A stretch of 64,000 nucleotides of DNA from Chondrosia reniformis (lineage: Eukaryota > Porifera > Demospongiae > Chondrillida > Chondrillidae): the NCBI GenBank assembly GCA_947172415.1, contig OX359199.1, positions 1,452,001 to 1,516,000 on the forward strand. Direction: 5' to 3'. Below are positions 1 through 64,000 of this stretch, in pieces. The notes beneath the pieces are model-generated. The model had not been told where the DNA came from. It ran no database searches and worked only from the letters and a program-made list of their open reading frames with translations. Position numbers and translations under genes: made by a program. The number at the start of each line of letters is the position of its first letter. The stretch's first letter is position 1.

Positions 1-19
1 TATATATATATATAAAGTT

Positions 20-383
20 AAATAAAAACATTCAAAAATGAAGTTAAAAGTAGGGATGGCACTATAACAGTGATTGGCACATCTAGAAAAAGTAACGAAA
101 CAAGAAAGTGATCATATGGTAAGGCTAACATTGCAGAAGTGGCATACTGAAACTTAACTATACACATCACTTCTATGTTTGGGCGCATCATGGATATACT
201 AGAAGTAGGGATCGATGCGCCCAAACATAGAAGTGATGTGTATAGTTAAGTTTCAGTATGCCACTTCTGCAATGTTAGCCTTACCATATGATCACTTTCT
301 TGTTTCGTTACTTTTTCTAGATGTACCAATCACTGTTATAGTGCCATCCCTACTTTTAACTTCATTTTTGAATGTTTTTATTT
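20..383. repeat. Long near-perfect inverted repeat (hairpin)
   Basis: The arms at 20-189 and 214-383 are reverse complements with almost no mismatch and a 24-nt spacer. A transcript through this segment would fold into a dsRNA stem of about 170 bp. Open frames on either strand here mirror each other and are not genes. A motif at the arm ends (AGTAGGGATGGC) recurs near 1095, which suggests the hairpin is part of a larger mobile repeat. Confidence 0.9.
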
Positions 384-1110
384 AATTTGTATTGCCCCCT
401 TTTCTAGTTAACATTTGTTTCGAACGTATTCTTGGCGAAAACTCGAAATAAAGTAGCAGATTCATAGACGATATAATCTAGAGTTCTAAATTAAAAAATG
501 GCGTCCGAAATGATCCCAAATTTGTAAAATAAGTTTCCTACCGTTCTTTAACATTCAGATTAGGATGTTAAAGGCTCCATAATCGTTAAGACTACGACTG
601 TATAAAGGTCCTACAAAGCGACTAAGTAATTCGATCGCGGGGGGCGGCAGTACCTCCAATTTTTCTAACTCGAGTTACTTATTTATATAGAGAGAATTTG
701 TAACTTAATTAAAAAATGGCGTTCAAAGAGGTCCTAAATTTGGCACTTTCAAAAGTAACACGTTTCGGATAGAGCGCGTTGAAATATAGGGTAGCCTATT
801 CCCTAGTTCGGAAACATTAATGACGATTTAGTACTTGTGTGTTCCTGCGTAAGTTCGCATGTTAGCGCTAGCTCATTTGAAAAAAGAAGAAGAAAAAATG
901 AGGAATTTCAGAGTTTGGCCTATTTCGGTTTTACCACTTTGCGAAGGTTGTAGAGCATCGAAACATATTTTGGCTTTTAGAAAAGCATGCTAAAACGACT
1001 GCAAACACTCAAATATAACCGAAAATCCTATCGTTGTTGAATTACGAGGTGTTAATTGATAATACATTAGATAGGGCGGCCATGTTTTTTTTCGGCCATC
1101 CCTACTTATA
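384..1110. repeat. Gene-free stretch with dispersed-repeat end
   Basis: I see no coding exon here. Short phrases recur inside it, for example TTAAAAAATGGCG at about 491 and 711. The end at about 1040-1110 is similar, in reverse orientation, to 27150-27260: both contain AACATGGCCGCCCTA and a nearby TAAGTAGGG. It is probably a non-autonomous element continuing from the hairpin at 20-383. The class is unknown. Confidence 0.45.
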
Positions 1111-1344
1111 GAGTACTACCGTACTCTATGATATGAAAAGTCGAATACACCATTTTCCTACATGCTATGCCTATGCTTTGGATGAAGATAGAAGAGTCTT
1201 CTCTTTCTTCCTCTGCTCCACTGGGCCAGACAGCTACTTCTGGGAATTCCACCCTTCATCAGTGGTCCTCATGATGAAAATGAACTTACAGTTGTTCCAA
1301 GTACAATAATAAAGAGATGCACCTCAGAACAGCTTCCAACTCAC

Positions 1345-1651
1345 CTCTCCATAGTCATCAAACTGACTCTGGTTTGACTTCTTTCCAGTACCTCCAAAGC
1401 CAAATCCAAACCTGTCCTTACCTGAGAAGAGATACATAAGACAAGTCTTTAACAGACAACAGACACGCCCAAAAGCAGTTTAGTGTCCATTCCCAGCGAG
1501 CTGACCTAGTTCTAGAGTGGCAGCAGGCGTGGCCCACCCAACTCTACATAGTCCCTCGTCAGTCCCTCGTAGTAGTACTGTCCTCTGGTGACACCGAGAG
1601 TGGATCTACAGCCGTGCCATGACTTGTGATATCGAGACTGACACAGCACAC
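1345..1651 (-). pseudogene. DDX1: DDX1 fragment: SPRY exons 7 and 8
   Basis: The exon at 1431-1345 matches DDX1 exon 8 (9651-9575), including the donor. The stretch 1651-1506 matches exon 7 (9904-9737) but has lost several bases near 1575-1585, and its acceptor end diverges near 1651. These exons lie downstream of the stop codon of copy A, so they cannot belong to it. They are remains of a further DDX1 copy in the array. Confidence 0.8.
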
Positions 1652-1669
1652 CATTGATTAGAAGAAATC

Positions 1670-1675
1670 TTTATT
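1670..1675 (-). terminator. Candidate poly(A) signal of DDX1 copy A
   Basis: AATAAA on the minus strand, about 100 nt after the stop codon at 1774-1772. The motif and spacing fit a metazoan polyadenylation signal. Use is not proven. Confidence 0.5.
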
Positions 1676-1771
1676 CTATTATTAAAATTAACACACTACA
1701 GTGTAGTAATCAATTGCATAACAGTCATTACTTAGGCAAACAATCAGTATAATGTGTTATTGTGGCAGTGT

Positions 1772-4700
1772 TCAGTTAAACCACTGTCCAGTTTGCATCC
1801 TCAGGAAAGTACCCTGCGCCAACTTTTCCATTTCCGCCAGCTCTTTAACTGCAGGTGCCAGTTGCTCCACATGACTCTTGTAGTTACCACCTGCGGATTA
1901 ACAAATCTGGAAATGAACACAATAGCAAACCTAAAACGTAACCAAACACTTGAAAGCACTTGTTACTGTTACTGTTTAACCAAAATATATGTAGAAAAGT
2001 GTCTTTCTACATACAAGTACTTTATGGAACTATTATTCACATAGCATAAAATGTGTCAATGAGTTTGGACTGGATCAGCATGTTGTGTATTGTATGCAAT
2101 CCCTTAAAAGGTATGTGCACATGACAAATAAGGAGTGGTGCTTGAACAAACATTTTCATTGGTTTGAATTGAGACCAAGTTGCCAGCTATTTCATTGCCC
2201 TTCACACAAAACTGACGAAAGCCACAGCATGTGGTCGAAATGTTAGTAATGATTTAGTAATGATTTAATGGTAAATTGTAAATCATTTGGTTATAATTGA
2301 ACAAATTATCAATACAAAACTGATTTATATACCTTTGGCGCTCCTCTTTTGTCCATAGATCACATTCCCATCAAATTCATTAACTGGTACCTTTATATCC
2401 CTTCCAGTCTGAGTGATTGTCTCCCCCAAGTGCTCCTCAATGTCGGCCAAGTACTACAGAGGAGGTGGAGAGGAGCTGAGGGGTGAGCACTAATGATAGG
2501 GGAATACCTTCCAGACACTATTGCAAGGGAGTACCCTCCAGATGCTCCTTATTCTACTAAAGGTATGCGGCGGAAGAACTGGATTACCTGTTTTTCATTG
2601 TACCAAATGGCACATCCACCCTGCTCCAGCAGTGTTGTGTTGTAGCAACCTTTTCCTCTGTTGGGACAGTTGCTATGATACCAAACCTTCTCGGGCACCT
2701 CAGACACCAAAGATATTGCCAATCCCATTCTAAAGGCATACATGAATATAAGTGAAATGATAATCAAACCACAAGTAGTTATAATCATTCTCAAACATCA
2801 TGAAGAGGGAAAAACATGTAAGAATCAGGGCAACTGGTTATGACCACCAGTGCTCTGTTACTGAACTACAATTGCCACAACAATGTTCCCTTCATATTTT
2901 CCTTCTTCTGCTAACTGCAAAGACTAATTAGTACAAAAACATTGTACAATGTATATGGAAATAAAAGTAAAACTAACAAACTGCGTATGAGAGGAAAGTG
3001 AATGTAATTGTAAGGTATAGTGAAACCACTGTATAGGAAGGGTTCTGCGGCTACAAATACACTTCTACAGGCTTTCAAGTAAGAGGATTACTTGTAGATT
3101 AGATGAGTGGTATACAGGATGGAGACTAAAAACACTCTATTCTGTGTACATATGTATGTCTACTTGGAATTGAAGCAAATTGAATTGAATCTATTTGTCC
3201 ATATAGACATGGCCCAGGAGGCAATCCTTGAAAAAGGCTCCCAGGGACATAGAGTGGTGATAAACTAGTGATTATGATACTTAGAAATTAAACAATTTGC
3301 ATGGATCTAAATACATTAAGAGATGATCATTACACCTGTACAGACTACGTACACACATACACAGGTGGGTAGCACAAGTGTACACTACACGTGTGCACTT
3401 TCATACCTGTCAGCCCTCCCCACTCTGCCAATTCTGTGGACGTAATTCTGTTTATCATCTGGTAAGGTGACATTGATGACTATAGTAAAATAGACAGACA
3501 GTTATGAGAGTGAACAACATGGACATGTTATCAACAACATTCAAATAAATCCAGTTTGAAGGCTAACCATTATGTTCAAATTTTCCAGCTATAGGGTAGT
3601 ATATACGAACTTGTGAATATTGGCGGATTTAAATTTGACAGTGTTGCAGCTCTAGTTTGTGACATCATCCAGTCAACAATGGCTGCTGCTTTGTCTGGTT
3701 ATGATAGTAGCCAGTGGTAACTTTGTTTTATGAGAATGTAAATATTGACCGATTTAAATTTGGCTGTTATCCACGAGACTGCCAAACTGTCAAATTAAAA
3801 TCCTCCCCAAATTTTCTGGCTATATGGTATACATGAGAGAGAGACTATTTCAGCAAAGGAAGATCTACAGACTGAAATGCTCTGGTATTGCTTTGCACTT
3901 CGTCTGTAAGTACATTTTCTAATCTGTCACATTTTGTCTAATATGTATTTGTTCACGGCTTACCAAATGGTATTCCTTGTACGTCTATACCTCTGGCAGC
4001 CACATCAGTACAGATGAGAAATCTGACATCTCCATCTTTGAATGCCTGCAGATTGGCCTTCCTCTCCTGAGGCCTCCTGTCACCGTGGAGACACACACAA
4101 GAGTATTTATTGACCATCCCCTTTCCTAATACAAAACAGGAAGACCTCTGGAAACTGACTACCCCTACAGGTAGAGCTGATGTACAGGTGGCTAATCTCA
4201 CCTCCTCCAAGCTTCAGAAGGTATTGCTCTACGTTATCACAGTCTAGTTTGGTGCGACAAAATATGATTGCCTGTGAAGAACAAGCAAAGATTCCACATT
4301 TGTGACTGCAGACTTTCACTATTACTGTTGCTATAGTTACAAACACAGATTTTCACTGTTACTGTTGCTATAGTTACAAACACAGACTTTCACTGTTACT
4401 GTTGCTATAGTTACAAACACAGATTTTCACTGTTACTGTTGCTATAGTTACAAACACAGACTTTCACTGTTACTGTTGCTATAGTTACAAACACAGACTT
4501 TCACTGTTACTGTTGCTATAGTTACAAAGTGCAGTATAAAAACTCAAGTCAAACAAACCTGATCCATTTTATGCTCATCAATAGCACGAACCAGATATTC
4601 CCCTTTGAGTGTCTTGACCGCCTCTGATAAGCACTCTGGAATATGCACACGGGATAGTGGTTTAAAACACTCTTATAAACACTAACTATCAGAACACTTT

Positions 4701-7700
4701 ACTGTGTTATGCAGGGGGAAAATGTGATATGCAGTGTTGTAATAGACCTCTAGACCTGTTGTAGTAAGTGTACATCAGATGAACGTACCTCTAGACCTGT
4801 TGTACTAAGCGTACATCAGATGAACGTACCTCTAGACCTGTTGTACTCTAAACGTACATCAGATGAACGTACCTCTAGACCTGTTGCCGGGTTTAAAGTG
4901 ATCCTTTTTGTGCATTCCATCAGTTTGCACATGTTGTCTCAAGTTGTGCCACAAGGTGTCTCCGACTGGATCAACCATACACACCTAAGAAATAAGGACC
5001 CATGGAAAAACAGATTACTATGTGCTACAATGCTGTACTTAATTAACATATAGTTACACTTTAATAGTGAAAATAAAGTTAACGGCACAAAACCTTTGCA
5101 AAGGATATGAAACATTACATTGGAATGGTTATCAGTAGCATTGGGTATCTTTTAGAAGGGTCCAAATAACCCAAGCTTTTGTATGAAAAATCTAATACAC
5201 TATTTTCCTACATGCTATGCCTATTCTGTAAAAAGCCTATAGGGGAACTAAACCTGAAGAGAGCTTTGGATGAAGATACAGGAGTCTTATTTTCTTTCTT
5301 CTTTTCCTCTCTCTCATCTTCTTCCCCACTGGGCCATGATGGTGAGACACGTTTTTATGTGATGAATTATAACTACCAACATCTCACCATATTATAGTTA
5401 ATGTAGTAACTGTATACATATGTACATGGAGTGGATGTGATGATGGTACTGTCAATGTTAAACAACTCACCACATGATGAACCGTGTCTGGTACACTGTC
5501 TTGTCCCTTCAGATCAATCCAGATTGGAAAGTGCATTATCCTATCCTACAAGTACAAGTACATGTATGTACATATGGGAGTCGTGCATGAGGAGTAACAT
5601 GTAAGACTACTACTACTGCAGGTATGGTGTAACACCTCCTGTGAGTCATGTTTTAGTATTAAGAATGTAAGCTATTGGTTGAAGAGACAACGTACTGCAA
5701 GCTTCTTCACCTCATGAGAATGGAGAGTTGCTGAACATACAACCAACTAGTACAGGAGATGAAACATAGAAAAGGTTAATAGACAATTTCACAATAGTAC
5801 CTGACTAGCCAAATACCATTTACTTAGTACTTCATTCAAATTAAGTAAATAGTCAAACACTATGTAATGTTCTATATTTGGAGGTCAGAGAGTGTGCATG
5901 TTCTACATTTGGAGGTCAGAGAGTGTGTATGTTCTATATTTGGAGGTCAGAGAGTGTGCATGTTTTACGTAGTTTGGAGGTCAGAGAGGGTACCTGAAGT
6001 CTCCTTCCTTCCGGCGATACCTTTGGTACTTTGCCGTATATCCGCTGGATCAGGTCTCCGTATCCACCAGAGAGGAGACCATCCTATAAAGGTATGTACA
6101 TGTGTATATTGCTGTCATATGGCTGATCATTGATATGACACCAAACCAGACACGGGAAGTCTTATCTTGGTTGAGTGGCAATCAATGAAAAAATTACAAA
6201 TCTAAACAAAGTATACCACACTGATGAGCTCTAAAATGGGCAAAATTTGTGTTTTCTTTTTCCCTCTTGGATGATTGGGAGTCGATCACTGTTTGCCATA
6301 TTAATAGGACCTCAGGTCTCCCGGCCAGCCGAGATAAGACTTTGGTCACTTGCAATTGATTGGTCAGGTATATGTATTGGCACATCTATTGTGCAATCAA
6401 GTATATAGCAGCTGCTAATTGTATCTCTTTTAGAACTCAGTTTAGACTATATCTGGTGATACTCTTATTAAAGTATTCAAAGGAATACATCATTGATAGG
6501 AGAGAGCTGATGTATATGTATACAAAACCAGATAAGGGATATTTTCAATGTAAATACTTACTGCTTCATCTAATATGAAAAACATTATCTATGGAAAAGA
6601 AAAAAAAAGAAGAAACCAGAAATGTTAATGGTAAGGTGATACCTAGTAGACTATATACACTATACATATATATTTACGTACATTAGAAAGGTTTAGACTG
6701 TTTGTATTGATGAGATCCTCCAACCTTCCAGGAGTACCTGTCACAATATCTACCTGTATGTACGTACATGTTATTAGGATGTATATACTACAGTATATTG
6801 GACTCTAACTATTAAAACACACTACAATAATCAAACCACTAATAATAATGTAATGAGGCAATATGTCTTTTATTGAGGTAACATTTCTTCACCTTCCTAT
6901 GTACTCGCAATACAAAATTACATTTGGTATATACTGTAGGTGCAGTATTAGGATGGCAAGAGGTTATTTCAAACTAGTTTTTTATATGTATATATACCTA
7001 CATACTCAAAAATATAATAGAGTTTCAATTTAACTGTAAAGGCTAACAGTTGTGGTTGTATTATCAGTCTAACATCACATGTACGTATTTGTCACATCTC
7101 TTACCCCTTTTTGCAACTGTCTTATCTGCTCCTTAGCACTCTCTCCTCCCATCATCAGACAAGCGCTGCACAACAGTTTAAAAGGGAAGAATGCACACAG
7201 AAAGGAAATGTCAGTTATGAAGTATCACTCTAGACAGACATACAGTAGAGGATTACATTTTGGGAGAGATGTTGAGATATGGGATGAATGTTGGTATAAT
7301 TATATACTAAGCTTCAATGTACTTAATAAAAAATGTCTTATAATTGTTACATTCAGTACAGTGTGGATTGCTATCAGATCAGTGAATATTGAATGTGATG
7401 TGTACATACTTACTTCACTTTCGGATCAGGTAAATGAGCCTTAAATTTGACAATATTATCGTGTGTCTAATTGATTAAAGGAAAAAAGGAAAAAGAAAGC
7501 ATATTCCTGCAAAATACATAACAATTACATGACATAAATGGATTTGTTCATTTCAGTGATAATCATACATATATGTACAGCACTTGTGATACATATCAAT
7601 CCACACACCTGCTGAGCTAGCTCTCTTGAGGGCTGCAGTAGAGAGAAGAATTGAACAGTAAAGCGTTCTTCAAAAAGGAGTGAAACAATGCTAATGTTAG

Positions 7701-10700
7701 CTTATATAGTAGGTTATCAAACACACTATTAGAAAGGTGGATACTTTAGCACGTTGTGTACTGAATGTCCAAAGGCAGAGTACATCTTCTTAGAGTACAT
7801 ATATATACAGTGTACTGAGGGCAGCCATTTTATTGTAGCTACTGTATGTACCACCAAACCACAGTCAAATAAATATAAACCTATGTACCTGGGATTGGAA
7901 TCATTACTATGGTTACAGGTATACATTTCTGTGTAATAATAATGCATGCATTGTGTATAAATTGTGTTGTAACTTCATTTTCTCTTTGTAAGGTTGTACT
8001 CTTAAGGGATCATAAATGAAGGACGTTTGGAAGGACAATATTATATAACCAATGATCAAGCCTTGTTAACTAGGGAATTAGCAAAATGAGTAATCATGCT
8101 CTAAGCTGCATTACGTACGTACACACATAGCTGCTAACCTCAATTATCAGAGCTGATGGGAGCCTAGTTCCTCCTCTTGGTGCTACATAAATATAAAAAC
8201 ATGAAGAACTTGTCAAAGATACAACCACAATGACAGACTACAATAAGCTTGTATACCAGATAGCTACTACCATGTACATACGTTCGTATGTTTATTACTT
8301 AAGAGCCGTACCCTGTACATGTACGTATATTAGCAATGGTAATATTGTGATTAAACTTATACACATTTACTTAGTGCAAACTTACTATATGCTACTTTTC
8401 TCGTGGGCTGTACTAAGTTCTTGGCTTTGCAAAATGCAGTATAACCAGCCTAAACAGTACATGTGTGAATAAGTACACTTATACAGTATGCATTATTCAA
8501 CTGGTGCAGTGACACTGTAAGAGGTATATAATGGGAGTTGTAAATAAAAGTATAAAAGAGGGTACCAGTACACGTACGTACCGTAATTTGGGAAATTATC
8601 GTGTTGAAATATTTTCATGGCCTAAACCTGCATTTCTTGATTCCCACAAACAAATAAACAAGCAAAAAGTTTGTGCAAGAAATTTTTGTGGTTTACGCCA
8701 ACCACGAAAAAATATTTTAAAATTTCCTGAATTACGTATGACTTAAAATTGAGACACATACAGTATAGAGAGTATTGTAATATAATCAAGATGGAGTCAC
8801 TATAAACTGGGTAATGGGAGGGAATATCTCTTGGGTCACTTGTACTTACCGGAACTTTACATTTAAAAGGTTCATTTCCAAAATTAAACTTCATTTCAGC
8901 ATTCTAATTAATTAAATTAGAAAAAGGAAAACTTAACAATATTACATGTGTTAAGAAAATAAAACAAAATGGCTAAAACAATAATTAGCTAATTTCCTTA
9001 GCAAATGGTACATGTGGAAAAAATGCAGGAAAAAAGCCTATCAAAGTTAAGTAGAAGAAATCCTTATCACATCAGGTTGAGCCCAATGTACTGACCTTAA
9101 GAGTAACAGCTGCAAAGAATGGTTCACCTGCCAAATCGTCTGAAATATAAAAGGCATCTCCAAGAAAGATACCTACAATAAATAACAGAGTATACAAGAT
9201 ACTATATACAACGCATGGACAATTTGCATTATGTTTGAATCATAAACTCACCATTCTTGGTAAAAGATATGACATTCTCATTCAAATCAATGAGACATCC
9301 GATGACATCATTCTTGCCAAATGCCTATAAGGGAATATACCATGCACCAACCAGGGTCACTGATGAAGGGTGGTATTCACAGAAACAGCTGCCTAGCCCA
9401 GTGGAGCAGAAGAATAAAGAGAAGACTCCTGTATCCTCATATATAGCTTATACTGTGGGTTTAGTTTCCGATAGGCCTTTTACTGTGGTATACAAAAAAG
9501 GTGTTTTACATTACTCGCAACCTTACAGTTGTTCCATGACAAAGAGATGGACCTTAGAACAGCTTCCAACTCACCTCTCCATAGTCATCAAACTGGCTCT
9601 GGTTTGACTTCTTTCCAGTACCTCCAAAGCCAAATCCAAACCTGTCCTTACCTGAGAAGAGATGCACAAGACAAGTCTTTAACAGACAACAGACACGCCC
9701 AAAAGCAGTTTAGTGTCCATTCCCCCCCAAGCTGACCTAGTTCTAGAGTGGCAGCAGGCGTGGCCCACCCAACTCTACACAGTCCCTCATCAGTCACCTC
9801 CGCCTCGTAGTAGTACTGTCCTCTGGTGACACCGAGAGTGGATCTACAGCCGTGCCATGACTTGTGATCTCGAGACTGACACAGCACACCATCGGGACTT
9901 ATAGCTACAACAGAGATACACACTTTACAGGTCACATTACATATATAAGTCATACATACCATCGGGACTTATAGCTACAGCAGATATACACAATTTACAG
10001 GTCACATTATACAATCAAGATCAGACATTGGTCACTTGGTTGATCAGGTATAATATCTCTCAATGATTAATTATTCCTATCACATCATGCCCCTGCGCAG
10101 CTGGCTTAAACCTTTGGATAAATGGGCCTATTTACAACGGAGAGTCTACTTATCAGAGGGTGCAATTAACTCCTTTACATTGTTACACATTCTTTAATTC
10201 ATTTCTTGTATAGCTCAGAAGCATGTGAGTCAAGTGGTTACATGATAAATACATACTTACCTAAAGCATCATTCCTGTCGTTCACATTCATTACAAGTTT
10301 TTCAGGTTCATCTACAAATGACAGTTTTAGTTAGTGTAGATCATGTAGTACCAGTTTATATGTCATGTGAGTCAACTGACCAGATTTTCCAGTTTTTTTT
10401 CCCATTTTCCCTTCTTTTCTGTCTCTTATAGTTTCGTACACCACTTGTATCACTGGAAGACTAAAGGCCTATATCACACAACACAGACATCAGATACAAC
10501 TAACAGCAGTACCGCACACATATAGACTACATGAATAAGAATAGCATGTACACATGTCTGCTGCATAGCAACTGCCAGCAAATTATTCAGTTCATTGTAG
10601 ACAATATAGCCACAGCAGAGATACACGTTTTATAAGTTACATTACATACTCCCAGGGTCACTGATGAAGGGTGGGATTCCCAGAAACAGCTGTCTGGCCC

Positions 10701-11253
10701 AGTAGAGAAGGAGAAAACTCTTGTATCCTCATCCAAAGCTCTCACTAGGTTTACTTCCCTATATGCCATATATTCTAAGGTAGATGTAGCATGTTTGAGA
10801 AATGGTGTGTTAGATTATTCATTGATATTAGCCAACGGTTGATATGCACACAAGTACACACAACTCACTCCAGTCTTGCCACTTCCCGTCTCTGCAGCCT
10901 ATAAGGATTTAAGGAGAAGGAGACAGGCTTAGCTAATACCACTTTGATTAACAGCTGTTTGAAGTAGAGAGCCCTATAGATCGAATTACCATCAACACAT
11001 CACCTCCTCCAAGTATTAAGGGGACAGCCTCCGCTTGTACGTCAGTGGGGAGACTGTAAAGGAAAGGGACAGACGAATGAAATAGGTTCAACTGCTGTCA
11101 CACAAGCTACAGAACTTACAGCCAATCAATTTCTTCAATAGCCTGAACTATTTCAGGTAACACTCCAAGCTCTAATATACAAAATGGAATAAATTGTGAC
11201 TATTCATAAGTTAGCTAACACTCGTTTCATGACTAACCTGAAAATGCAGTCAT
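1772..11253 (-). CDS. DDX1: ATP-dependent RNA helicase DDX1 (copy A, intact)
   Basis: DEAD-box RNA helicase with a SPRY insert. The family works in RNA processing and tRNA ligation, and in mammals DDX1 can sense dsRNA. I joined 29 exons with consistent phases: 11253-11238, 11171-11120, 11053-10990, 10898-10869, 10468-10381, 10311-10261, 9904-9737, 9651-9575, 9324-9252, 9172-9096, 8903-8850, 8449-8386, 8182-8139, 7632-7609, 7466-7414, 7165-7105, 6753-6682, 6588-6562, 6083-5994, 5746-5696, 5545-5471, 4984-4873, 4635-4559, 4271-4202, 4125-3964, 3479-3407, 2729-2588, 2453-2333, 1890-1772. The product is 728 aa; human DDX1 has 740. Motifs: [10 protein letters not shown] 45-54, SPRY about 101-232, PSREL 287-291, GTPGRL in exon 17, DEAD 363-366, SAT 400-402, AIIFCRT 501-507, TDVAARGID 563-571, HRIGRVGR 592-599. 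The start (MTAFSELG) matches the family N-terminus. This is the only complete DDX1 in the window. Confidence 0.95.
4311..4528. repeat. 37-bp minisatellite, DDX1 copy A intron 23
   Basis: About six tandem units of 37 bp (key words CACTGTTACTGTTGCTATAG and TTACAAACACA). The array lies between exon 24 (4271-4202) and exon 23 (4635-4559). Copy B carries a shorter array at the same place, and copy C has lost the region. Confidence 0.9.
4746..4880. repeat. 41-43-bp minisatellite carrying the exon 22 splice donor
   Basis: Tandem units contain ACCTCTAGACCTGTTG and CATCAGATGAACGT. On the minus strand each unit carries AGAG followed by GTACGT, the same sequence as the exon 22 end and donor at 4873/4872. 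Extra donor-like sites lie near 4829 and 4788, and a weaker one near 4746. The unit appears to have formed by duplicating the exon-intron border. Confidence 0.85.
5220..5340. repeat. Member of a dispersed intronic repeat family
   Basis: A block of about 100-150 bp with words AGAGCTTTGGATGAAGATAC, CCACTGGGCCA and, reversed, GGGTCACTGATGAAGGGTGG. Members: 1165-1270, 5220-5340, 9350-9500, 10655-10770, 29270-29360, 32185-32285, 36305-36440, 37388-37510, 40160-40260, 59690-59800, 61525-61625. Most lie in DDX1 introns, in both orientations. Probably a MITE or SINE; no clear ends seen. Confidence 0.7.
5870..5990. repeat. 31-bp minisatellite at exon 19 donor (short allele)
   Basis: About four units built on TTTGGAGGTCAGAGAG. 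The last unit overlaps the donor of exon 19 (exon end 5994). The same array has about three units in copy B and about twelve in copy C. Confidence 0.85.
8582..8736. mobile_element. Small MITE-like inverted repeat in DDX1 intron 11
   Basis: The ends CGTAATTTGGGAAATT and AATTTCCTGAATTACG are imperfect inverted repeats of about 35-40 bp around a short centre. The same element lies at 35538-35692 in copy B, so it was there before the duplication. The plus-strand open frame through it is not supported as a gene. Confidence 0.55.
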
Positions 11254-11802
11254 TTCGTGCACTACACAGAGATTAACGATAATTAGATAGCGAGTAGTAC
11301 CCTACTCTAGAACATACTATTTCGAGGGTCACGCCTCCTAGACAAACGCTCTTCCGTTTTTGGATCGCCTTCGAGTTCATCGTGAGTGACATAATCTAGT
11401 TGCCGGTCTGATAATCTGCACACCTACAGTTGAATAAGGTCTACATCTCTCTCTGTACATGTTCTAGATAACTGTCATACTGTAATATTATTCCACTGCT
11501 CGGCTATATCCACTGTTCATCTACATAGGGTGATGAATGATATAAATATTGTAGGTGCCCTATAGGTGCTGTAGCTACTAGCCAACTACTCAAGTGTCAT
11601 ATTCCTCTTAAAGTGCTAAAGTGTCACACATAGTAAGTACTAAATAGTAGTCTAAGTATATTGTCATGTAAGACCTTTATTTTATCAGGTAATTAATCCT
11701 ATACCTTTATGTAAATAGAAATCCTATAGTTGTATCTATATTTATGTAATAATGATAATCTCCTTGACCTCCACGTACAGGTGTGTATTGTAGAACATTG
11801 CA
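11254..11802. promoter_or_regulatory. Divergent promoter between DDX1 copy A and CARD gene 1
   Basis: A 549-bp gap separates the DDX1 start codon (minus) from the CARD gene 1 start codon (plus). Blocks are kept in the two other copies of this gap: GAGGGTCACGCCTC near 11324, a stretch around GCTTTTGGATCG, and TCCTTGACCTCCACGTACAG just before the CARD first exon. The last block ends in AG and may be a 5' UTR splice acceptor. I see no clear TATA box. Confidence 0.6.
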
Positions 11803-14800
11803 ATGGCATCAGAAAAACTTGACATTCGTTGTCCTTGTGTGACAGAGAAGGACTGGAGGTGTAGTCCTCAGTGCAAACACAGTAAGTGAATGTGTTCTCA
11901 GTACATTTCAGTTCGGTTGAGGAACATCTTGGTCTTCCAACCTTTAAGAGCTGTTATTATACATTTATATTATTACTGGTTAGGTCAAAGTTAATCTTTT
12001 TCTATAAGTAAGGGAGTTATGTGGAGATATGTTGCTGCTTAGAACACATTGACTGACTCCATCTCGTGTATCATGTGTGTTTTCATGTAGTCTCCTATGG
12101 ATGTGCTGATTATTTTTAATTTGTTAATAAAGTTATTGTCAGTGGTTCAGTTTTGCCGTTCTTCCATCGGATTCCATCTCAAATGATACATAAGTAATAC
12201 TTCAATTCAATTCTTGATTCTTAAATTTATTCCAAATAACATGATATTTAGTCATATCATCCTCTACAAAAGGGACAGTTGTCAATATCACCCAGCACTA
12301 CTCTTAATGTGGCTCTGAATATAATAATATCATCTGCATTACAAGCCAACTCCTGAAGTGCTATATAGGAAATATAACATTGTGGTACTTAGATTGAATT
12401 TTGTGCAATGAGGAGTTACAAACCTACTGACTATGGAACCAGCATGATTAACTACATCTATTAATTTAAGCTATAAAGCAGGAAACCGTTCCACACACTT
12501 AAGATGAGAAACTTTTCTGCCAATTTGGCAGTTAAATGACATTCTACGTCAATGTATGTATAATCTACATTCAATATGGATTTTCCATTGTTTTACAGTT
12601 TTGCAGCACTTTCATTGCAAAGAAAAGATTCTAAGTGAAGATGAATGTAAAGATATAGGGTCAACTGGTGATGATTGGGAATGGAAACTTGTGTCCCATC
12701 TATCTGCCAAGTCACTTGGATACACCCAAGAAGTGGTCAAATTCCTTGAGGAAGCAAACTTTGCCAGTTGTTACTTGAAACGGTTGAAGAGTAAGCTAAT
12801 CTATAGCTAGATAGTGTCAGATAGTAGGATACAAGGTTCCTGCAAGTGTACATGTGTATATGTATATTTATAGTAAATGTGATTGGCTCTATATCTTGCT
12901 TTAATGAGTAAAATCTGAGATATTTTATGCTATTTAACTGGGATTGAAATCATCATGTGTAATGCATGCTTACATTATACAAAAAATAAAGCAGTATATC
13001 ACTTTTCCTATACATCCATGTTTGTTGTATGGGATGATCACTATGCAAGCCGTTTAAGCAATTTAAGCATCATCATTCACTTAACTGAAACACTTCTTAG
13101 TATAATTCATCTGTTTCATCTAAAATGAGAACTAGTGTACAGGGCCATAGCCATCGATTTTGAAGTGGTCAGGTTAGATAAGAAGGTTTGATGTTAAAAG
13201 TCCCCCGCCCCCCTTCCCAAACCATATCACCATTAATTACAAAAGCTGTTTAAATGTCAGCAGAGTTGTCTAGTGACAAAAATAATACAAAGAAAGTACG
13301 TATTTCATTAAAAATTAAAGGTGGCAAATGTTCTTTTTCTGACTTCGTTCTTTGTTATGTATTCATTTGCAATAGCCTTTATATCAAGTCTGTCACACAT
13401 GTCCTGGTGGTAATGTAGAATCATTAGATGGTTTAGCCTTGATTGCAACATTGTGCTCCTCAGGTATGACTTGAATTGGCGGAGGGCACTAAACGATCTT
13501 TCAGGTGTTGCATTTGTGCCTGGCAGTATCAACAATAACTGAAACAACCGGCAGACTGTTTTCAGCAGCATTCGTTGGGTGGTGGATAGGGTCAACAATG
13601 CAGTCTTGATGCTATCAACTGATGGTGTCACATCTCCTATATACAGCTGATCGATACAGCTGATGAAGGGTAGACAGCTCTGCTACCAATTCTTCCTTGT
13701 TGAAGTCACGTAGAAAAATGTGTACACCTGATCCAGCTCATCCTTGAGACACTGCCCTTCACATGCCTTGAATAGAAGCTGCTCCACGGTAGAGTAGGTC
13801 TTGAAACCTCTCTGGTCAAATCTGCTTCAAATCAAGAGCCTCAAAATACACCCAGCGATATTCATCTTTCAAGGACACTGCAAACTCAGATGGAGCACTG
13901 CCTTGCTCAAATCGTTTTGTTACCTTTCGTCTCCTTGCTGGTTCTGGTTTGTCCACATCCAACTGTTCCCTTGTCTTCTCAAGCTTCTGCCAGAACAAGT
14001 CAAAGTTGCCACTTGTTCGCAAGCTTTCAAGAGTCTTAACTGTAAGCATTGCTACCCCATGGCCTTCAATGCTAGAGAGCTGAGGTTGCTGCAAGGTCTG
14101 ACTTAGCTTGTCAGTGTGACTTAGAATTATTTCAAAGAGGACAAGGCGGAACAGAAACTTGAAAGACTGCATCTGACTTTCCATTCCATGAATCCTTGCC
14201 TTCATCTCGCTGTTAGATGTTGCATGCAGTGCCATCTCCCGAAGCAGCTTGATGTTGTCGTAATTCATGATTATGCTGGCAAGAGACTCGGCACAGACAG
14301 TCCACTTTCAAGGTTTAGAGCATGCCCATAACAATGCATGTGTGAACACAGCTCTGGACTCCAATTCTGCAATCTTTGTTGCTACACCTGCCTTCGCTTC
14401 GGCCATAGTGCTGCACCCATCGTAGCACTGCCCGCGGAGCTTTGCCAGAGGAATCTGGAACCGCAGAAAGGCATCCTTCATGACATACACAATGTTCTGT
14501 GCATCAGTGACAGAAAGGCAGTACAATCCCAGGAACTCTTCAGATACTATAAAATCCTCAGTGATCCACCTCACAACTAGGGTCAGCTGCTCCTTGTTGG
14601 ACTTATCGGTGGTCTCATCAACCATTACAGCAAGGAATAGTGAGCTGTGAATATTCGCTAGGATTCTTCTCAGCACACTGTGAGCCATCAGTTCCAGCAT
14701 TTCGTTCTGGTTCTCAGGAGCAGTCGCATGTGGAACATGTCTACAAATTTCCGATTTTTGTAAACGTTATATTAGCGCCTACAGATAGTATCACATTCCA

Positions 14801-17800
14801 GGCAGAAGTGTCTCTAGCATGTGACCTGCGCGTGAAGTGGAGCAACAGCCACTGAAACGTCACGAGGCATCACTACTCGTTATCGATGTTAAATTATCAA
14901 TTGTGAAAACTTATGATAGTATAGCGGAGGAAGGCCAATAAAGGCCTTCGTGACCGAAACGTTCTATTTTTCTTTTGATTATACTACGCTAATAATCAAA
15001 AGAAGAATAGAACGTTTTTCTTTTGATTATACTACGTTATTAATCAAAAGAAGAATAGAACGTTTCGGTCACGTATAAGCCTTAATTCCTCAGCTATTAT
15101 TAACGTCGTATAATAGCTGAGGAAGTAAGGCCTATACGTGACCGAAACGTTCTATTTTCTTTTGATTATACTTCGTTAATTGTTCATACATTCTCGCCAT
15201 TGATAATTACATAGATATTAGTAGACATGCAATATGCTTACTGTTTTCACTTACCTCTTACGACAACAAAAAACTTCGATCAAGGGGCGCTACCGAGAAG
15301 CCATACTTGACATATCAACTTCGGAAGTCTAATGTTTGTATAACGTGTTACCAAATATTTGGGTGCATATGCAACGTCATAGACGTCATTGTATGACGGC
15401 TTGGCAATACTACCAGTATTAGGCTGACTGTCACGTGACAATACCATTACTCGAAGGAGAAGAGACAAATGGAAAACGAACCGATTATTAGACAGTGGAG
15501 AATTGTATATCTAACCATTTTTTGACATCAATCTCTTCAGTAAGTAACAGCCTAAAAGTTGTATGTATACTCCTGGAATATTCCCTTGTTTAACTGAGAT
15601 ATGAAGTACTAGAGGCGCCTGATAAAGGTACGAAAACACGTTTTCAATTATAATTCAAAAACTAAAGGGAATTTAAAAGGAGTATACATACAATCGTTAG
15701 ATATCATTATCCTTCATAGATTGGTGTCACCATTTATTCTATTTTCGTATTTTCCACTGTCTGGTAAAACGTTTTTGCCGATTTGGCACCTATCACTTAC
15801 GGCCGCTTCTCTTCTCCTTTAAGCCTGCAATCGTGACGCTGTTGTAGCCAAAATATTAAGAAAGAATAGCGCTTAAATTCTATATAATTTGTTTAACGAT
15901 ACGATGTTTCTAAAGTAAAATAGAATAAATTAAAAAAGAGTCTTAGTTAGTGAGTTTTTTTGAAAATTTGCGGAAGTGTTGACATGTTCCACTAGCGGTG
16001 TGTTTATGAGCGCTCTTATCTAGCCACTGGAGTACTTCAGGCTTGTCTTCAGCCCTCAAGCGAAGCAGCTGGATTAGGTTAGCTGATGCATCACTGCCAT
16101 CACCTCGCAGTGCTAATCCTTGCCTAGCAAGAAAGCGGACGCTGGATAAAATCAATCGCAGCATGTCCCTTGCATTCGTCTTCTGAAGCCTATGAGCTTG
16201 ACTCAGTAGCTCTCTAACATCCTTTGTGGTCTTTGGTAGGATCACAACAACCTCGACTGCTTCACCATGAGCTTTGGACTGGAGGTGCTTCTTGAAGCTA
16301 GCTGTGGCATCCTTCCAATTGGAGAACCCCTTTGTTGTCTGAGCAGATAATGATTGATGATCAATACATCTATTTTGAACCCCACAAATTTTATGCAAAT
16401 CACACAACTTAGCTACTTACATATACTAAGTTCAACTTAGTTTATGTAAGTATATCCGATAATGTACATAGTAAATACTTATTATACTTACGAATGCATT
16501 GGAAATGTTGTTGCTGAACTTCAGCTTGTTCAACTTCAAAGCTGTCACATATGTGGCAAAATACAACATCTTGCCCTTCATCATAATGGAGGAATGGCCA
16601 GGTAGTGAACCACTGGCTTTGTGCAGAGCACAGCACAGGTTTGGTCTTGCCAAAAGATCGCTTGGGGAACTCAAAGTCCTTAGGATGGTGAGGCTTGTTC
16701 GGAAGATTCGGAACAGACGCTTGCAAACCATGTCTTGCAGCTGCCATCACGATCATGCACGTATACATACGTATATTATATAATATAACATATATAACAA
16801 CATATGACGTAGCATGCAGCAATGGCTCCGTTGTGTTTTGAGTCAGTCAAGTCAGTCAACGTGTGGTACCTTGCCGACGGTCCGTGGCAACAATAGCCGC
16901 GCCTATAACCGTGTAAGTGTCTGTCAGGTTAAAAAGATTGCTGAGTAGCTAAAAAGTGGTCCGGTTGAAACCGGACCAACCGGACCAGCGGCTACGGCCC
17001 TGGTGTATAGTTGAGAGAATCCATATCTTTAATAGAAATAAGTGGCTCTTAATACAAAAATATTATCTGCCTTGCAAGCCAACTGCTGAAGTGCTAGGAA
17101 ATATAACATTTGTGGCACTTAGATTGAACTTTGTGCAATGAGGAGTTACAAACCTACTGACTATGGAACCAGCATGATTAACTACATCTATTAATTTAAG
17201 CTACAAAGCAGGAAACCGTTCCACACACTTAAGATGAGAAACTTTTCTGCCAATTTGGCAGTTAAATGACATTCTGAGTCAATGTACTTAGGATAATCTA
17301 CAGTCAATATGGATTTTCCATTGTTTTACAGTTTTGCAGCACTTTCATATCAAAGAAAAGATTCTAAGTGAAGATGAGTGTAAAGATATAGGATCAGCTG
17401 GTTGGGATTGGGAATGGAAACTTGTGTCCCATCTATCTGCCAAGTCACTTGGATACACCCAAGAAGTGGTCAAATTCCTTGAGGAAGCAAACTTTGAAAG
17501 TTATCACTTGGAACGGTTGAAGAGTAAGCTAATCTAGATAGTGTCTGATAGTAGGATACAAGGTTCCAGCAAGTGTACATGTGTTGTTGTAGTTATACTA
17601 AATGTGATTGGCTCTATATCTTGCTTTAATGAGTAAAACCTATGCTATTTTACTTGGATTGAAATCATCATGTATTATGCACACCTACAAAATAAAGCAT
17701 GATACCACTTTTCCCAATAATCTGTGTTTGTTGCCCTTTTGGGATAATCACTATGCAAGCTCTTGAAACATGCATCATCATTCACTTAACTGAAACACTT

Positions 17801-20800
17801 TTTAATCTGTTTCATCTGAAATGAGAACTAGTGTACAGTTGAGAGAATCCATGTCTTTAATAGAAATAAGTAACTCCTAATGCAATAATATTATTATCTG
17901 CATTACAAGGCAACTGCTGAAGTGCTAGGAAATGTAACATTGTGGTACTTAGATTGAACCTACTGACTATGGAACCAGAATCTAAACTAGAAAGCAGGAA
18001 ACTGCTCCACACTCTGAAGATGAGATAATATTGTGCCAATTTACAGTTAAATGTCAATGTATGTATAATCTACAGTCTATATGGATTTTCCATTGTTTTA
18101 CAGTTTTGCAGCACTGTCATCATAAAGAAAAGATTCTCAGTGAAGATGAGTGTAAAGATATAGGATCAGCTGGCCAGGATTGGAAATTGAAACTTGTGTC
18201 CCATCTATCTGCCAAGTCACTTGGATACACCCAAGAAGTGGTCAAATTCCTTGAGGAAGCAAACTTTGACAGTTATTGCTTGCGGCCATTGAAGAGTAAG
18301 CTAATCTAGATAGTGTCAGATAGTAGGATACAAGGTTCCAGCAAGTGTACATGTGTTTTTGTAGTTATGCTAAATGTGATTAGTTCTGTATCTTGCTTTA
18401 ATGAGTAAAAACCTGAGATATTTTATGCTATTTTACTTGGATTGAAATCATCATGTGTAATGCACGCATATACAAAATAGAGTATGATACCACTTTGCAT
18501 ACATATATACATTATACAAAAAGTATTATATCACTTTTCCCATACGTGTTTGTTGCCGTTTTGCATAGGATAGTCACTATGCAAACCATTGTGATAATCC
18601 ATGTAGATACGTATATATGTATGAACATATCTAAAGTATCTTAGTACGTATCTGAGTAATCCACTAATCAGTCATTATAGGGGTCTGTAATGTCCAGTTT
18701 AATTTTATAGAAGCAGAAGTGGCCTGTTTAGTTTGAGTAGTAGATAATTGTACTCTACATTGACTTTATATACAAATATATGACTGTCACAATAAATACT
18801 CTTTTAAGCTTTAAAAGAGGTGTGAATTGTGTAATTAATGTACATATATACTATAGATTGTAATTGTGGAGGCAAACTATAAAAGCTAAACACACTTGAC
18901 ACTTTGTACTTTCTATACATTTTATTATACAGTAGAACGTCGATTATCCATATGTCACTTAACCGAATACTTCGATTAACCGAATGCCACTCCTGGAGTC
19001 CACGCCCACTTACAGTATGCGTCAAAAAAAGGTAACGGTGAAACGAAAAAGGTAAACCAATAACGACACGAGTATATAGGTTTAATTGGGAAACGAAAAT
19101 TGGAAAACGTCAGGAATTTATCTGTAAACGATAAGCGTCAAACGTCAACCCAAACAACGTAAGGGAAAACGACAAAGCTAACCGATAACTACAAGATTGG
19201 TTAATTAGAAGAACAAATAACGATAGAATAAATGACAAATGCTTAAAAATTTGATGATTACTTTGCCAAGTTGTAACCCTCATATGTACCTAATACAGTT
19301 ATATTGTGTTCATTTTTATAATTTATGTTTGCAAACATGTACGTATTTTCAATGCTGTTAGAGTCAAAACTTCAATTATCCAAACAATCGATTATCCGAA
19401 CACCCTTCGGTCCCGATGTGTTCAGATAATTGACTTCCTACTGTGTATAAATATTACATTGCTGATTAAATTTTCTCTAAATGTTGTTCTTCTAGCAACT
19501 TATTTTTAGTGTCAAGTCAAGTGTATATTTTGTAAAATGAATCATAAGTGAAAGTCTGCAAAAGTCCTCTCTATTCTGTAAACGGATGTACATAATGTCA
19601 TTAGGCATCATTGGATGTTCATCATTACTGTATTATGTATATCAAATTAAGGCTATTGCATAAGAGGAAGAATAATAGTAGATAGCCCTTTTGTACTTAA
19701 CATCAAAATTTTCTTACATGTAACTTTCATTGTTACATCATCTAAAATCAACGCCATCTACTGTTTACTTGTCCAGGATTACGTGTATCGTCTCCATGAA
19801 GCACTATGTTTGATCAATTGTTTTGCATAATATTTTAAGGATGTTTTCTATGAAATGTGATAACACTATACATATAAGTAAACTTACTTAGTTAAACTAA
19901 TGTCTCTCCACTAATGTATGTGTCAGTGTGTTTCATGTTATTTTGTAAAGTCACTTCAGTTTGAGTATAAAGGTATGTGCACCTGTTAATGATTTATTCA
20001 AGGTTACATTGACTCTGTCTTCTTTTGATCTGTGTCAGTAAAATGTTTGCTCTTTCAACAGTTTTGCATCATTTTTGTCATGAAGACAAAGCCCTAAGTG
20101 AAGAGGAGTGTAAAGATATAGCTTTAGCTAGAAAAGATTGGGAAAGGAAGCTTGTATCTCATTTGTCTGTCAAACCAATTGAAAATATCCAAGAAACAGT
20201 CCAGTTCCTTGAGAGGGAGTGGTTTGGCAGTGATTACTTACAGTGTTTGAAGAGTAAGTTACTCTGAGTATACATATTCTTATGTAATTGTGATCTTACT
20301 GTTGTGAAACAGTTTCAAGTTTTAGTGTTTGACAATTGACATGATGTTATTTTATTAGCAAAATATAAAGTCCAATTAAATAGCCATTTTACATGGATTA
20401 TTTGCTGATTTGTGTAGAACGTGTTTTGATATCATAGAGATTAAGCATTTCTAATTGATTGAATGTTAAAATATTCATACAGTTTGTTTCAATTTCAAAC
20501 TAAATTATAATCTAATTGTGTGGATAAACTTTCACCCATTAAACCGTCTTAATATCGACTTCTACGTATATTATAGGGATTCTTCATATTTGCATATTTA
20601 CGTACAACCATTAATAAGCTGTTCAACTTGCCAATGTACGGTACGTCAGATTTTGTAAAGTTTCTTGTGACATGTACCGTATGTAATGTATGTATTGTAT
20701 GTATTGTATGTATTGTATTTGAACTATATTCTGTCTAGTTTCTCCCTGTATATACTGTATATAGCATTCAAATCACTATATGAAGAGAGATTGCTCACAG

Positions 20801-23800
20801 AAGATGAAGTAAGAAAGTACGGAGATGAAGGTTTTATTAATGTTTCCAACAAGTCAGTCTCAGATATGGAGAGGATTGAAGAGTTGTTAAGGAGACACCA
20901 AAAGAATAGTAAAGAAGTATCAAAGCTAAAAGGTTTAACATTCATATACAACAATACTGTGTTGTTGTTTCTACATAAAGTATCAACTGATCAAATGCAC
21001 TTCTCAAGCTTTAAAAGATATACGTAAGCTTTTCCCACTGAGTACATTGTTTTTAATTAAATGATATTTTGTTTACTCTGGAAACAATACAAAGTGTGTA
21101 CCATTATAGAAAGGATTTTAAACTAGACTTCATGTGTTTAAGATACATAGTAAATAGCAGATAAGGTCAGTCAGCATAAGTATATATTGATAATACCGTA
21201 CTAGTGACTACTGTAATATTTAAAATTGTTCTACGGGCCAAAAGCATGTACGTATTGACACAACTGAAATTGGGAATAGCAATACATTTCAGATACATGT
21301 ACATTTATTTCAGATATAATCTGTACGTAGTTCATACTAATTTGTTGCATATGGAAATAAAAGAATCTCAAAAGTATAATTATAATTATACCCTGTTGCC
21401 GGGGCAACCGCCGGGATATAACAGTATTTAAGAAGCTATATACTGCCCTCGGATTCTTAAATTCTGTTTAAGAAGCTATATACTGCCCTTGGATTCTTAA
21501 ATTCTGTTTAAGAAGCTATATACTGCCCTCGGATTCTTAAAGTCCCGCCAAAATAACGATAAGAAGCTTCGGAATATATATCACTTATACCACGGCGCTT
21601 CGGTGTATATGGGTTTATATACGTACTCGCCCTCGGGCGCTATGCGCCCTCGTGACTCGTACATATAAAACCCATATTCACCTCAGCGCCGTGGTATAAC
21701 TAATACGTTTATACAGTATATGTGTGATGTAAAATGCTAAATCTCTCAGTATATTGATTTAACACAGAGTACATGCAACTTGAGTGGAGTTCAGCAAAGT
21801 TCAATTTTATTGGTACTAACCACAACTGTTCTCTTTATCAGTGCTGCTGTATTGTCAACACAAAGCAAAGGTCTTGGATGAGGATGAGTGCAAATATGTA
21901 GTCTCAGATAGATGGAAATGGGAATGGAGACAGAGGCTAGTCTTATGTCTGTGGGTTAAGCCATTAGAGGATATCAAAAAGGTGATTCAGTATCTTAAGG
22001 CGTACTTTGACAGGAGATCCTTACAAGCATTACAAGGTGAGTCAGTCTGTTAGCTGGAGTAACCTGTGTGTAACACTGTCAACCTTACATGTTCAGTTCA
22101 GCTGCCACACTTGAGCTAAATTGTATATACTTTACCTGTGTCTATTCATAACCTTTTGTATTAATTTAGCAAATTGTTATTATGAATGTGTTTACAATCA
22201 CTTAGATCTCAATTGATTATTATTTGATGCTCAATTATTATGAAATTTCTATTACATGTACAACATTGATACAGTTCTGTCCAAAGTGTTACATCAAAGT
22301 AAAGATTTACAGCTGTCAGGAGCTCTTGTTAATCTGACTAGTAAAGGATACCTGAACAGATTACAAATTCTACAGAAGCTACCGGCTCACCTATGTTGTA
22401 AGTATACAAGTGATGTATGATTACTGAATGTGTAAAGGTAATGTTTGAATATTTCTTCATACAGTCTCTTTGGTGGTTGCAGAGATTGTTTGCTTTAATA
22501 ATTTCGAAATTATACTGTACCATGATATCCATGGAGAAAGTGTATTGTTGCAGAAATTGAAAGGTTAGGAAAGTGTTATCCACTGAACCTCTATAATGTT
22601 GAAGTAATCTTTACATGGTCCTTCCATTAGTTGTAATTGGAGAAGTTGAGAAATTTACAGAAAATACTACAGCAAGAGGACACTTTACTGACAGAATTGA
22701 AAACTACCACTACGGATATCTTTTTGAATCTATTTCAGACTGTGTAGCAAGGGCATACCATGATATATTTGGTGAACCCTCTGAGTTAGGGGAGAAGTTA
22801 GGAGGTTAGTACAAGAGAGTATCCACAAAGAGTAAGTCAATATTCTATTAAATATATTTCAATGTGTGCATTTTCTTAGTCATATGTGACCGTCCATGTG
22901 AAAAAGTATACACTTTTTTGTATCATTCAATAGAATTTTCATAGTGTTAATGAATACCATATAATGAAAAGTGTCATATTTGTTACAAATTTTAAGTTAT
23001 TTTGAATTGGACTATTTAATTATATGGAGTTGTATGACTAAACTGTTGATGTACAAGAAGACCAAACTAAGTTTAAGCTCAATTTCTCGTTTTTATGCTG
23101 TAATTCGTACATTTGGTTATATACATACGTACGTATATACCATTGTTCTTAGCCATGCGAAAAGGTATACACTTTTAGTTTTCCAATAGAAAATGTGTTC
23201 TTGGTATCATTTAATAGAATTTCTGTGAATACCACAATCAAAAGTATCATATTCATTAATGAACCATTTGCTATTGCGTAAACAAGAAATCGAGCATTAA
23301 AGTTTTAAATTTGTTCCATTTTCTTAAAATGGCATACATTTGGTTATATCCATTGTTTCCTATACGATAAAAAATGGCGTTCTTCTGTTAAGTAAAATTG
23401 ATAAAATTGCAAGAATATGTACGTACCTTTTAGCATGGTCGGTCACATATGATGAACAAGCATTATAGATAAGTTATAATATCTTAATTCTGTATCATTG
23501 GATCCTGTGTATACCAGGTCACCATTAGGATCTAGTTTATCTGACTGTATTAGATGGTTGATCATCTTATTGGAGTTTAAGTTAAGTGTATATGATGAAT
23601 GGTGTTTAAGTGTATATAATGGAGTATGAATTTTCACAACTCAACTGAAGTATTAGTTTAAGCTAGTGATCATCCTAGAGAGGCGATATGGTTGTTGCAA
23701 TCTTCACTTAATATAGGATTATCTGTCATAGTCACATTTTCTCTAATAACCCTCTATGTTGTTATGATTTCATATGATTAAAATCTCAAGAGCAGTTACA

Positions 23801-26800
23801 TTTAATTTATTTACATTATATGTGGATATTTGAAGATTAGAATGGGATCAAAATTATAACTATATTTAGTGGAATCCCTTTGTTCCACAAACACTCTACA
23901 AAATTAAGAGCATCTAGCTTAATAAGATTGTACGTATATACGCAAGTGTACCAATCACTGAGTAGTTATACTGGCTACGTATATATAGGTAGTTATGGGT
24001 AGTGACAACATTAACAAGACATTTCTACAGTCAAAGTGGTTACACTGCAGGAGTTTCCTTAAGGTGTACTTTTAATTTTATACTGTTTACTTGTGTACAT
24101 TCTAGTATAATATTTCACTCTAGAAATCATAGAAAATTTTTGGGAAGATCAGTTGAAAGCAAAGGAATTTAAGAGAATATTGAAGGAGAAAGATTTTTCA
24201 GCTGTTCAACATGCTAAGCAAGCTGCAAGAAGTAGAATATATCAACCTCGACCTGCAACTACCTTCAGGACACATGGCTATAGTCAGACCTCCTTTTCAA
24301 CTCCACACTTTCAAACAGATCAGTTGAAAGTAGAGAAATTGAAGAAAGATTTTTCAGCTCTTCAACATGCTAAGCAAGCTGCAGTAAGTAGAATATATGA
24401 ACCTGCAACTGCAACCTTCGAGCCACATGGCTTTAGTCAGACCTCCTTTTCAACTCCATATTTTAAGGCAAAGGTGAATATACGTATGTATATACACTTA
24501 GTTAGAAGTGTTTCCATTCAGGATTTTGTCAATGATGCTCACTGCTCTGACTGTAAAGACTAACCTCCAGCTACAGACTGTTTGATAGTACTGTATGGTT
24601 GGCAAAATAAAATCTGCCAAATCATGTAATTGAACATTCTACTGAACAGTATACAGTCCAATATTTCAGTTGACTATTTACTTTAGTTATAGCAATTTAA
24701 TTTGTATATAACGTACGTAGTAACTAAGTTTGAAAGTTTAACAAAGCTGAATTTTAAGGTCACTGAATAGCTGGTTTAATAAAATTGCTAATATTATGCT
24801 TCAGTAATAAGACTAATAATATAATGAAGCAGCATTTTCTTCCATTACTTTGTGTGCTGGAATACATGCATTTATATTTATTAAGTTATTTAATGTCTCA
24901 TCTTCCCACACATATACAGTCTGAAAGTATATTGTCAGCAGAAGAATATGAAGACAGTAAGTGTAAAAATTTATTATTAAAGAAATAAATAGAGTAAATT
25001 GATTTTATGATTGTAGCCATTTTTGGTACTGAACAATTGAAGTCTTCCAAATCAATTGATTCAATGAAATCAAAGTTTATGGACCCCGTAGCAACTCTCT
25101 CTGAGAAACAAAAGATACTTCAGAAGGTAAGTAAGAAAGTGTCAATTAAAACTACATTGTCATTTAGTAGTTACTAAATATTATGTATCAATTGCTTTGT
25201 TAGAGTTCTCTAGTGTCTGGTTCTGAGTCACTGGATCCAAAAGAACCTGGTGACCCCTCCCCTCATGAATTAGGTGTGTATAGTGTTGTAGTGTGCAATA
25301 CGTACGGTAGGTGTCAAAATAAATTTCCATACCGTTGCCGTGCAACGTTGGTTCTACGGTCAGATGTTTTTAAAAAGACTGTATAAACGTGTTTATAAAA
25401 CACTGCGTCTTTTAATCAGACAACGTTGTTTACACCGTTGGAAATTTTAGACGGTCTAAACGACAGGGCTGCGTTTTAGGTATTTTGTATTTAAAAACTA
25501 TGTGCCCAGAAATACTTTCTCTTTTTTATGCCATCATTGTAATTCAAATGCCATTGAAGAATCATGATTGCTTGGCTTAAAATTTTCATAATTGTTTAAG
25601 GTTATCGACCCATAGAGAATCATTGTGTTAAAATACGTACGTATATAGCTTGTAATGATTGCTTTGATGTTGGGTTAGGGTTAGGGTAGAGAATCATATT
25701 CCCTTGGATGCTTACCCATGCAGTTAAAATGCACAGCTTAAAGCTTGTAGATGGCATTTTCTTGGGTATTTGTCAAACTTTATGACGACTTTTACTAGTA
25801 CAAGGTAGTTTCATAAGAAGCTACAGGTGTTGTTATTATGTCTAAGTGGCGTAGAATAGAGTTTAGATGCTGGTGCCCATTTAACTTACATTATTACTTA
25901 GCCGACGTTTATTCAGCGTTTTCTTAAGACGGCGTTTAAACTAATCTGAAAACGGTGCTCAAAAAACAACGGTATAAAAAGGTGTGAAAACTGCAACGGC
26001 GTTTACGTAGAACCAACGTTGCACGGCAACGGTATGGGAAGTTTATTTTGACGCCTACCGTACATTAATTAGGACCCAAGTATCCTAGATCATATGTATG
26101 AATACTGCTTCTGTTACATTCTCTAATTGACAGAGCATGAAGAGCTACTAGACCAGCTGTGTTGGATCCCATTTGGGATACAGTCTCTTCAAGTAGACCA
26201 AACTGGAGGAAGGTTCAGTTTGGAACCGGAAGGGGACAGACCGGTGGAGAGTGACGTCACTCATCTGGAGGTACCAGAGGGAGCTGTTCCTGAGAAGAAG
26301 AAGGTGCAGATTAGATATAGTATTATAATGGATGGACCTCTGGTGGCACCAGATGGTTATAAACTGGCCAGCCCTGTGGTGTATATCCACTACAACAGTA
26401 AAGACATCAAGAGTCCCATCACCCTCCACCTTCCTCACTGGAGTGCAGATGGTGACAAAATTAAGATGATGATGGCACTTCACTCTCCTGTGAATAATGA
26501 GTTCACATTTGAGGACTATGAAGGGGCAGGTAATGGCAGGGATTTCCTCATCACAGGACACTGCACCCTCTTTACTAAAGCTTCACGTTTAAATGATCCT
26601 TTTGAGTATCTTGCTTCTGCTTGGAAGTGTGAGTCAAAGGATACTAGTATAACCACACGAATTGCTGCTACTTACAAACATAATGTTTGGATCAAGGTTT
26701 GTGTTTTCTTTTTCTAGAAATGTTTTCTGGTTTTACTTAACTTATGTACATCCTCTAGATATTAGAAAAGTATTGGAAAGTTTTTCGCAGAGTTGGACAG

Positions 26801-28883
26801 CCTTATGAATTCACATTTGTGGAAGGGGAAGAAATATTGAAGTGTAAGCTAGAACCGGGTTGCCATGGTGTAATTTCTGGAGCCCAACAGGTTTGTAGTA
26901 CACAGCATCAAGTTAGGATTTTGTATAGAACTATGCGTATTAATTGGAGGTTGTATAAAGTGGCCTGTAGGTGTTTTTGTGGCTGAGTAATTACTAATAT
27001 TGGTGTATAATTTATTTATGTGCTATTTTTGGCTGTTAATAAGCAAAAGGAATTATAAACTAAAAATAGTTATTAAGCATTGGAGTAATCAAGAGGTGTT
27101 TTCTGTTAATAGTTTGTATTTATATGTTGGTCTATATCAGAGAGTAGGGTAGTACACTCTAAGTAGGGTTGGCAAAAAACATGGCCGCCCTACTCAATGT
27201 ATTATCTGTCAACACCTAAGAAATTCCATTTTTGGCTATATTCTACTATTTACAGACCAGCTTAAAGACGTAGTATAAAACGTAAATCCTTTTGCTACTG
27301 ATTTATTGAGAAATGTCTAACTTTTGAGGTGAATTGTGTGCACAATCCTCTTATTAGTGGCTACTGGACAGTCTGTCCTTCTTGGGAGATTGCCAAGATA
27401 GAAGGAACACAATATATTTCTTTACTCTATAAGTGTACATCTCCTCTTCAGAATGTTTATAGGAGTTTTACTGTATTAGAAAAATAAACATCATCCATCC
27501 GGCCTAGTACAGCTACACCTATTCACTTATTTAGTATCATGGATTGGCCTTGTATCATGTATACAGATTGAGAAGAAGAAAATTGTGTATCAAATTGGAA
27601 ATAAAAGGAAATTAAAAAATGACTTTCAAGTAGAGATGTATCCTCCATTTCTTACTCTTGTACCAAATTGTGGGTCCACCTCTAAAGATCCACCTTATGA
27701 AAATGTCTCTCTACAAGGAGTTAAATCTATTGACGGTTTCAGTTTTCATTGTAATCTTTCTACAAAAGGTAAGTTTTTAATATGTTTAATTTGTCAATTA
27801 GTTCCTCTTAAAATGTACACTTCTTGAGTGTAGGTTCAACCTTCAAGGATGGTTCAGGAGCTAAAGCAAATCCAACAAAAGATCAGCAAGGTATGCACAG
27901 CTTATATACTAATTATTCTAATTATGTATATTCTTCACTGTTTGTGTTACTTTAAATCTCAGATCTAGCTAGCTTACTCTAGTTTATGCTCCGCTTCATG
28001 TTTATCCTATATTTAACCGATATAAATTTTAAAAGTCATCCTATTACAAGAATGAAACTACGTAATATTATAAAGTTATCTACGTATCTTTGAGTTTGAA
28101 ATCCTTTGTACATACTGAACATTGAAAAACACTCGATTAGTTATATACATAAATAGACTTGTTATAAGACCTGAATAGTACTTTCACAGTTAGAGATAAA
28201 GCCTTTTCATAAAGGACTTAATTGCCCTCTTATCAATATGTATTAAAGTAGTCTCTTCAACTGTAACATTACTTTCAAAACTTACGTACCACAGGCAAAG
28301 CTAAATATGTGTTAACTGGTTTTCCTTCTCATTGTAAACATGGTAACATATCTTTTGAAAGGTTCATCTTTTAAACATTTCAAGGAGTAGAGACTCAGTT
28401 GGTTATTACCTTGCGATTGTCAGATGTTTCAAACCCATACATACATGTACATATGTATTATCCCAGGTACATATTAATAAAATTTCGCTGTATGTACTTT
28501 AAACTTTAAACCTTAATAATCTTGTTAATGAAGCCTGATAAATGTATTTTATACTGTTAGTTACTAAAGAGAAGAAACCTAGAGAAGTCCAGGCCTTTTT
28601 AGAGGATATCAGAGAAGCCATGCTGAATTACTGTGATGTCCGAGAGATTTCTAACGAACTTAGAAAAGATAACATAATTACATTTTCTCAGTATGAGACG
28701 TTGAAAGCTTCTATCCCTCAGGATTTGGCCAATCAGGCTTTGTATGACATCCTTTATGGTGATCCAAGTGAGAGGAAACTAAAGGCTACAGCTGAAGCCT
28801 TGGGAAAGTGTACATGCCACGACAACAACCGAAAGCTGGCAGACAAAATCAACAAATTTCTATCTGGTCAAAGCTACAACTAG
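11803..28883 (+). CDS. Multi-CARD, ZU5 and death-fold protein, gene 1
   Basis: Nineteen exons join in frame: 11803-11881, 12599-12790, 17332-17523, 18104-18295, 20062-20253, 20765-20932, 21842-22036, 22275-22397, 22465-22563, 22631-22804, 24124-24473, 24920-24956, 25017-25126, 25204-25273, 26134-26696, 26759-26890, 27567-27768, 27834-27890, 28561-28883, giving 1149 aa. Aa 1-26 hold C10, C12, C20, C24 and H26. Four 64-aa CARD-like repeats follow (27-282; core ILSEDECKDI), then two divergent ones (283-403). Aa 404-535 are unrecognised. Aa 536-652 hold a duplicated motif. ZU5 lies in about 725-912, a conserved segment in 913-1024, and a terminal death-fold in 1043-1149. The role is inferred: an intracellular death-fold adaptor or receptor. 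No signal peptide or membrane segment is seen. Exon 6 has a weak donor (GTTTAA). Exon joins are my prediction from phase and comparison with gene 2. Confidence 0.85.
14925..15195. repeat. Nested palindromes inside the hAT element
   Basis: A unit containing GACCGAAACGTTCTATTTT and CTTTTGATTATACT occurs several times in alternating orientation, with a second palindrome CCTCAGCTATTAT / ATAATAGCTGAGG between. It looks like one fold-back element inserted into, or rearranged with, another. No coding content. Confidence 0.75.
15443..15830. mobile_element. Second inverted-repeat insertion inside the hAT transposase
   Basis: The arms are imperfect reverse complements: GGAGAAGAGA..AGACAGTGGA on the left, matched by TCCACTGTCT..TCTCTTCTCC on the right. 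Inner arms pair GTATGTATACTCC with GGAGTATACATAC. Together with the palindromes at 14925-15195 it separates the N-terminal and core parts of the transposase. Boundaries are approximate. Confidence 0.55.
18930..19443. mobile_element. pogo/Tigger-like non-autonomous element (gene 1)
   Basis: The ends CAGTAGAACGTCGATTA and (opposite strand) CAGTAGGAAGTCAATTA are inverted and flanked by TA-rich sequence. Sub-terminal ATTATCCGAA/ATTAACCGAA words are typical of pogo-like ends. No transposase is visible. The same insertion lies at 44834-45314 in gene 2, so it predates the unit duplication. Confidence 0.7.
21376..21712. mobile_element. Insertion with three 45-bp direct repeats and a fold-back arm
   Basis: Three tandem units run from 21429 to 21540 (key words TTTAAGAAGCTATATACTGC and GGATTCTTAAA). 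They are followed by an inverted repeat with arms starting TTATACCACGGCG and ending CGCCGTGGTATAA. Gene 2 lacks all of this at the matching place (about 48160). A short piece like its left border, TGTTGCCGGGGCAAC, recurs at 58638. The element class is unknown. Confidence 0.7.
22805..24123. other. Gene 1 intron 10, 1.3 kb, no exon seen
   Basis: I find no exon with good borders here. The sequence is AT-rich, and a phrase starting GTGACCGTCCATGTGAAAA at 22887 recurs, imperfectly, near 23145. The matching intron of gene 2 carries the piggyBac-like insertion at 49571-50188. Confidence 0.6.
25306..26059. mobile_element. 754-bp inverted-repeat DNA transposon in gene 1 intron 14
   Basis: Terminal inverted repeats of more than 50 bp begin GGTAGGTGTCAAAATAAA on the left and, on the opposite strand at the right end, GGTAGGCGTCAAAATAAA. 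It is flanked on both sides by GTAC (25302-25305 and 26060-26063). Gene 2 has a single GTAC followed by ATTAATT at about 52051, the empty site. No transposase frame is seen. A short TTAGGG-like run at about 25674 lies inside it. Confidence 0.85.
27150..27480. repeat. Dispersed repeat in gene 1 intron 16
   Basis: The stretch around AACATGGCCGCCCTA at 27179 matches, in reverse, 1040-1110 at the left edge of the window. Gene 2's matching intron (52909-53525) does not show it. The right boundary is uncertain. Confidence 0.5.
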
Positions 28884-29411
28884 CGAGACATACACAAATT
28901 AAAAATACTATGGTTATGTAAATAAATGTGAAATGGTGCAAAATGTACATACGTATATATATGTGTGCTTGCTTACAATATTCTCCATCTGTAGGACTGT
29001 CATGTTTATATATATGCCACAATAAGTCTCAGAAATCTGTTCTTTAAGACTTTATTATTTTTAATACTTTTTGGCTTTTGTATCAGTAAACATTAATCAT
29101 TCAATGCTTAATCAATGCATTCATTTTAATAGTTTTTAATCTATAGATCCACCTATGCATAACGATTTATTATTCACCTTTTTATACTTTCATGTACAAT
29201 CCAAGAATAATAAGTCACTAGGTATTCTTCATCAACTGAAGTGTTTATAATTAGTTTTCATTTTTTGGAAATTCCCGGAAACAGCTAACTGACCCAGACT
29301 CTTAATTGTATCCTCATCCAAAGCTCTCACTATAGGTTTAGTTCCTATAGGCCTTTTACTGCAGAATGAATGGAGTATGCATGTAGCTAGGAGAATGATG
29401 TTCTAGGTTAC
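28884..29411. other. Convergent 3' flank of CARD gene 1 and DDX1 copy B
   Basis: An AATAAA signal for gene 1 lies at 28921-28926, about 40 nt after the stop. The rest is AT-rich and nearly the same as 59298-59830 downstream of gene 2. The two terminal DDX1 exons that copy A has at its 3' end are absent here. A member of the intronic repeat family sits near 29270-29360. Confidence 0.6.
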
Positions 29412-31284
29412 TCATGATGAAAATGAACTTACAGTTGTTCCATGTACAATAACAAAGAGATGCACCTTTACCCTCCAGACACCTATTGTAAGGGAGTACG
29501 CTCCAAATGCTCCATATTCTACTAAAGGTATGCGGCGGAAGAACTGGATTACCTGTTTTTCATTGTACCAAATGGCACATCCACCCTGCTCCAGCAGTGT
29601 TGTGTTGTAGCAACCTTTTCCTCTGTTGGGACAGTTGCTATGATACCAAACCTTCTCTGGCACCTCAGACACCAAAGAGATGGCCAATCCCATTCTAAAG
29701 GGATACATGAATATAAGTGAAATGATATTCAAACCACAAGTAGTTATAATCATTCTATAAACATCCATGAAGAGGGAAAAACATGTAAGAATCCAACCCA
29801 GGGCAGCCGGTTATGACCACCAGTGCTCTGTTACTGAACTACAATTGCCACAACAATGTTCTCTTCATGTATTCCTCCTTCTGCTAACTGCAAAGAATAA
29901 TTAGTACAAAAACATTGTACAATGTATATGGAAATAAAAGTAAAACTAACAACCTGCGTATGAGAGGGAAGTGAATGTAATTGTAAGGTATAGTGAAACC
30001 ACTGTATAGGAAGGGTTCTGCGGCTACAAATACACTTCTACAGGCTTTCAAGTAAGAGGAATACTTGTAGATTAGATGAGTGGTATACAGGATGGAGACT
30101 AAAAACACTCTCTTCTCTGTGTATGTCTACTTGAAATTGCAGCAAATTGAATAGAATCTATTTGTCCATATAGATATGGCCAGGGTTGCCCAGGAGGCAA
30201 TCCTTTAAAAATGCTCCCAAGGACATAGAGTGGTGATAAACTAGTGATTATGATACTAAGAAGTTAAACAATTTGCATGGATCTAAATATATAAAGAGAT
30301 GATCATTACACCTGTACAGACTACGTACACACATACGCAGATGGGTAGCACAAGTGTACACTACACGTGTGCACTTTCATACCTGTCAGCCCTCCCCACT
30401 CTGCCAATTCTGTGGACGTAATTCTGTTTATCATCTGGTAAGGTGACGTTGATGACTATAGTAAAATAGACAGTTATGAGAGTGAACATAATATCATCAA
30501 ATAAATCCAGTTTAAAGGCTAACCATTGTGTTCAAATTTTCCAGCTATAGGGTAGTATATACAAACTTGTGAATATTGGCGAATATAAATTTGACAGTGT
30601 TGCAGCTCTAGTTTGTGACATCATCCAGTCAACAATGGCCGTGTACGCTGCTGCTTTGTCTGGTTATCATAGTAGCCAGTGGTAACTTTGTTTTATGAGA
30701 ATGTAAATATTGACCGATTTAAATTTGGCTGTTATCCACGAGACTGCCAAACTGTCAAATTAAAATCCTCCTCAAATTTTCTGGGTATACGGTATACATG
30801 AGAGAGAGACTATTTCAGCAAAGGAAGATCTACAGACTGAAATGCTCTGAAATTGCTTTGCACTTCCTCTGTAAGTGCATTTTCTAATCTGTCACATTTT
30901 GTATAATATGTATTTGTTCACGGCTTACCAAATGGTATTCCTTGTACGTCTATACCTCTGGCAGCCACATCAGTACAGATGAGAAATCTGACGTCTCCAT
31001 CTTTGAATGCCTGCAGATTGGCCTTCCTCTCCTGAGGCCTCCTGTCGCCATGGAGACACACACAAGAGTATTTATTGACCATCCCCTTTCCTAATACAAA
31101 CAGGAAGACCTCTGGAAACTGACTACCCCTACAGGTAGAGCTGCTTGTCCTAATGTACAGGTGGCTAATCTCACCTCCGCCAAGCTTCAAAAGGTATTGC
31201 TCTACATTATCACAGTCTAGTTTGGTGCGACAAAATATGATTGCCTGTGAAGAACAAGCAAAGTAGAGATGTCCACATTTGTGA

Positions 31285-31475
31285 CTGCAAATACTTTCAC
31301 TGTTACTGTTGCTATAGTTACAAACACAGACTTTCACTATTACTGTTGCTATAGTTACAAACATAGACTTTCACTGTTACTGTTGCTATAGTTACAAACA
31401 TAGACTTTCACTGTTACTGTTGCTATAGTTACAAACACAGACTTTCACTGTTACTGTTGCTATAGTTACAAAATG
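31285..31475. repeat. 37-bp minisatellite, DDX1 copy B
   Basis: Same unit as at 4311-4528 (CACTGTTACTGTTGCTATAG), about five copies, in the same intron. Confidence 0.88.
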
Positions 31476-31685
31476 CAGTATAAACACTCAAGTCAAACAA
31501 ACCTGGTCCATCTTATGCTCATCAATAGCACGAACCAGATATTCCCCTTTGAGTGTCTTGACTGCCTCTGATAAGCACTCTGGAATATGCACACGGGATA
31601 GTGGTTTAAAACACTCTTATAAACACTAACTATCAGAACACTTTACTGTGTTATGCAGGGGGAAAATGTGATATGCAGTGTTGCA

Positions 31686-31830
31686 ATAGACCTCTAGACC
31701 TGTTGTACTAAACGTACATCAGATGAACGTACCTCTAGACCTGTTGTACACTAAACGCACATCAGATGAACGTACCTCTAGACCTGTTGTACTCTAAACG
31801 TACATCAGATGAACATACCTCTAGACCTGT
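31686..31830. repeat. Donor-carrying 41-43-bp minisatellite, DDX1 copy B
   Basis: Same unit as at 4746-4880, three full copies plus the exon border. Each carries the donor-like AGAG/GTACGT on the minus strand; one has GTATGT instead. Confidence 0.85.
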
Positions 31831-34800
31831 TGCCGGATTTAAAGTGATCCTTTTTGTGCATTCCATCAGTTTGCACATGTTGTCTCAAGTTGTGCCACAA
31901 GGTGTCTCCGACTGGATCAACCATACACACCTTAGAGATAAGGAGCCATGGAAAAACAGATTACTATGTGCTACAATGCTGTACTTAATTAACATATAGT
32001 TACACTTTAATAGTGAAAATAAAGTTAACGGCACAAAACCTTTGCAAAGGATATGAAACATTACATTGGAATGGTTATCAGTAGCATTGGGTATCTTTTA
32101 GAAGGGTCCAAATAACCCAAGCTTTTGTATGAAAAATCTAATACACTATTTTCCTACATGCTATGCCTATTCTGTAAAAAGCCTATAGGGAACTAAATCT
32201 GAAGAGAGCTTTGGATGAAGATACAGGAGTCTTATTTTCTTTCTTCTTTTCCTCTCTTTCATCTTCTTCCCCACTGGGCCATGATGGTGAGACACGTTTT
32301 TATGTGATGAATTATAATTACCAACATCTCACCTTATTATAGTTAATGTAGTAACTGTATACATATGTACATGGAGTGGATGTCATGATGGTACTGTCAA
32401 TGTTAAACAACTCACCACATGATGAACTGTGTCTGGTACACTGTCTTGTCCCTTCAGATCAATCCAGATTGGAAAGTGCATTATCCTATCCTACAAGTAC
32501 AAGTACATGTACGTACATATGGGAGTCGTGCATGAGGAGTAACATGTAAGACTACTACTACTGCAGGTATGGTGTAACACCTCCTGTGAGTCGTGTTTTA
32601 GTATTAAGAATGTAAGCTATTGGTTGAAGAGATAACGTACTGCAAGCTTCTTCACCTCATGAGAATGGAGAGTTGCTGAACAGACAACCAACTAGTACAG
32701 GAGATGAAAGATAAAGTTTACTAGAAAAGGTTAATAGACAATTTCACAATAGTACCTGACTAGCCAAATACCATTTACTTAGTACTTCATTCAAATTAAG
32801 TAAATAGTCAAACACTATGTAATGTTGTAGTTTGGAGTTTAGAGAGTGTGCATGTTCTAAATTTGGAGGTCAGAGAGTGTGCATGTTATACGTGGTTTGG
32901 AAGTCAGAGAGAGTACCTGAAGTCTCCTTCCTTCTGGCGATACCTTTGGTACTTTGCCGTATATCCGCTGGATCAGGTCTCCGTATCCACCAGAGAGGAG
33001 ACCATCCTATAAAGGTATGTACATGTGTATAGTGCTGTCATATGGCTGATCATTGATATGACACCAAACCAGACACTTATCTTGGTTGAGTGGCAATCAA
33101 TGAAAAAATTACAAATCTAAACAAAGTATACCACACTGATGAGCTCTAAAATGGGCAAAATTTGTGTTTTCTTTTCCCCTCTTGGATGATTGGGAGTCGA
33201 TCACTGTTTGCCATATTAATAGGACCTCAGGTCTCCCAGCCAGCCGAGATAAGACTTTGGTCACTTGCAATTGATTGGTCAGGTATATGTATTGGCACAT
33301 CTATTGCGCAATCAAGTATATAGCAGCTGCTAATTGTATCTCTTTTAGAACTCAGTTTAGACTATATCTGGTGATACTCTTATTAAAGTATTCAAAGGAA
33401 TACATCATTGATAGGAGAGAGCTGATGTATATGTATACAAAACCAGATAAGGGATATTTTCAATGTAAATACTTACTGCTTCATCTAATATGAAAAACAT
33501 TATCTATGGAAAAGAAAAAAAAGAAGAAACCAGAAATGTTAATGGTAAGGTTACACCTAGTAGATTACATATGTGTATATTTACGTACGTACATTAGAAA
33601 GGTTTAGACTGTTTGTATTGATGAGATCCTCCAACCTTCCAGGAGTACCTGTCACAATATCTACCTGTATGTACGTACATGTTAATAGGATGTATATACT
33701 ACAGTATATTGGACTCTAACTATTAAAACACACTACAATAATCAAACCACTAATAATAATGTAATGAGGCAATATGTCTTTAATTGAGGTAACATTTCTT
33801 CACCTTCCTATGTACTCGCAATACAAAATTACATTTGGTATATACTGTAGGTGTAGTATTAGGATGGCAAGAGGTTATTTCAAACTAGTTTTTATATGTA
33901 TATATAGTACCTACATACTCAAAAATATAATAGAGTTTCAATTTAACTGTAAAGGCTAACAGTTGTGGTTGTATTATCAGTCTAACATCACATGTATTTG
34001 TCACATCTCTTACCCCTTTTTGCAACTGTTTTATCTGCTCCTTAGCGCTCTCTCCTCCCATCATCAGACAAGCGCTGCACAACAGTTTAAAAGGGAAGAA
34101 TGCACGCAGGAAGGACATGTCAGTTATGAAGTATCACTCTAGACAGACATACAGTAGAGGATTACATTTTGAGAGAGATATTGAGATATGGGATGAATGT
34201 TGGTATAATTATATACTAAGCTTCAATGTACTTAATAAAAAATTGTCTTATAATTGTTACATTCAATACAGTGTGGATTGCTATCAGATCAGTGAATATT
34301 GAATGTGGTGTGTACATACTTACTTCACTTTTGGATCAGGTAAATGAGCCTTAAATTTGACAATATTATCGTGTGTCTAATTGATTAAAGGAAAAAATGA
34401 AAAAGAAAGCATATTCCTGCAAAATACAAAACAATTACATGACATAAATGGACTGTTCATTTCAGTGATAATCATACATATATGTACAGCACTTGTGATG
34501 CATGTGAATCCACACACCTGCTGAGCTAGCTCTCTTGAGGGCTGCAGTAGAGAGAAGAATTAAACAGTAAAGCTTTCTTCAAAAAGCAGTGAAACTGTGC
34601 TAATGTTAGCTTATATAGTAGGTTATCAAACACACTATTAGAAAGGTGGATACTTTAGCAAGTTGTGTACTGAATGCCTAAAGGCAGAGTACATCTTCTT
34701 AGAGTACATATACCGATGGCAGCCATTTTATTTATTGTAGCTACTGTATGTACCACCAAACCACAGTCAAAGCCATAGACTATAAAAACCTATGTAGCTG

Positions 34801-35537
34801 GGATTGGAATCATTACTATGGTTACAGGTATACATTTGTGTAAAAATAGTGCATGCATTGTGTATAAATTGTTTTATGACATCATTTTCTTGTTGTAATT
34901 GCAAGGGGTCTTAAATGTAGGACGTTTGAAAGGACAACAATATATAACCAATGATCAAGCCTTGTTAACTAGGGAATTAGCTAAATGAGTACTCATTATT
35001 GGGTAAAAGTATGTCTTCTCTAAACCTCTTCATGATTGTTAAAATTGCAAATCATGCTGTAAGCTGCATTACGTACGTACGTACATAGCTGCTAACCTCA
35101 ATTATCAGAGCTGACGGGAGCCTAGTTCCTCCTCTTGGTGCTGCATAAATATGAAACATGAAGAACTTGTCAAAGATACAACCACAATGACAGACTACAA
35201 TAAGCTTGTATACCAGATAGCTACTACCATGTACATACGTACATATGTTTATTACTTAAGAGCCGTACCCTGAACAGGTACATGTATATTAGCAATGGGA
35301 ATATTGTGATTAAACTTATGCACATTTACTTCGTGCAAACTTACTATATGCTACTTTTCTCGTGGGTTGTACTAAGTTCTTGGCTTTGCAAAATGCAGTA
35401 TAACCAGCCTAAACAGTACATGTGTGAATAAGTACACTTATACAGTATGCATTATTCAACTGGTGCAGTGACACTGTAAGAGGTATATAATGGGAGTTGC
35501 AAATAGTATAAAAGAGGGTACCAGTACACGTACGTAC

Positions 35538-35692
35538 CGTAATTTGGGAAATTATCGTGTTGAAATATTTTCATGGCCTAAACCTGCATTTCTTGATTCC
35601 CACAAACAAATAAACAAGCAAAAAGTTTGTGCAAGAAATGTTTGTGGTTTACGCCAACCACGAAAAAATATTTTAAAATTTCCTGAATTACA
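35538..35692. mobile_element. Small MITE-like inverted repeat, DDX1 copy B
   Basis: Counterpart of 8582-8736 with the same ends (CGTAATTTGGGAAATT and AATTTCCTGAATTAC) and the same position relative to exons 11 and 12. Confidence 0.55.
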
Positions 35693-37996
35693 GTGTGACT
35701 TAAAATTGAGACACATACAGTATAGAGAGTATTGTAATATAATCAAGATGGAGTCACTATAAACTGGGTAATGGGAGGGAGTATCTCTTGGGTCACTTGA
35801 ACTTACCGGAACTTTACATATAAAAGGTTCATTTCCAAAATTAAACTTCATTTCAGCATTCTAATTAATTAAATTAGAAAAAGGAAAACTTAACAATATT
35901 ACATGTGTTAAGAAAATAAAACAAAATGGCTAAAACAATAATTAGCTAATTTCCTTAGCAAATGGTACATGTGGAAAAAATGCAGGAAAAAAGCCTATCA
36001 AAGTTAAGTAGAAGAAATCCTTATCACATCAGGTTGAGCCCAATGTACTGACCTTAAGAGTAACAGCTGCAAAGAATGGTTCACCTGCCAAATCGTCTGA
36101 AATATAAAAGGCATCTCCAAGAAAGATACCTACAATAAATAACAGAGTATACAAGATACTATATACAACGCATGGACAATTTGCATTATGTTTGAATCAT
36201 AAACTCACCATTCTTGGTAAAAGATGACATTCTCATTCAAATCAATAAGGCATCCGATGACATCATTCTTGCCAAATGCCTATAAGGGAATATTCCATGC
36301 ACCAACCAGGGTCACTGATGAAGGGTGGTATTCCCAGAAACAGCTGCCTAGCCCAGTGGAGCAGAAGAATAAAGAGAAGACTCCTGTATCCTCATACAAA
36401 GCTCATACTATGGGTTTAGTTTCCGATAGGCCTTTTACTGTGGAATAAATGTAGTATGTAGAAAATGGTGTTTTACATTACTCGCAACCTTACAGTTGTT
36501 CCATGTACAATAACAAAGAGATGGACCTCAGAACAGCTTCCAACTCACCTCTCCATAGTCATCAAACTGGCTCTGGTTTGACTTCTTTCCAGTACCTCCA
36601 AAGCCAAATCCAAACCTGTCCTTACCTGAGAAGAGATGCACAAGACAAGTCTTTAACAGACAACAGACACGCCCAAAATTAGTTTAGTGTTCATTCCCAG
36701 CTGACCTAGTTCTAGAGTGGCAGCAGGCGTGGCCCACCCAACTCTACACAGTCCCTCATCAGTCACCTCCGCCTCGTAGTAGTACTGTCCTCTGGTGACA
36801 CCGAGAGTGGATCTACAGCCGTGCCACGACTTGTGATCTCGAGACTGACACAGCACACCATCGGGACTTATAGCTACAGCAGATATACACACTTTACAGG
36901 TCACATTACATACATTGTTACACATTCTTTAGTTCATTTCTTGTACAGCTCAGAAGCATGTGAGTCAAGTGGTTACATGATAAATACACACTTACCTAAA
37001 GCATCATTCCTGTCGTACACATTCATTACAAGCTTTTCAGGTTCATCTACAAATGACAGTTTTAGTTAGTGTAGATCATGTAGTACCAGTTTATATGTCA
37101 TGTGAGTCAACTGACCTGATTTTCCACTTCTTTTTCCCATTTTCCCTTCTTTTCTGTCTCTTATAGTTTCGTACACCACTTGTATCACTGGAAGACTAAA
37201 GGCCTATATCACACAACACAGACATCAGATGCAACTAACAGCAGTACCACACACATATAGACTACATGAATAAGAATAGCATGTACACATGTCTGCTGCA
37301 TAGCAACTGCCAGCACATCATTCAGTTACTTGTAGACAATATAGCCACAGCAGAGATGCACATTTTATAAGTTACATTACATACTCCCAGGGTCACTGAT
37401 GAATGGTGGGATTCCCAGAAACAGCTGTCTGGCCCAGTGGAGAAGAGAAGAAGGAGAAAACTCTTGTATCCTCGTCCAAAGCTCTCACTAGGTTTACTTC
37501 CCTATATGCCATATATTCTAAAGTATATGTAGCATGTTTGAGAAATGGTGTGTTAGATTATTCATTGATATTAGCCAACGGTTGATATGCACACAAGTAC
37601 ACACAACTCACTCCAGTCTTGCCACTTCCCGTCTCTGCAGCCTATAAGGAATTAAGGAGAAGGAGACAGGCTTAGCTAATACCACTTTGATTAACTGCTG
37701 TTTGAAGTAGAGAGACCTATAGATCGAATTACCATCAACACATCACCTCCTCCAAGTATTAAGGGGACAGCCTCCGCTTGTACGTCAGTGGGGAGACTGT
37801 ACAGGAAAGGGATAGACGAATGAAATAGGTTCAACTGCTGTCACACAAGCTACAGAACTTACAGCCAATCAATTTCTTCAATAGCCTGAACTATTTCAGG
37901 TAACACTCCAAGCTCTAATATACAAAATGGAACAAATTGTGACTATTTATAAGTTAGCTAACACTCGTTTCTTGACTAACCTGAAAATGCAGTCAT

Positions 37997-38452
37997 TTCG
38001 CGCACTACACAGATCGCGATTAACGATAATTAGATAGCGAGTAATACCCTACTCTAGAACATTTTATTCGAGGGTCACGCCTCCTAGACACACCCTACTT
38101 CGCTTTTGGATCGTCTTCGAGTTCGTCGTGAGTGAATCTACTTGCCCGTATAATTATCTGCGCAGGTTTTTACAACACACGGTCTGTCACTACATGATGA
38201 TCCCATAAGAGTCTGTTTTACCCTTAGCTACCTACATAGAGCAGTTGAATATAAATATGTAGGTGCCCTAGTATAGGTACTAGCCACTCAAGTGTGTCGT
38301 ATTCCTCTTAAAGTTTCTATACTACATAATATAGGTAAGTATATCGATATAAGACCTTTATTTAAATAGAAATTCTATAGTTATATCTATTTTTATATAA
38401 TGATATAATCTCCTTGACCTCCACGTACAGGTGTGTATTGTAGAACATTGCA
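37997..38452. promoter_or_regulatory. Second copy of the divergent promoter
   Basis: 456 bp between the DDX1 copy B start and the first exon of a CARD gene stub. It shares GAGGGTCACGCCTCCTAGAC and TCCTTGACCTCCACGTACAG with 11254-11802. The middle part has indels. Confidence 0.55.
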
Positions 38453-38811
38453 ATGACATCAGAAAAACTTGACACTCGTTGTCCTTGTGTGGCAGAGAAG
38501 GACGGGAGGTGTAGTCCTCAGTGCACACACAGTAAGTGAAAATGGTTTCAGTAGATTTCAGTTTGTTCAAGGGCATTTTTGGTTTGAAATTCCCAACCTT
38601 CAATCCATCAGTCATTACCCAACAAGAACAGCTTTAGTGTATGCTGTTGTTAGGTCAAGTGTAAGTTAAAAAAGGAGTGGAGTCCAAAATACTTTGTATT
38701 GTTTTACAGTTTTGCAGCACTGTCATCATAAAGAAAAGATTCTAAGTGAAGATGAGTGTAAAGATATAGGGTCAGATGGTAGTGATTGGGAATGGAAACT
38801 TAATAGAATAT
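38453..38811 (+). pseudogene. CARD gene stub: first exon plus half a CARD exon
   Basis: Exon 38453-38531 is 79 nt and encodes the Cys-rich leader (RCPCVAEKD...). It ends in a normal donor. A CARD exon starts at 38710 with the usual acceptor but breaks off at about 38811 after DWEWKL, in unrelated sequence. This is the broken 5' end of a CARD gene, next to DDX1 copy B. It could still act as an alternative first exon for gene 2 if transcription passes the DDX1 fragment. Confidence 0.75.
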
Positions 38812-39335
38812 GTGGCTCATAATGCAATTCATGGGGGTATATAGGCATTCACCATCCTATTACAGCACTAGAAATTGAAGGTGGATGGATGCCAGTCAGA
38901 TGGAGCGTAAAATTGGAAGGTCTCATGTACTGGCATAGGCTAATGAAGTTATAACAAAATCAAATATAGTTAAACGTTTGTTAAATGATGCCCCTAAGTA
39001 TAAAAGTAAGACCAAATGGCTGCTGCTAAGGATTTCTTCTAACTGCTTCAATTATGTTGTGCCGCCGTATCTCAAGTGGCTGTGCATGTTCTTTACATTC
39101 ACAATTATAAGTTAGTGGATTAGAATATGAAAATTTCTGCTGAAGCTAAGTACTTATGAATATTATCTTTAAAACTTCTTTGAAGTATAGACTTAAAGCA
39201 TGCAGACACATAGGGGGTTATATGTTTTGCCAGTTATGCTTGGCAATAGTGCTCTCATCAAAAGAAAATGTTTGTAGTTCCTCCATTCTTCTTTTTAATT
39301 ACTAACTATCACATCATGCCCCTTTGCAGCTGGCT
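38812..39335. other. Unassigned 0.5 kb between two rearrangement breakpoints
   Basis: No match to the rest of the unit, no exon and no inverted ends seen. It links the broken CARD exon to the broken SPRY exon of the DDX1 fragment. Confidence 0.5.
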
Positions 39336-40755
39336 GCAGTGGATCTACAGCCGTGCCACGACTTGTGCTCTTGAGACTGACACAGCACACCATCGGGACT
39401 TATAGCTACAGCAGAGATACACACTTTACAGGTCATATTACAAATATAAGCCATACATACCATCAGGACTTATAGCTACAGGAGAGATACACACTTTACA
39501 GGTCACATTATACAATCAAGATCAGACATTGGTCACTTGGTTAGTCAGGTATAATATCTCCAAGTGATTAATTATTCCTATCACATCATACCCTTTGCAC
39601 CTGGCTTAAACCTTTGGATAAATGGGTCTATTTACAATCAAGTCTACTTGTCAGAGAGTGCAATTAACTCCTTTTTCAATCCATACATTGTTACACATTC
39701 TTTCATTCATTTCTTGTACAGCTCAGAAGCATGTGAGTCAAGTGGTTACATGATAAATACATACTTACCTAAAGCATCATTCCTGTCGTTCACATTCATT
39801 ACAAGCTTTTCAGGTTCATCTACAAATGACAGTTTTAGTTAGTGTAGATCATGTAGTACCAGTTTATATGTCATGTGAGTCAACTGACCTGATTTTCCAC
39901 TTCTTTTTCCCATTTTCCCTTCTTTTCTGTCTCTTATAGTTTCGTACACCACTTGTATCACCGGAAGACTAAAGGCCTATATCACACAACACAGACATCA
40001 GATGCAACCAACAGCAGTACCACACACATATAGACTACATGAATAAGAATAGCATGTACACATGTCTGCTGCATAGCAACTGTCAGCAAATCATTCAGTT
40101 TCTTGTAGACAATATAGCCACAGCAGAGATGCACATTTTATAAGTCACATTACATACTCCCAGGATCACTGATGAAGGGTGGAATTCCCAGAAACAGCTG
40201 TCTGGCCCAGTGGAGAAGAGATGGAGGATATCCTCGTCCAAAGCTCTCACTAGGTTTACTTCCCTATATGCCATATATTCTAAAGTAGATGTAGCATGTT
40301 GAAATGGTGTGTTAGATTATTCATTGATATTAGCCAACGGTTGATATGCACACAAGTACACACAACTCACTCCAGTCTTGCCACTTCCCGTCTCTGCAGC
40401 CTATAAGGATTTAAGGAGAAGGAGACAGGCTTAGCTAATACCACTTTGATTAACTGCTGTTTGAAGTAGAGAGACCTATAGATCGAATTACTATCAACAC
40501 GTCACCTCCTCCAAGTATTAAGGGGACAGCCTCCGCTTGTACGTCAGTGGGGAGACTGTACAGGAAAGGGACAGACGAATGAAATAGGTTCAACTGCTGT
40601 CACATAAGCTACAAAACTTACAGCCAATCAATTTCTTCAATAGCCTGAACTATTTCAGGTAACACTCCAAGCTCTAATATACAAAATGGAATAAATTGTG
40701 ACTATTTATAAGCTAGCTAACACTCGTTTCATGACTAACCTGAAAATGCAGTCAT
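39336..40755 (-). pseudogene. DDX1: DDX1 5' fragment (exons 1-6 and part of 7)
   Basis: The ATG is at 40755. Exons 1 to 6 follow with the same spacing as copy A, including the Walker A exon near 40396-40367 and exon 5 near 39980-39893. Exon 7 is cut after about 65 nt, near 39340. It would encode only about 120 residues of DDX1, with motif I and the start of SPRY. It arose with the duplicated divergent promoter. Not a helicase. Confidence 0.85.
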
Positions 40756-41147
40756 TTCGCGCACTACACAGAGATTAAACGGTAATTATAGCGAGTAGTA
40801 CCCTACAATAGATACTATTTGAGGGTCACGCCTCTTAGACACACCCTACATACACGTGCCTATAGCTACTTCGCTTTTGGATCGCCCTTTCAGTTCATCG
40901 TGAGTGACATAATCTACACACTCTTTCCTACAGCTGATCATGAATCATATAACTGTCATACTGTACTAGCCTGTACTATTTCACTGCTCATCTATAGGCG
41001 ATGGGAAATAAGTACTGTAGCTTGTGACACTTTAGCACTTTAAGACACACCTGTACGTGGAGGTCAAGGAGATTATCATTGTGTAAATATAGTTACAACT
41101 ATAGGATTTCTATTTAAATCCTCAATCCTGTATTGTAGACCATTGCA
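40756..41147. promoter_or_regulatory. Third copy of the divergent promoter, upstream of CARD gene 2
   Basis: 392 bp between the DDX1 fragment start and the CARD gene 2 start codon. GAGGGTCACGCCTC is kept. The block TGTACGTGGAGGTCAAGGAG at about 41052 is the reverse of the CARD-side block in the other two copies, so part of this promoter has been inverted. Confidence 0.55.
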
Positions 41148-44100
41148 ATGACATCAGAAAAACTTTACACTCGTTGTCCTTGTGTGGCAGAGAAGGACTG
41201 GAGGTGTAGTACTCAGTGCAAACACAGTAAGTAAATGTGTTCTCATTACATATCAGTTTGTTAAGGAACATCTTGGTCAAGTGCTGTTGTTAGGTCAAGT
41301 GTAAGTTAAAAAAGGAGTGGAGTCCAAAATACAATATGGATTTCCCATTGTTTTACAGTTTTACAGCACTTTCATATCAAAGAAAAGATTCTAAGTGAAG
41401 ATGAGTGTAAAGATATAGGGTCAGATGGTAGTGATTGGGAATGGAAACTTATGTCCCATCTATCTGCCAAGTCACTTGGATACACTCAAGAAGTGGTCAA
41501 ATTCCTTGAGGAAGCAGAGTTTGACAGTGATTGCTTGGAGCCATTGAAGAGTAAGCTAATCTAGATAGTGTCAGATAGTAGGATTCAAGGTTCCTGCAAG
41601 TGTACATATGTACGTATTTGTATTTATAGTAAATGTACGTTATCTTGTTTTAATGAGTAAAACCTGAGATATTTTATGCTTTTTGACTTTGATTGAAATT
41701 GTCATGTGTAATGCATGTGTACAAAATAAAGCATGATATCACTTTTCCCAATAATCTGTGTTTGTTGCCCTTTTGGGATAATCACTATGCAAGCTCTTGA
41801 AACATGCATCATCATTCACTTAACTGAAACATTTCTTAGTATATTTCATCTGTTTCATCTCAAATTGTAAAGTTGAGAGAATCCATGTTTTTAATAGAAA
41901 TAAGTGGCTCTTAATACAATAATATTATTATCTGCATTAGAAGCCAACTCCTGAAGCGCTAGGAAATATAACATTTGTCGTACTTAGATTGAACTTGTGC
42001 AATGAAGAGTTACATTCTTACTGAATATGGAACCAGCCTGATTAACTACATACATCTATTAATTTAAGCTACATATAAAGTAGGAAACAGTTCCACACAC
42101 TTAAGATGAGAAAGATATTCTGCCAATTTGGTAGTTAAATGACATTCTGAGTCAATGTACTTTACAGTCAGTAAGGTTTTCCCATTGTTTTACAGTTTTG
42201 CAGCACTTTTATCACAAAGAAAATATTCTAAGTGAAGATGAGTGTAAAGATATAAGGTCAGCTGGTGATGATTGGGAATGGAAACTTGTGTACCATCTAT
42301 CTGCCAAGTCATTTGGATACACCCAAGAAGTGGTCAAATTCCTTGAGGAAGCAAACTTTGACAGTTATTACTTGCGGCCATTGAAGAGTAAGCTAATCTA
42401 GATAGTGTCAGATAGTAGGATACAAGGTTCCTGCAATTGTACATGTGTATTAATTTTGTAGTTATACTAAATGTAATTGGTTCTATCTTGTTTTAATGAG
42501 TAAAACCTGAGATATTTTATGCTATTTTACTTGGATTGAAATCATCATGTGTTATGCACGCCTACAAAATAAAGCATGATACCACTTTTCCCAATAATCT
42601 GTGTTTGTTGCCCTTTTGGGATAATCGCTATGCAAGGTTCCTGCAAGTGTACTTATGTATTTGTAGTTATAGTAAATGTGATTGGCTTTATATCTTGCTT
42701 TATTGAGTAAAACCTGAGATATTTTATGCTAATTTACTTGGATTGAAATCATCATGTGTAATGCACGCATATACAAAATAGAGCATGATACCACTTTGCA
42801 TACATATATACATTATACAAAAAGTATTATATCACTTTTCCCATACGTGTTTGTTGCCCTTTTGCATGGGATAGTCACTATGCAAGCCATTGTGATAATC
42901 CATGTAGATACGTATATATGTATGAACATATCTAAAGTATCTTAGTACGTATCTGAGAAAAAAGGAGTGGAGTCCAAAATACAATATGGATTTCCCATTG
43001 TTTTACAGTTTTACAGCACTTTCATATCAAAGAAAAGATTCTAAATGAAGATGAGTGTAAAGATATAGGATCAGCTGGTTGGGATTGGAAATGGAAACTT
43101 GTGTCCCATCTATCTGCCAAGTCACTTGGATACACCCAAGAAGTGGTCAAATTCCTTGAGGAAGCAAACTTTGACAGTTATTACTTGGAACGGTTGAAGA
43201 GTAAGCTAATCTAGATAGTGTCAGATAGTAGGATACAAGGTTCCAGCAAGTGTACATGTGTATTTGTAGTTATGCTAAATGTGATTGGCTCTATATCTTG
43301 CTTTAATGAGTAAAACCTGAGATATTTTATGCTATTTACTTGGATTGAAATCATCACGTGTAATGCATGCCTACAAAATAAAGCATTATACCACTTTTCC
43401 CAATAATCTGTGTTTGTTGCCCTTTTGGGATAATCATTATGCAAGCTCTTGAAACATGCATCATCATTCACTTAACTGAAACACTTAATTCTTAATCTGT
43501 TACATCTGAAATGAGAACGAGTGTAAAGTTGAGAGAATCCATGTCTTTAATCGAAATAAGTGGCTCCTAATACAATAACATTATTATCTATCTTACAAGA
43601 CAACTGCTGAAGTGCTAGGAAATGTAACATTATGGTACTTAGATTGAACCTACTGACTATGGAACCAGAATCTAAGCTAGAAAACAGGAAACCATTCCAC
43701 ACTCTGAATTAAGATGAGATAATATTGTGCCAATTTACAGTTAAATGTCAATGTATGTATAATCTACAGTCAATATGGATTTCCCATTGTTTTACAGTTT
43801 TGCATCACTTTCATATCAAAGAAAAGATTCTCAGTGAAGATGAGTGTAAAGATATAGGATCAGCTGGCTGGGATTGGAAATGGAAACTTGTGTCCCATCT
43901 ATCTGCTAAGTCATTTGGATACACCCAAGAAGTGGTCAAATTCCTTGAGGAAGCAAACTTTGACAGTTATTACTTGCGGCCATTGAAGAGTAAGCTAATC
44001 TAGATAGTGTCAGATAGTAGGATACAAGGTTCCTGCAATTGTACATGTGTATTAATTTTGTAGTTATACTAAATGTAATTGGTTCTATCTTGTTTTAATG

Positions 44101-47100
44101 AGTAAAACCTGAGATATTTTATGCTATTTTACTTGGATTGAAATCATCATGTGTTATGCACGCCTACAAAATAAAGCATGATACCACTTTTCCCAATAAT
44201 CTGTGTTTGTTGCCCTTTTGGGATAATCGCTATGCAAGGTTCCTGCAAGTGTACTTATGTATTTGTAGTTATAGTAAATGTGATTGGCTTTATATCTTGC
44301 TTTATTGAGTAAAACCTGAGATATTTTATGCTAATTTACTTGGATTGAAATCATCATGTGTAATGCACGCATATACAAAATAGAGCATGATACCACTTTG
44401 CATACATATATACATTATACAAAAAGTATTATATCACTTTTCCCATACGTGTTTGTTGCCCTTTTGCATGGGATAGTCACTATGCAAGCCATTGTGATAA
44501 TCCATGTAGATACGTATATATGTATGAACATATCTAAAGTATCTTAGTACGTATCTGAGTATTCCACTAATCAGTCATTAAAGGGGTCTGTAATGTCCAG
44601 TTTAATTTTATAGAAGCAGAAGTGGCCTGTTTAGTTTGAGTAGTAGATAATTGTACTCTACATTGACTTTATATACAAATATATGACTGTCACAATAAAT
44701 ACTCTTTTAAGCTTTAAAAGAGGTGTGAATTGTGTAATTAATGTACGTATATACTATAGATTGTAATTGTTGGAGGCAAACTATAAAAACTAAACACACT
44801 TGACACTTTGTACTTTCTATACATTTTATTATACAGTAGAACGTCGATTAACCGAATGCCACTCCTGGACTCCACGCCCACTTACAGTACGCGCCAAAAA
44901 AGGTAACGGTGAAACGAAAAAGGTAAACCAATAACGACACGAGTATATAGGTTTAATCGGGAAACGAAAATTGGAAACGTCAGGAATTTATCTGTAAACG
45001 ATAAGCGTCAAACGTCAACCCAAACAACGTAAGGGAAAACGACAAAGCTAACCGATAACTACGAAGATTGGTTAATTAGAAGAACAAATAACGATAGAAT
45101 AAATGACAAATGCTTAAAAATTTGATGAATACTTTGCCAAGTTGTAACCCTCATATGTACCTAATACAGTTATATTGTGTTCATTTTTATAATTTATGTT
45201 TGCAAACATGTACGTATTTTCAATGCTGTTAGAGTCAAAACTTCAATTATCCAAACAATCGATTATCCGAACACCCTTCGGTCCCGATGTGTTCAGATAA
45301 TTGACTTCCTACTGTGTATAAATATTACACTGCTTATTAAAATTTCTCTAAATGTTGTTCTTTTAGCAACTTATTTTAGTGTCAAGTCAAGTGTATATTT
45401 TGTAAAATGAATCATTAAAGAAGTGAAAGTCTGCAAAAATTAATAATAGTCCTCTCTATTCTGTAAACGGATGTACATAATGTCATTAGGCATCATTGGA
45501 TGTTCATCATTACTGTATTATGTATATCAAATTAAGGCTATTGCATAAGAGGAAGAATAATAGTAGATAGCCCTTTTGTACTTGACATCAAAATTTTCTT
45601 ACATGTAACTTTCATTGTTACATCATCTAAAATCAACGCCATCTACTCTTTACTTGTCCAGGATTACGTGTATCGTCTCTATGAAGCACTATGTTTGATC
45701 AATTGTTTTGCATAATATTTTAAGGATGTTTTCTATGAAATGTGATAACACTATACATATAAGTAAACTTAGTTAAACTAATGTCTCTCCACTAATGTGT
45801 GTGTCAGTGTGTTTCATGTTATTTTGTAAAGTCACTTCAGTTTGAGTATAAAGGTATGTTCACCTGTTAATGATTTATTCAAGGTTACATTGACTCTGTC
45901 TTCTTTTCATCTGTGTCAGTAAAATGTTTGCTCTTTCAACAGTTTTGCATCATATTCGTCATGAAGACAAAGTCCTAAGTGAAGAGGAGTGTAAAGATAT
46001 AGCTTTAGCAAGAAGAGATTGGGAAAGGAAGCTTGTATCTCATTTGTCTCTCAAACCAATTGAAAATATCCAAGAAGTAGTTCAGTTCCTTGAGAAGGAG
46101 AGGTTTGGCAGTGATTACTTGCAGCGTTTGAAGAGTAAGTTACTCTGAGTATACATATTCTTATGTAATTGCACAGGATCAAATGTCAGGTTTCAGAAGG
46201 CATGAAACCTACGTATTTGAAACTCTTTGAACAGCCAGGTTTCAAAAGGTATTAAAATAAGTATAAAACTGAATGATAGGGGGCTGTTAAAATTTGCAAG
46301 ATGTGAAATTAATCTATTAGCACACACTTGAGCACCCTTTGAAACCTGGCTGTTCAAGAAGTTTCAAATAGGTTTCATGCCTTCTGAAACCTGACATTTG
46401 ATCCTGTGTTGTGATCTTACTGTTGTGAAATAGTTCCAAGTTTATAAATGTTTGTGTATTTTATTACATTAATGTGATTTGTCAATTGAATATGGCATGG
46501 GACCCCAAATGTGCAAGCTCTTGTAGAAGATTAAACGTTTCTAATGTAATTTAAGAATGTAGTGAAACGTCAAATTCTATTATACATGTATTGAGAAAGC
46601 ACCCAATTATGGACAAATCTAGCTATGAGGTGGCAGAATGGTATAGCAAGCATATTATCTTCAGCTAATCTAGATAGTGTCGATAGTAGGATACAAGGTG
46701 CATGCCTCAACGACTTGCGTAATATTAAAAGATGTTTTCTAATGAAATGTGATAACACTATAGTTAAACTAATGTCTCTCCACTAATGTGTGTGTCAGTG
46801 TGTTTCATGTTATTTTGTAAAGTCACTTCAGTTTGAGTATAAAGGTATGTACACCTGTTAATGATTTATTCAAGGTTACATTGACTCTGTCTTCTTTTCA
46901 TCTGTGTCAGTAAAATGTTTGCTCTTTCAACAGTTTTGCATCATTTTTGTCATGAAGACAAAGTCCTAAGTGAAGAGGAGTGTAAAGATATAACTTTAGC
47001 AGGATTTCCAGATTGGAGATGGAAGCTTGTATCTCATTTGTCTGTCAAACCAATTGAAAATATCCAAGAAACAGTCCAGTTCCTTGAGAAGGAGAGGTTT

Positions 47101-50100
47101 GGCAGTGATTACTTGCAGTGTTTGAAGAGTAAGTTACTCTGAGTATAAATATTCTTATGTAATTGTAATCTTACTGTTGTGAAACAGTTCCAAGTTTTTG
47201 TATTTGACAATTGACATGATGTTATTTTATTAACAAATATAAAGTCCAATTAAGTAGCCATTTTACATGGATTATTTGCTGATTTGTGTAGAACGTGCTT
47301 TGATATCATAGAGATTAAGCATTTCTAATTGATTAAATGTTAAAATATTCATACAGTTTGTTTCAATTTCCAACTAAATTATTATCTAATTGTGTGGATA
47401 AACTTTCACCCATCAAACCGTCTTAATATCGACTTCTATATTATATGGTTCTTCATATTTACATATTTACATACAACCATTAATAAGCTATTCAGCTTGC
47501 CAATGTATGTATTGTATTTGAACGGTATTCTGTCTTGTTTCTCCCTGTATATATTGTATATAGTGTTCAAATCACTATATGAAGAGAGATTGCTCACAGA
47601 AGGTGAAGTAAGAAAGTACAGGGATGAAGGTTTTATAAATGCTTCCAACAAGTCAGTCTCAGATATGGAGAGGATTGAAGAGTTGTTAAGGAGACACGAA
47701 AAGAATAGTGAAGAGGTATCGAAGCTAAAAGGTAAGGTTTAACATTCATATACAACAATACTGTGTTGTTGTTTCTACATACAGTATCAACTGATCAAAT
47801 ACACTTCTCAAGCTTTAAATGATATACGTAAGCTTTTCCCACTGAGTATACATTTTTTTGATAAAATGATATTTTGTTTACTCTGGAAACAATACAAAGT
47901 GTGTACCATTATAGAAAGGATTTTAAACTAAACTTTATGTGTTTCAGATACATAATAATTAGCAGTATAAGTATATATTGATAATACTGTACTAGTGACT
48001 ACTGTAATATTCAAAATTGTTCTACGGGCCAAAAGCATGTACGTATTGACACAACTAAAATGGGAATAGCCATACATTTCAGATATATGTACATTTATTT
48101 CAGATATAATCTGTAGTTCATACTACTTTGTTGCATATAGAAATAAAAGAATCTCAAAAGTGTATATATATGTGTGTGTGATGTAAAATGCTAAATCTCT
48201 CAGTATATTGATTTAACACCAAGTACAATGCAACTTGAGCGGAGTTCAGCAAAGTTCAATTTTACTGGTACTAACTACAACTGTTCTCTTTATCAGTGCT
48301 GCTGTATTGTCAACACAAAGCAAAGGTCTTGGATGAGGATGAGTGCAAATATGTAGTCTCAGATAGATGGGGATGGAAATGGAAACGGAGGCTAGTCTCA
48401 TGTCTGTGGGTTAAGCCAATTGAGGATATCAAAAAAGTGATTCAGTATCTTGAAAAGGAGCACTTTGACAGGGAGGCCTTTCAAGTATTACAAGGTGAGT
48501 CAGTCTGTTAGCTGGAGTAACCTGTGTGTAACACTGTCAACCTTATACGTATGTTCAGTTCAGCTGCCACACTTTAGCTAAATTGTATACTTTACCTGTG
48601 TCTATTCATAACCTTGTGTAATGTCAAAATGAGAATGTACTAAGTATTCAACTATTGATAAGTCAATTTATAAAACCTCTTAAACTAAACTTCTAGTTAT
48701 GGATTCAGCAATGTAGTTTATTATTATGAATGTGATTACAATCCAATTGATTATCAATTGATGCTCAATTAATATCACATTTCTATTGCGTACATATATA
48801 CAACGTTGATACAGTTCTGTCCAAAGTGTTGCTTCAAAGTAAAGATTTACAGCTGTCTGGAGCTCTTGTTGATCTGACTAGTAAAGGATACCTGAACAGA
48901 TTACAAATTCTACAGAAGCTACCGGCTCACCTATGTTGTAAGTATACAAATGATATATAATTACTGAATGTGTGAAGGTAATGGTTTCATATCTTCATAC
49001 AGTCTCTTTGGTGGTTGCAGAGATTGTTTCCTTAAATAAATTCGAATTTAAACAGTACCATGATATCCATGAAGAAGGTGTATTGTTGCAGAAATTGAAA
49101 GGTAAGGGAAAGTGTTATCCACTGAACCTCTAATGAAGTAATCTTTACATCCTATTCCTGCATGGTCATTCCATTAGTTGTAATTGGAGAAGTTGAGAAA
49201 TATACAGAAAATACTACAGCAAGAGGACACTCTACTGACAGACTAAGAGACTATTTTTATAGCCCTATTTCAGACTCTGTAGAATGGGCATACCATGATA
49301 TATTTGGTGAACCCTCTGAGTTAGGGGAGAAGTTAGGAGGTTAGTACAAGAGAGTATCCACAAAGAATAAGTCAATATTCTGTTAAGTATATTTCAGTGT
49401 GTGCATTTTCTTAGTCATTTGTGACCGTCCATGTGAAAAGGTATACACTTTTGGTTTCCAACAGAAAATGTGTTCTTGGTATCATTCAATAGAATTTCCG
49501 TGAATACAACAATCCAAAGTATCATATTCATTAATGAACTGTTGCTGTTAAACAAGAAATCGGGCATTAACCCTTTATGCGCGAGATAATTACGTGGGCG
49601 TAATAATCGCGAGAAGCGATATTTAATTGTCACGAGGAACCTTGAGGCAGGAATTAAAATTCGTCACCTCGATAGGAATGTGACAACTCTTTATGAGGGT
49701 AAAACTTTGATGCCAATTTTTAGACATATTATGTTGTTCTATTGGCTTCTAAGATACTCTAATTTTCGAGATATTACCTCTTCTAGTAAAGAAGGTAAGC
49801 ACGGCTATGTTTTCTAAGTTCCTTCGGGTAAGAAGCTTTCTCTGGCTATCTACAGAATCAAATTCGGTCAAGAAGTGCCCTGGTTATCCTTTTGTAACGG
49901 TATTTCTTTATGTAATCTTTTGAAAGCCCTAGAACATTGGAGAAGCGTTGTAACATCAAACAAATTGTTTACCAAACCGTCAAGTGAAGCGTGGCAAGCA
50001 GAATAAGGCACACAAATAAACTACCGTCTTTAGTCATTGTATCGCCAACATTTCGGCCGCGCAGTGTTATGAAGCTCTGTAAATCGCACTACAAAACGCC

Positions 50101-53100
50101 CATGGTATCTTTGACGCAAATATGCAGCACTCGCTATTGAAGATACCTAATTATCTGACGCAAATATGCGTTACTCGTGCATAAAGGGTTAAAGTTTTGA
50201 ATTTGTTCCATTTTCTCATGCAGCTTAAAATGGCATACATTTGGTTATATTCATTGTTTCCTATACGATAAAAATGGCGTTCTTCTGTTAAGTAAAATTG
50301 ATAAAATGGCAAGAATATGTTACTACCTTTTAGCATGGTCGGTCACATATTATGAGCAAGCATTATACGTAGATAAGTTATAATATCTGAATACATTGGA
50401 TCCTGCTGTATCAGGTCACCATTAGGATTTATAGTTTATCTGACTGCATTAGATGGTTGATCATCTTATTGGAGTTTAAGTTAAGTGTATATGATGAATG
50501 GTGTTTAAGTGTATATAATGGAGTATGAATTTTCACAACTCAATTGAAGTATTATTTTAAGCTAGTAACCATTCTAGAGAGGCGATTTGGTTGTTGCAAT
50601 CTTCACTGAATGTAGGATTACTGTATCTGTCATTGTCACATTCTCTAATAGCCCTCTACGTTGTTATAATTTCATATGATTAAAATCTCAAGAGCAGTTA
50701 CATTTAATTTATTTACATTATATGTGGATATAGGAAGATTAGAATTGGGTCAAAATTATGATTATATTTAGTGGAATCCCTTTGTTCCACAAACACTCTA
50801 CAAAAATAAGAGCATCTAGCTTAATAAGATTGTATATATGCAAGTGCACCAATCACTGAGTAGTTATACTGGCTATATATAGGTAGATATGGGTAGTGGA
50901 AATGTTAACAAGACACTTCTACAGTCAAAGTGGTTACACTGAAGGAGTTTCCTTAAGGTGTACTTTTAATTTTATACTGTTTACTTGTGTGCCTTCTAGT
51001 ATAATATTTTCTCTCTAGAAATCATAAAAATGTTTTGGGAAAATAAGTTGAAAGAAGAGGAATTTAAGAGAATATTGAAGGATAAAGATTTTTCAGCAAT
51101 TCAACATGCTAAGCAAGCTGCAAGAAGTAGAATATATCAACCTCGAGATGCAACTACCTTCAGGACACATGGCTATATGACCTCCCTTTCAACTCCACAC
51201 CTTCAGACAAAGGTGAATATACATACTACTGTTACAAGTGTTTCCATTCAGGATTTTGTCAATGATGCTTACTGCCCTGACTTGGCAGATTTTATTTTGC
51301 TACAATACTATCAAACAGTTTGTAGCTAGGTTAGTCTTTACAGTTCACACAGACAATTGTCATAAATTTGAACATTAATCCACTAAACAACATACGTTCC
51401 CATATTTTAGTTGACTGTTTACAATATATGTACATAGTGCTAGTTTAATTTGTAAAACTCAGTTTGGAAAGTTTAATAATGCTGAATTTTAAGGTCATTA
51501 AATAGCTGGTTTAATAAAATTGCTAATATTATGCTTTAGTAATAAAACTAATAATATAATCAAGCAGCAGTTTCTGCCATTACTTTGTGTGCTAGAATAC
51601 ATGCCTTTATTAGCTATATAACTGTTTCATCTTCCCACACATATACAGTCTGAAAGTATATTGTCACCAGAAGAATATGATGACAGTAAGTTTAACTACA
51701 TAATTGTGAAAGTTCATTATTAAATAATTAAGAGTAATTAATTTTAATGATTGTAGCCATTTTTGGTACCAAACAATTGAAGTCTCCCAAATCGATTGAG
51801 TCAATGACATCAAAGTTTATGGACTCTGTAACAACTTTCTCTGAGAAACAAAAGATACTTCAGAAGGTATGTAAGAAAGTGTCAATTAAAACTACATTGT
51901 CAATTAGTATAGTTACTAAATATTATGTATCAATTGCTTTGTTAGAGCTCTCTAGTGTCTGGTTCTGAGTCACTGGATCCAAAAGAACCTGGTGACCCCT
52001 CACCTCATGAATTAGGTGTGTATAGTGTTGTATGTATGTGTGCAATACGTACATTAATTATTTACGTATCTCTATGTATATACGTACGTACATATGGAGG
52101 ACCCAAGCATCCTCATATGTATGAATACTGCTTCTGTTACATTCTCTAACGCACAGAGCATGAAGAGCAATTAGACCAGCTGTGTTGGATCCCATTTGGG
52201 TTACAGTCTCTTCAAGTAGACCAAACTGGAGGAAAGTTCAGTTTGGAACCAGAAGGGGACAGACCGGTGGAGAGTGACATCACTCATCTGGAGGTACCAG
52301 AGGGAGCTGTTGCTGAGAAGAGGAAGGTGCAGATCAGATATGGTATTATAATGGATGGACCTCTGGTGGCACCAGCTGGTTATAAACTGGTCAGCCCTGT
52401 GGTGTACATCCACTACAACAGTAAAGACATCAAGAGTCCCATCACCCTCCACCTTCCTCACTGGAGTGCAGACGCTGACAAAGTGAAGATGATGATGGCA
52501 CCTCACTCTCCTGTGAATGACAAGTTCACATTTGAGGACTATGAAGGGGCAGGTAATGGCAGGGATTTCCTCATCACAGGACACTGCACCCTCTATATGG
52601 AAGCTTCAAAGCTCGAAGATCCATCTGTTTATTATGCCTTTGCTTGGAAGTGTAAGTCAGTGATCAAGACAAGAATAACTGCTACTTATAAACATAATGT
52701 TTGGATCAAGGTTTGTCTTTTGATGTAATTTAATTAGGACTTTTCTGTTTCACTTAAATTATGCATGCACTTTTAGATATTGCAAGAATATTGGAAAGAT
52801 TTTCACAATGTTGAACAGCACTGTAAGTTCAAATTTTTGGAAGATGAAGATTCATTAAAATGTACGCTGAAGCCTGGCTGTCATGGTACTTTCTCTGGAT
52901 GCTCACAGGTTGGTAGTACACCGTGTTTTTAAGTATTATACTATATTGTATGTACGTATTTTCTGAAAATTGGTGGATTTTAGGCAATTATTAATAATTT
53001 TGTACTATTGCGGTGTATAGTACATACTATATGACTATATTACAAACTTTAAGAAGTACTCCTTTGATTGATTTTAATCTGAAGATTAGAATAACTAAAT

Positions 53101-56100
53101 GATTTTATTAAGTTTGCTGTGAGTAATAGAAGTATGTCTGCTCCAGTTAGAATAAATATCTCCAAATAGAGACAAACAGTTTGTCTGTGTAACATGGTCA
53201 ACAATTTTAGTGAAGAAGAGTGACAAGAATCTATATTTTTCAAAGTTTACCCACCTTATGCATGGAAAATTTTGTCAGACAAAATTTTCGCAAATGACGT
53301 CACATTCACGAACATTTATTTTACAAACACTTTATATATATATAATTCTTGAAAATTTCATCTTGTGAACATTTCCACGCATACAGTATCAGTGTACGTT
53401 CATCTCCTATATCAAATATCCGTTTATAGGAGTTTCATTCTATTACTAAACACACTAGGTTTAAACTAACATGTGTTTTCATTCACACAATTGTTTGGTA
53501 CCATGGATTGTGTATATTTACACAGATTAAAAAGGAAGATATTGAATATGAGACTGGAAAAATACATGTTTTGGAAGATAATGTTAAACTAGAATCGTAT
53601 CCTCTATTTCTCACTCTTGTACCAAATATTGGGTCTAAATCCAAAGATCCACCTTATGAAAATGTGTCTCTACAAGGAATTGACACTAGCATCACCTTTC
53701 ACTGTGATCTACATAAAGGTATATAGTTTTGTAATGTCAAATTGGTTCATCTTATAAAATAGTGTAAGTTATATTGAATTTGATGTAGGTTCATCCTTCA
53801 AGGAAGGATCAGCAGCCAAATTAGATCCAGAAGTTAAGGAACAGCAAGGTACATTTGAAGACCATAAAATGCATTTTAAGGCCTTACATACGTACCTCAC
53901 TTTGACTAGTATCAATTAATCTGTAAACTATTGCTCCATACATATATGCACCGGTAGGTAGGTAATTAAGTGTGATGATCTCAATGTCTAGATGTCGTGT
54001 TAGCTGATATGGCAGAAGTACATTTAAGGTGCTATGCACTATACATTACAATACAGTGACTAATACTTAATACTTATGCTTGATTGCAGCTATCCTAGGA
54101 GTCCGAGCGTTTTGTAACTGCATTATAAGTACGTATATTATTTGGCTATTAGTATGTCCATATGGGTGTGCTTAGGCTAAATATTGATACATACATACAT
54201 AGGGAATGTTCACATTTCCATGTAACAAGCACCATGCACAAGTCAGGGGAGGTCAATTCAGTTCATTAAGTTCCATCTGTAGTCTCTCTTAAAATATCAC
54301 CACTAGTGAGTCAGTCAGGGCGCTTATCCTGGCTCTCCAATTATCAGCTCTGATATCCTCCAGCCACTGTCAGGCAACTTTGCAAAAGCCAGGGCTCGTT
54401 GCAATTTGTCAGACCAAAGCATGAAAGGTCTGGCTCGTGGTCTCTTGCCCTTGACCATCTGGGAGAACATTTGTAATGTAATTATATGCTTTCGTGGCTA
54501 TGTGATGCTATAGAGACTCATTGTAATTTTGAGTACACTTAATAGTAGTAAATTTTAAGCTAATTATAATGCAAAAGGAACACTTAATCAGAACCTTTCA
54601 ACCATATTGGCCTTCAACAGCTGATAGTCTCACCATAATCTCTGTTTGTTTGTTTGTGTGTTTGTTAGGGGGTTGGCATTTTATTTTTAGCCTTCACTTG
54701 CAGGTTCCACCATATACTTTTGTCCTTCGCTGTATTATAGATGAACACACCATTTTTTGCACTTATACGGAAGTATGTAGTTGTCATTAAATAGGATGTC
54801 ACACAGGTATTAGCAGATCGATTATGTATAATAGTTTAATGCAATAAGCGATAAAATAAGTGTAACACTAGAAATGCATTGTCAGTGCTTGAAGGAAGGA
54901 GTATACTGTTGCTGTCCTGGGGGTTCTCCTCTTGTTTAAATAATACAAAGGAGATCGATGCTCTGTTTATGTAATGTGGGAATGTTGACTTGAAGAATGA
55001 AAGATGTTGAGACAGTTTAACTGAGATGTATTTATGCTTAGTAAGAATTAGTATCAACTAATGAAGACATGGCCAAAACATTCTGATTAATATATAGTGT
55101 TCCTATACTGCTACTTTAGAATCAGCTTGAAATCTACAGCTATAAAATATATAGCATGTATATACTGAAAATGTTAGGCCTTGCCAGTTGCCTGGATTGT
55201 TTTAAATTTTGTGAATCAATTGTAACTTAAGGCTTTATATTACGAAAAATATATATAAAACTACAATGAAGTACTTCACAGTGCAAGTTACAAATGCTCA
55301 GACTCCTAGTATAGCTACAATCAAGATTAAATAATAAAAAGTGCAAGTTTTGGTTGCTGCACTGTATAGCATAAGGCCATAAAATGTACTCCTACATGCT
55401 ACCCCAGCCATTAAACTTGACATTGTGATGTTAATTAAATGTTGTCACACTTATAAAGTAGACTACTAACTTAAAGCATATCAGTTACATTTTCACACCT
55501 ATTATACTGTTGACCCTATATTTTGCTTTAATTCCACTAAGAGCCAGTCATTTTTATGGGGTCCCATTTTTATAACTATAGTAGATTTGATGTACACGTC
55601 TTGCAATTGAGAGGGAGCTATACGTATATGTACGTATGTAATTAGACCAATTTCAACTGCATTTAAACACATGCATGGTTACTGGTTTGCCATTTTGTAA
55701 CTTGCATACAAGGGGTTTTACAATAAGGCTTCAGACTTTTGTGCCTCCTTTCATGTAGCCTTACAGTAACTGGTAAACTAAAAAGACTAAGAACTAATTC
55801 AGCGTGTTACTACGTATAGCTGATTATAATATTGTAAAATTTATAATCATTCTACTGCAAAATGAGATACGGTACAGGTCAAAAGAAACTTGGCGATTTC
55901 CGCAAGGGTTTGTACGGGAATCCGCAAATTTTCTGCGTACTGCTGTACAGCCATTTGCGGTTTGCCATATCAGCATCTGCGGGTATCGTCAGCGATGTTT
56001 GTAAACAAACGAACAATACGTATGTACGTAGGGTGTCGATAGGGCAGCCATGCAATCTATGAAGAAAATGATACGTACGTATGTTGAGCATTTCGATCTT

Positions 56101-59100
56101 TACCTACGTATAAGTATCGTCAGAATTAATAATACGAAAGTATGTAGACAACAATAAAATAATAGAGTATTCAAAACAGTTTGCTTTGTTGTATAGATTC
56201 TTTCAATTGCTATAATTTTTAAAATATTGGATGCTGACCCTTTACTTTGGAGATGGAGAGACACAATTCTTTCTCTTTGATACTTAGTTAATGGCATAGT
56301 ATATTACTGGAAACTCATACGTATTATTCATTATCATTATTATTCATATTATTTATGTACGTACGTAAATCGCCAATCAAAACTCTACGATAGAACACTG
56401 AGGTCCGCCGAAAGAATCTGTGAAAATCCTCGGAATTTGTATAGATTCGCAAATTAACACCTATATTCTGAGGATTTTCACAGATTCCTTCGGCGGACCT
56501 CAGTGTTTTATTGTAGAGTTTTGATTGGCAAATTAAATAATATGAGTATCCTGTAATATCCTACATGCATTTGGACGTTATGAATCATTGCGATTAGAAG
56601 AAGCGATTAGGAATGAGATGGCAAGCAAAATTATGGTAGAATGGATCGAAGGAAGGGCAGCTGGCAAAAGATTGTATGTAACAAGAAACAGTATCAAAGA
56701 AGGAACTGTAGCTCCTGGAAAAACTGCTAGCGTGATTTGGGGAAAGTCAAGACTACGAATTGTAATCGTCATTATATACCATGTACGCATACGTATACGT
56801 ACGTACGTATACGCAAATTTCCGCACTTGCAGCTTTCCTCAGTTGCTCTCTCAAAAACCCTCAGACAGCTGCGTGGCCAACTGCAGACGGTGGCATTGTC
56901 CAACAGCGGAAAAATGCAAAAATCGCCAAGTTTCTTTTGACCTGTACCGTAGATAGATAGAATAGTCACCTATTTTTGTGGTAGTAACCTTTTTGTATTG
57001 ACATGAATGTCAAATGAGACTGGAAATAGAAACTTAAAAGATAATGTTGAGACAAAGATATATCCTCCCTATCTTAAACTTCGACTTGTACGAAATCGTG
57101 GGTCAACATCTGAAGACCCACCATATGAAAATGTGTCCCTACAAGGAATTGATCATAGCATCTCTTTTTATATTGAACTATCTAGTATTCAGAAAGGTAT
57201 GTTTTATGTACGTACATGTTTCAGTTGTGTCACAGGTTTACAACAGCTAGGCCTACTTTACAAAGGCTTTCTCAGTAACAGAAATATCCTACATGTAACA
57301 AGTCTGTCAAATGACTGTTTACTAACTGGTCTTCATTATCAAAATGTTACAAATTGACATACATTTAAGCTAACTATTTTGTAACTTTACAGTAAGGTAT
57401 CAGCCTTTCATGTCTTTGTGTGCAACTTACAAAATGGTCTACAAGCCAGTAGCTATACATACATGTGTTTGAATGCAGTCAAACTAAACTATAGACTATG
57501 TATACAGTTACATTTTATACTGGGCCTGTTTTTCCTAAAAAAGGGCCAATCTTTTTAAGGGGTCTCAGTTAATAGCCATAGCAGATTTGATGCATATACC
57601 TTTCAATTGACAGGGAGTTACATATAGATTAACTGCATTCAAACATGTGCAGGGTTATAGGCTATAGAAACTTGCACACAAGAAGTCATTAAGAATTTAG
57701 CTTTCATGCCTTCTTTCATGTTTATTAGAAAATATATACAATTTAACTAAAAAGAATAAGAACTGTATAATCCAGCTTTTTACTAGCTGATAATTGGATA
57801 CAATGTATAAGTTTTCAAAGTCATTCTATACCTTTTTTGTACTGAACACTGAAAACAAATTATATACACTTGTATACAACATATTACATTAAGATATACA
57901 TCACTCAGAATTGTTTAGATATGATTTGTGTTTACACAGTAATTGAAAAAAGCCCACAAGAAATTATCAACTTCTTGGACCAACAGAATGAGAAATACAT
58001 AAAGTTCTGTAATGCCAAAGCTGTGTGCACTGATCTGGAATGTGAACATGTTATAAGTGCAGGACAAAGACAACAACTGGGGTCGTCCCAAAGTGTAGCT
58101 GAGTCCAATTGTCTCTTTTATCAGTTTCTACGCGACGACCCTGTTCCAGAGACACTTAAAGGAGCTGCTAAGGTTCTTAAGAATGCCTCAGGAACTACTA
58201 ACACAAACAAGTTATTTGCAACATCAATTGAGACATTCTTGCAAAGCTGTTAATGTTTGGTCTGTCTTAAATATATCACCATATTGTTTCTAACTCATTT
58301 GCAAATATTTTTTTTTGTTTTATAAACACAAATCTAAAAACTACATTTCCCTTGCATTTTCACAGTAATTTTTTATAAACTAAGCATCACAAATATTTAC
58401 TATATGAATAGGTATACAGTATACATTAGGTACGTATATGTTCTATATACTGTAAAAGATGATGAAATTACTACAAAATTTAAAAGGTATACAAGTTTTT
58501 CAAAACTGTAAAATTAGTTCCTCTTAAAATGTACACTTGTTGAATGAACATAGGTTCAACCTTCAAGGATGGTCAAGGAGCTAAAGCAAATCCAAGTAAA
58601 GTTCAGCAAGGTATTATACGTAGCTTATATACTCTGTTGCCGGGGCAACTGCAGGTGGTTGAATTCCATAACCATTAGACGTTTCGACCCCGAGGGTCTT
58701 CTTCAATCAGTGACTGAAGTTGCTTAAAGTTTGTAGGTGTTCTCCTTTTATAGACATTGGTTCCCACTCAAAACACTCAAAAAGTTTGAAAGATGAATCT
58801 TTTAAAAGACATAATACGTATGCTGTACACAGTTAGAAGAAATCCTTATATTCTATTATGTACATAGTAAGAGAATACTTATCCCCAGGTACATATTAAT
58901 AGAATTTCATTGCATGTACTTTTAAACTTTTAATCTTAATAATCTTGTTAATGAAGCCTGATAAATATATTCTATTTTGTTAGTTACCAAACCTAGAGAA
59001 GTCCAGGCCTTTTTAGAGGATATCAGAGAAGTTATGCTCAATTACTGTGATGTCAGAGAGATTTCTAACGAACTCAGAAAAGATAACATAATTACATTTT

Positions 59101-59297
59101 CTCAGTATGAGACGTTGAAAGCTTCTATCCCTCAGGATTTGGCCATTCAGGCTCTGTATGGCATCCTTTATGGTGATCCAAGTGAGTGGAAACTAAAGGC
59201 TACAGCAAAAGCCTTGAAACAGTGTACATACCACGACAACAACCAAAAGCTGGCAGACAAAATCAAAAAATTTCTATCTCGTCAAAGCTACAACTAG
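41148..59297 (+). CDS. Multi-CARD, ZU5 and death-fold protein, gene 2
   Basis: Paralogue of gene 1 with an expanded CARD array. Exons in frame: 41148-41226, 41359-41550, 42196-42387, 43009-43200, 43798-43989, 45943-46134, 46934-47128, 47564-47731, 48297-48494, 48815-48937, 49003-49101, 49178-49339, 51019-51212, 51649-51685, 51757-51866, 51946-52015, 52157-52710, 52777-52908, 53526-53718, 53789-53848. It then ends either with 57940-58253 (1215 aa) or with 58554-58610 plus 58984-59297 (1234 aa). Six full CARD repeats plus two divergent ones, against four plus two in gene 1. The ZU5 exon is 52157-52710 (GDRPVESDITHLEVPEGA). The exon 51019-51212 motif is single here and double in gene 1. Exon 8 has a normal GTAAGG donor. 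Role inferred as for gene 1. Exon joins are predictions. Confidence 0.82.
42388..44557 (+). repeat. Recent 1.6-kb duplication of a CARD exon plus intron
   Basis: The intron block 42388-42955 and the block 43990-44557 are almost identical over about 570 bp, at 1602-bp spacing. The identity is far higher than between other CARD introns. The CARD exons just upstream (42196-42387 and 43798-43989) share their C-terminal halves exactly at the protein level but differ near their N-termini. This marks a very recent duplication or gene conversion. Confidence 0.85.
44834..45314. mobile_element. pogo/Tigger-like non-autonomous element (gene 2)
   Basis: Same element and position as 18930-19443, with a short deletion near the left end. 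Ends CAGTAGAACGTCGATTA and, reversed, CAGTAGGAAGTCAATTA. Confidence 0.7.
46172..46408. mobile_element. 237-bp MITE with TTG target duplication
   Basis: Inverted ends CACAGGATCAAATGTCAGG / CCTGACATTTGATCCTGTG extend to arms of about 75-80 bp around a short centre. TTG flanks both sides (46169-46171, 46409-46411). The paralogous intron in gene 1 at about 20286 has a single TTG and no element. A 3-bp duplication suggests PIF/Harbinger, but the terminal bases are not diagnostic. Confidence 0.85.
49571..50188. mobile_element. piggyBac-like non-autonomous element, 618 bp
   Basis: Flanked by TTAA on both sides (49567-49570, 50189-50192). Inverted ends CCCTTTATGCGCGAG and, reversed, CCCTTTATGCACGAG. 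The matching gene 1 intron reads GCATTAAAGTTTT at about 23295, a single TTAA with no element. TTAA duplication and CCC ends define piggyBac-type elements. No transposase is present. Confidence 0.9.
53849..55869. other. Long gene 2 intron with degraded repeats
   Basis: No supported exon. At 54480-54290 the minus strand gives a short degraded frame (KGKRPRARPFMLWSDKLQ) that may be a retroelement tail; this is weak. The part 55380-55860 is a diverged direct copy of 57390-57830, about 2 kb apart, so the 3' part of gene 2 has an internal duplication. Confidence 0.5.
55870..56949. mobile_element. Tc1/mariner-like element remnant with nested MITE
   Basis: Perfect inverted ends of about 30 bp (CGGTACAGGTCAAAAGAAAC, continuing into CTTGGCGATTT), flanked by TA on both sides (55868-55869, 56950-56951). 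On the minus strand, 56297-56100 starts MPLTKYQRERIVSLHLQSKG, like the helix-turn-helix start of Tc1-type transposases, and soon loses similarity. The rest of the enzyme is missing. A second inverted-repeat element lies inside (56372-56529). Confidence 0.75.
56372..56529. mobile_element. MITE nested in the Tc1-like element
   Basis: Arms GCCAATCAAAACTCTAC and CTGAGGTCCGCCGAA at the left return as reverse complements at the right, around a centre of about 30 nt. Close to a full hairpin. Confidence 0.75.
57007..57196 (+). pseudogene. Orphan copy of the ZU5-following exon
   Basis: The protein reading (PPYLKLRL..., EDPPYENVSLQGID) is a diverged copy of gene 2 exon 53526-53718, with a usable donor at 57197. 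The 5' part and acceptor are gone, and the Tc1-like element ends about 60 bp upstream. It is probably not spliced into gene 2. Confidence 0.7.
57940..58253 (+). CDS. Divergent terminal death-fold exon of gene 2 (alternative end)
   Basis: The acceptor TTTACACAG is at 57931-57939 and the exon starts in phase 1, so it joins 53848 in frame and ends in its own stop TAA at 58251-58253. The ~104 residues match the other terminal exon in layout (PQEIINFLDQQNEKY..., then CTDLECEHVISAGQRQQL, then a short last helix) but share few residues. It looks like a diverged CARD/death-fold domain. No AATAAA is seen soon after the stop. Gene 1 has no counterpart. Confidence 0.7.
58554..59297 (+). CDS. Canonical terminal exons of gene 2 (alternative end)
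   Basis: Exon 58554-58610 (57 nt, phase 1 to 1) and exon 58984-59297, stop TAG, are close copies of gene 1 exons 27834-27890 and 28561-28883. The domain reads EVQAFLEDIREVMLNYCDV, then YETLKASIPQDLA. Poly(A) signal AATAAA at 59335-59340. They lie downstream of another in-frame terminal exon, so use needs skipping of 57940-58253. Confidence 0.75.
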
Positions 59298-60886
59298 CGA
59301 GACATGTATAAAATAAAAATACTATGGTTATGTAAATAAATGTGAAATGGTGCAAAATGTACATAGGTATACATATATATGTGTGCTTGCTTACAATATT
59401 CTCCATCTGTAGGACTGTCATGTCTATATACGTATATGCCACAATAAGTCTCAGAAATCTGTTCTTTAAGACTTAATTATTTTTAATACTTTTTAGCTTT
59501 TGTATCAGTAAACATTAATCATTTTAATGCTTAATCAATTCATTCATTTGATATAGTTATTAATCTATGGATCCACCTATGCATAACGATTTATTATTCA
59601 CCTTTTTATACTTTCATGTACAATCCAAGAATAGTAAGTCACTAGGTATTCTTGATCAACTGAAGTGTTTAGTTTTCATTTTTTGGAATTCTCAGAAACA
59701 GCTAACTGGCCAGACTCTTAATTGTACTCTTAATTGTATCCTCATCCAAAACTCTCACTATATGTTTAGTTCTTATAGGCCTTTTACTGCAGAATGAATG
59801 GAGTATGCATGTAGCTAGGAAAATGATTACTCCTGATAAAAATGAACTTACATGCAGCTCTTTAACTGCAGGTGCCAGTTGCTCCACATGACTCCTGTAG
59901 TTACCACCTGCGGATTAACAAATCTGGAAATGAACACAATAACAAACCTAAAACTTAACCAAACACTTGAAAGCACTTGTTACTGTTACTGTTTAACCAA
60001 ATATATGTAGAGAAGTGTCTTTCTACATACAAGTACTTTATGGAACTATTATTGACATAGCACAAATTGTGTCAACGAGTTTGGACCGGATCGGCTTCTT
60101 GTGTATTGTATGCTATTCCTTAAAAGGTATGTGCACATGACAAATAAGGAGTGGCGCTTGAACAAACATTAGCATTGGTTTAAATTGAGACCAAGTTGCC
60201 AGCTATTTCATTGCCCTTCACACAAAACTGACGAAAGCCACAGCATGTGGTCGAAATGTCAGTAATGATTTAGTAATGATTTAATGGTGAATTGTAAATC
60301 ATTCGGTTGTAATCAAACAAATTATCAATACAAAACTGATTTATATACCTTTGGTGCTCCTCTTTTGTCCATAGATCACATTCCCATCAAATTCATTAAC
60401 TGGTACCTTTATATCCCTTCCAGTCTGAGTGATTGTCTCCCCAAGTGCTCCTCAATGTCGGCCAAGTACTACAGGGGAGGTGGAGAGGAGCTGAGTAGTG
60501 AGCACTAATGATAGGGGAATACCCTCCAGACACTATTGTAAGGGAGTACCCTCCAAATGCTCCATATTATACTAAAGGTATGCGGAAGAACTGGATTACC
60601 TGTTTTTCATTGTACCAAATGGCACATCCACCCTGCTCCAGCAGTGTTATGTTGTAGCAACCTTTAGTCAGTATAAACATTCAAGTTAAACAAACCTGAT
60701 CCATCTTATGCTCATCAATAGCACGAACCAGATATTCCCCTTTGAGCATCTTGACTGCCTCTGATAAGCACTCTGGAATATGCACACGGGGATAGTGGTT
60801 TAAAACACTCTTATAAACACTAACTATCAGAACACTTTACTGTGTTATGCAGGGGGAAAATGAGATATGCAGTGTTGTAATGGACC

Positions 60887-61075
60887 TCTAGACCTCTTGT
60901 ACACTAAACGTACATCAGATGAACGTACCTCTAGACCTGTTGTACACTAAGTGTACATCAGATGAACATACCTCTAGACCTGTTGTACACTAAACGTACA
61001 TCAGATGAATGTACCTTTAGACCTGTTGTACTAAGTATACATCAGATGAACGTACCTCTAGACCTGTTGCCGGGT
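60887..61075. repeat. Donor-carrying 41-bp minisatellite, DDX1 copy C
   Basis: Same unit as 4746-4880, here about five copies. One carries a changed site (ACCTTTAGACC). Confidence 0.85.
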
Positions 61076-62169
61076 TTGAAGTGATCCTTTTTGTGCATTC
61101 CATCAGTTTGCACATGTTGTCTCAAGTTGTGCCACAAGGTGTCTCCGACTGGATCAACCATACACACCTAAGAGATAAGGACCCATGGAAAAACAGATTA
61201 CCATGTGCTACAATGCTGTACTTAATTAACATATACACTTTAATAGTGAAAATGAAGTTAACGGCACAAAACCTTTGCAATGCTATGAAACATTACATTT
61301 GAATGGTTTGGCATGACAATTCCCACATAAAAGTGGAACTTGAGGGCGATAAAACACTCAAATACTCACAATTAAGATACAAATGTGCTAGAAGGCCTTT
61401 TCAGAGAATAGCGCTTGTTATCAGTAACATTGGGTATCGTCTAGAAGGGTCCAAATAACCCAAGCTTTTGTATGAAAAATCTAATACACCATTTTCCTAC
61501 ATGCTATGCCTATTCTGTAAAAAGCCTATAGGGGAACTAAACCTGAAGAGAGCTTTGGATGAAGATACAGGAGTCTTTTCTTTCTTCTTTTCCTCTCTTT
61601 CATCTTCTTCCCCACTGGCCCATGATGGTGAGACACGTTTTTATGTGATGAAATATAACTACCAACATCTCACCATATTATAGTTAATGTAGTAACTGTA
61701 TACATATGTACATGGAGTGGATGTGATGATGGTACTGTCAATGTTAAACAACACACCACATGATGAACCGTGTCTGGTACACTGTCTTGTCCCTTCAGAT
61801 CAATCCAGATTGGAAAGTGCATTATCCTATCCTACAAGTACAAGTACATGTATGTACATATGGGAGTCGTGCATGAGGAGTAACATGTAAGACTACCACT
61901 ACTGCAGGTATGGTGTAACACCTCCTGTGAGTCGTGTTTTAGTATTAAGAATGTAAGCTATTGGTTGAAGAGATAACGTACTGCAAGCTTCTTCACTTCA
62001 TGAGAATGGAGAGTTGCTGAACAGACAACCAACTAGTACAGGAGATGAAAGATAAAGTTTACTAGAAAAGGTTAATAGACAATTTCACAATTGTACCTGA
62101 CTAGCCAAATACCATTTACTTAGTACTTCATTCAAATTAAGTAAATAGTCAAACACTATGTAATGTTGT

Positions 62170-62525
62170 AGTTTGGAGGTCAGAGAGTGTGCATGTTCTA
62201 TATTTGGAGGTCAGAGAGTGTGCATGTTCTATATTTGGAGGTCAGAGAGTGTGCATGTTCTATATTTGGAGGTCAGAGAGTGTGCATGTTCTATATTTGG
62301 AGGTCAGAGAGTGTGCATGTTCTATATTTGGAGGTCAGAGAGTGTGCATGTTCTATATTTGGAGGTCAGAGAGTGTGCATGTTCTATATTTGGAGGTCAG
62401 AGAGTGTGCATGTTCTACATTTGGAGGTCAGAGAGTGTGCATGTTCTATATTTGGAGGTCAGAGAGTGTGCATGTTCTATATTTGGAGATCAGAGAGTGT
62501 GCATGTTGTAGTTTGGAGGTCAGAG
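62170..62525. repeat. 31-bp minisatellite, expanded to about 12 units (copy C)
   Basis: Nearly perfect 31-bp units (TTTGGAGGTCAGAGAGTGTG plus CATGTTCTATA). The last unit meets the exon 19 donor. The unit has no stop on the plus strand and a length not divisible by three, so all three plus frames stay open. The apparent 112-153-residue proteins are an artefact. Confidence 0.92.
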
Positions 62526-64000
62526 AGGGTACCTGAAGTCTCCTTCCTTCTGGCGATACCTTTGGTACTTTGCCATATATCCGCTGGATCAGGTCTCCGT
62601 ATCCACCAGAGAGGAGACCATCCTATAAAGGTATGTACATGTGTATAGTGCAGTCATATGGCTGATCATTGATATGACACCAAACCAGACACTTATCTTG
62701 GTTGAGTGGCAATCAATGAAAAAATTACAAATCTAAACAAACTGTACCACACTGATGAGCTCTAAAATGGGCAAAATTTGTGTTTTCTTTTCCCCTCTTG
62801 GATGATTCGGAGTCGATCACTGTTTGCCATATTAATAGGACCTCAGGTCTCCCGGCCAGCCGAGATAAGACTTTGGTCACTTGCAATTGATTGGTCAGGT
62901 ATATGTATTGGCACATCTATTGTGCAATCAAGTATATAGCAGCTGCTAATTGTATCTCTTTTAGAACTCAGTTTAGACTATATCTGGTGATACTCTTATT
63001 AAAGTATTCAAAGGAATACATCATTGATAGGAGAGAGCTGATGTATATGTATACAAAACCAGATAAGGGATATTTTCAATGTAAATACTTACTGCTTCAT
63101 CTAATATGAAAAACATTATCTATGGAAAAGGAAAAAAAGAAAAAAAAACAGAAATGTTAATGGTAAGGTTACACCTTGTAGATTACATATGTGTATATTT
63201 ACGTACGTACATTAGAAAGGTTTAGACTGTTTGTATTGATGAGATCCTCCAACCTTCCAGGAGTACCTGTCACAATATCTACCTGTATGTACGTACATGT
63301 TAATAGGATGTATATACTACAGTATATTGGACTCTAACTATTAAAACACACTACAATAATCAAACCACTAATAATAATGTAATGAGGCAATATGTCTTTT
63401 ATTGAGGTGACATTTCTTCACCTTCCTATGTACTCGCAATACTAAATTACATTTGGTATATACTGTAGGTGCAGTATTAGGATGGCAAGAGGTTATTTCA
63501 AACTAGTTTTTTATATGTATATATACCTACATACTCAAAAATATAATAGAGTTTCAATTTAACTGTAAAGGCTAACAGTTGTGGTTGTATTATCAGTCTA
63601 ATATCACATGTATTTGTCACATCTCTTACCCCTTTTTGCAACTGTTTTATCTGCTCCTTAGCGCTCTCTCCTCCCATCATCAGACAAGCGCTGCACAACA
63701 GTTTAAAGGGAAGAATGCACGCAGGAAGGACATGTCAGTTATGAAGTATCACTCTAGACAGACATACAGTAGAGGATTACATTTTGAGAGAGATGTTGAG
63801 ATATGGGATGAATGTTGGTATAATTATATACTAAGCTTCAATGTACTTAATAAAAAATGTCTTATAATTGTTACATTCAATACAGTGTGGATTGCTATCA
63901 GATCAGTGAATATTGAATGTGGTGTGTACATACTTACTTCACTTTTGGATCAGGTAAATGAGCCTTAAATTTGACAATATTATCGTGTGTCTAATTGATT

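Follow-up and report, generated by a model that had tools for sequence, protein, structure and literature searches.

The window, a 64,000-nucleotide stretch of the sponge Chondrosia reniformis, holds copies of a helicase gene on the minus strand placed head-to-head with plus-strand genes that encode arrays of CARD-like modules and a ZU5 domain. On its sequence the helicase is identified with certainty as DDX1, the name already given to it in the first-pass annotation: for the exons of copy 1 the best solved relative in a phmmer search is human DDX1 (8tbx, E 1.1e-157 over the DEAD and helicase C parts), with DDX3X next at E 3.4e-38. A SPRY domain is inserted after motif I, as indicated by the match to the DDX1 SPRY structure 4xw3 (E 2.6e-37) and by the exon order, the Pfam SPRY match being partial and below the cut-off. 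Copy 1 (1775..11253) is complete, with 29 coding exons that align without frameshift or stop to give 730 aa, the stop codon lying directly after. The splice sites are GT/AG, except for a GC donor at exon 24 that is common to the 10 copies modelled in full. Copy 2 (29500..37996) is damaged by a 1-base frameshift in exon 9 (36209-36279) and by the absence of the last two exons; a truncated third copy (39320..40755) has the first exons only, and of these the one that runs from 39405 down is broken. The 3' part of a further DDX1 (59795..64000) has lost the later helicase motif exons and runs off the window towards a junction at C11:1.520 Mb, and a relic of a DDX1 SPRY exon lies at 1504..1700. All of these DDX1 sequences lie on the minus strand.

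On the plus strand, CARD/ZU5 gene A begins with exon 1 (11803..11881, MASEKLDIRCPC..., with a phase-1 donor) and continues with five CARD-like modules between 12599 and 22036 (12599-12790, 17332-17523, 18104-18295, 20062-20253 and 21842-22036), each of them a phase 1-1 exon. It is followed by an open ZU5 exon (26127..26714), which shares 84% identity with that at 52150 and gives an over-cut-off match in the genome ZU5 search at C11:1478259, and by a C-terminal CARD-like domain (28563..28877). The CARD gene of the second pair (38453..38805) is truncated to exon 1 and one broken module. Gene B has its exon 1 at 41148..41226 and seven CARD-like modules spanning 41359..48494 (41359-41550, 42196-42387, 43009-43200, 43798-43989, 45943-46134, 46934-47128 and 48297-48494), with an open ZU5 exon at 52150..52725 and a C-terminal CARD-like domain in its region at 57945..58247. 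Towards the end of gene B, at 53-59 kb, apparent extra copies of downstream exons are seen. The splice donor of gene A at ~20933 is altered relative to gene B, and thus the CARD/ZU5 genes may be damaged too.

The DDX1 start codons at 11253, 37996 and 40755 face the CARD-gene exon 1 starts at 11803, 38453 and 41148, so that DDX1 exon 1 stands head-to-head with CARD-like/ZU5 exon 1 across three putative shared promoter regions: 11254..11802 (549 bp between the start codons), 37997..38452 (456 bp) and 40756..41147 (392 bp). The divergent pair had been claimed for exactly these ranges, which match the computed start codons to the base. The accompanying description, that the same pair recurs as a tandem array with units of 27-29 kb, fares less well: that spacing fits only the distances from junction 1 to 2 and from 1 to 3, as the junctions are 26.7 kb and then 2.8 kb apart, and the three pairs are unequal, DDX1 being complete only in the first.

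The CARD-like modules and the ZU5 domain

It is noted that the naming of the plus-strand genes as multi-CARD/ZU5 genes stands for ZU5, stands moderately for CARD by profile comparison, and is not borne out for CARD by Pfam. None of 14 modules tested matches Pfam CARD, and the best Pfam rows for the modules belong to unrelated families at scores too low to be of use, such as U3_assoc_6 in 4 of the 14, with a best E of 0.0057. In profile comparison against 24 CARDs of the same genome, the modules reach E 6.8e-5 with a probability of 64%, the aligned columns being 25-76 of the 82 in the CARD profile and hence towards its end, as against E 0.29 for 20 Death domains and E 0.18 for a control comparison of the ZU5 profile with CARD. 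The C-terminal domain, whose profile holds only the two sequences at 28563..28877 and 57945..58247, gives E 5.3e-6 with a probability of 86% over 73 columns against the same 24 CARDs, as against E 0.2 for the Death profile. A reading of the modules and of the C-terminal domain as Death domains was considered and is rejected on these comparisons. Taken alone, the C-terminal domain of gene A matches Pfam CARD at E 0.14, below the cut-off and behind an unrelated family at 0.0072, and that of the gene B region has no Pfam match. We thus call the modules and the C-terminal domain CARD with moderate confidence only, because the CARD and Death profiles are themselves alike (E 3.6e-4) and the modules and the C-terminal domain scarcely match each other (E 0.013, probability 3%). 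Profile searches of the PDB with the modules, the ZU5 domain and the C-terminal domain returned no believable relative.

The ZU5 identity can be proposed with good confidence, with family members over the cut-off in the genome ZU5 search and the gene B exon matching Pfam ZU5 at E 1.1e-4 (22.9 bits against a gathering score of 21). In FIIND and PIDD proteins the ZU5-UPA unit has a cleavage motif, HF/S or SF/S, at the end of ZU5 (PMC3210808). None of the 18 close ZU5 frames holds this HFS/SFS autoproteolysis motif, and all 18 hold GHCT, the HCT being the equivalent of the cleavage place in an alignment made by eye; the distant ZU5 frame on C9 does hold SFS, upstream of the domain. No Pfam UPA match was found on those exons after ZU5 that were tried. 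The window frames that were scanned gave no match to NACHT, and Rfam gave none in the window at gathering scores.

Copies of the junction in the genome

A genome DNA search with window positions 40740-41230 as the query returned 47 matching pieces, which group into 18 junctions, a lower bound. These at least 18 junctions form three clusters on two chromosomes: 9 at C11:1.355-1.562 Mb, the cluster in which the window sits, 5 at C8:2.607-2.703 Mb and 4 at C11:2.162-2.272 Mb. All 18 were read: none has lost the start codon of DDX1, and CARD exon 1 can be recognised at each. The start codons are ~384-549 bp apart in 16 of the 18 units (within a few bases for L039 and L051) and 1063 and 1630 bp apart in the other two. 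The co-duplication of the head-to-head pair over a short common intergenic region, as it had been proposed, is thereby confirmed, and chance is ruled out for the repeated DDX1/CARD junction.

The DDX1-proximal part of the intergenic region aligns in 17 of the 18 copies and is interrupted in L050. An intergenic segment of ~80 bp occurs in two orientations, one of which, that of window region 3, is found in 4 of the 18 copies, and the trees of the DDX1 side and of the CARD side of the junction agree on this four-copy inverted-segment group (support 61 and 97). From the distance and the conservation we infer that both genes would be transcribed from one promoter. Beyond this, it is quite possible, though somewhat short of an even chance, that the two genes are coupled at the promoter level, where the DDX1 side would hold a constitutive promoter that drives the CARD gene and the additional copies would have no need of DDX1 coding sequence past the first exons. 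All 18 units retain the junction even though DDX1 bodies are broken, the third window unit has a CARD/ZU5 locus although its DDX1 is reduced to the first exons, and the DDX1-proximal alignment just described points the same way; however, too little time may have passed since the copies arose for sequence that is not needed to disappear. This coupling is compatible with DDX1 being copied along with the CARD/ZU5 family, as argued below, and does not exclude it.

The same copies might be haplotypes or repeats mis-joined by the assembly as tandem copies, since they are ~84-97% alike and several are truncated. We regard such an artefact as very improbable, given the synonymous divergence of 0.04-0.14 among the DDX1 copies, the presence of three clusters on two chromosomes and the module numbers and truncations that differ from unit to unit.

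The CARD-like modules are found in all 18 units, with 1-14 matches per unit; 122 of the 123 matches lie within the three clusters, 119 of 123 are without stops, and the module exons examined are in phase 1-1, which would make them freely duplicable. A ZU5 exon comes before the next junction in 16 of the 18 units. Each of the 26 ZU5 exons that are close and full-length has an open frame. With the distant C9 copy set aside, the pairwise dN/dS of ZU5 has a median of 0.56 (18 copies, 153 pairs). ZU5 pieces with stops occur at C2:7.053 Mb and C6:3.279 Mb, and ZU5 paralogues are found away from DDX1 on C2, C7 and C10. No match of DDX1 type with more than 55% identity to the helicase-C exon was found outside the three clusters in the genome search.

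DDX1 decay and the relation of the two genes

Among the 10 DDX1 copies modelled in full, only two are intact, namely window copy 1 and that at C11:1355k, and eight are broken or doubtful; the DDX1 bodies of 6 of the 18 units lie outside the modelled set. At one of these six, C8:2.619 Mb, the SPRY and helicase-C exons follow at 100% identity, and its DDX1 may be intact.

With exons aligned at <90% identity left out, six DDX1 copies of the window cluster together have 14 nonsynonymous and 23 synonymous changes that are private to a single copy (ratio 0.17), as against 42.5 and 13.5 (ratio 0.88) in four copies of the satellites, i.e., the C8 and second C11 clusters (Fisher p 5e-4). These pools do not include the deleted window copy at 59.8-63.3 kb, and adding it gives a window-cluster ratio of 0.16 filtered and 0.25 unfiltered. 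A pooled unfiltered estimate (0.16 versus 0.97, Fisher 3e-6) was set aside since misalignment of exons over indels inflates its satellite value; after filtering the direction is the same. Within the window cluster the pairwise dN/dS of DDX1 is 0.07-0.14 even when broken copies are included, which implies that several copies were functional until recently or that conversion homogenises them. Under the same identity filter the satellite pairs give 0.34-0.64, below neutral, as is expected if the decay is recent. The ZU5 private changes in the satellites stand at 19 to 5, a ratio also near 1, and thus the argument there rests on the open frames rather than on the ratio.

We consider it probable that an essential DDX1 has been trapped beside an expanding birth-and-death CARD/ZU5 family and copied with it. 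The DDX1 of the genome stands head-to-head with a multi-CARD-like/ZU5 gene, with ~0.4-0.55 kb between the start codons in the window. Repeated segmental duplication around the junction would have produced the at least 18 units that are present. The expansion was probably driven by the CARD/ZU5 gene, whose ZU5 exons are open and fast-evolving and whose modules are duplicable, and the DDX1 copies would have hitchhiked, most of those modelled being broken and the satellites near-neutral, with at least two intact in the window's cluster. It should be noted that this comparison is unequal, DDX1 being judged as a whole gene and the CARD gene by single exons. The low pairwise dN/dS of DDX1 in the window cluster, the ZU5 pieces with stops, the altered splice donor of gene A and the perhaps intact DDX1 at C8:2.619 Mb also count against this reading. 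Judged from their domains, the CARD/ZU5 proteins would most likely serve stress or immune signalling as scaffolds on which death-fold assemblies form, in the manner of PIDD/CARD8.

The first-pass annotation had instead inferred that a shared promoter would co-express a sensor-type helicase with a CARD-array adaptor; that the pair is retained in such roles is not supported. In this scheme a bidirectional promoter would drive DDX1, as an RNA sensor, together with a CARD scaffold, and selection would have favoured copying the unit as a whole. The DDX1 start kept at 18 of 18 junctions, the strong DDX1 constraint in the window cluster and the location of 122 of 123 module matches in DDX1-linked clusters are in its favour, as is the part that DDX1 plays when mouse dendritic cells sense dsRNA (PMC8875258). 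However, DDX1 is broken or doubtful in most modelled copies, its private changes are near neutral in the satellites while the close full-length ZU5 exons stay open, and ZU5 paralogues exist with no DDX1 nearby. Moreover, the known mammalian DDX1-DDX21-DHX36 pathway signals via TRIF, independently of RIG-I and MDA5 (PMC8875258), which makes the CARD analogy loose. We therefore regard a co-selected pair as unlikely. Less likely still, and put forward as speculation, several DDX1 genes of the window cluster would be working, with their dose tied by the two-way promoter to the CARD-array family, so that the unit would be a helicase with a matching scaffold and the orientation of the 80-bp segment would shift the balance of direction.

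On the preferred reading, in which DDX1 is carried along, the two genes give the impression of neighbours that were copied together, not of a pair proven to work together. The locus thus presents a normally conserved helicase whose first exon stands at least 18 times beside one same neighbour, and, within a compact animal genome, an expandable multi-CARD-like/ZU5 family whose building blocks are duplicable exons. With 4 of their number carrying the segment inverted, the 18 paralogous intergenic regions that face both ways would offer a natural test set for divergent promoters and for neighbours that are co-selected as against merely carried along. A DDX1-CARD/ZU5 linkage was not found among the matches listed from titles and abstract openings of the open-licence literature.

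Comparison with known systems

The DDX1 of the window, at 730 aa, compares with 740 aa for human DDX1. It resembles the human protein (8tbx, 4xw3) in the order of the N-terminal DEAD part, SPRY insert, helicase C and DDX1-type C-terminal region, and it differs in being found here only inside amplified clusters, with 2 of the 10 fully modelled copies intact. The CARD/ZU5 genes resemble the ZU5-UPA death-fold proteins (PIDD, UNC5 and the FIIND of CARD8/NLRP1) in having ZU5 and then a C-terminal CARD-like death-fold domain, as in CARD8. Unlike these proteins, they have an amino-terminal array of CARD-like modules, and unlike FIIND and PIDD their ZU5 exon has HCT at the by-eye equivalent place instead of HF/S or SF/S, with no Pfam UPA. 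Sponges and other early animals are reported to have NACHT-ZU5 proteins (PMC12909245); the likeness to these is a ZU5 within a family of immune type that has expanded in an early animal, and the differences are the lack of a NACHT match in the scanned window frames and the link to DDX1. A RIG-I-like receptor has its CARDs and helicase in one protein, whereas here they belong to separate genes on opposite strands. Finally, close head-to-head pairs are common in the sponge Amphimedon, where 11,379 genes out of 40,122 are so arranged, with the two start sites no more than 1 kb apart (PMC4773876), and adjacency alone is thus weak evidence. The present pair shares with those bidirectional promoters the head-to-head placement, with the start codons within 1 kb in 16 of the 18 units, and it differs from them in being repeated in at least 18 copies with an ~80-bp segment in two orientations.

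Recurrence of the head-to-head junction

In the Chondrosia reniformis genome (117.4 Mb, 15 contigs; all counts are from this single assembly, in which the window spans C11:1452001-1516000 on the plus strand), the junction where exon 1 of DDX1 stands head-to-head with exon 1 of the CARD/ZU5 gene occurs at least 18 times, with nine copies at C11:1.355-1.562 Mb (the window cluster), five at C8:2.607-2.703 Mb and four at C11:2.162-2.272 Mb (the two satellite clusters). The third window junction was used as the query and the 47 pieces found were grouped into the 18 copies, where copy numbers are lower bounds because the genome searches score the best candidates only. In all 18 copies the 16-base DDX1 exon 1 shows 0-2 mismatches and retains its start codon, and the CARD exon 1 is recognisable, so that the shared start region described in the first-pass annotation is indeed a recurrent structure. 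The exon-1 donor context of DDX1 is changed in three junctions (L049, L050, L051), and in junction L042 the CARD exon 1 lacks a donor at its normal position. The two start codons are about 384-549 bases apart in 16 copies and 1063 and 1630 in the remaining two. A segment of about 80 bases near the CARD gene (window about 41042-41121) is reversed in four of the junctions relative to the other 14. Because these four group together in the trees of both sides (support 97 on the CARD side and 61 on the DDX1 side), the simplest account would be one inversion that was then spread by duplication.

State of the DDX1 copies

The naming of the helicase as DDX1 is borne out by the match of the minus-strand exons to human DDX1 (8tbx, E 1.1e-157) together with that of the SPRY part to 4xw3 (E 2.6e-37). 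Spliced alignment, guided first by a DDX1 protein and then by the window's own protein, gives for copy 1 (11253 to 1775, minus strand) 29 exons and 730 residues with no frameshift or stop; the splice sites are standard apart from the GC donor of exon 24, a feature common to the ten fully modelled copies. Also on the minus strand, copy 2 (37996 to about 29500) is damaged by a 1-base frameshift in exon 9 and is missing its final two exons, the third (start 40755) is truncated after its first exons, the fourth enters at the right edge of the window without the exons carrying the later helicase motifs, and a remnant of a DDX1 SPRY exon lies at 1504-1700. A 31-bp minisatellite in the DDX1 copies varies in repeat number between the paralogues in the window (11.5 units at 62172-62527, 3.8 at 5867-5988 and 2.8 at 32822-32911).

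Genome-wide, the helicase-C exon has 12 matches at 96-100% identity, all within the three clusters, with other helicases at most 55% identical, and the SPRY exon has 28 matches, many partial and six with a stop. Among the ten copies modelled in full, window copy 1 and that at C11:1355k are intact. The copy at C11:1409k runs into a stop at codon 604 unless splicing takes place at a later donor, that at C8:2664k has lost the exon-27 donor, that at C11:1377k has exons 2, 12, 13 and 22 lost or altered, and those at C11:2246k and C11:2162k have multiple lesions each. The copy at C11:1562k has a stop at 646, and that at C8:2703k, whose last two exons lie outside the stretch analysed, has stops at 81 and 646. 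The shared stop at codon 646 on two different chromosomes suggests that a unit was duplicated when it was already broken, or that the copies exchanged sequence. Among the six units without a model, the one at C8:2.619 Mb has SPRY and helicase-C exons at 100% identity behind its junction, and its DDX1 could be intact.

The CARD/ZU5 partner gene

The partner genes begin, on the plus strand, with a short cysteine-rich exon (starts 11803, 38453 and 41148). At 11803-11881 it encodes the peptide CPC...CSPQCKH, kept in most of the 18 copies, which might bind metal. The exons that follow are of about 192 bases, with phase 1 at both ends in those read, each being one module of about 63 residues. There are 1 to 14 module matches per unit on the CARD side, and a ZU5 exon precedes the next junction in 16 of 18 units. 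Of 123 module matches in the genome, four with a stop, 122 are within the three clusters. The ZU5 exon has 46 matches. Of these, 26 are full-length and at least 83% identical, and every one of them is open (19 within the clusters, seven elsewhere on C2, C7 and C10). The remaining 20 are either fragmentary or distantly related, with stop-bearing fragments at C2:7.053 Mb and C6:3.279 Mb. Unlike cluster members, three of the seven dispersed ZU5 paralogues (C2:1340104, 1422532 and 1830719) have a Death-domain match some 3 kb downstream of them. The 142 Death-domain matches listed (best 150 of 220 candidates scored) all lie outside the clusters.

Some irregularities are noted in the window. In gene A (start 11803), a transposon-like gene lies between modules one and two, with open frames at 13816-16416 (minus strand), one of them containing a DUF4371 domain (Pfam E 4e-15). 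At a conserved exon end (about 20915-20950) the donor is altered in gene A (about 20933) and is GTAAG in gene B (start 41148). The end of gene B (53430-59827) contains apparent extra copies of downstream exons and two candidate C-terminal exons.

As to the reading of this gene as a multi-CARD/ZU5 protein, the ZU5 part stands, its exon scoring above the Pfam cut-off, while the CARD part is favoured by profile comparison, with Pfam CARD found in none of the 14 modules tested. Compared with profiles of 24 CARDs from the same genome and 20 Death domains, the modules give E 6.8e-5 (probability 64%) to CARD versus 0.29 to Death, and the C-terminal domain gives 5.3e-6 (86%) versus 0.2, with the control ZU5 giving 0.18 to CARD. 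Counting against the call, the profiles are shallow (14 module sequences and two C-terminal ones), the modules nearly fail to match the C-terminal domain (E 0.013, probability 3%), the CARD and Death profiles match each other at 3.6e-4, and one C-terminal sequence taken alone scores better with an unrelated Pfam family (0.0072) than with CARD (0.14). Judged from these comparisons, the modules and the C-terminal domain appear CARD-like, with fair but moderate confidence.

Substitution rates and the meaning of the linkage

Pairwise dN/dS of DDX1 is 0.07-0.14 among six window-cluster copies and 0.34-0.64 among four satellite copies, after exclusion of exons below 90% identity, which are mostly misaligned over indels. 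With the same filter, private changes, whose counts are a rough substitute for a codon model, are 14 nonsynonymous and 23 synonymous in the former (ratio 0.17) versus 42.5 and 13.5 in the latter (ratio 0.88; Fisher p 5e-4); without it the ratios are 0.16 and 0.97. A deleted seventh window-cluster copy was excluded, and its inclusion would give a window-cluster ratio of 0.16 filtered and 0.25 unfiltered. For the ZU5 exon the median pairwise ratio is 0.56 (153 pairs, 18 copies), with private ratios of 0.48 in nine window-cluster, 1.04 in four satellite and 0.51 in five dispersed copies, where the satellite value rests on few changes (19:5) and is alone no sign of selection. Eight A-type modules give a pooled ratio of 0.60. 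From these ratios, therefore, constraint on DDX1 is strict in the window cluster and largely lifted in the satellites, and the partner gene is fast-evolving with its frames open.

The simplest account, which we consider probable, is that the duplication tracks the CARD/ZU5 family with DDX1 as a passenger, the junction being kept because it would carry the putative promoter. Its probability is tempered by the contrast in rates, which becomes weaker once the filter is applied. The first-pass annotation had taken a sensor helicase and a CARD adaptor to form a functional pair, and nothing found requires this. That the two were co-selected as sensor and adaptor, which would agree with the constraint on several window-cluster DDX1 copies until recently and with the near confinement of module matches to the DDX1-linked clusters, is improbable in our judgement, for DDX1 in the satellite copies is largely freed of constraint and the mammalian DDX1 pathway works via TRIF (PMC8875258). 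The arrangement itself is of an ordinary kind, as head-to-head neighbours are common in compact sponge genomes such as that of Amphimedon, in which 11,379 of 40,122 genes have start sites within 1 kb (PMC4773876).
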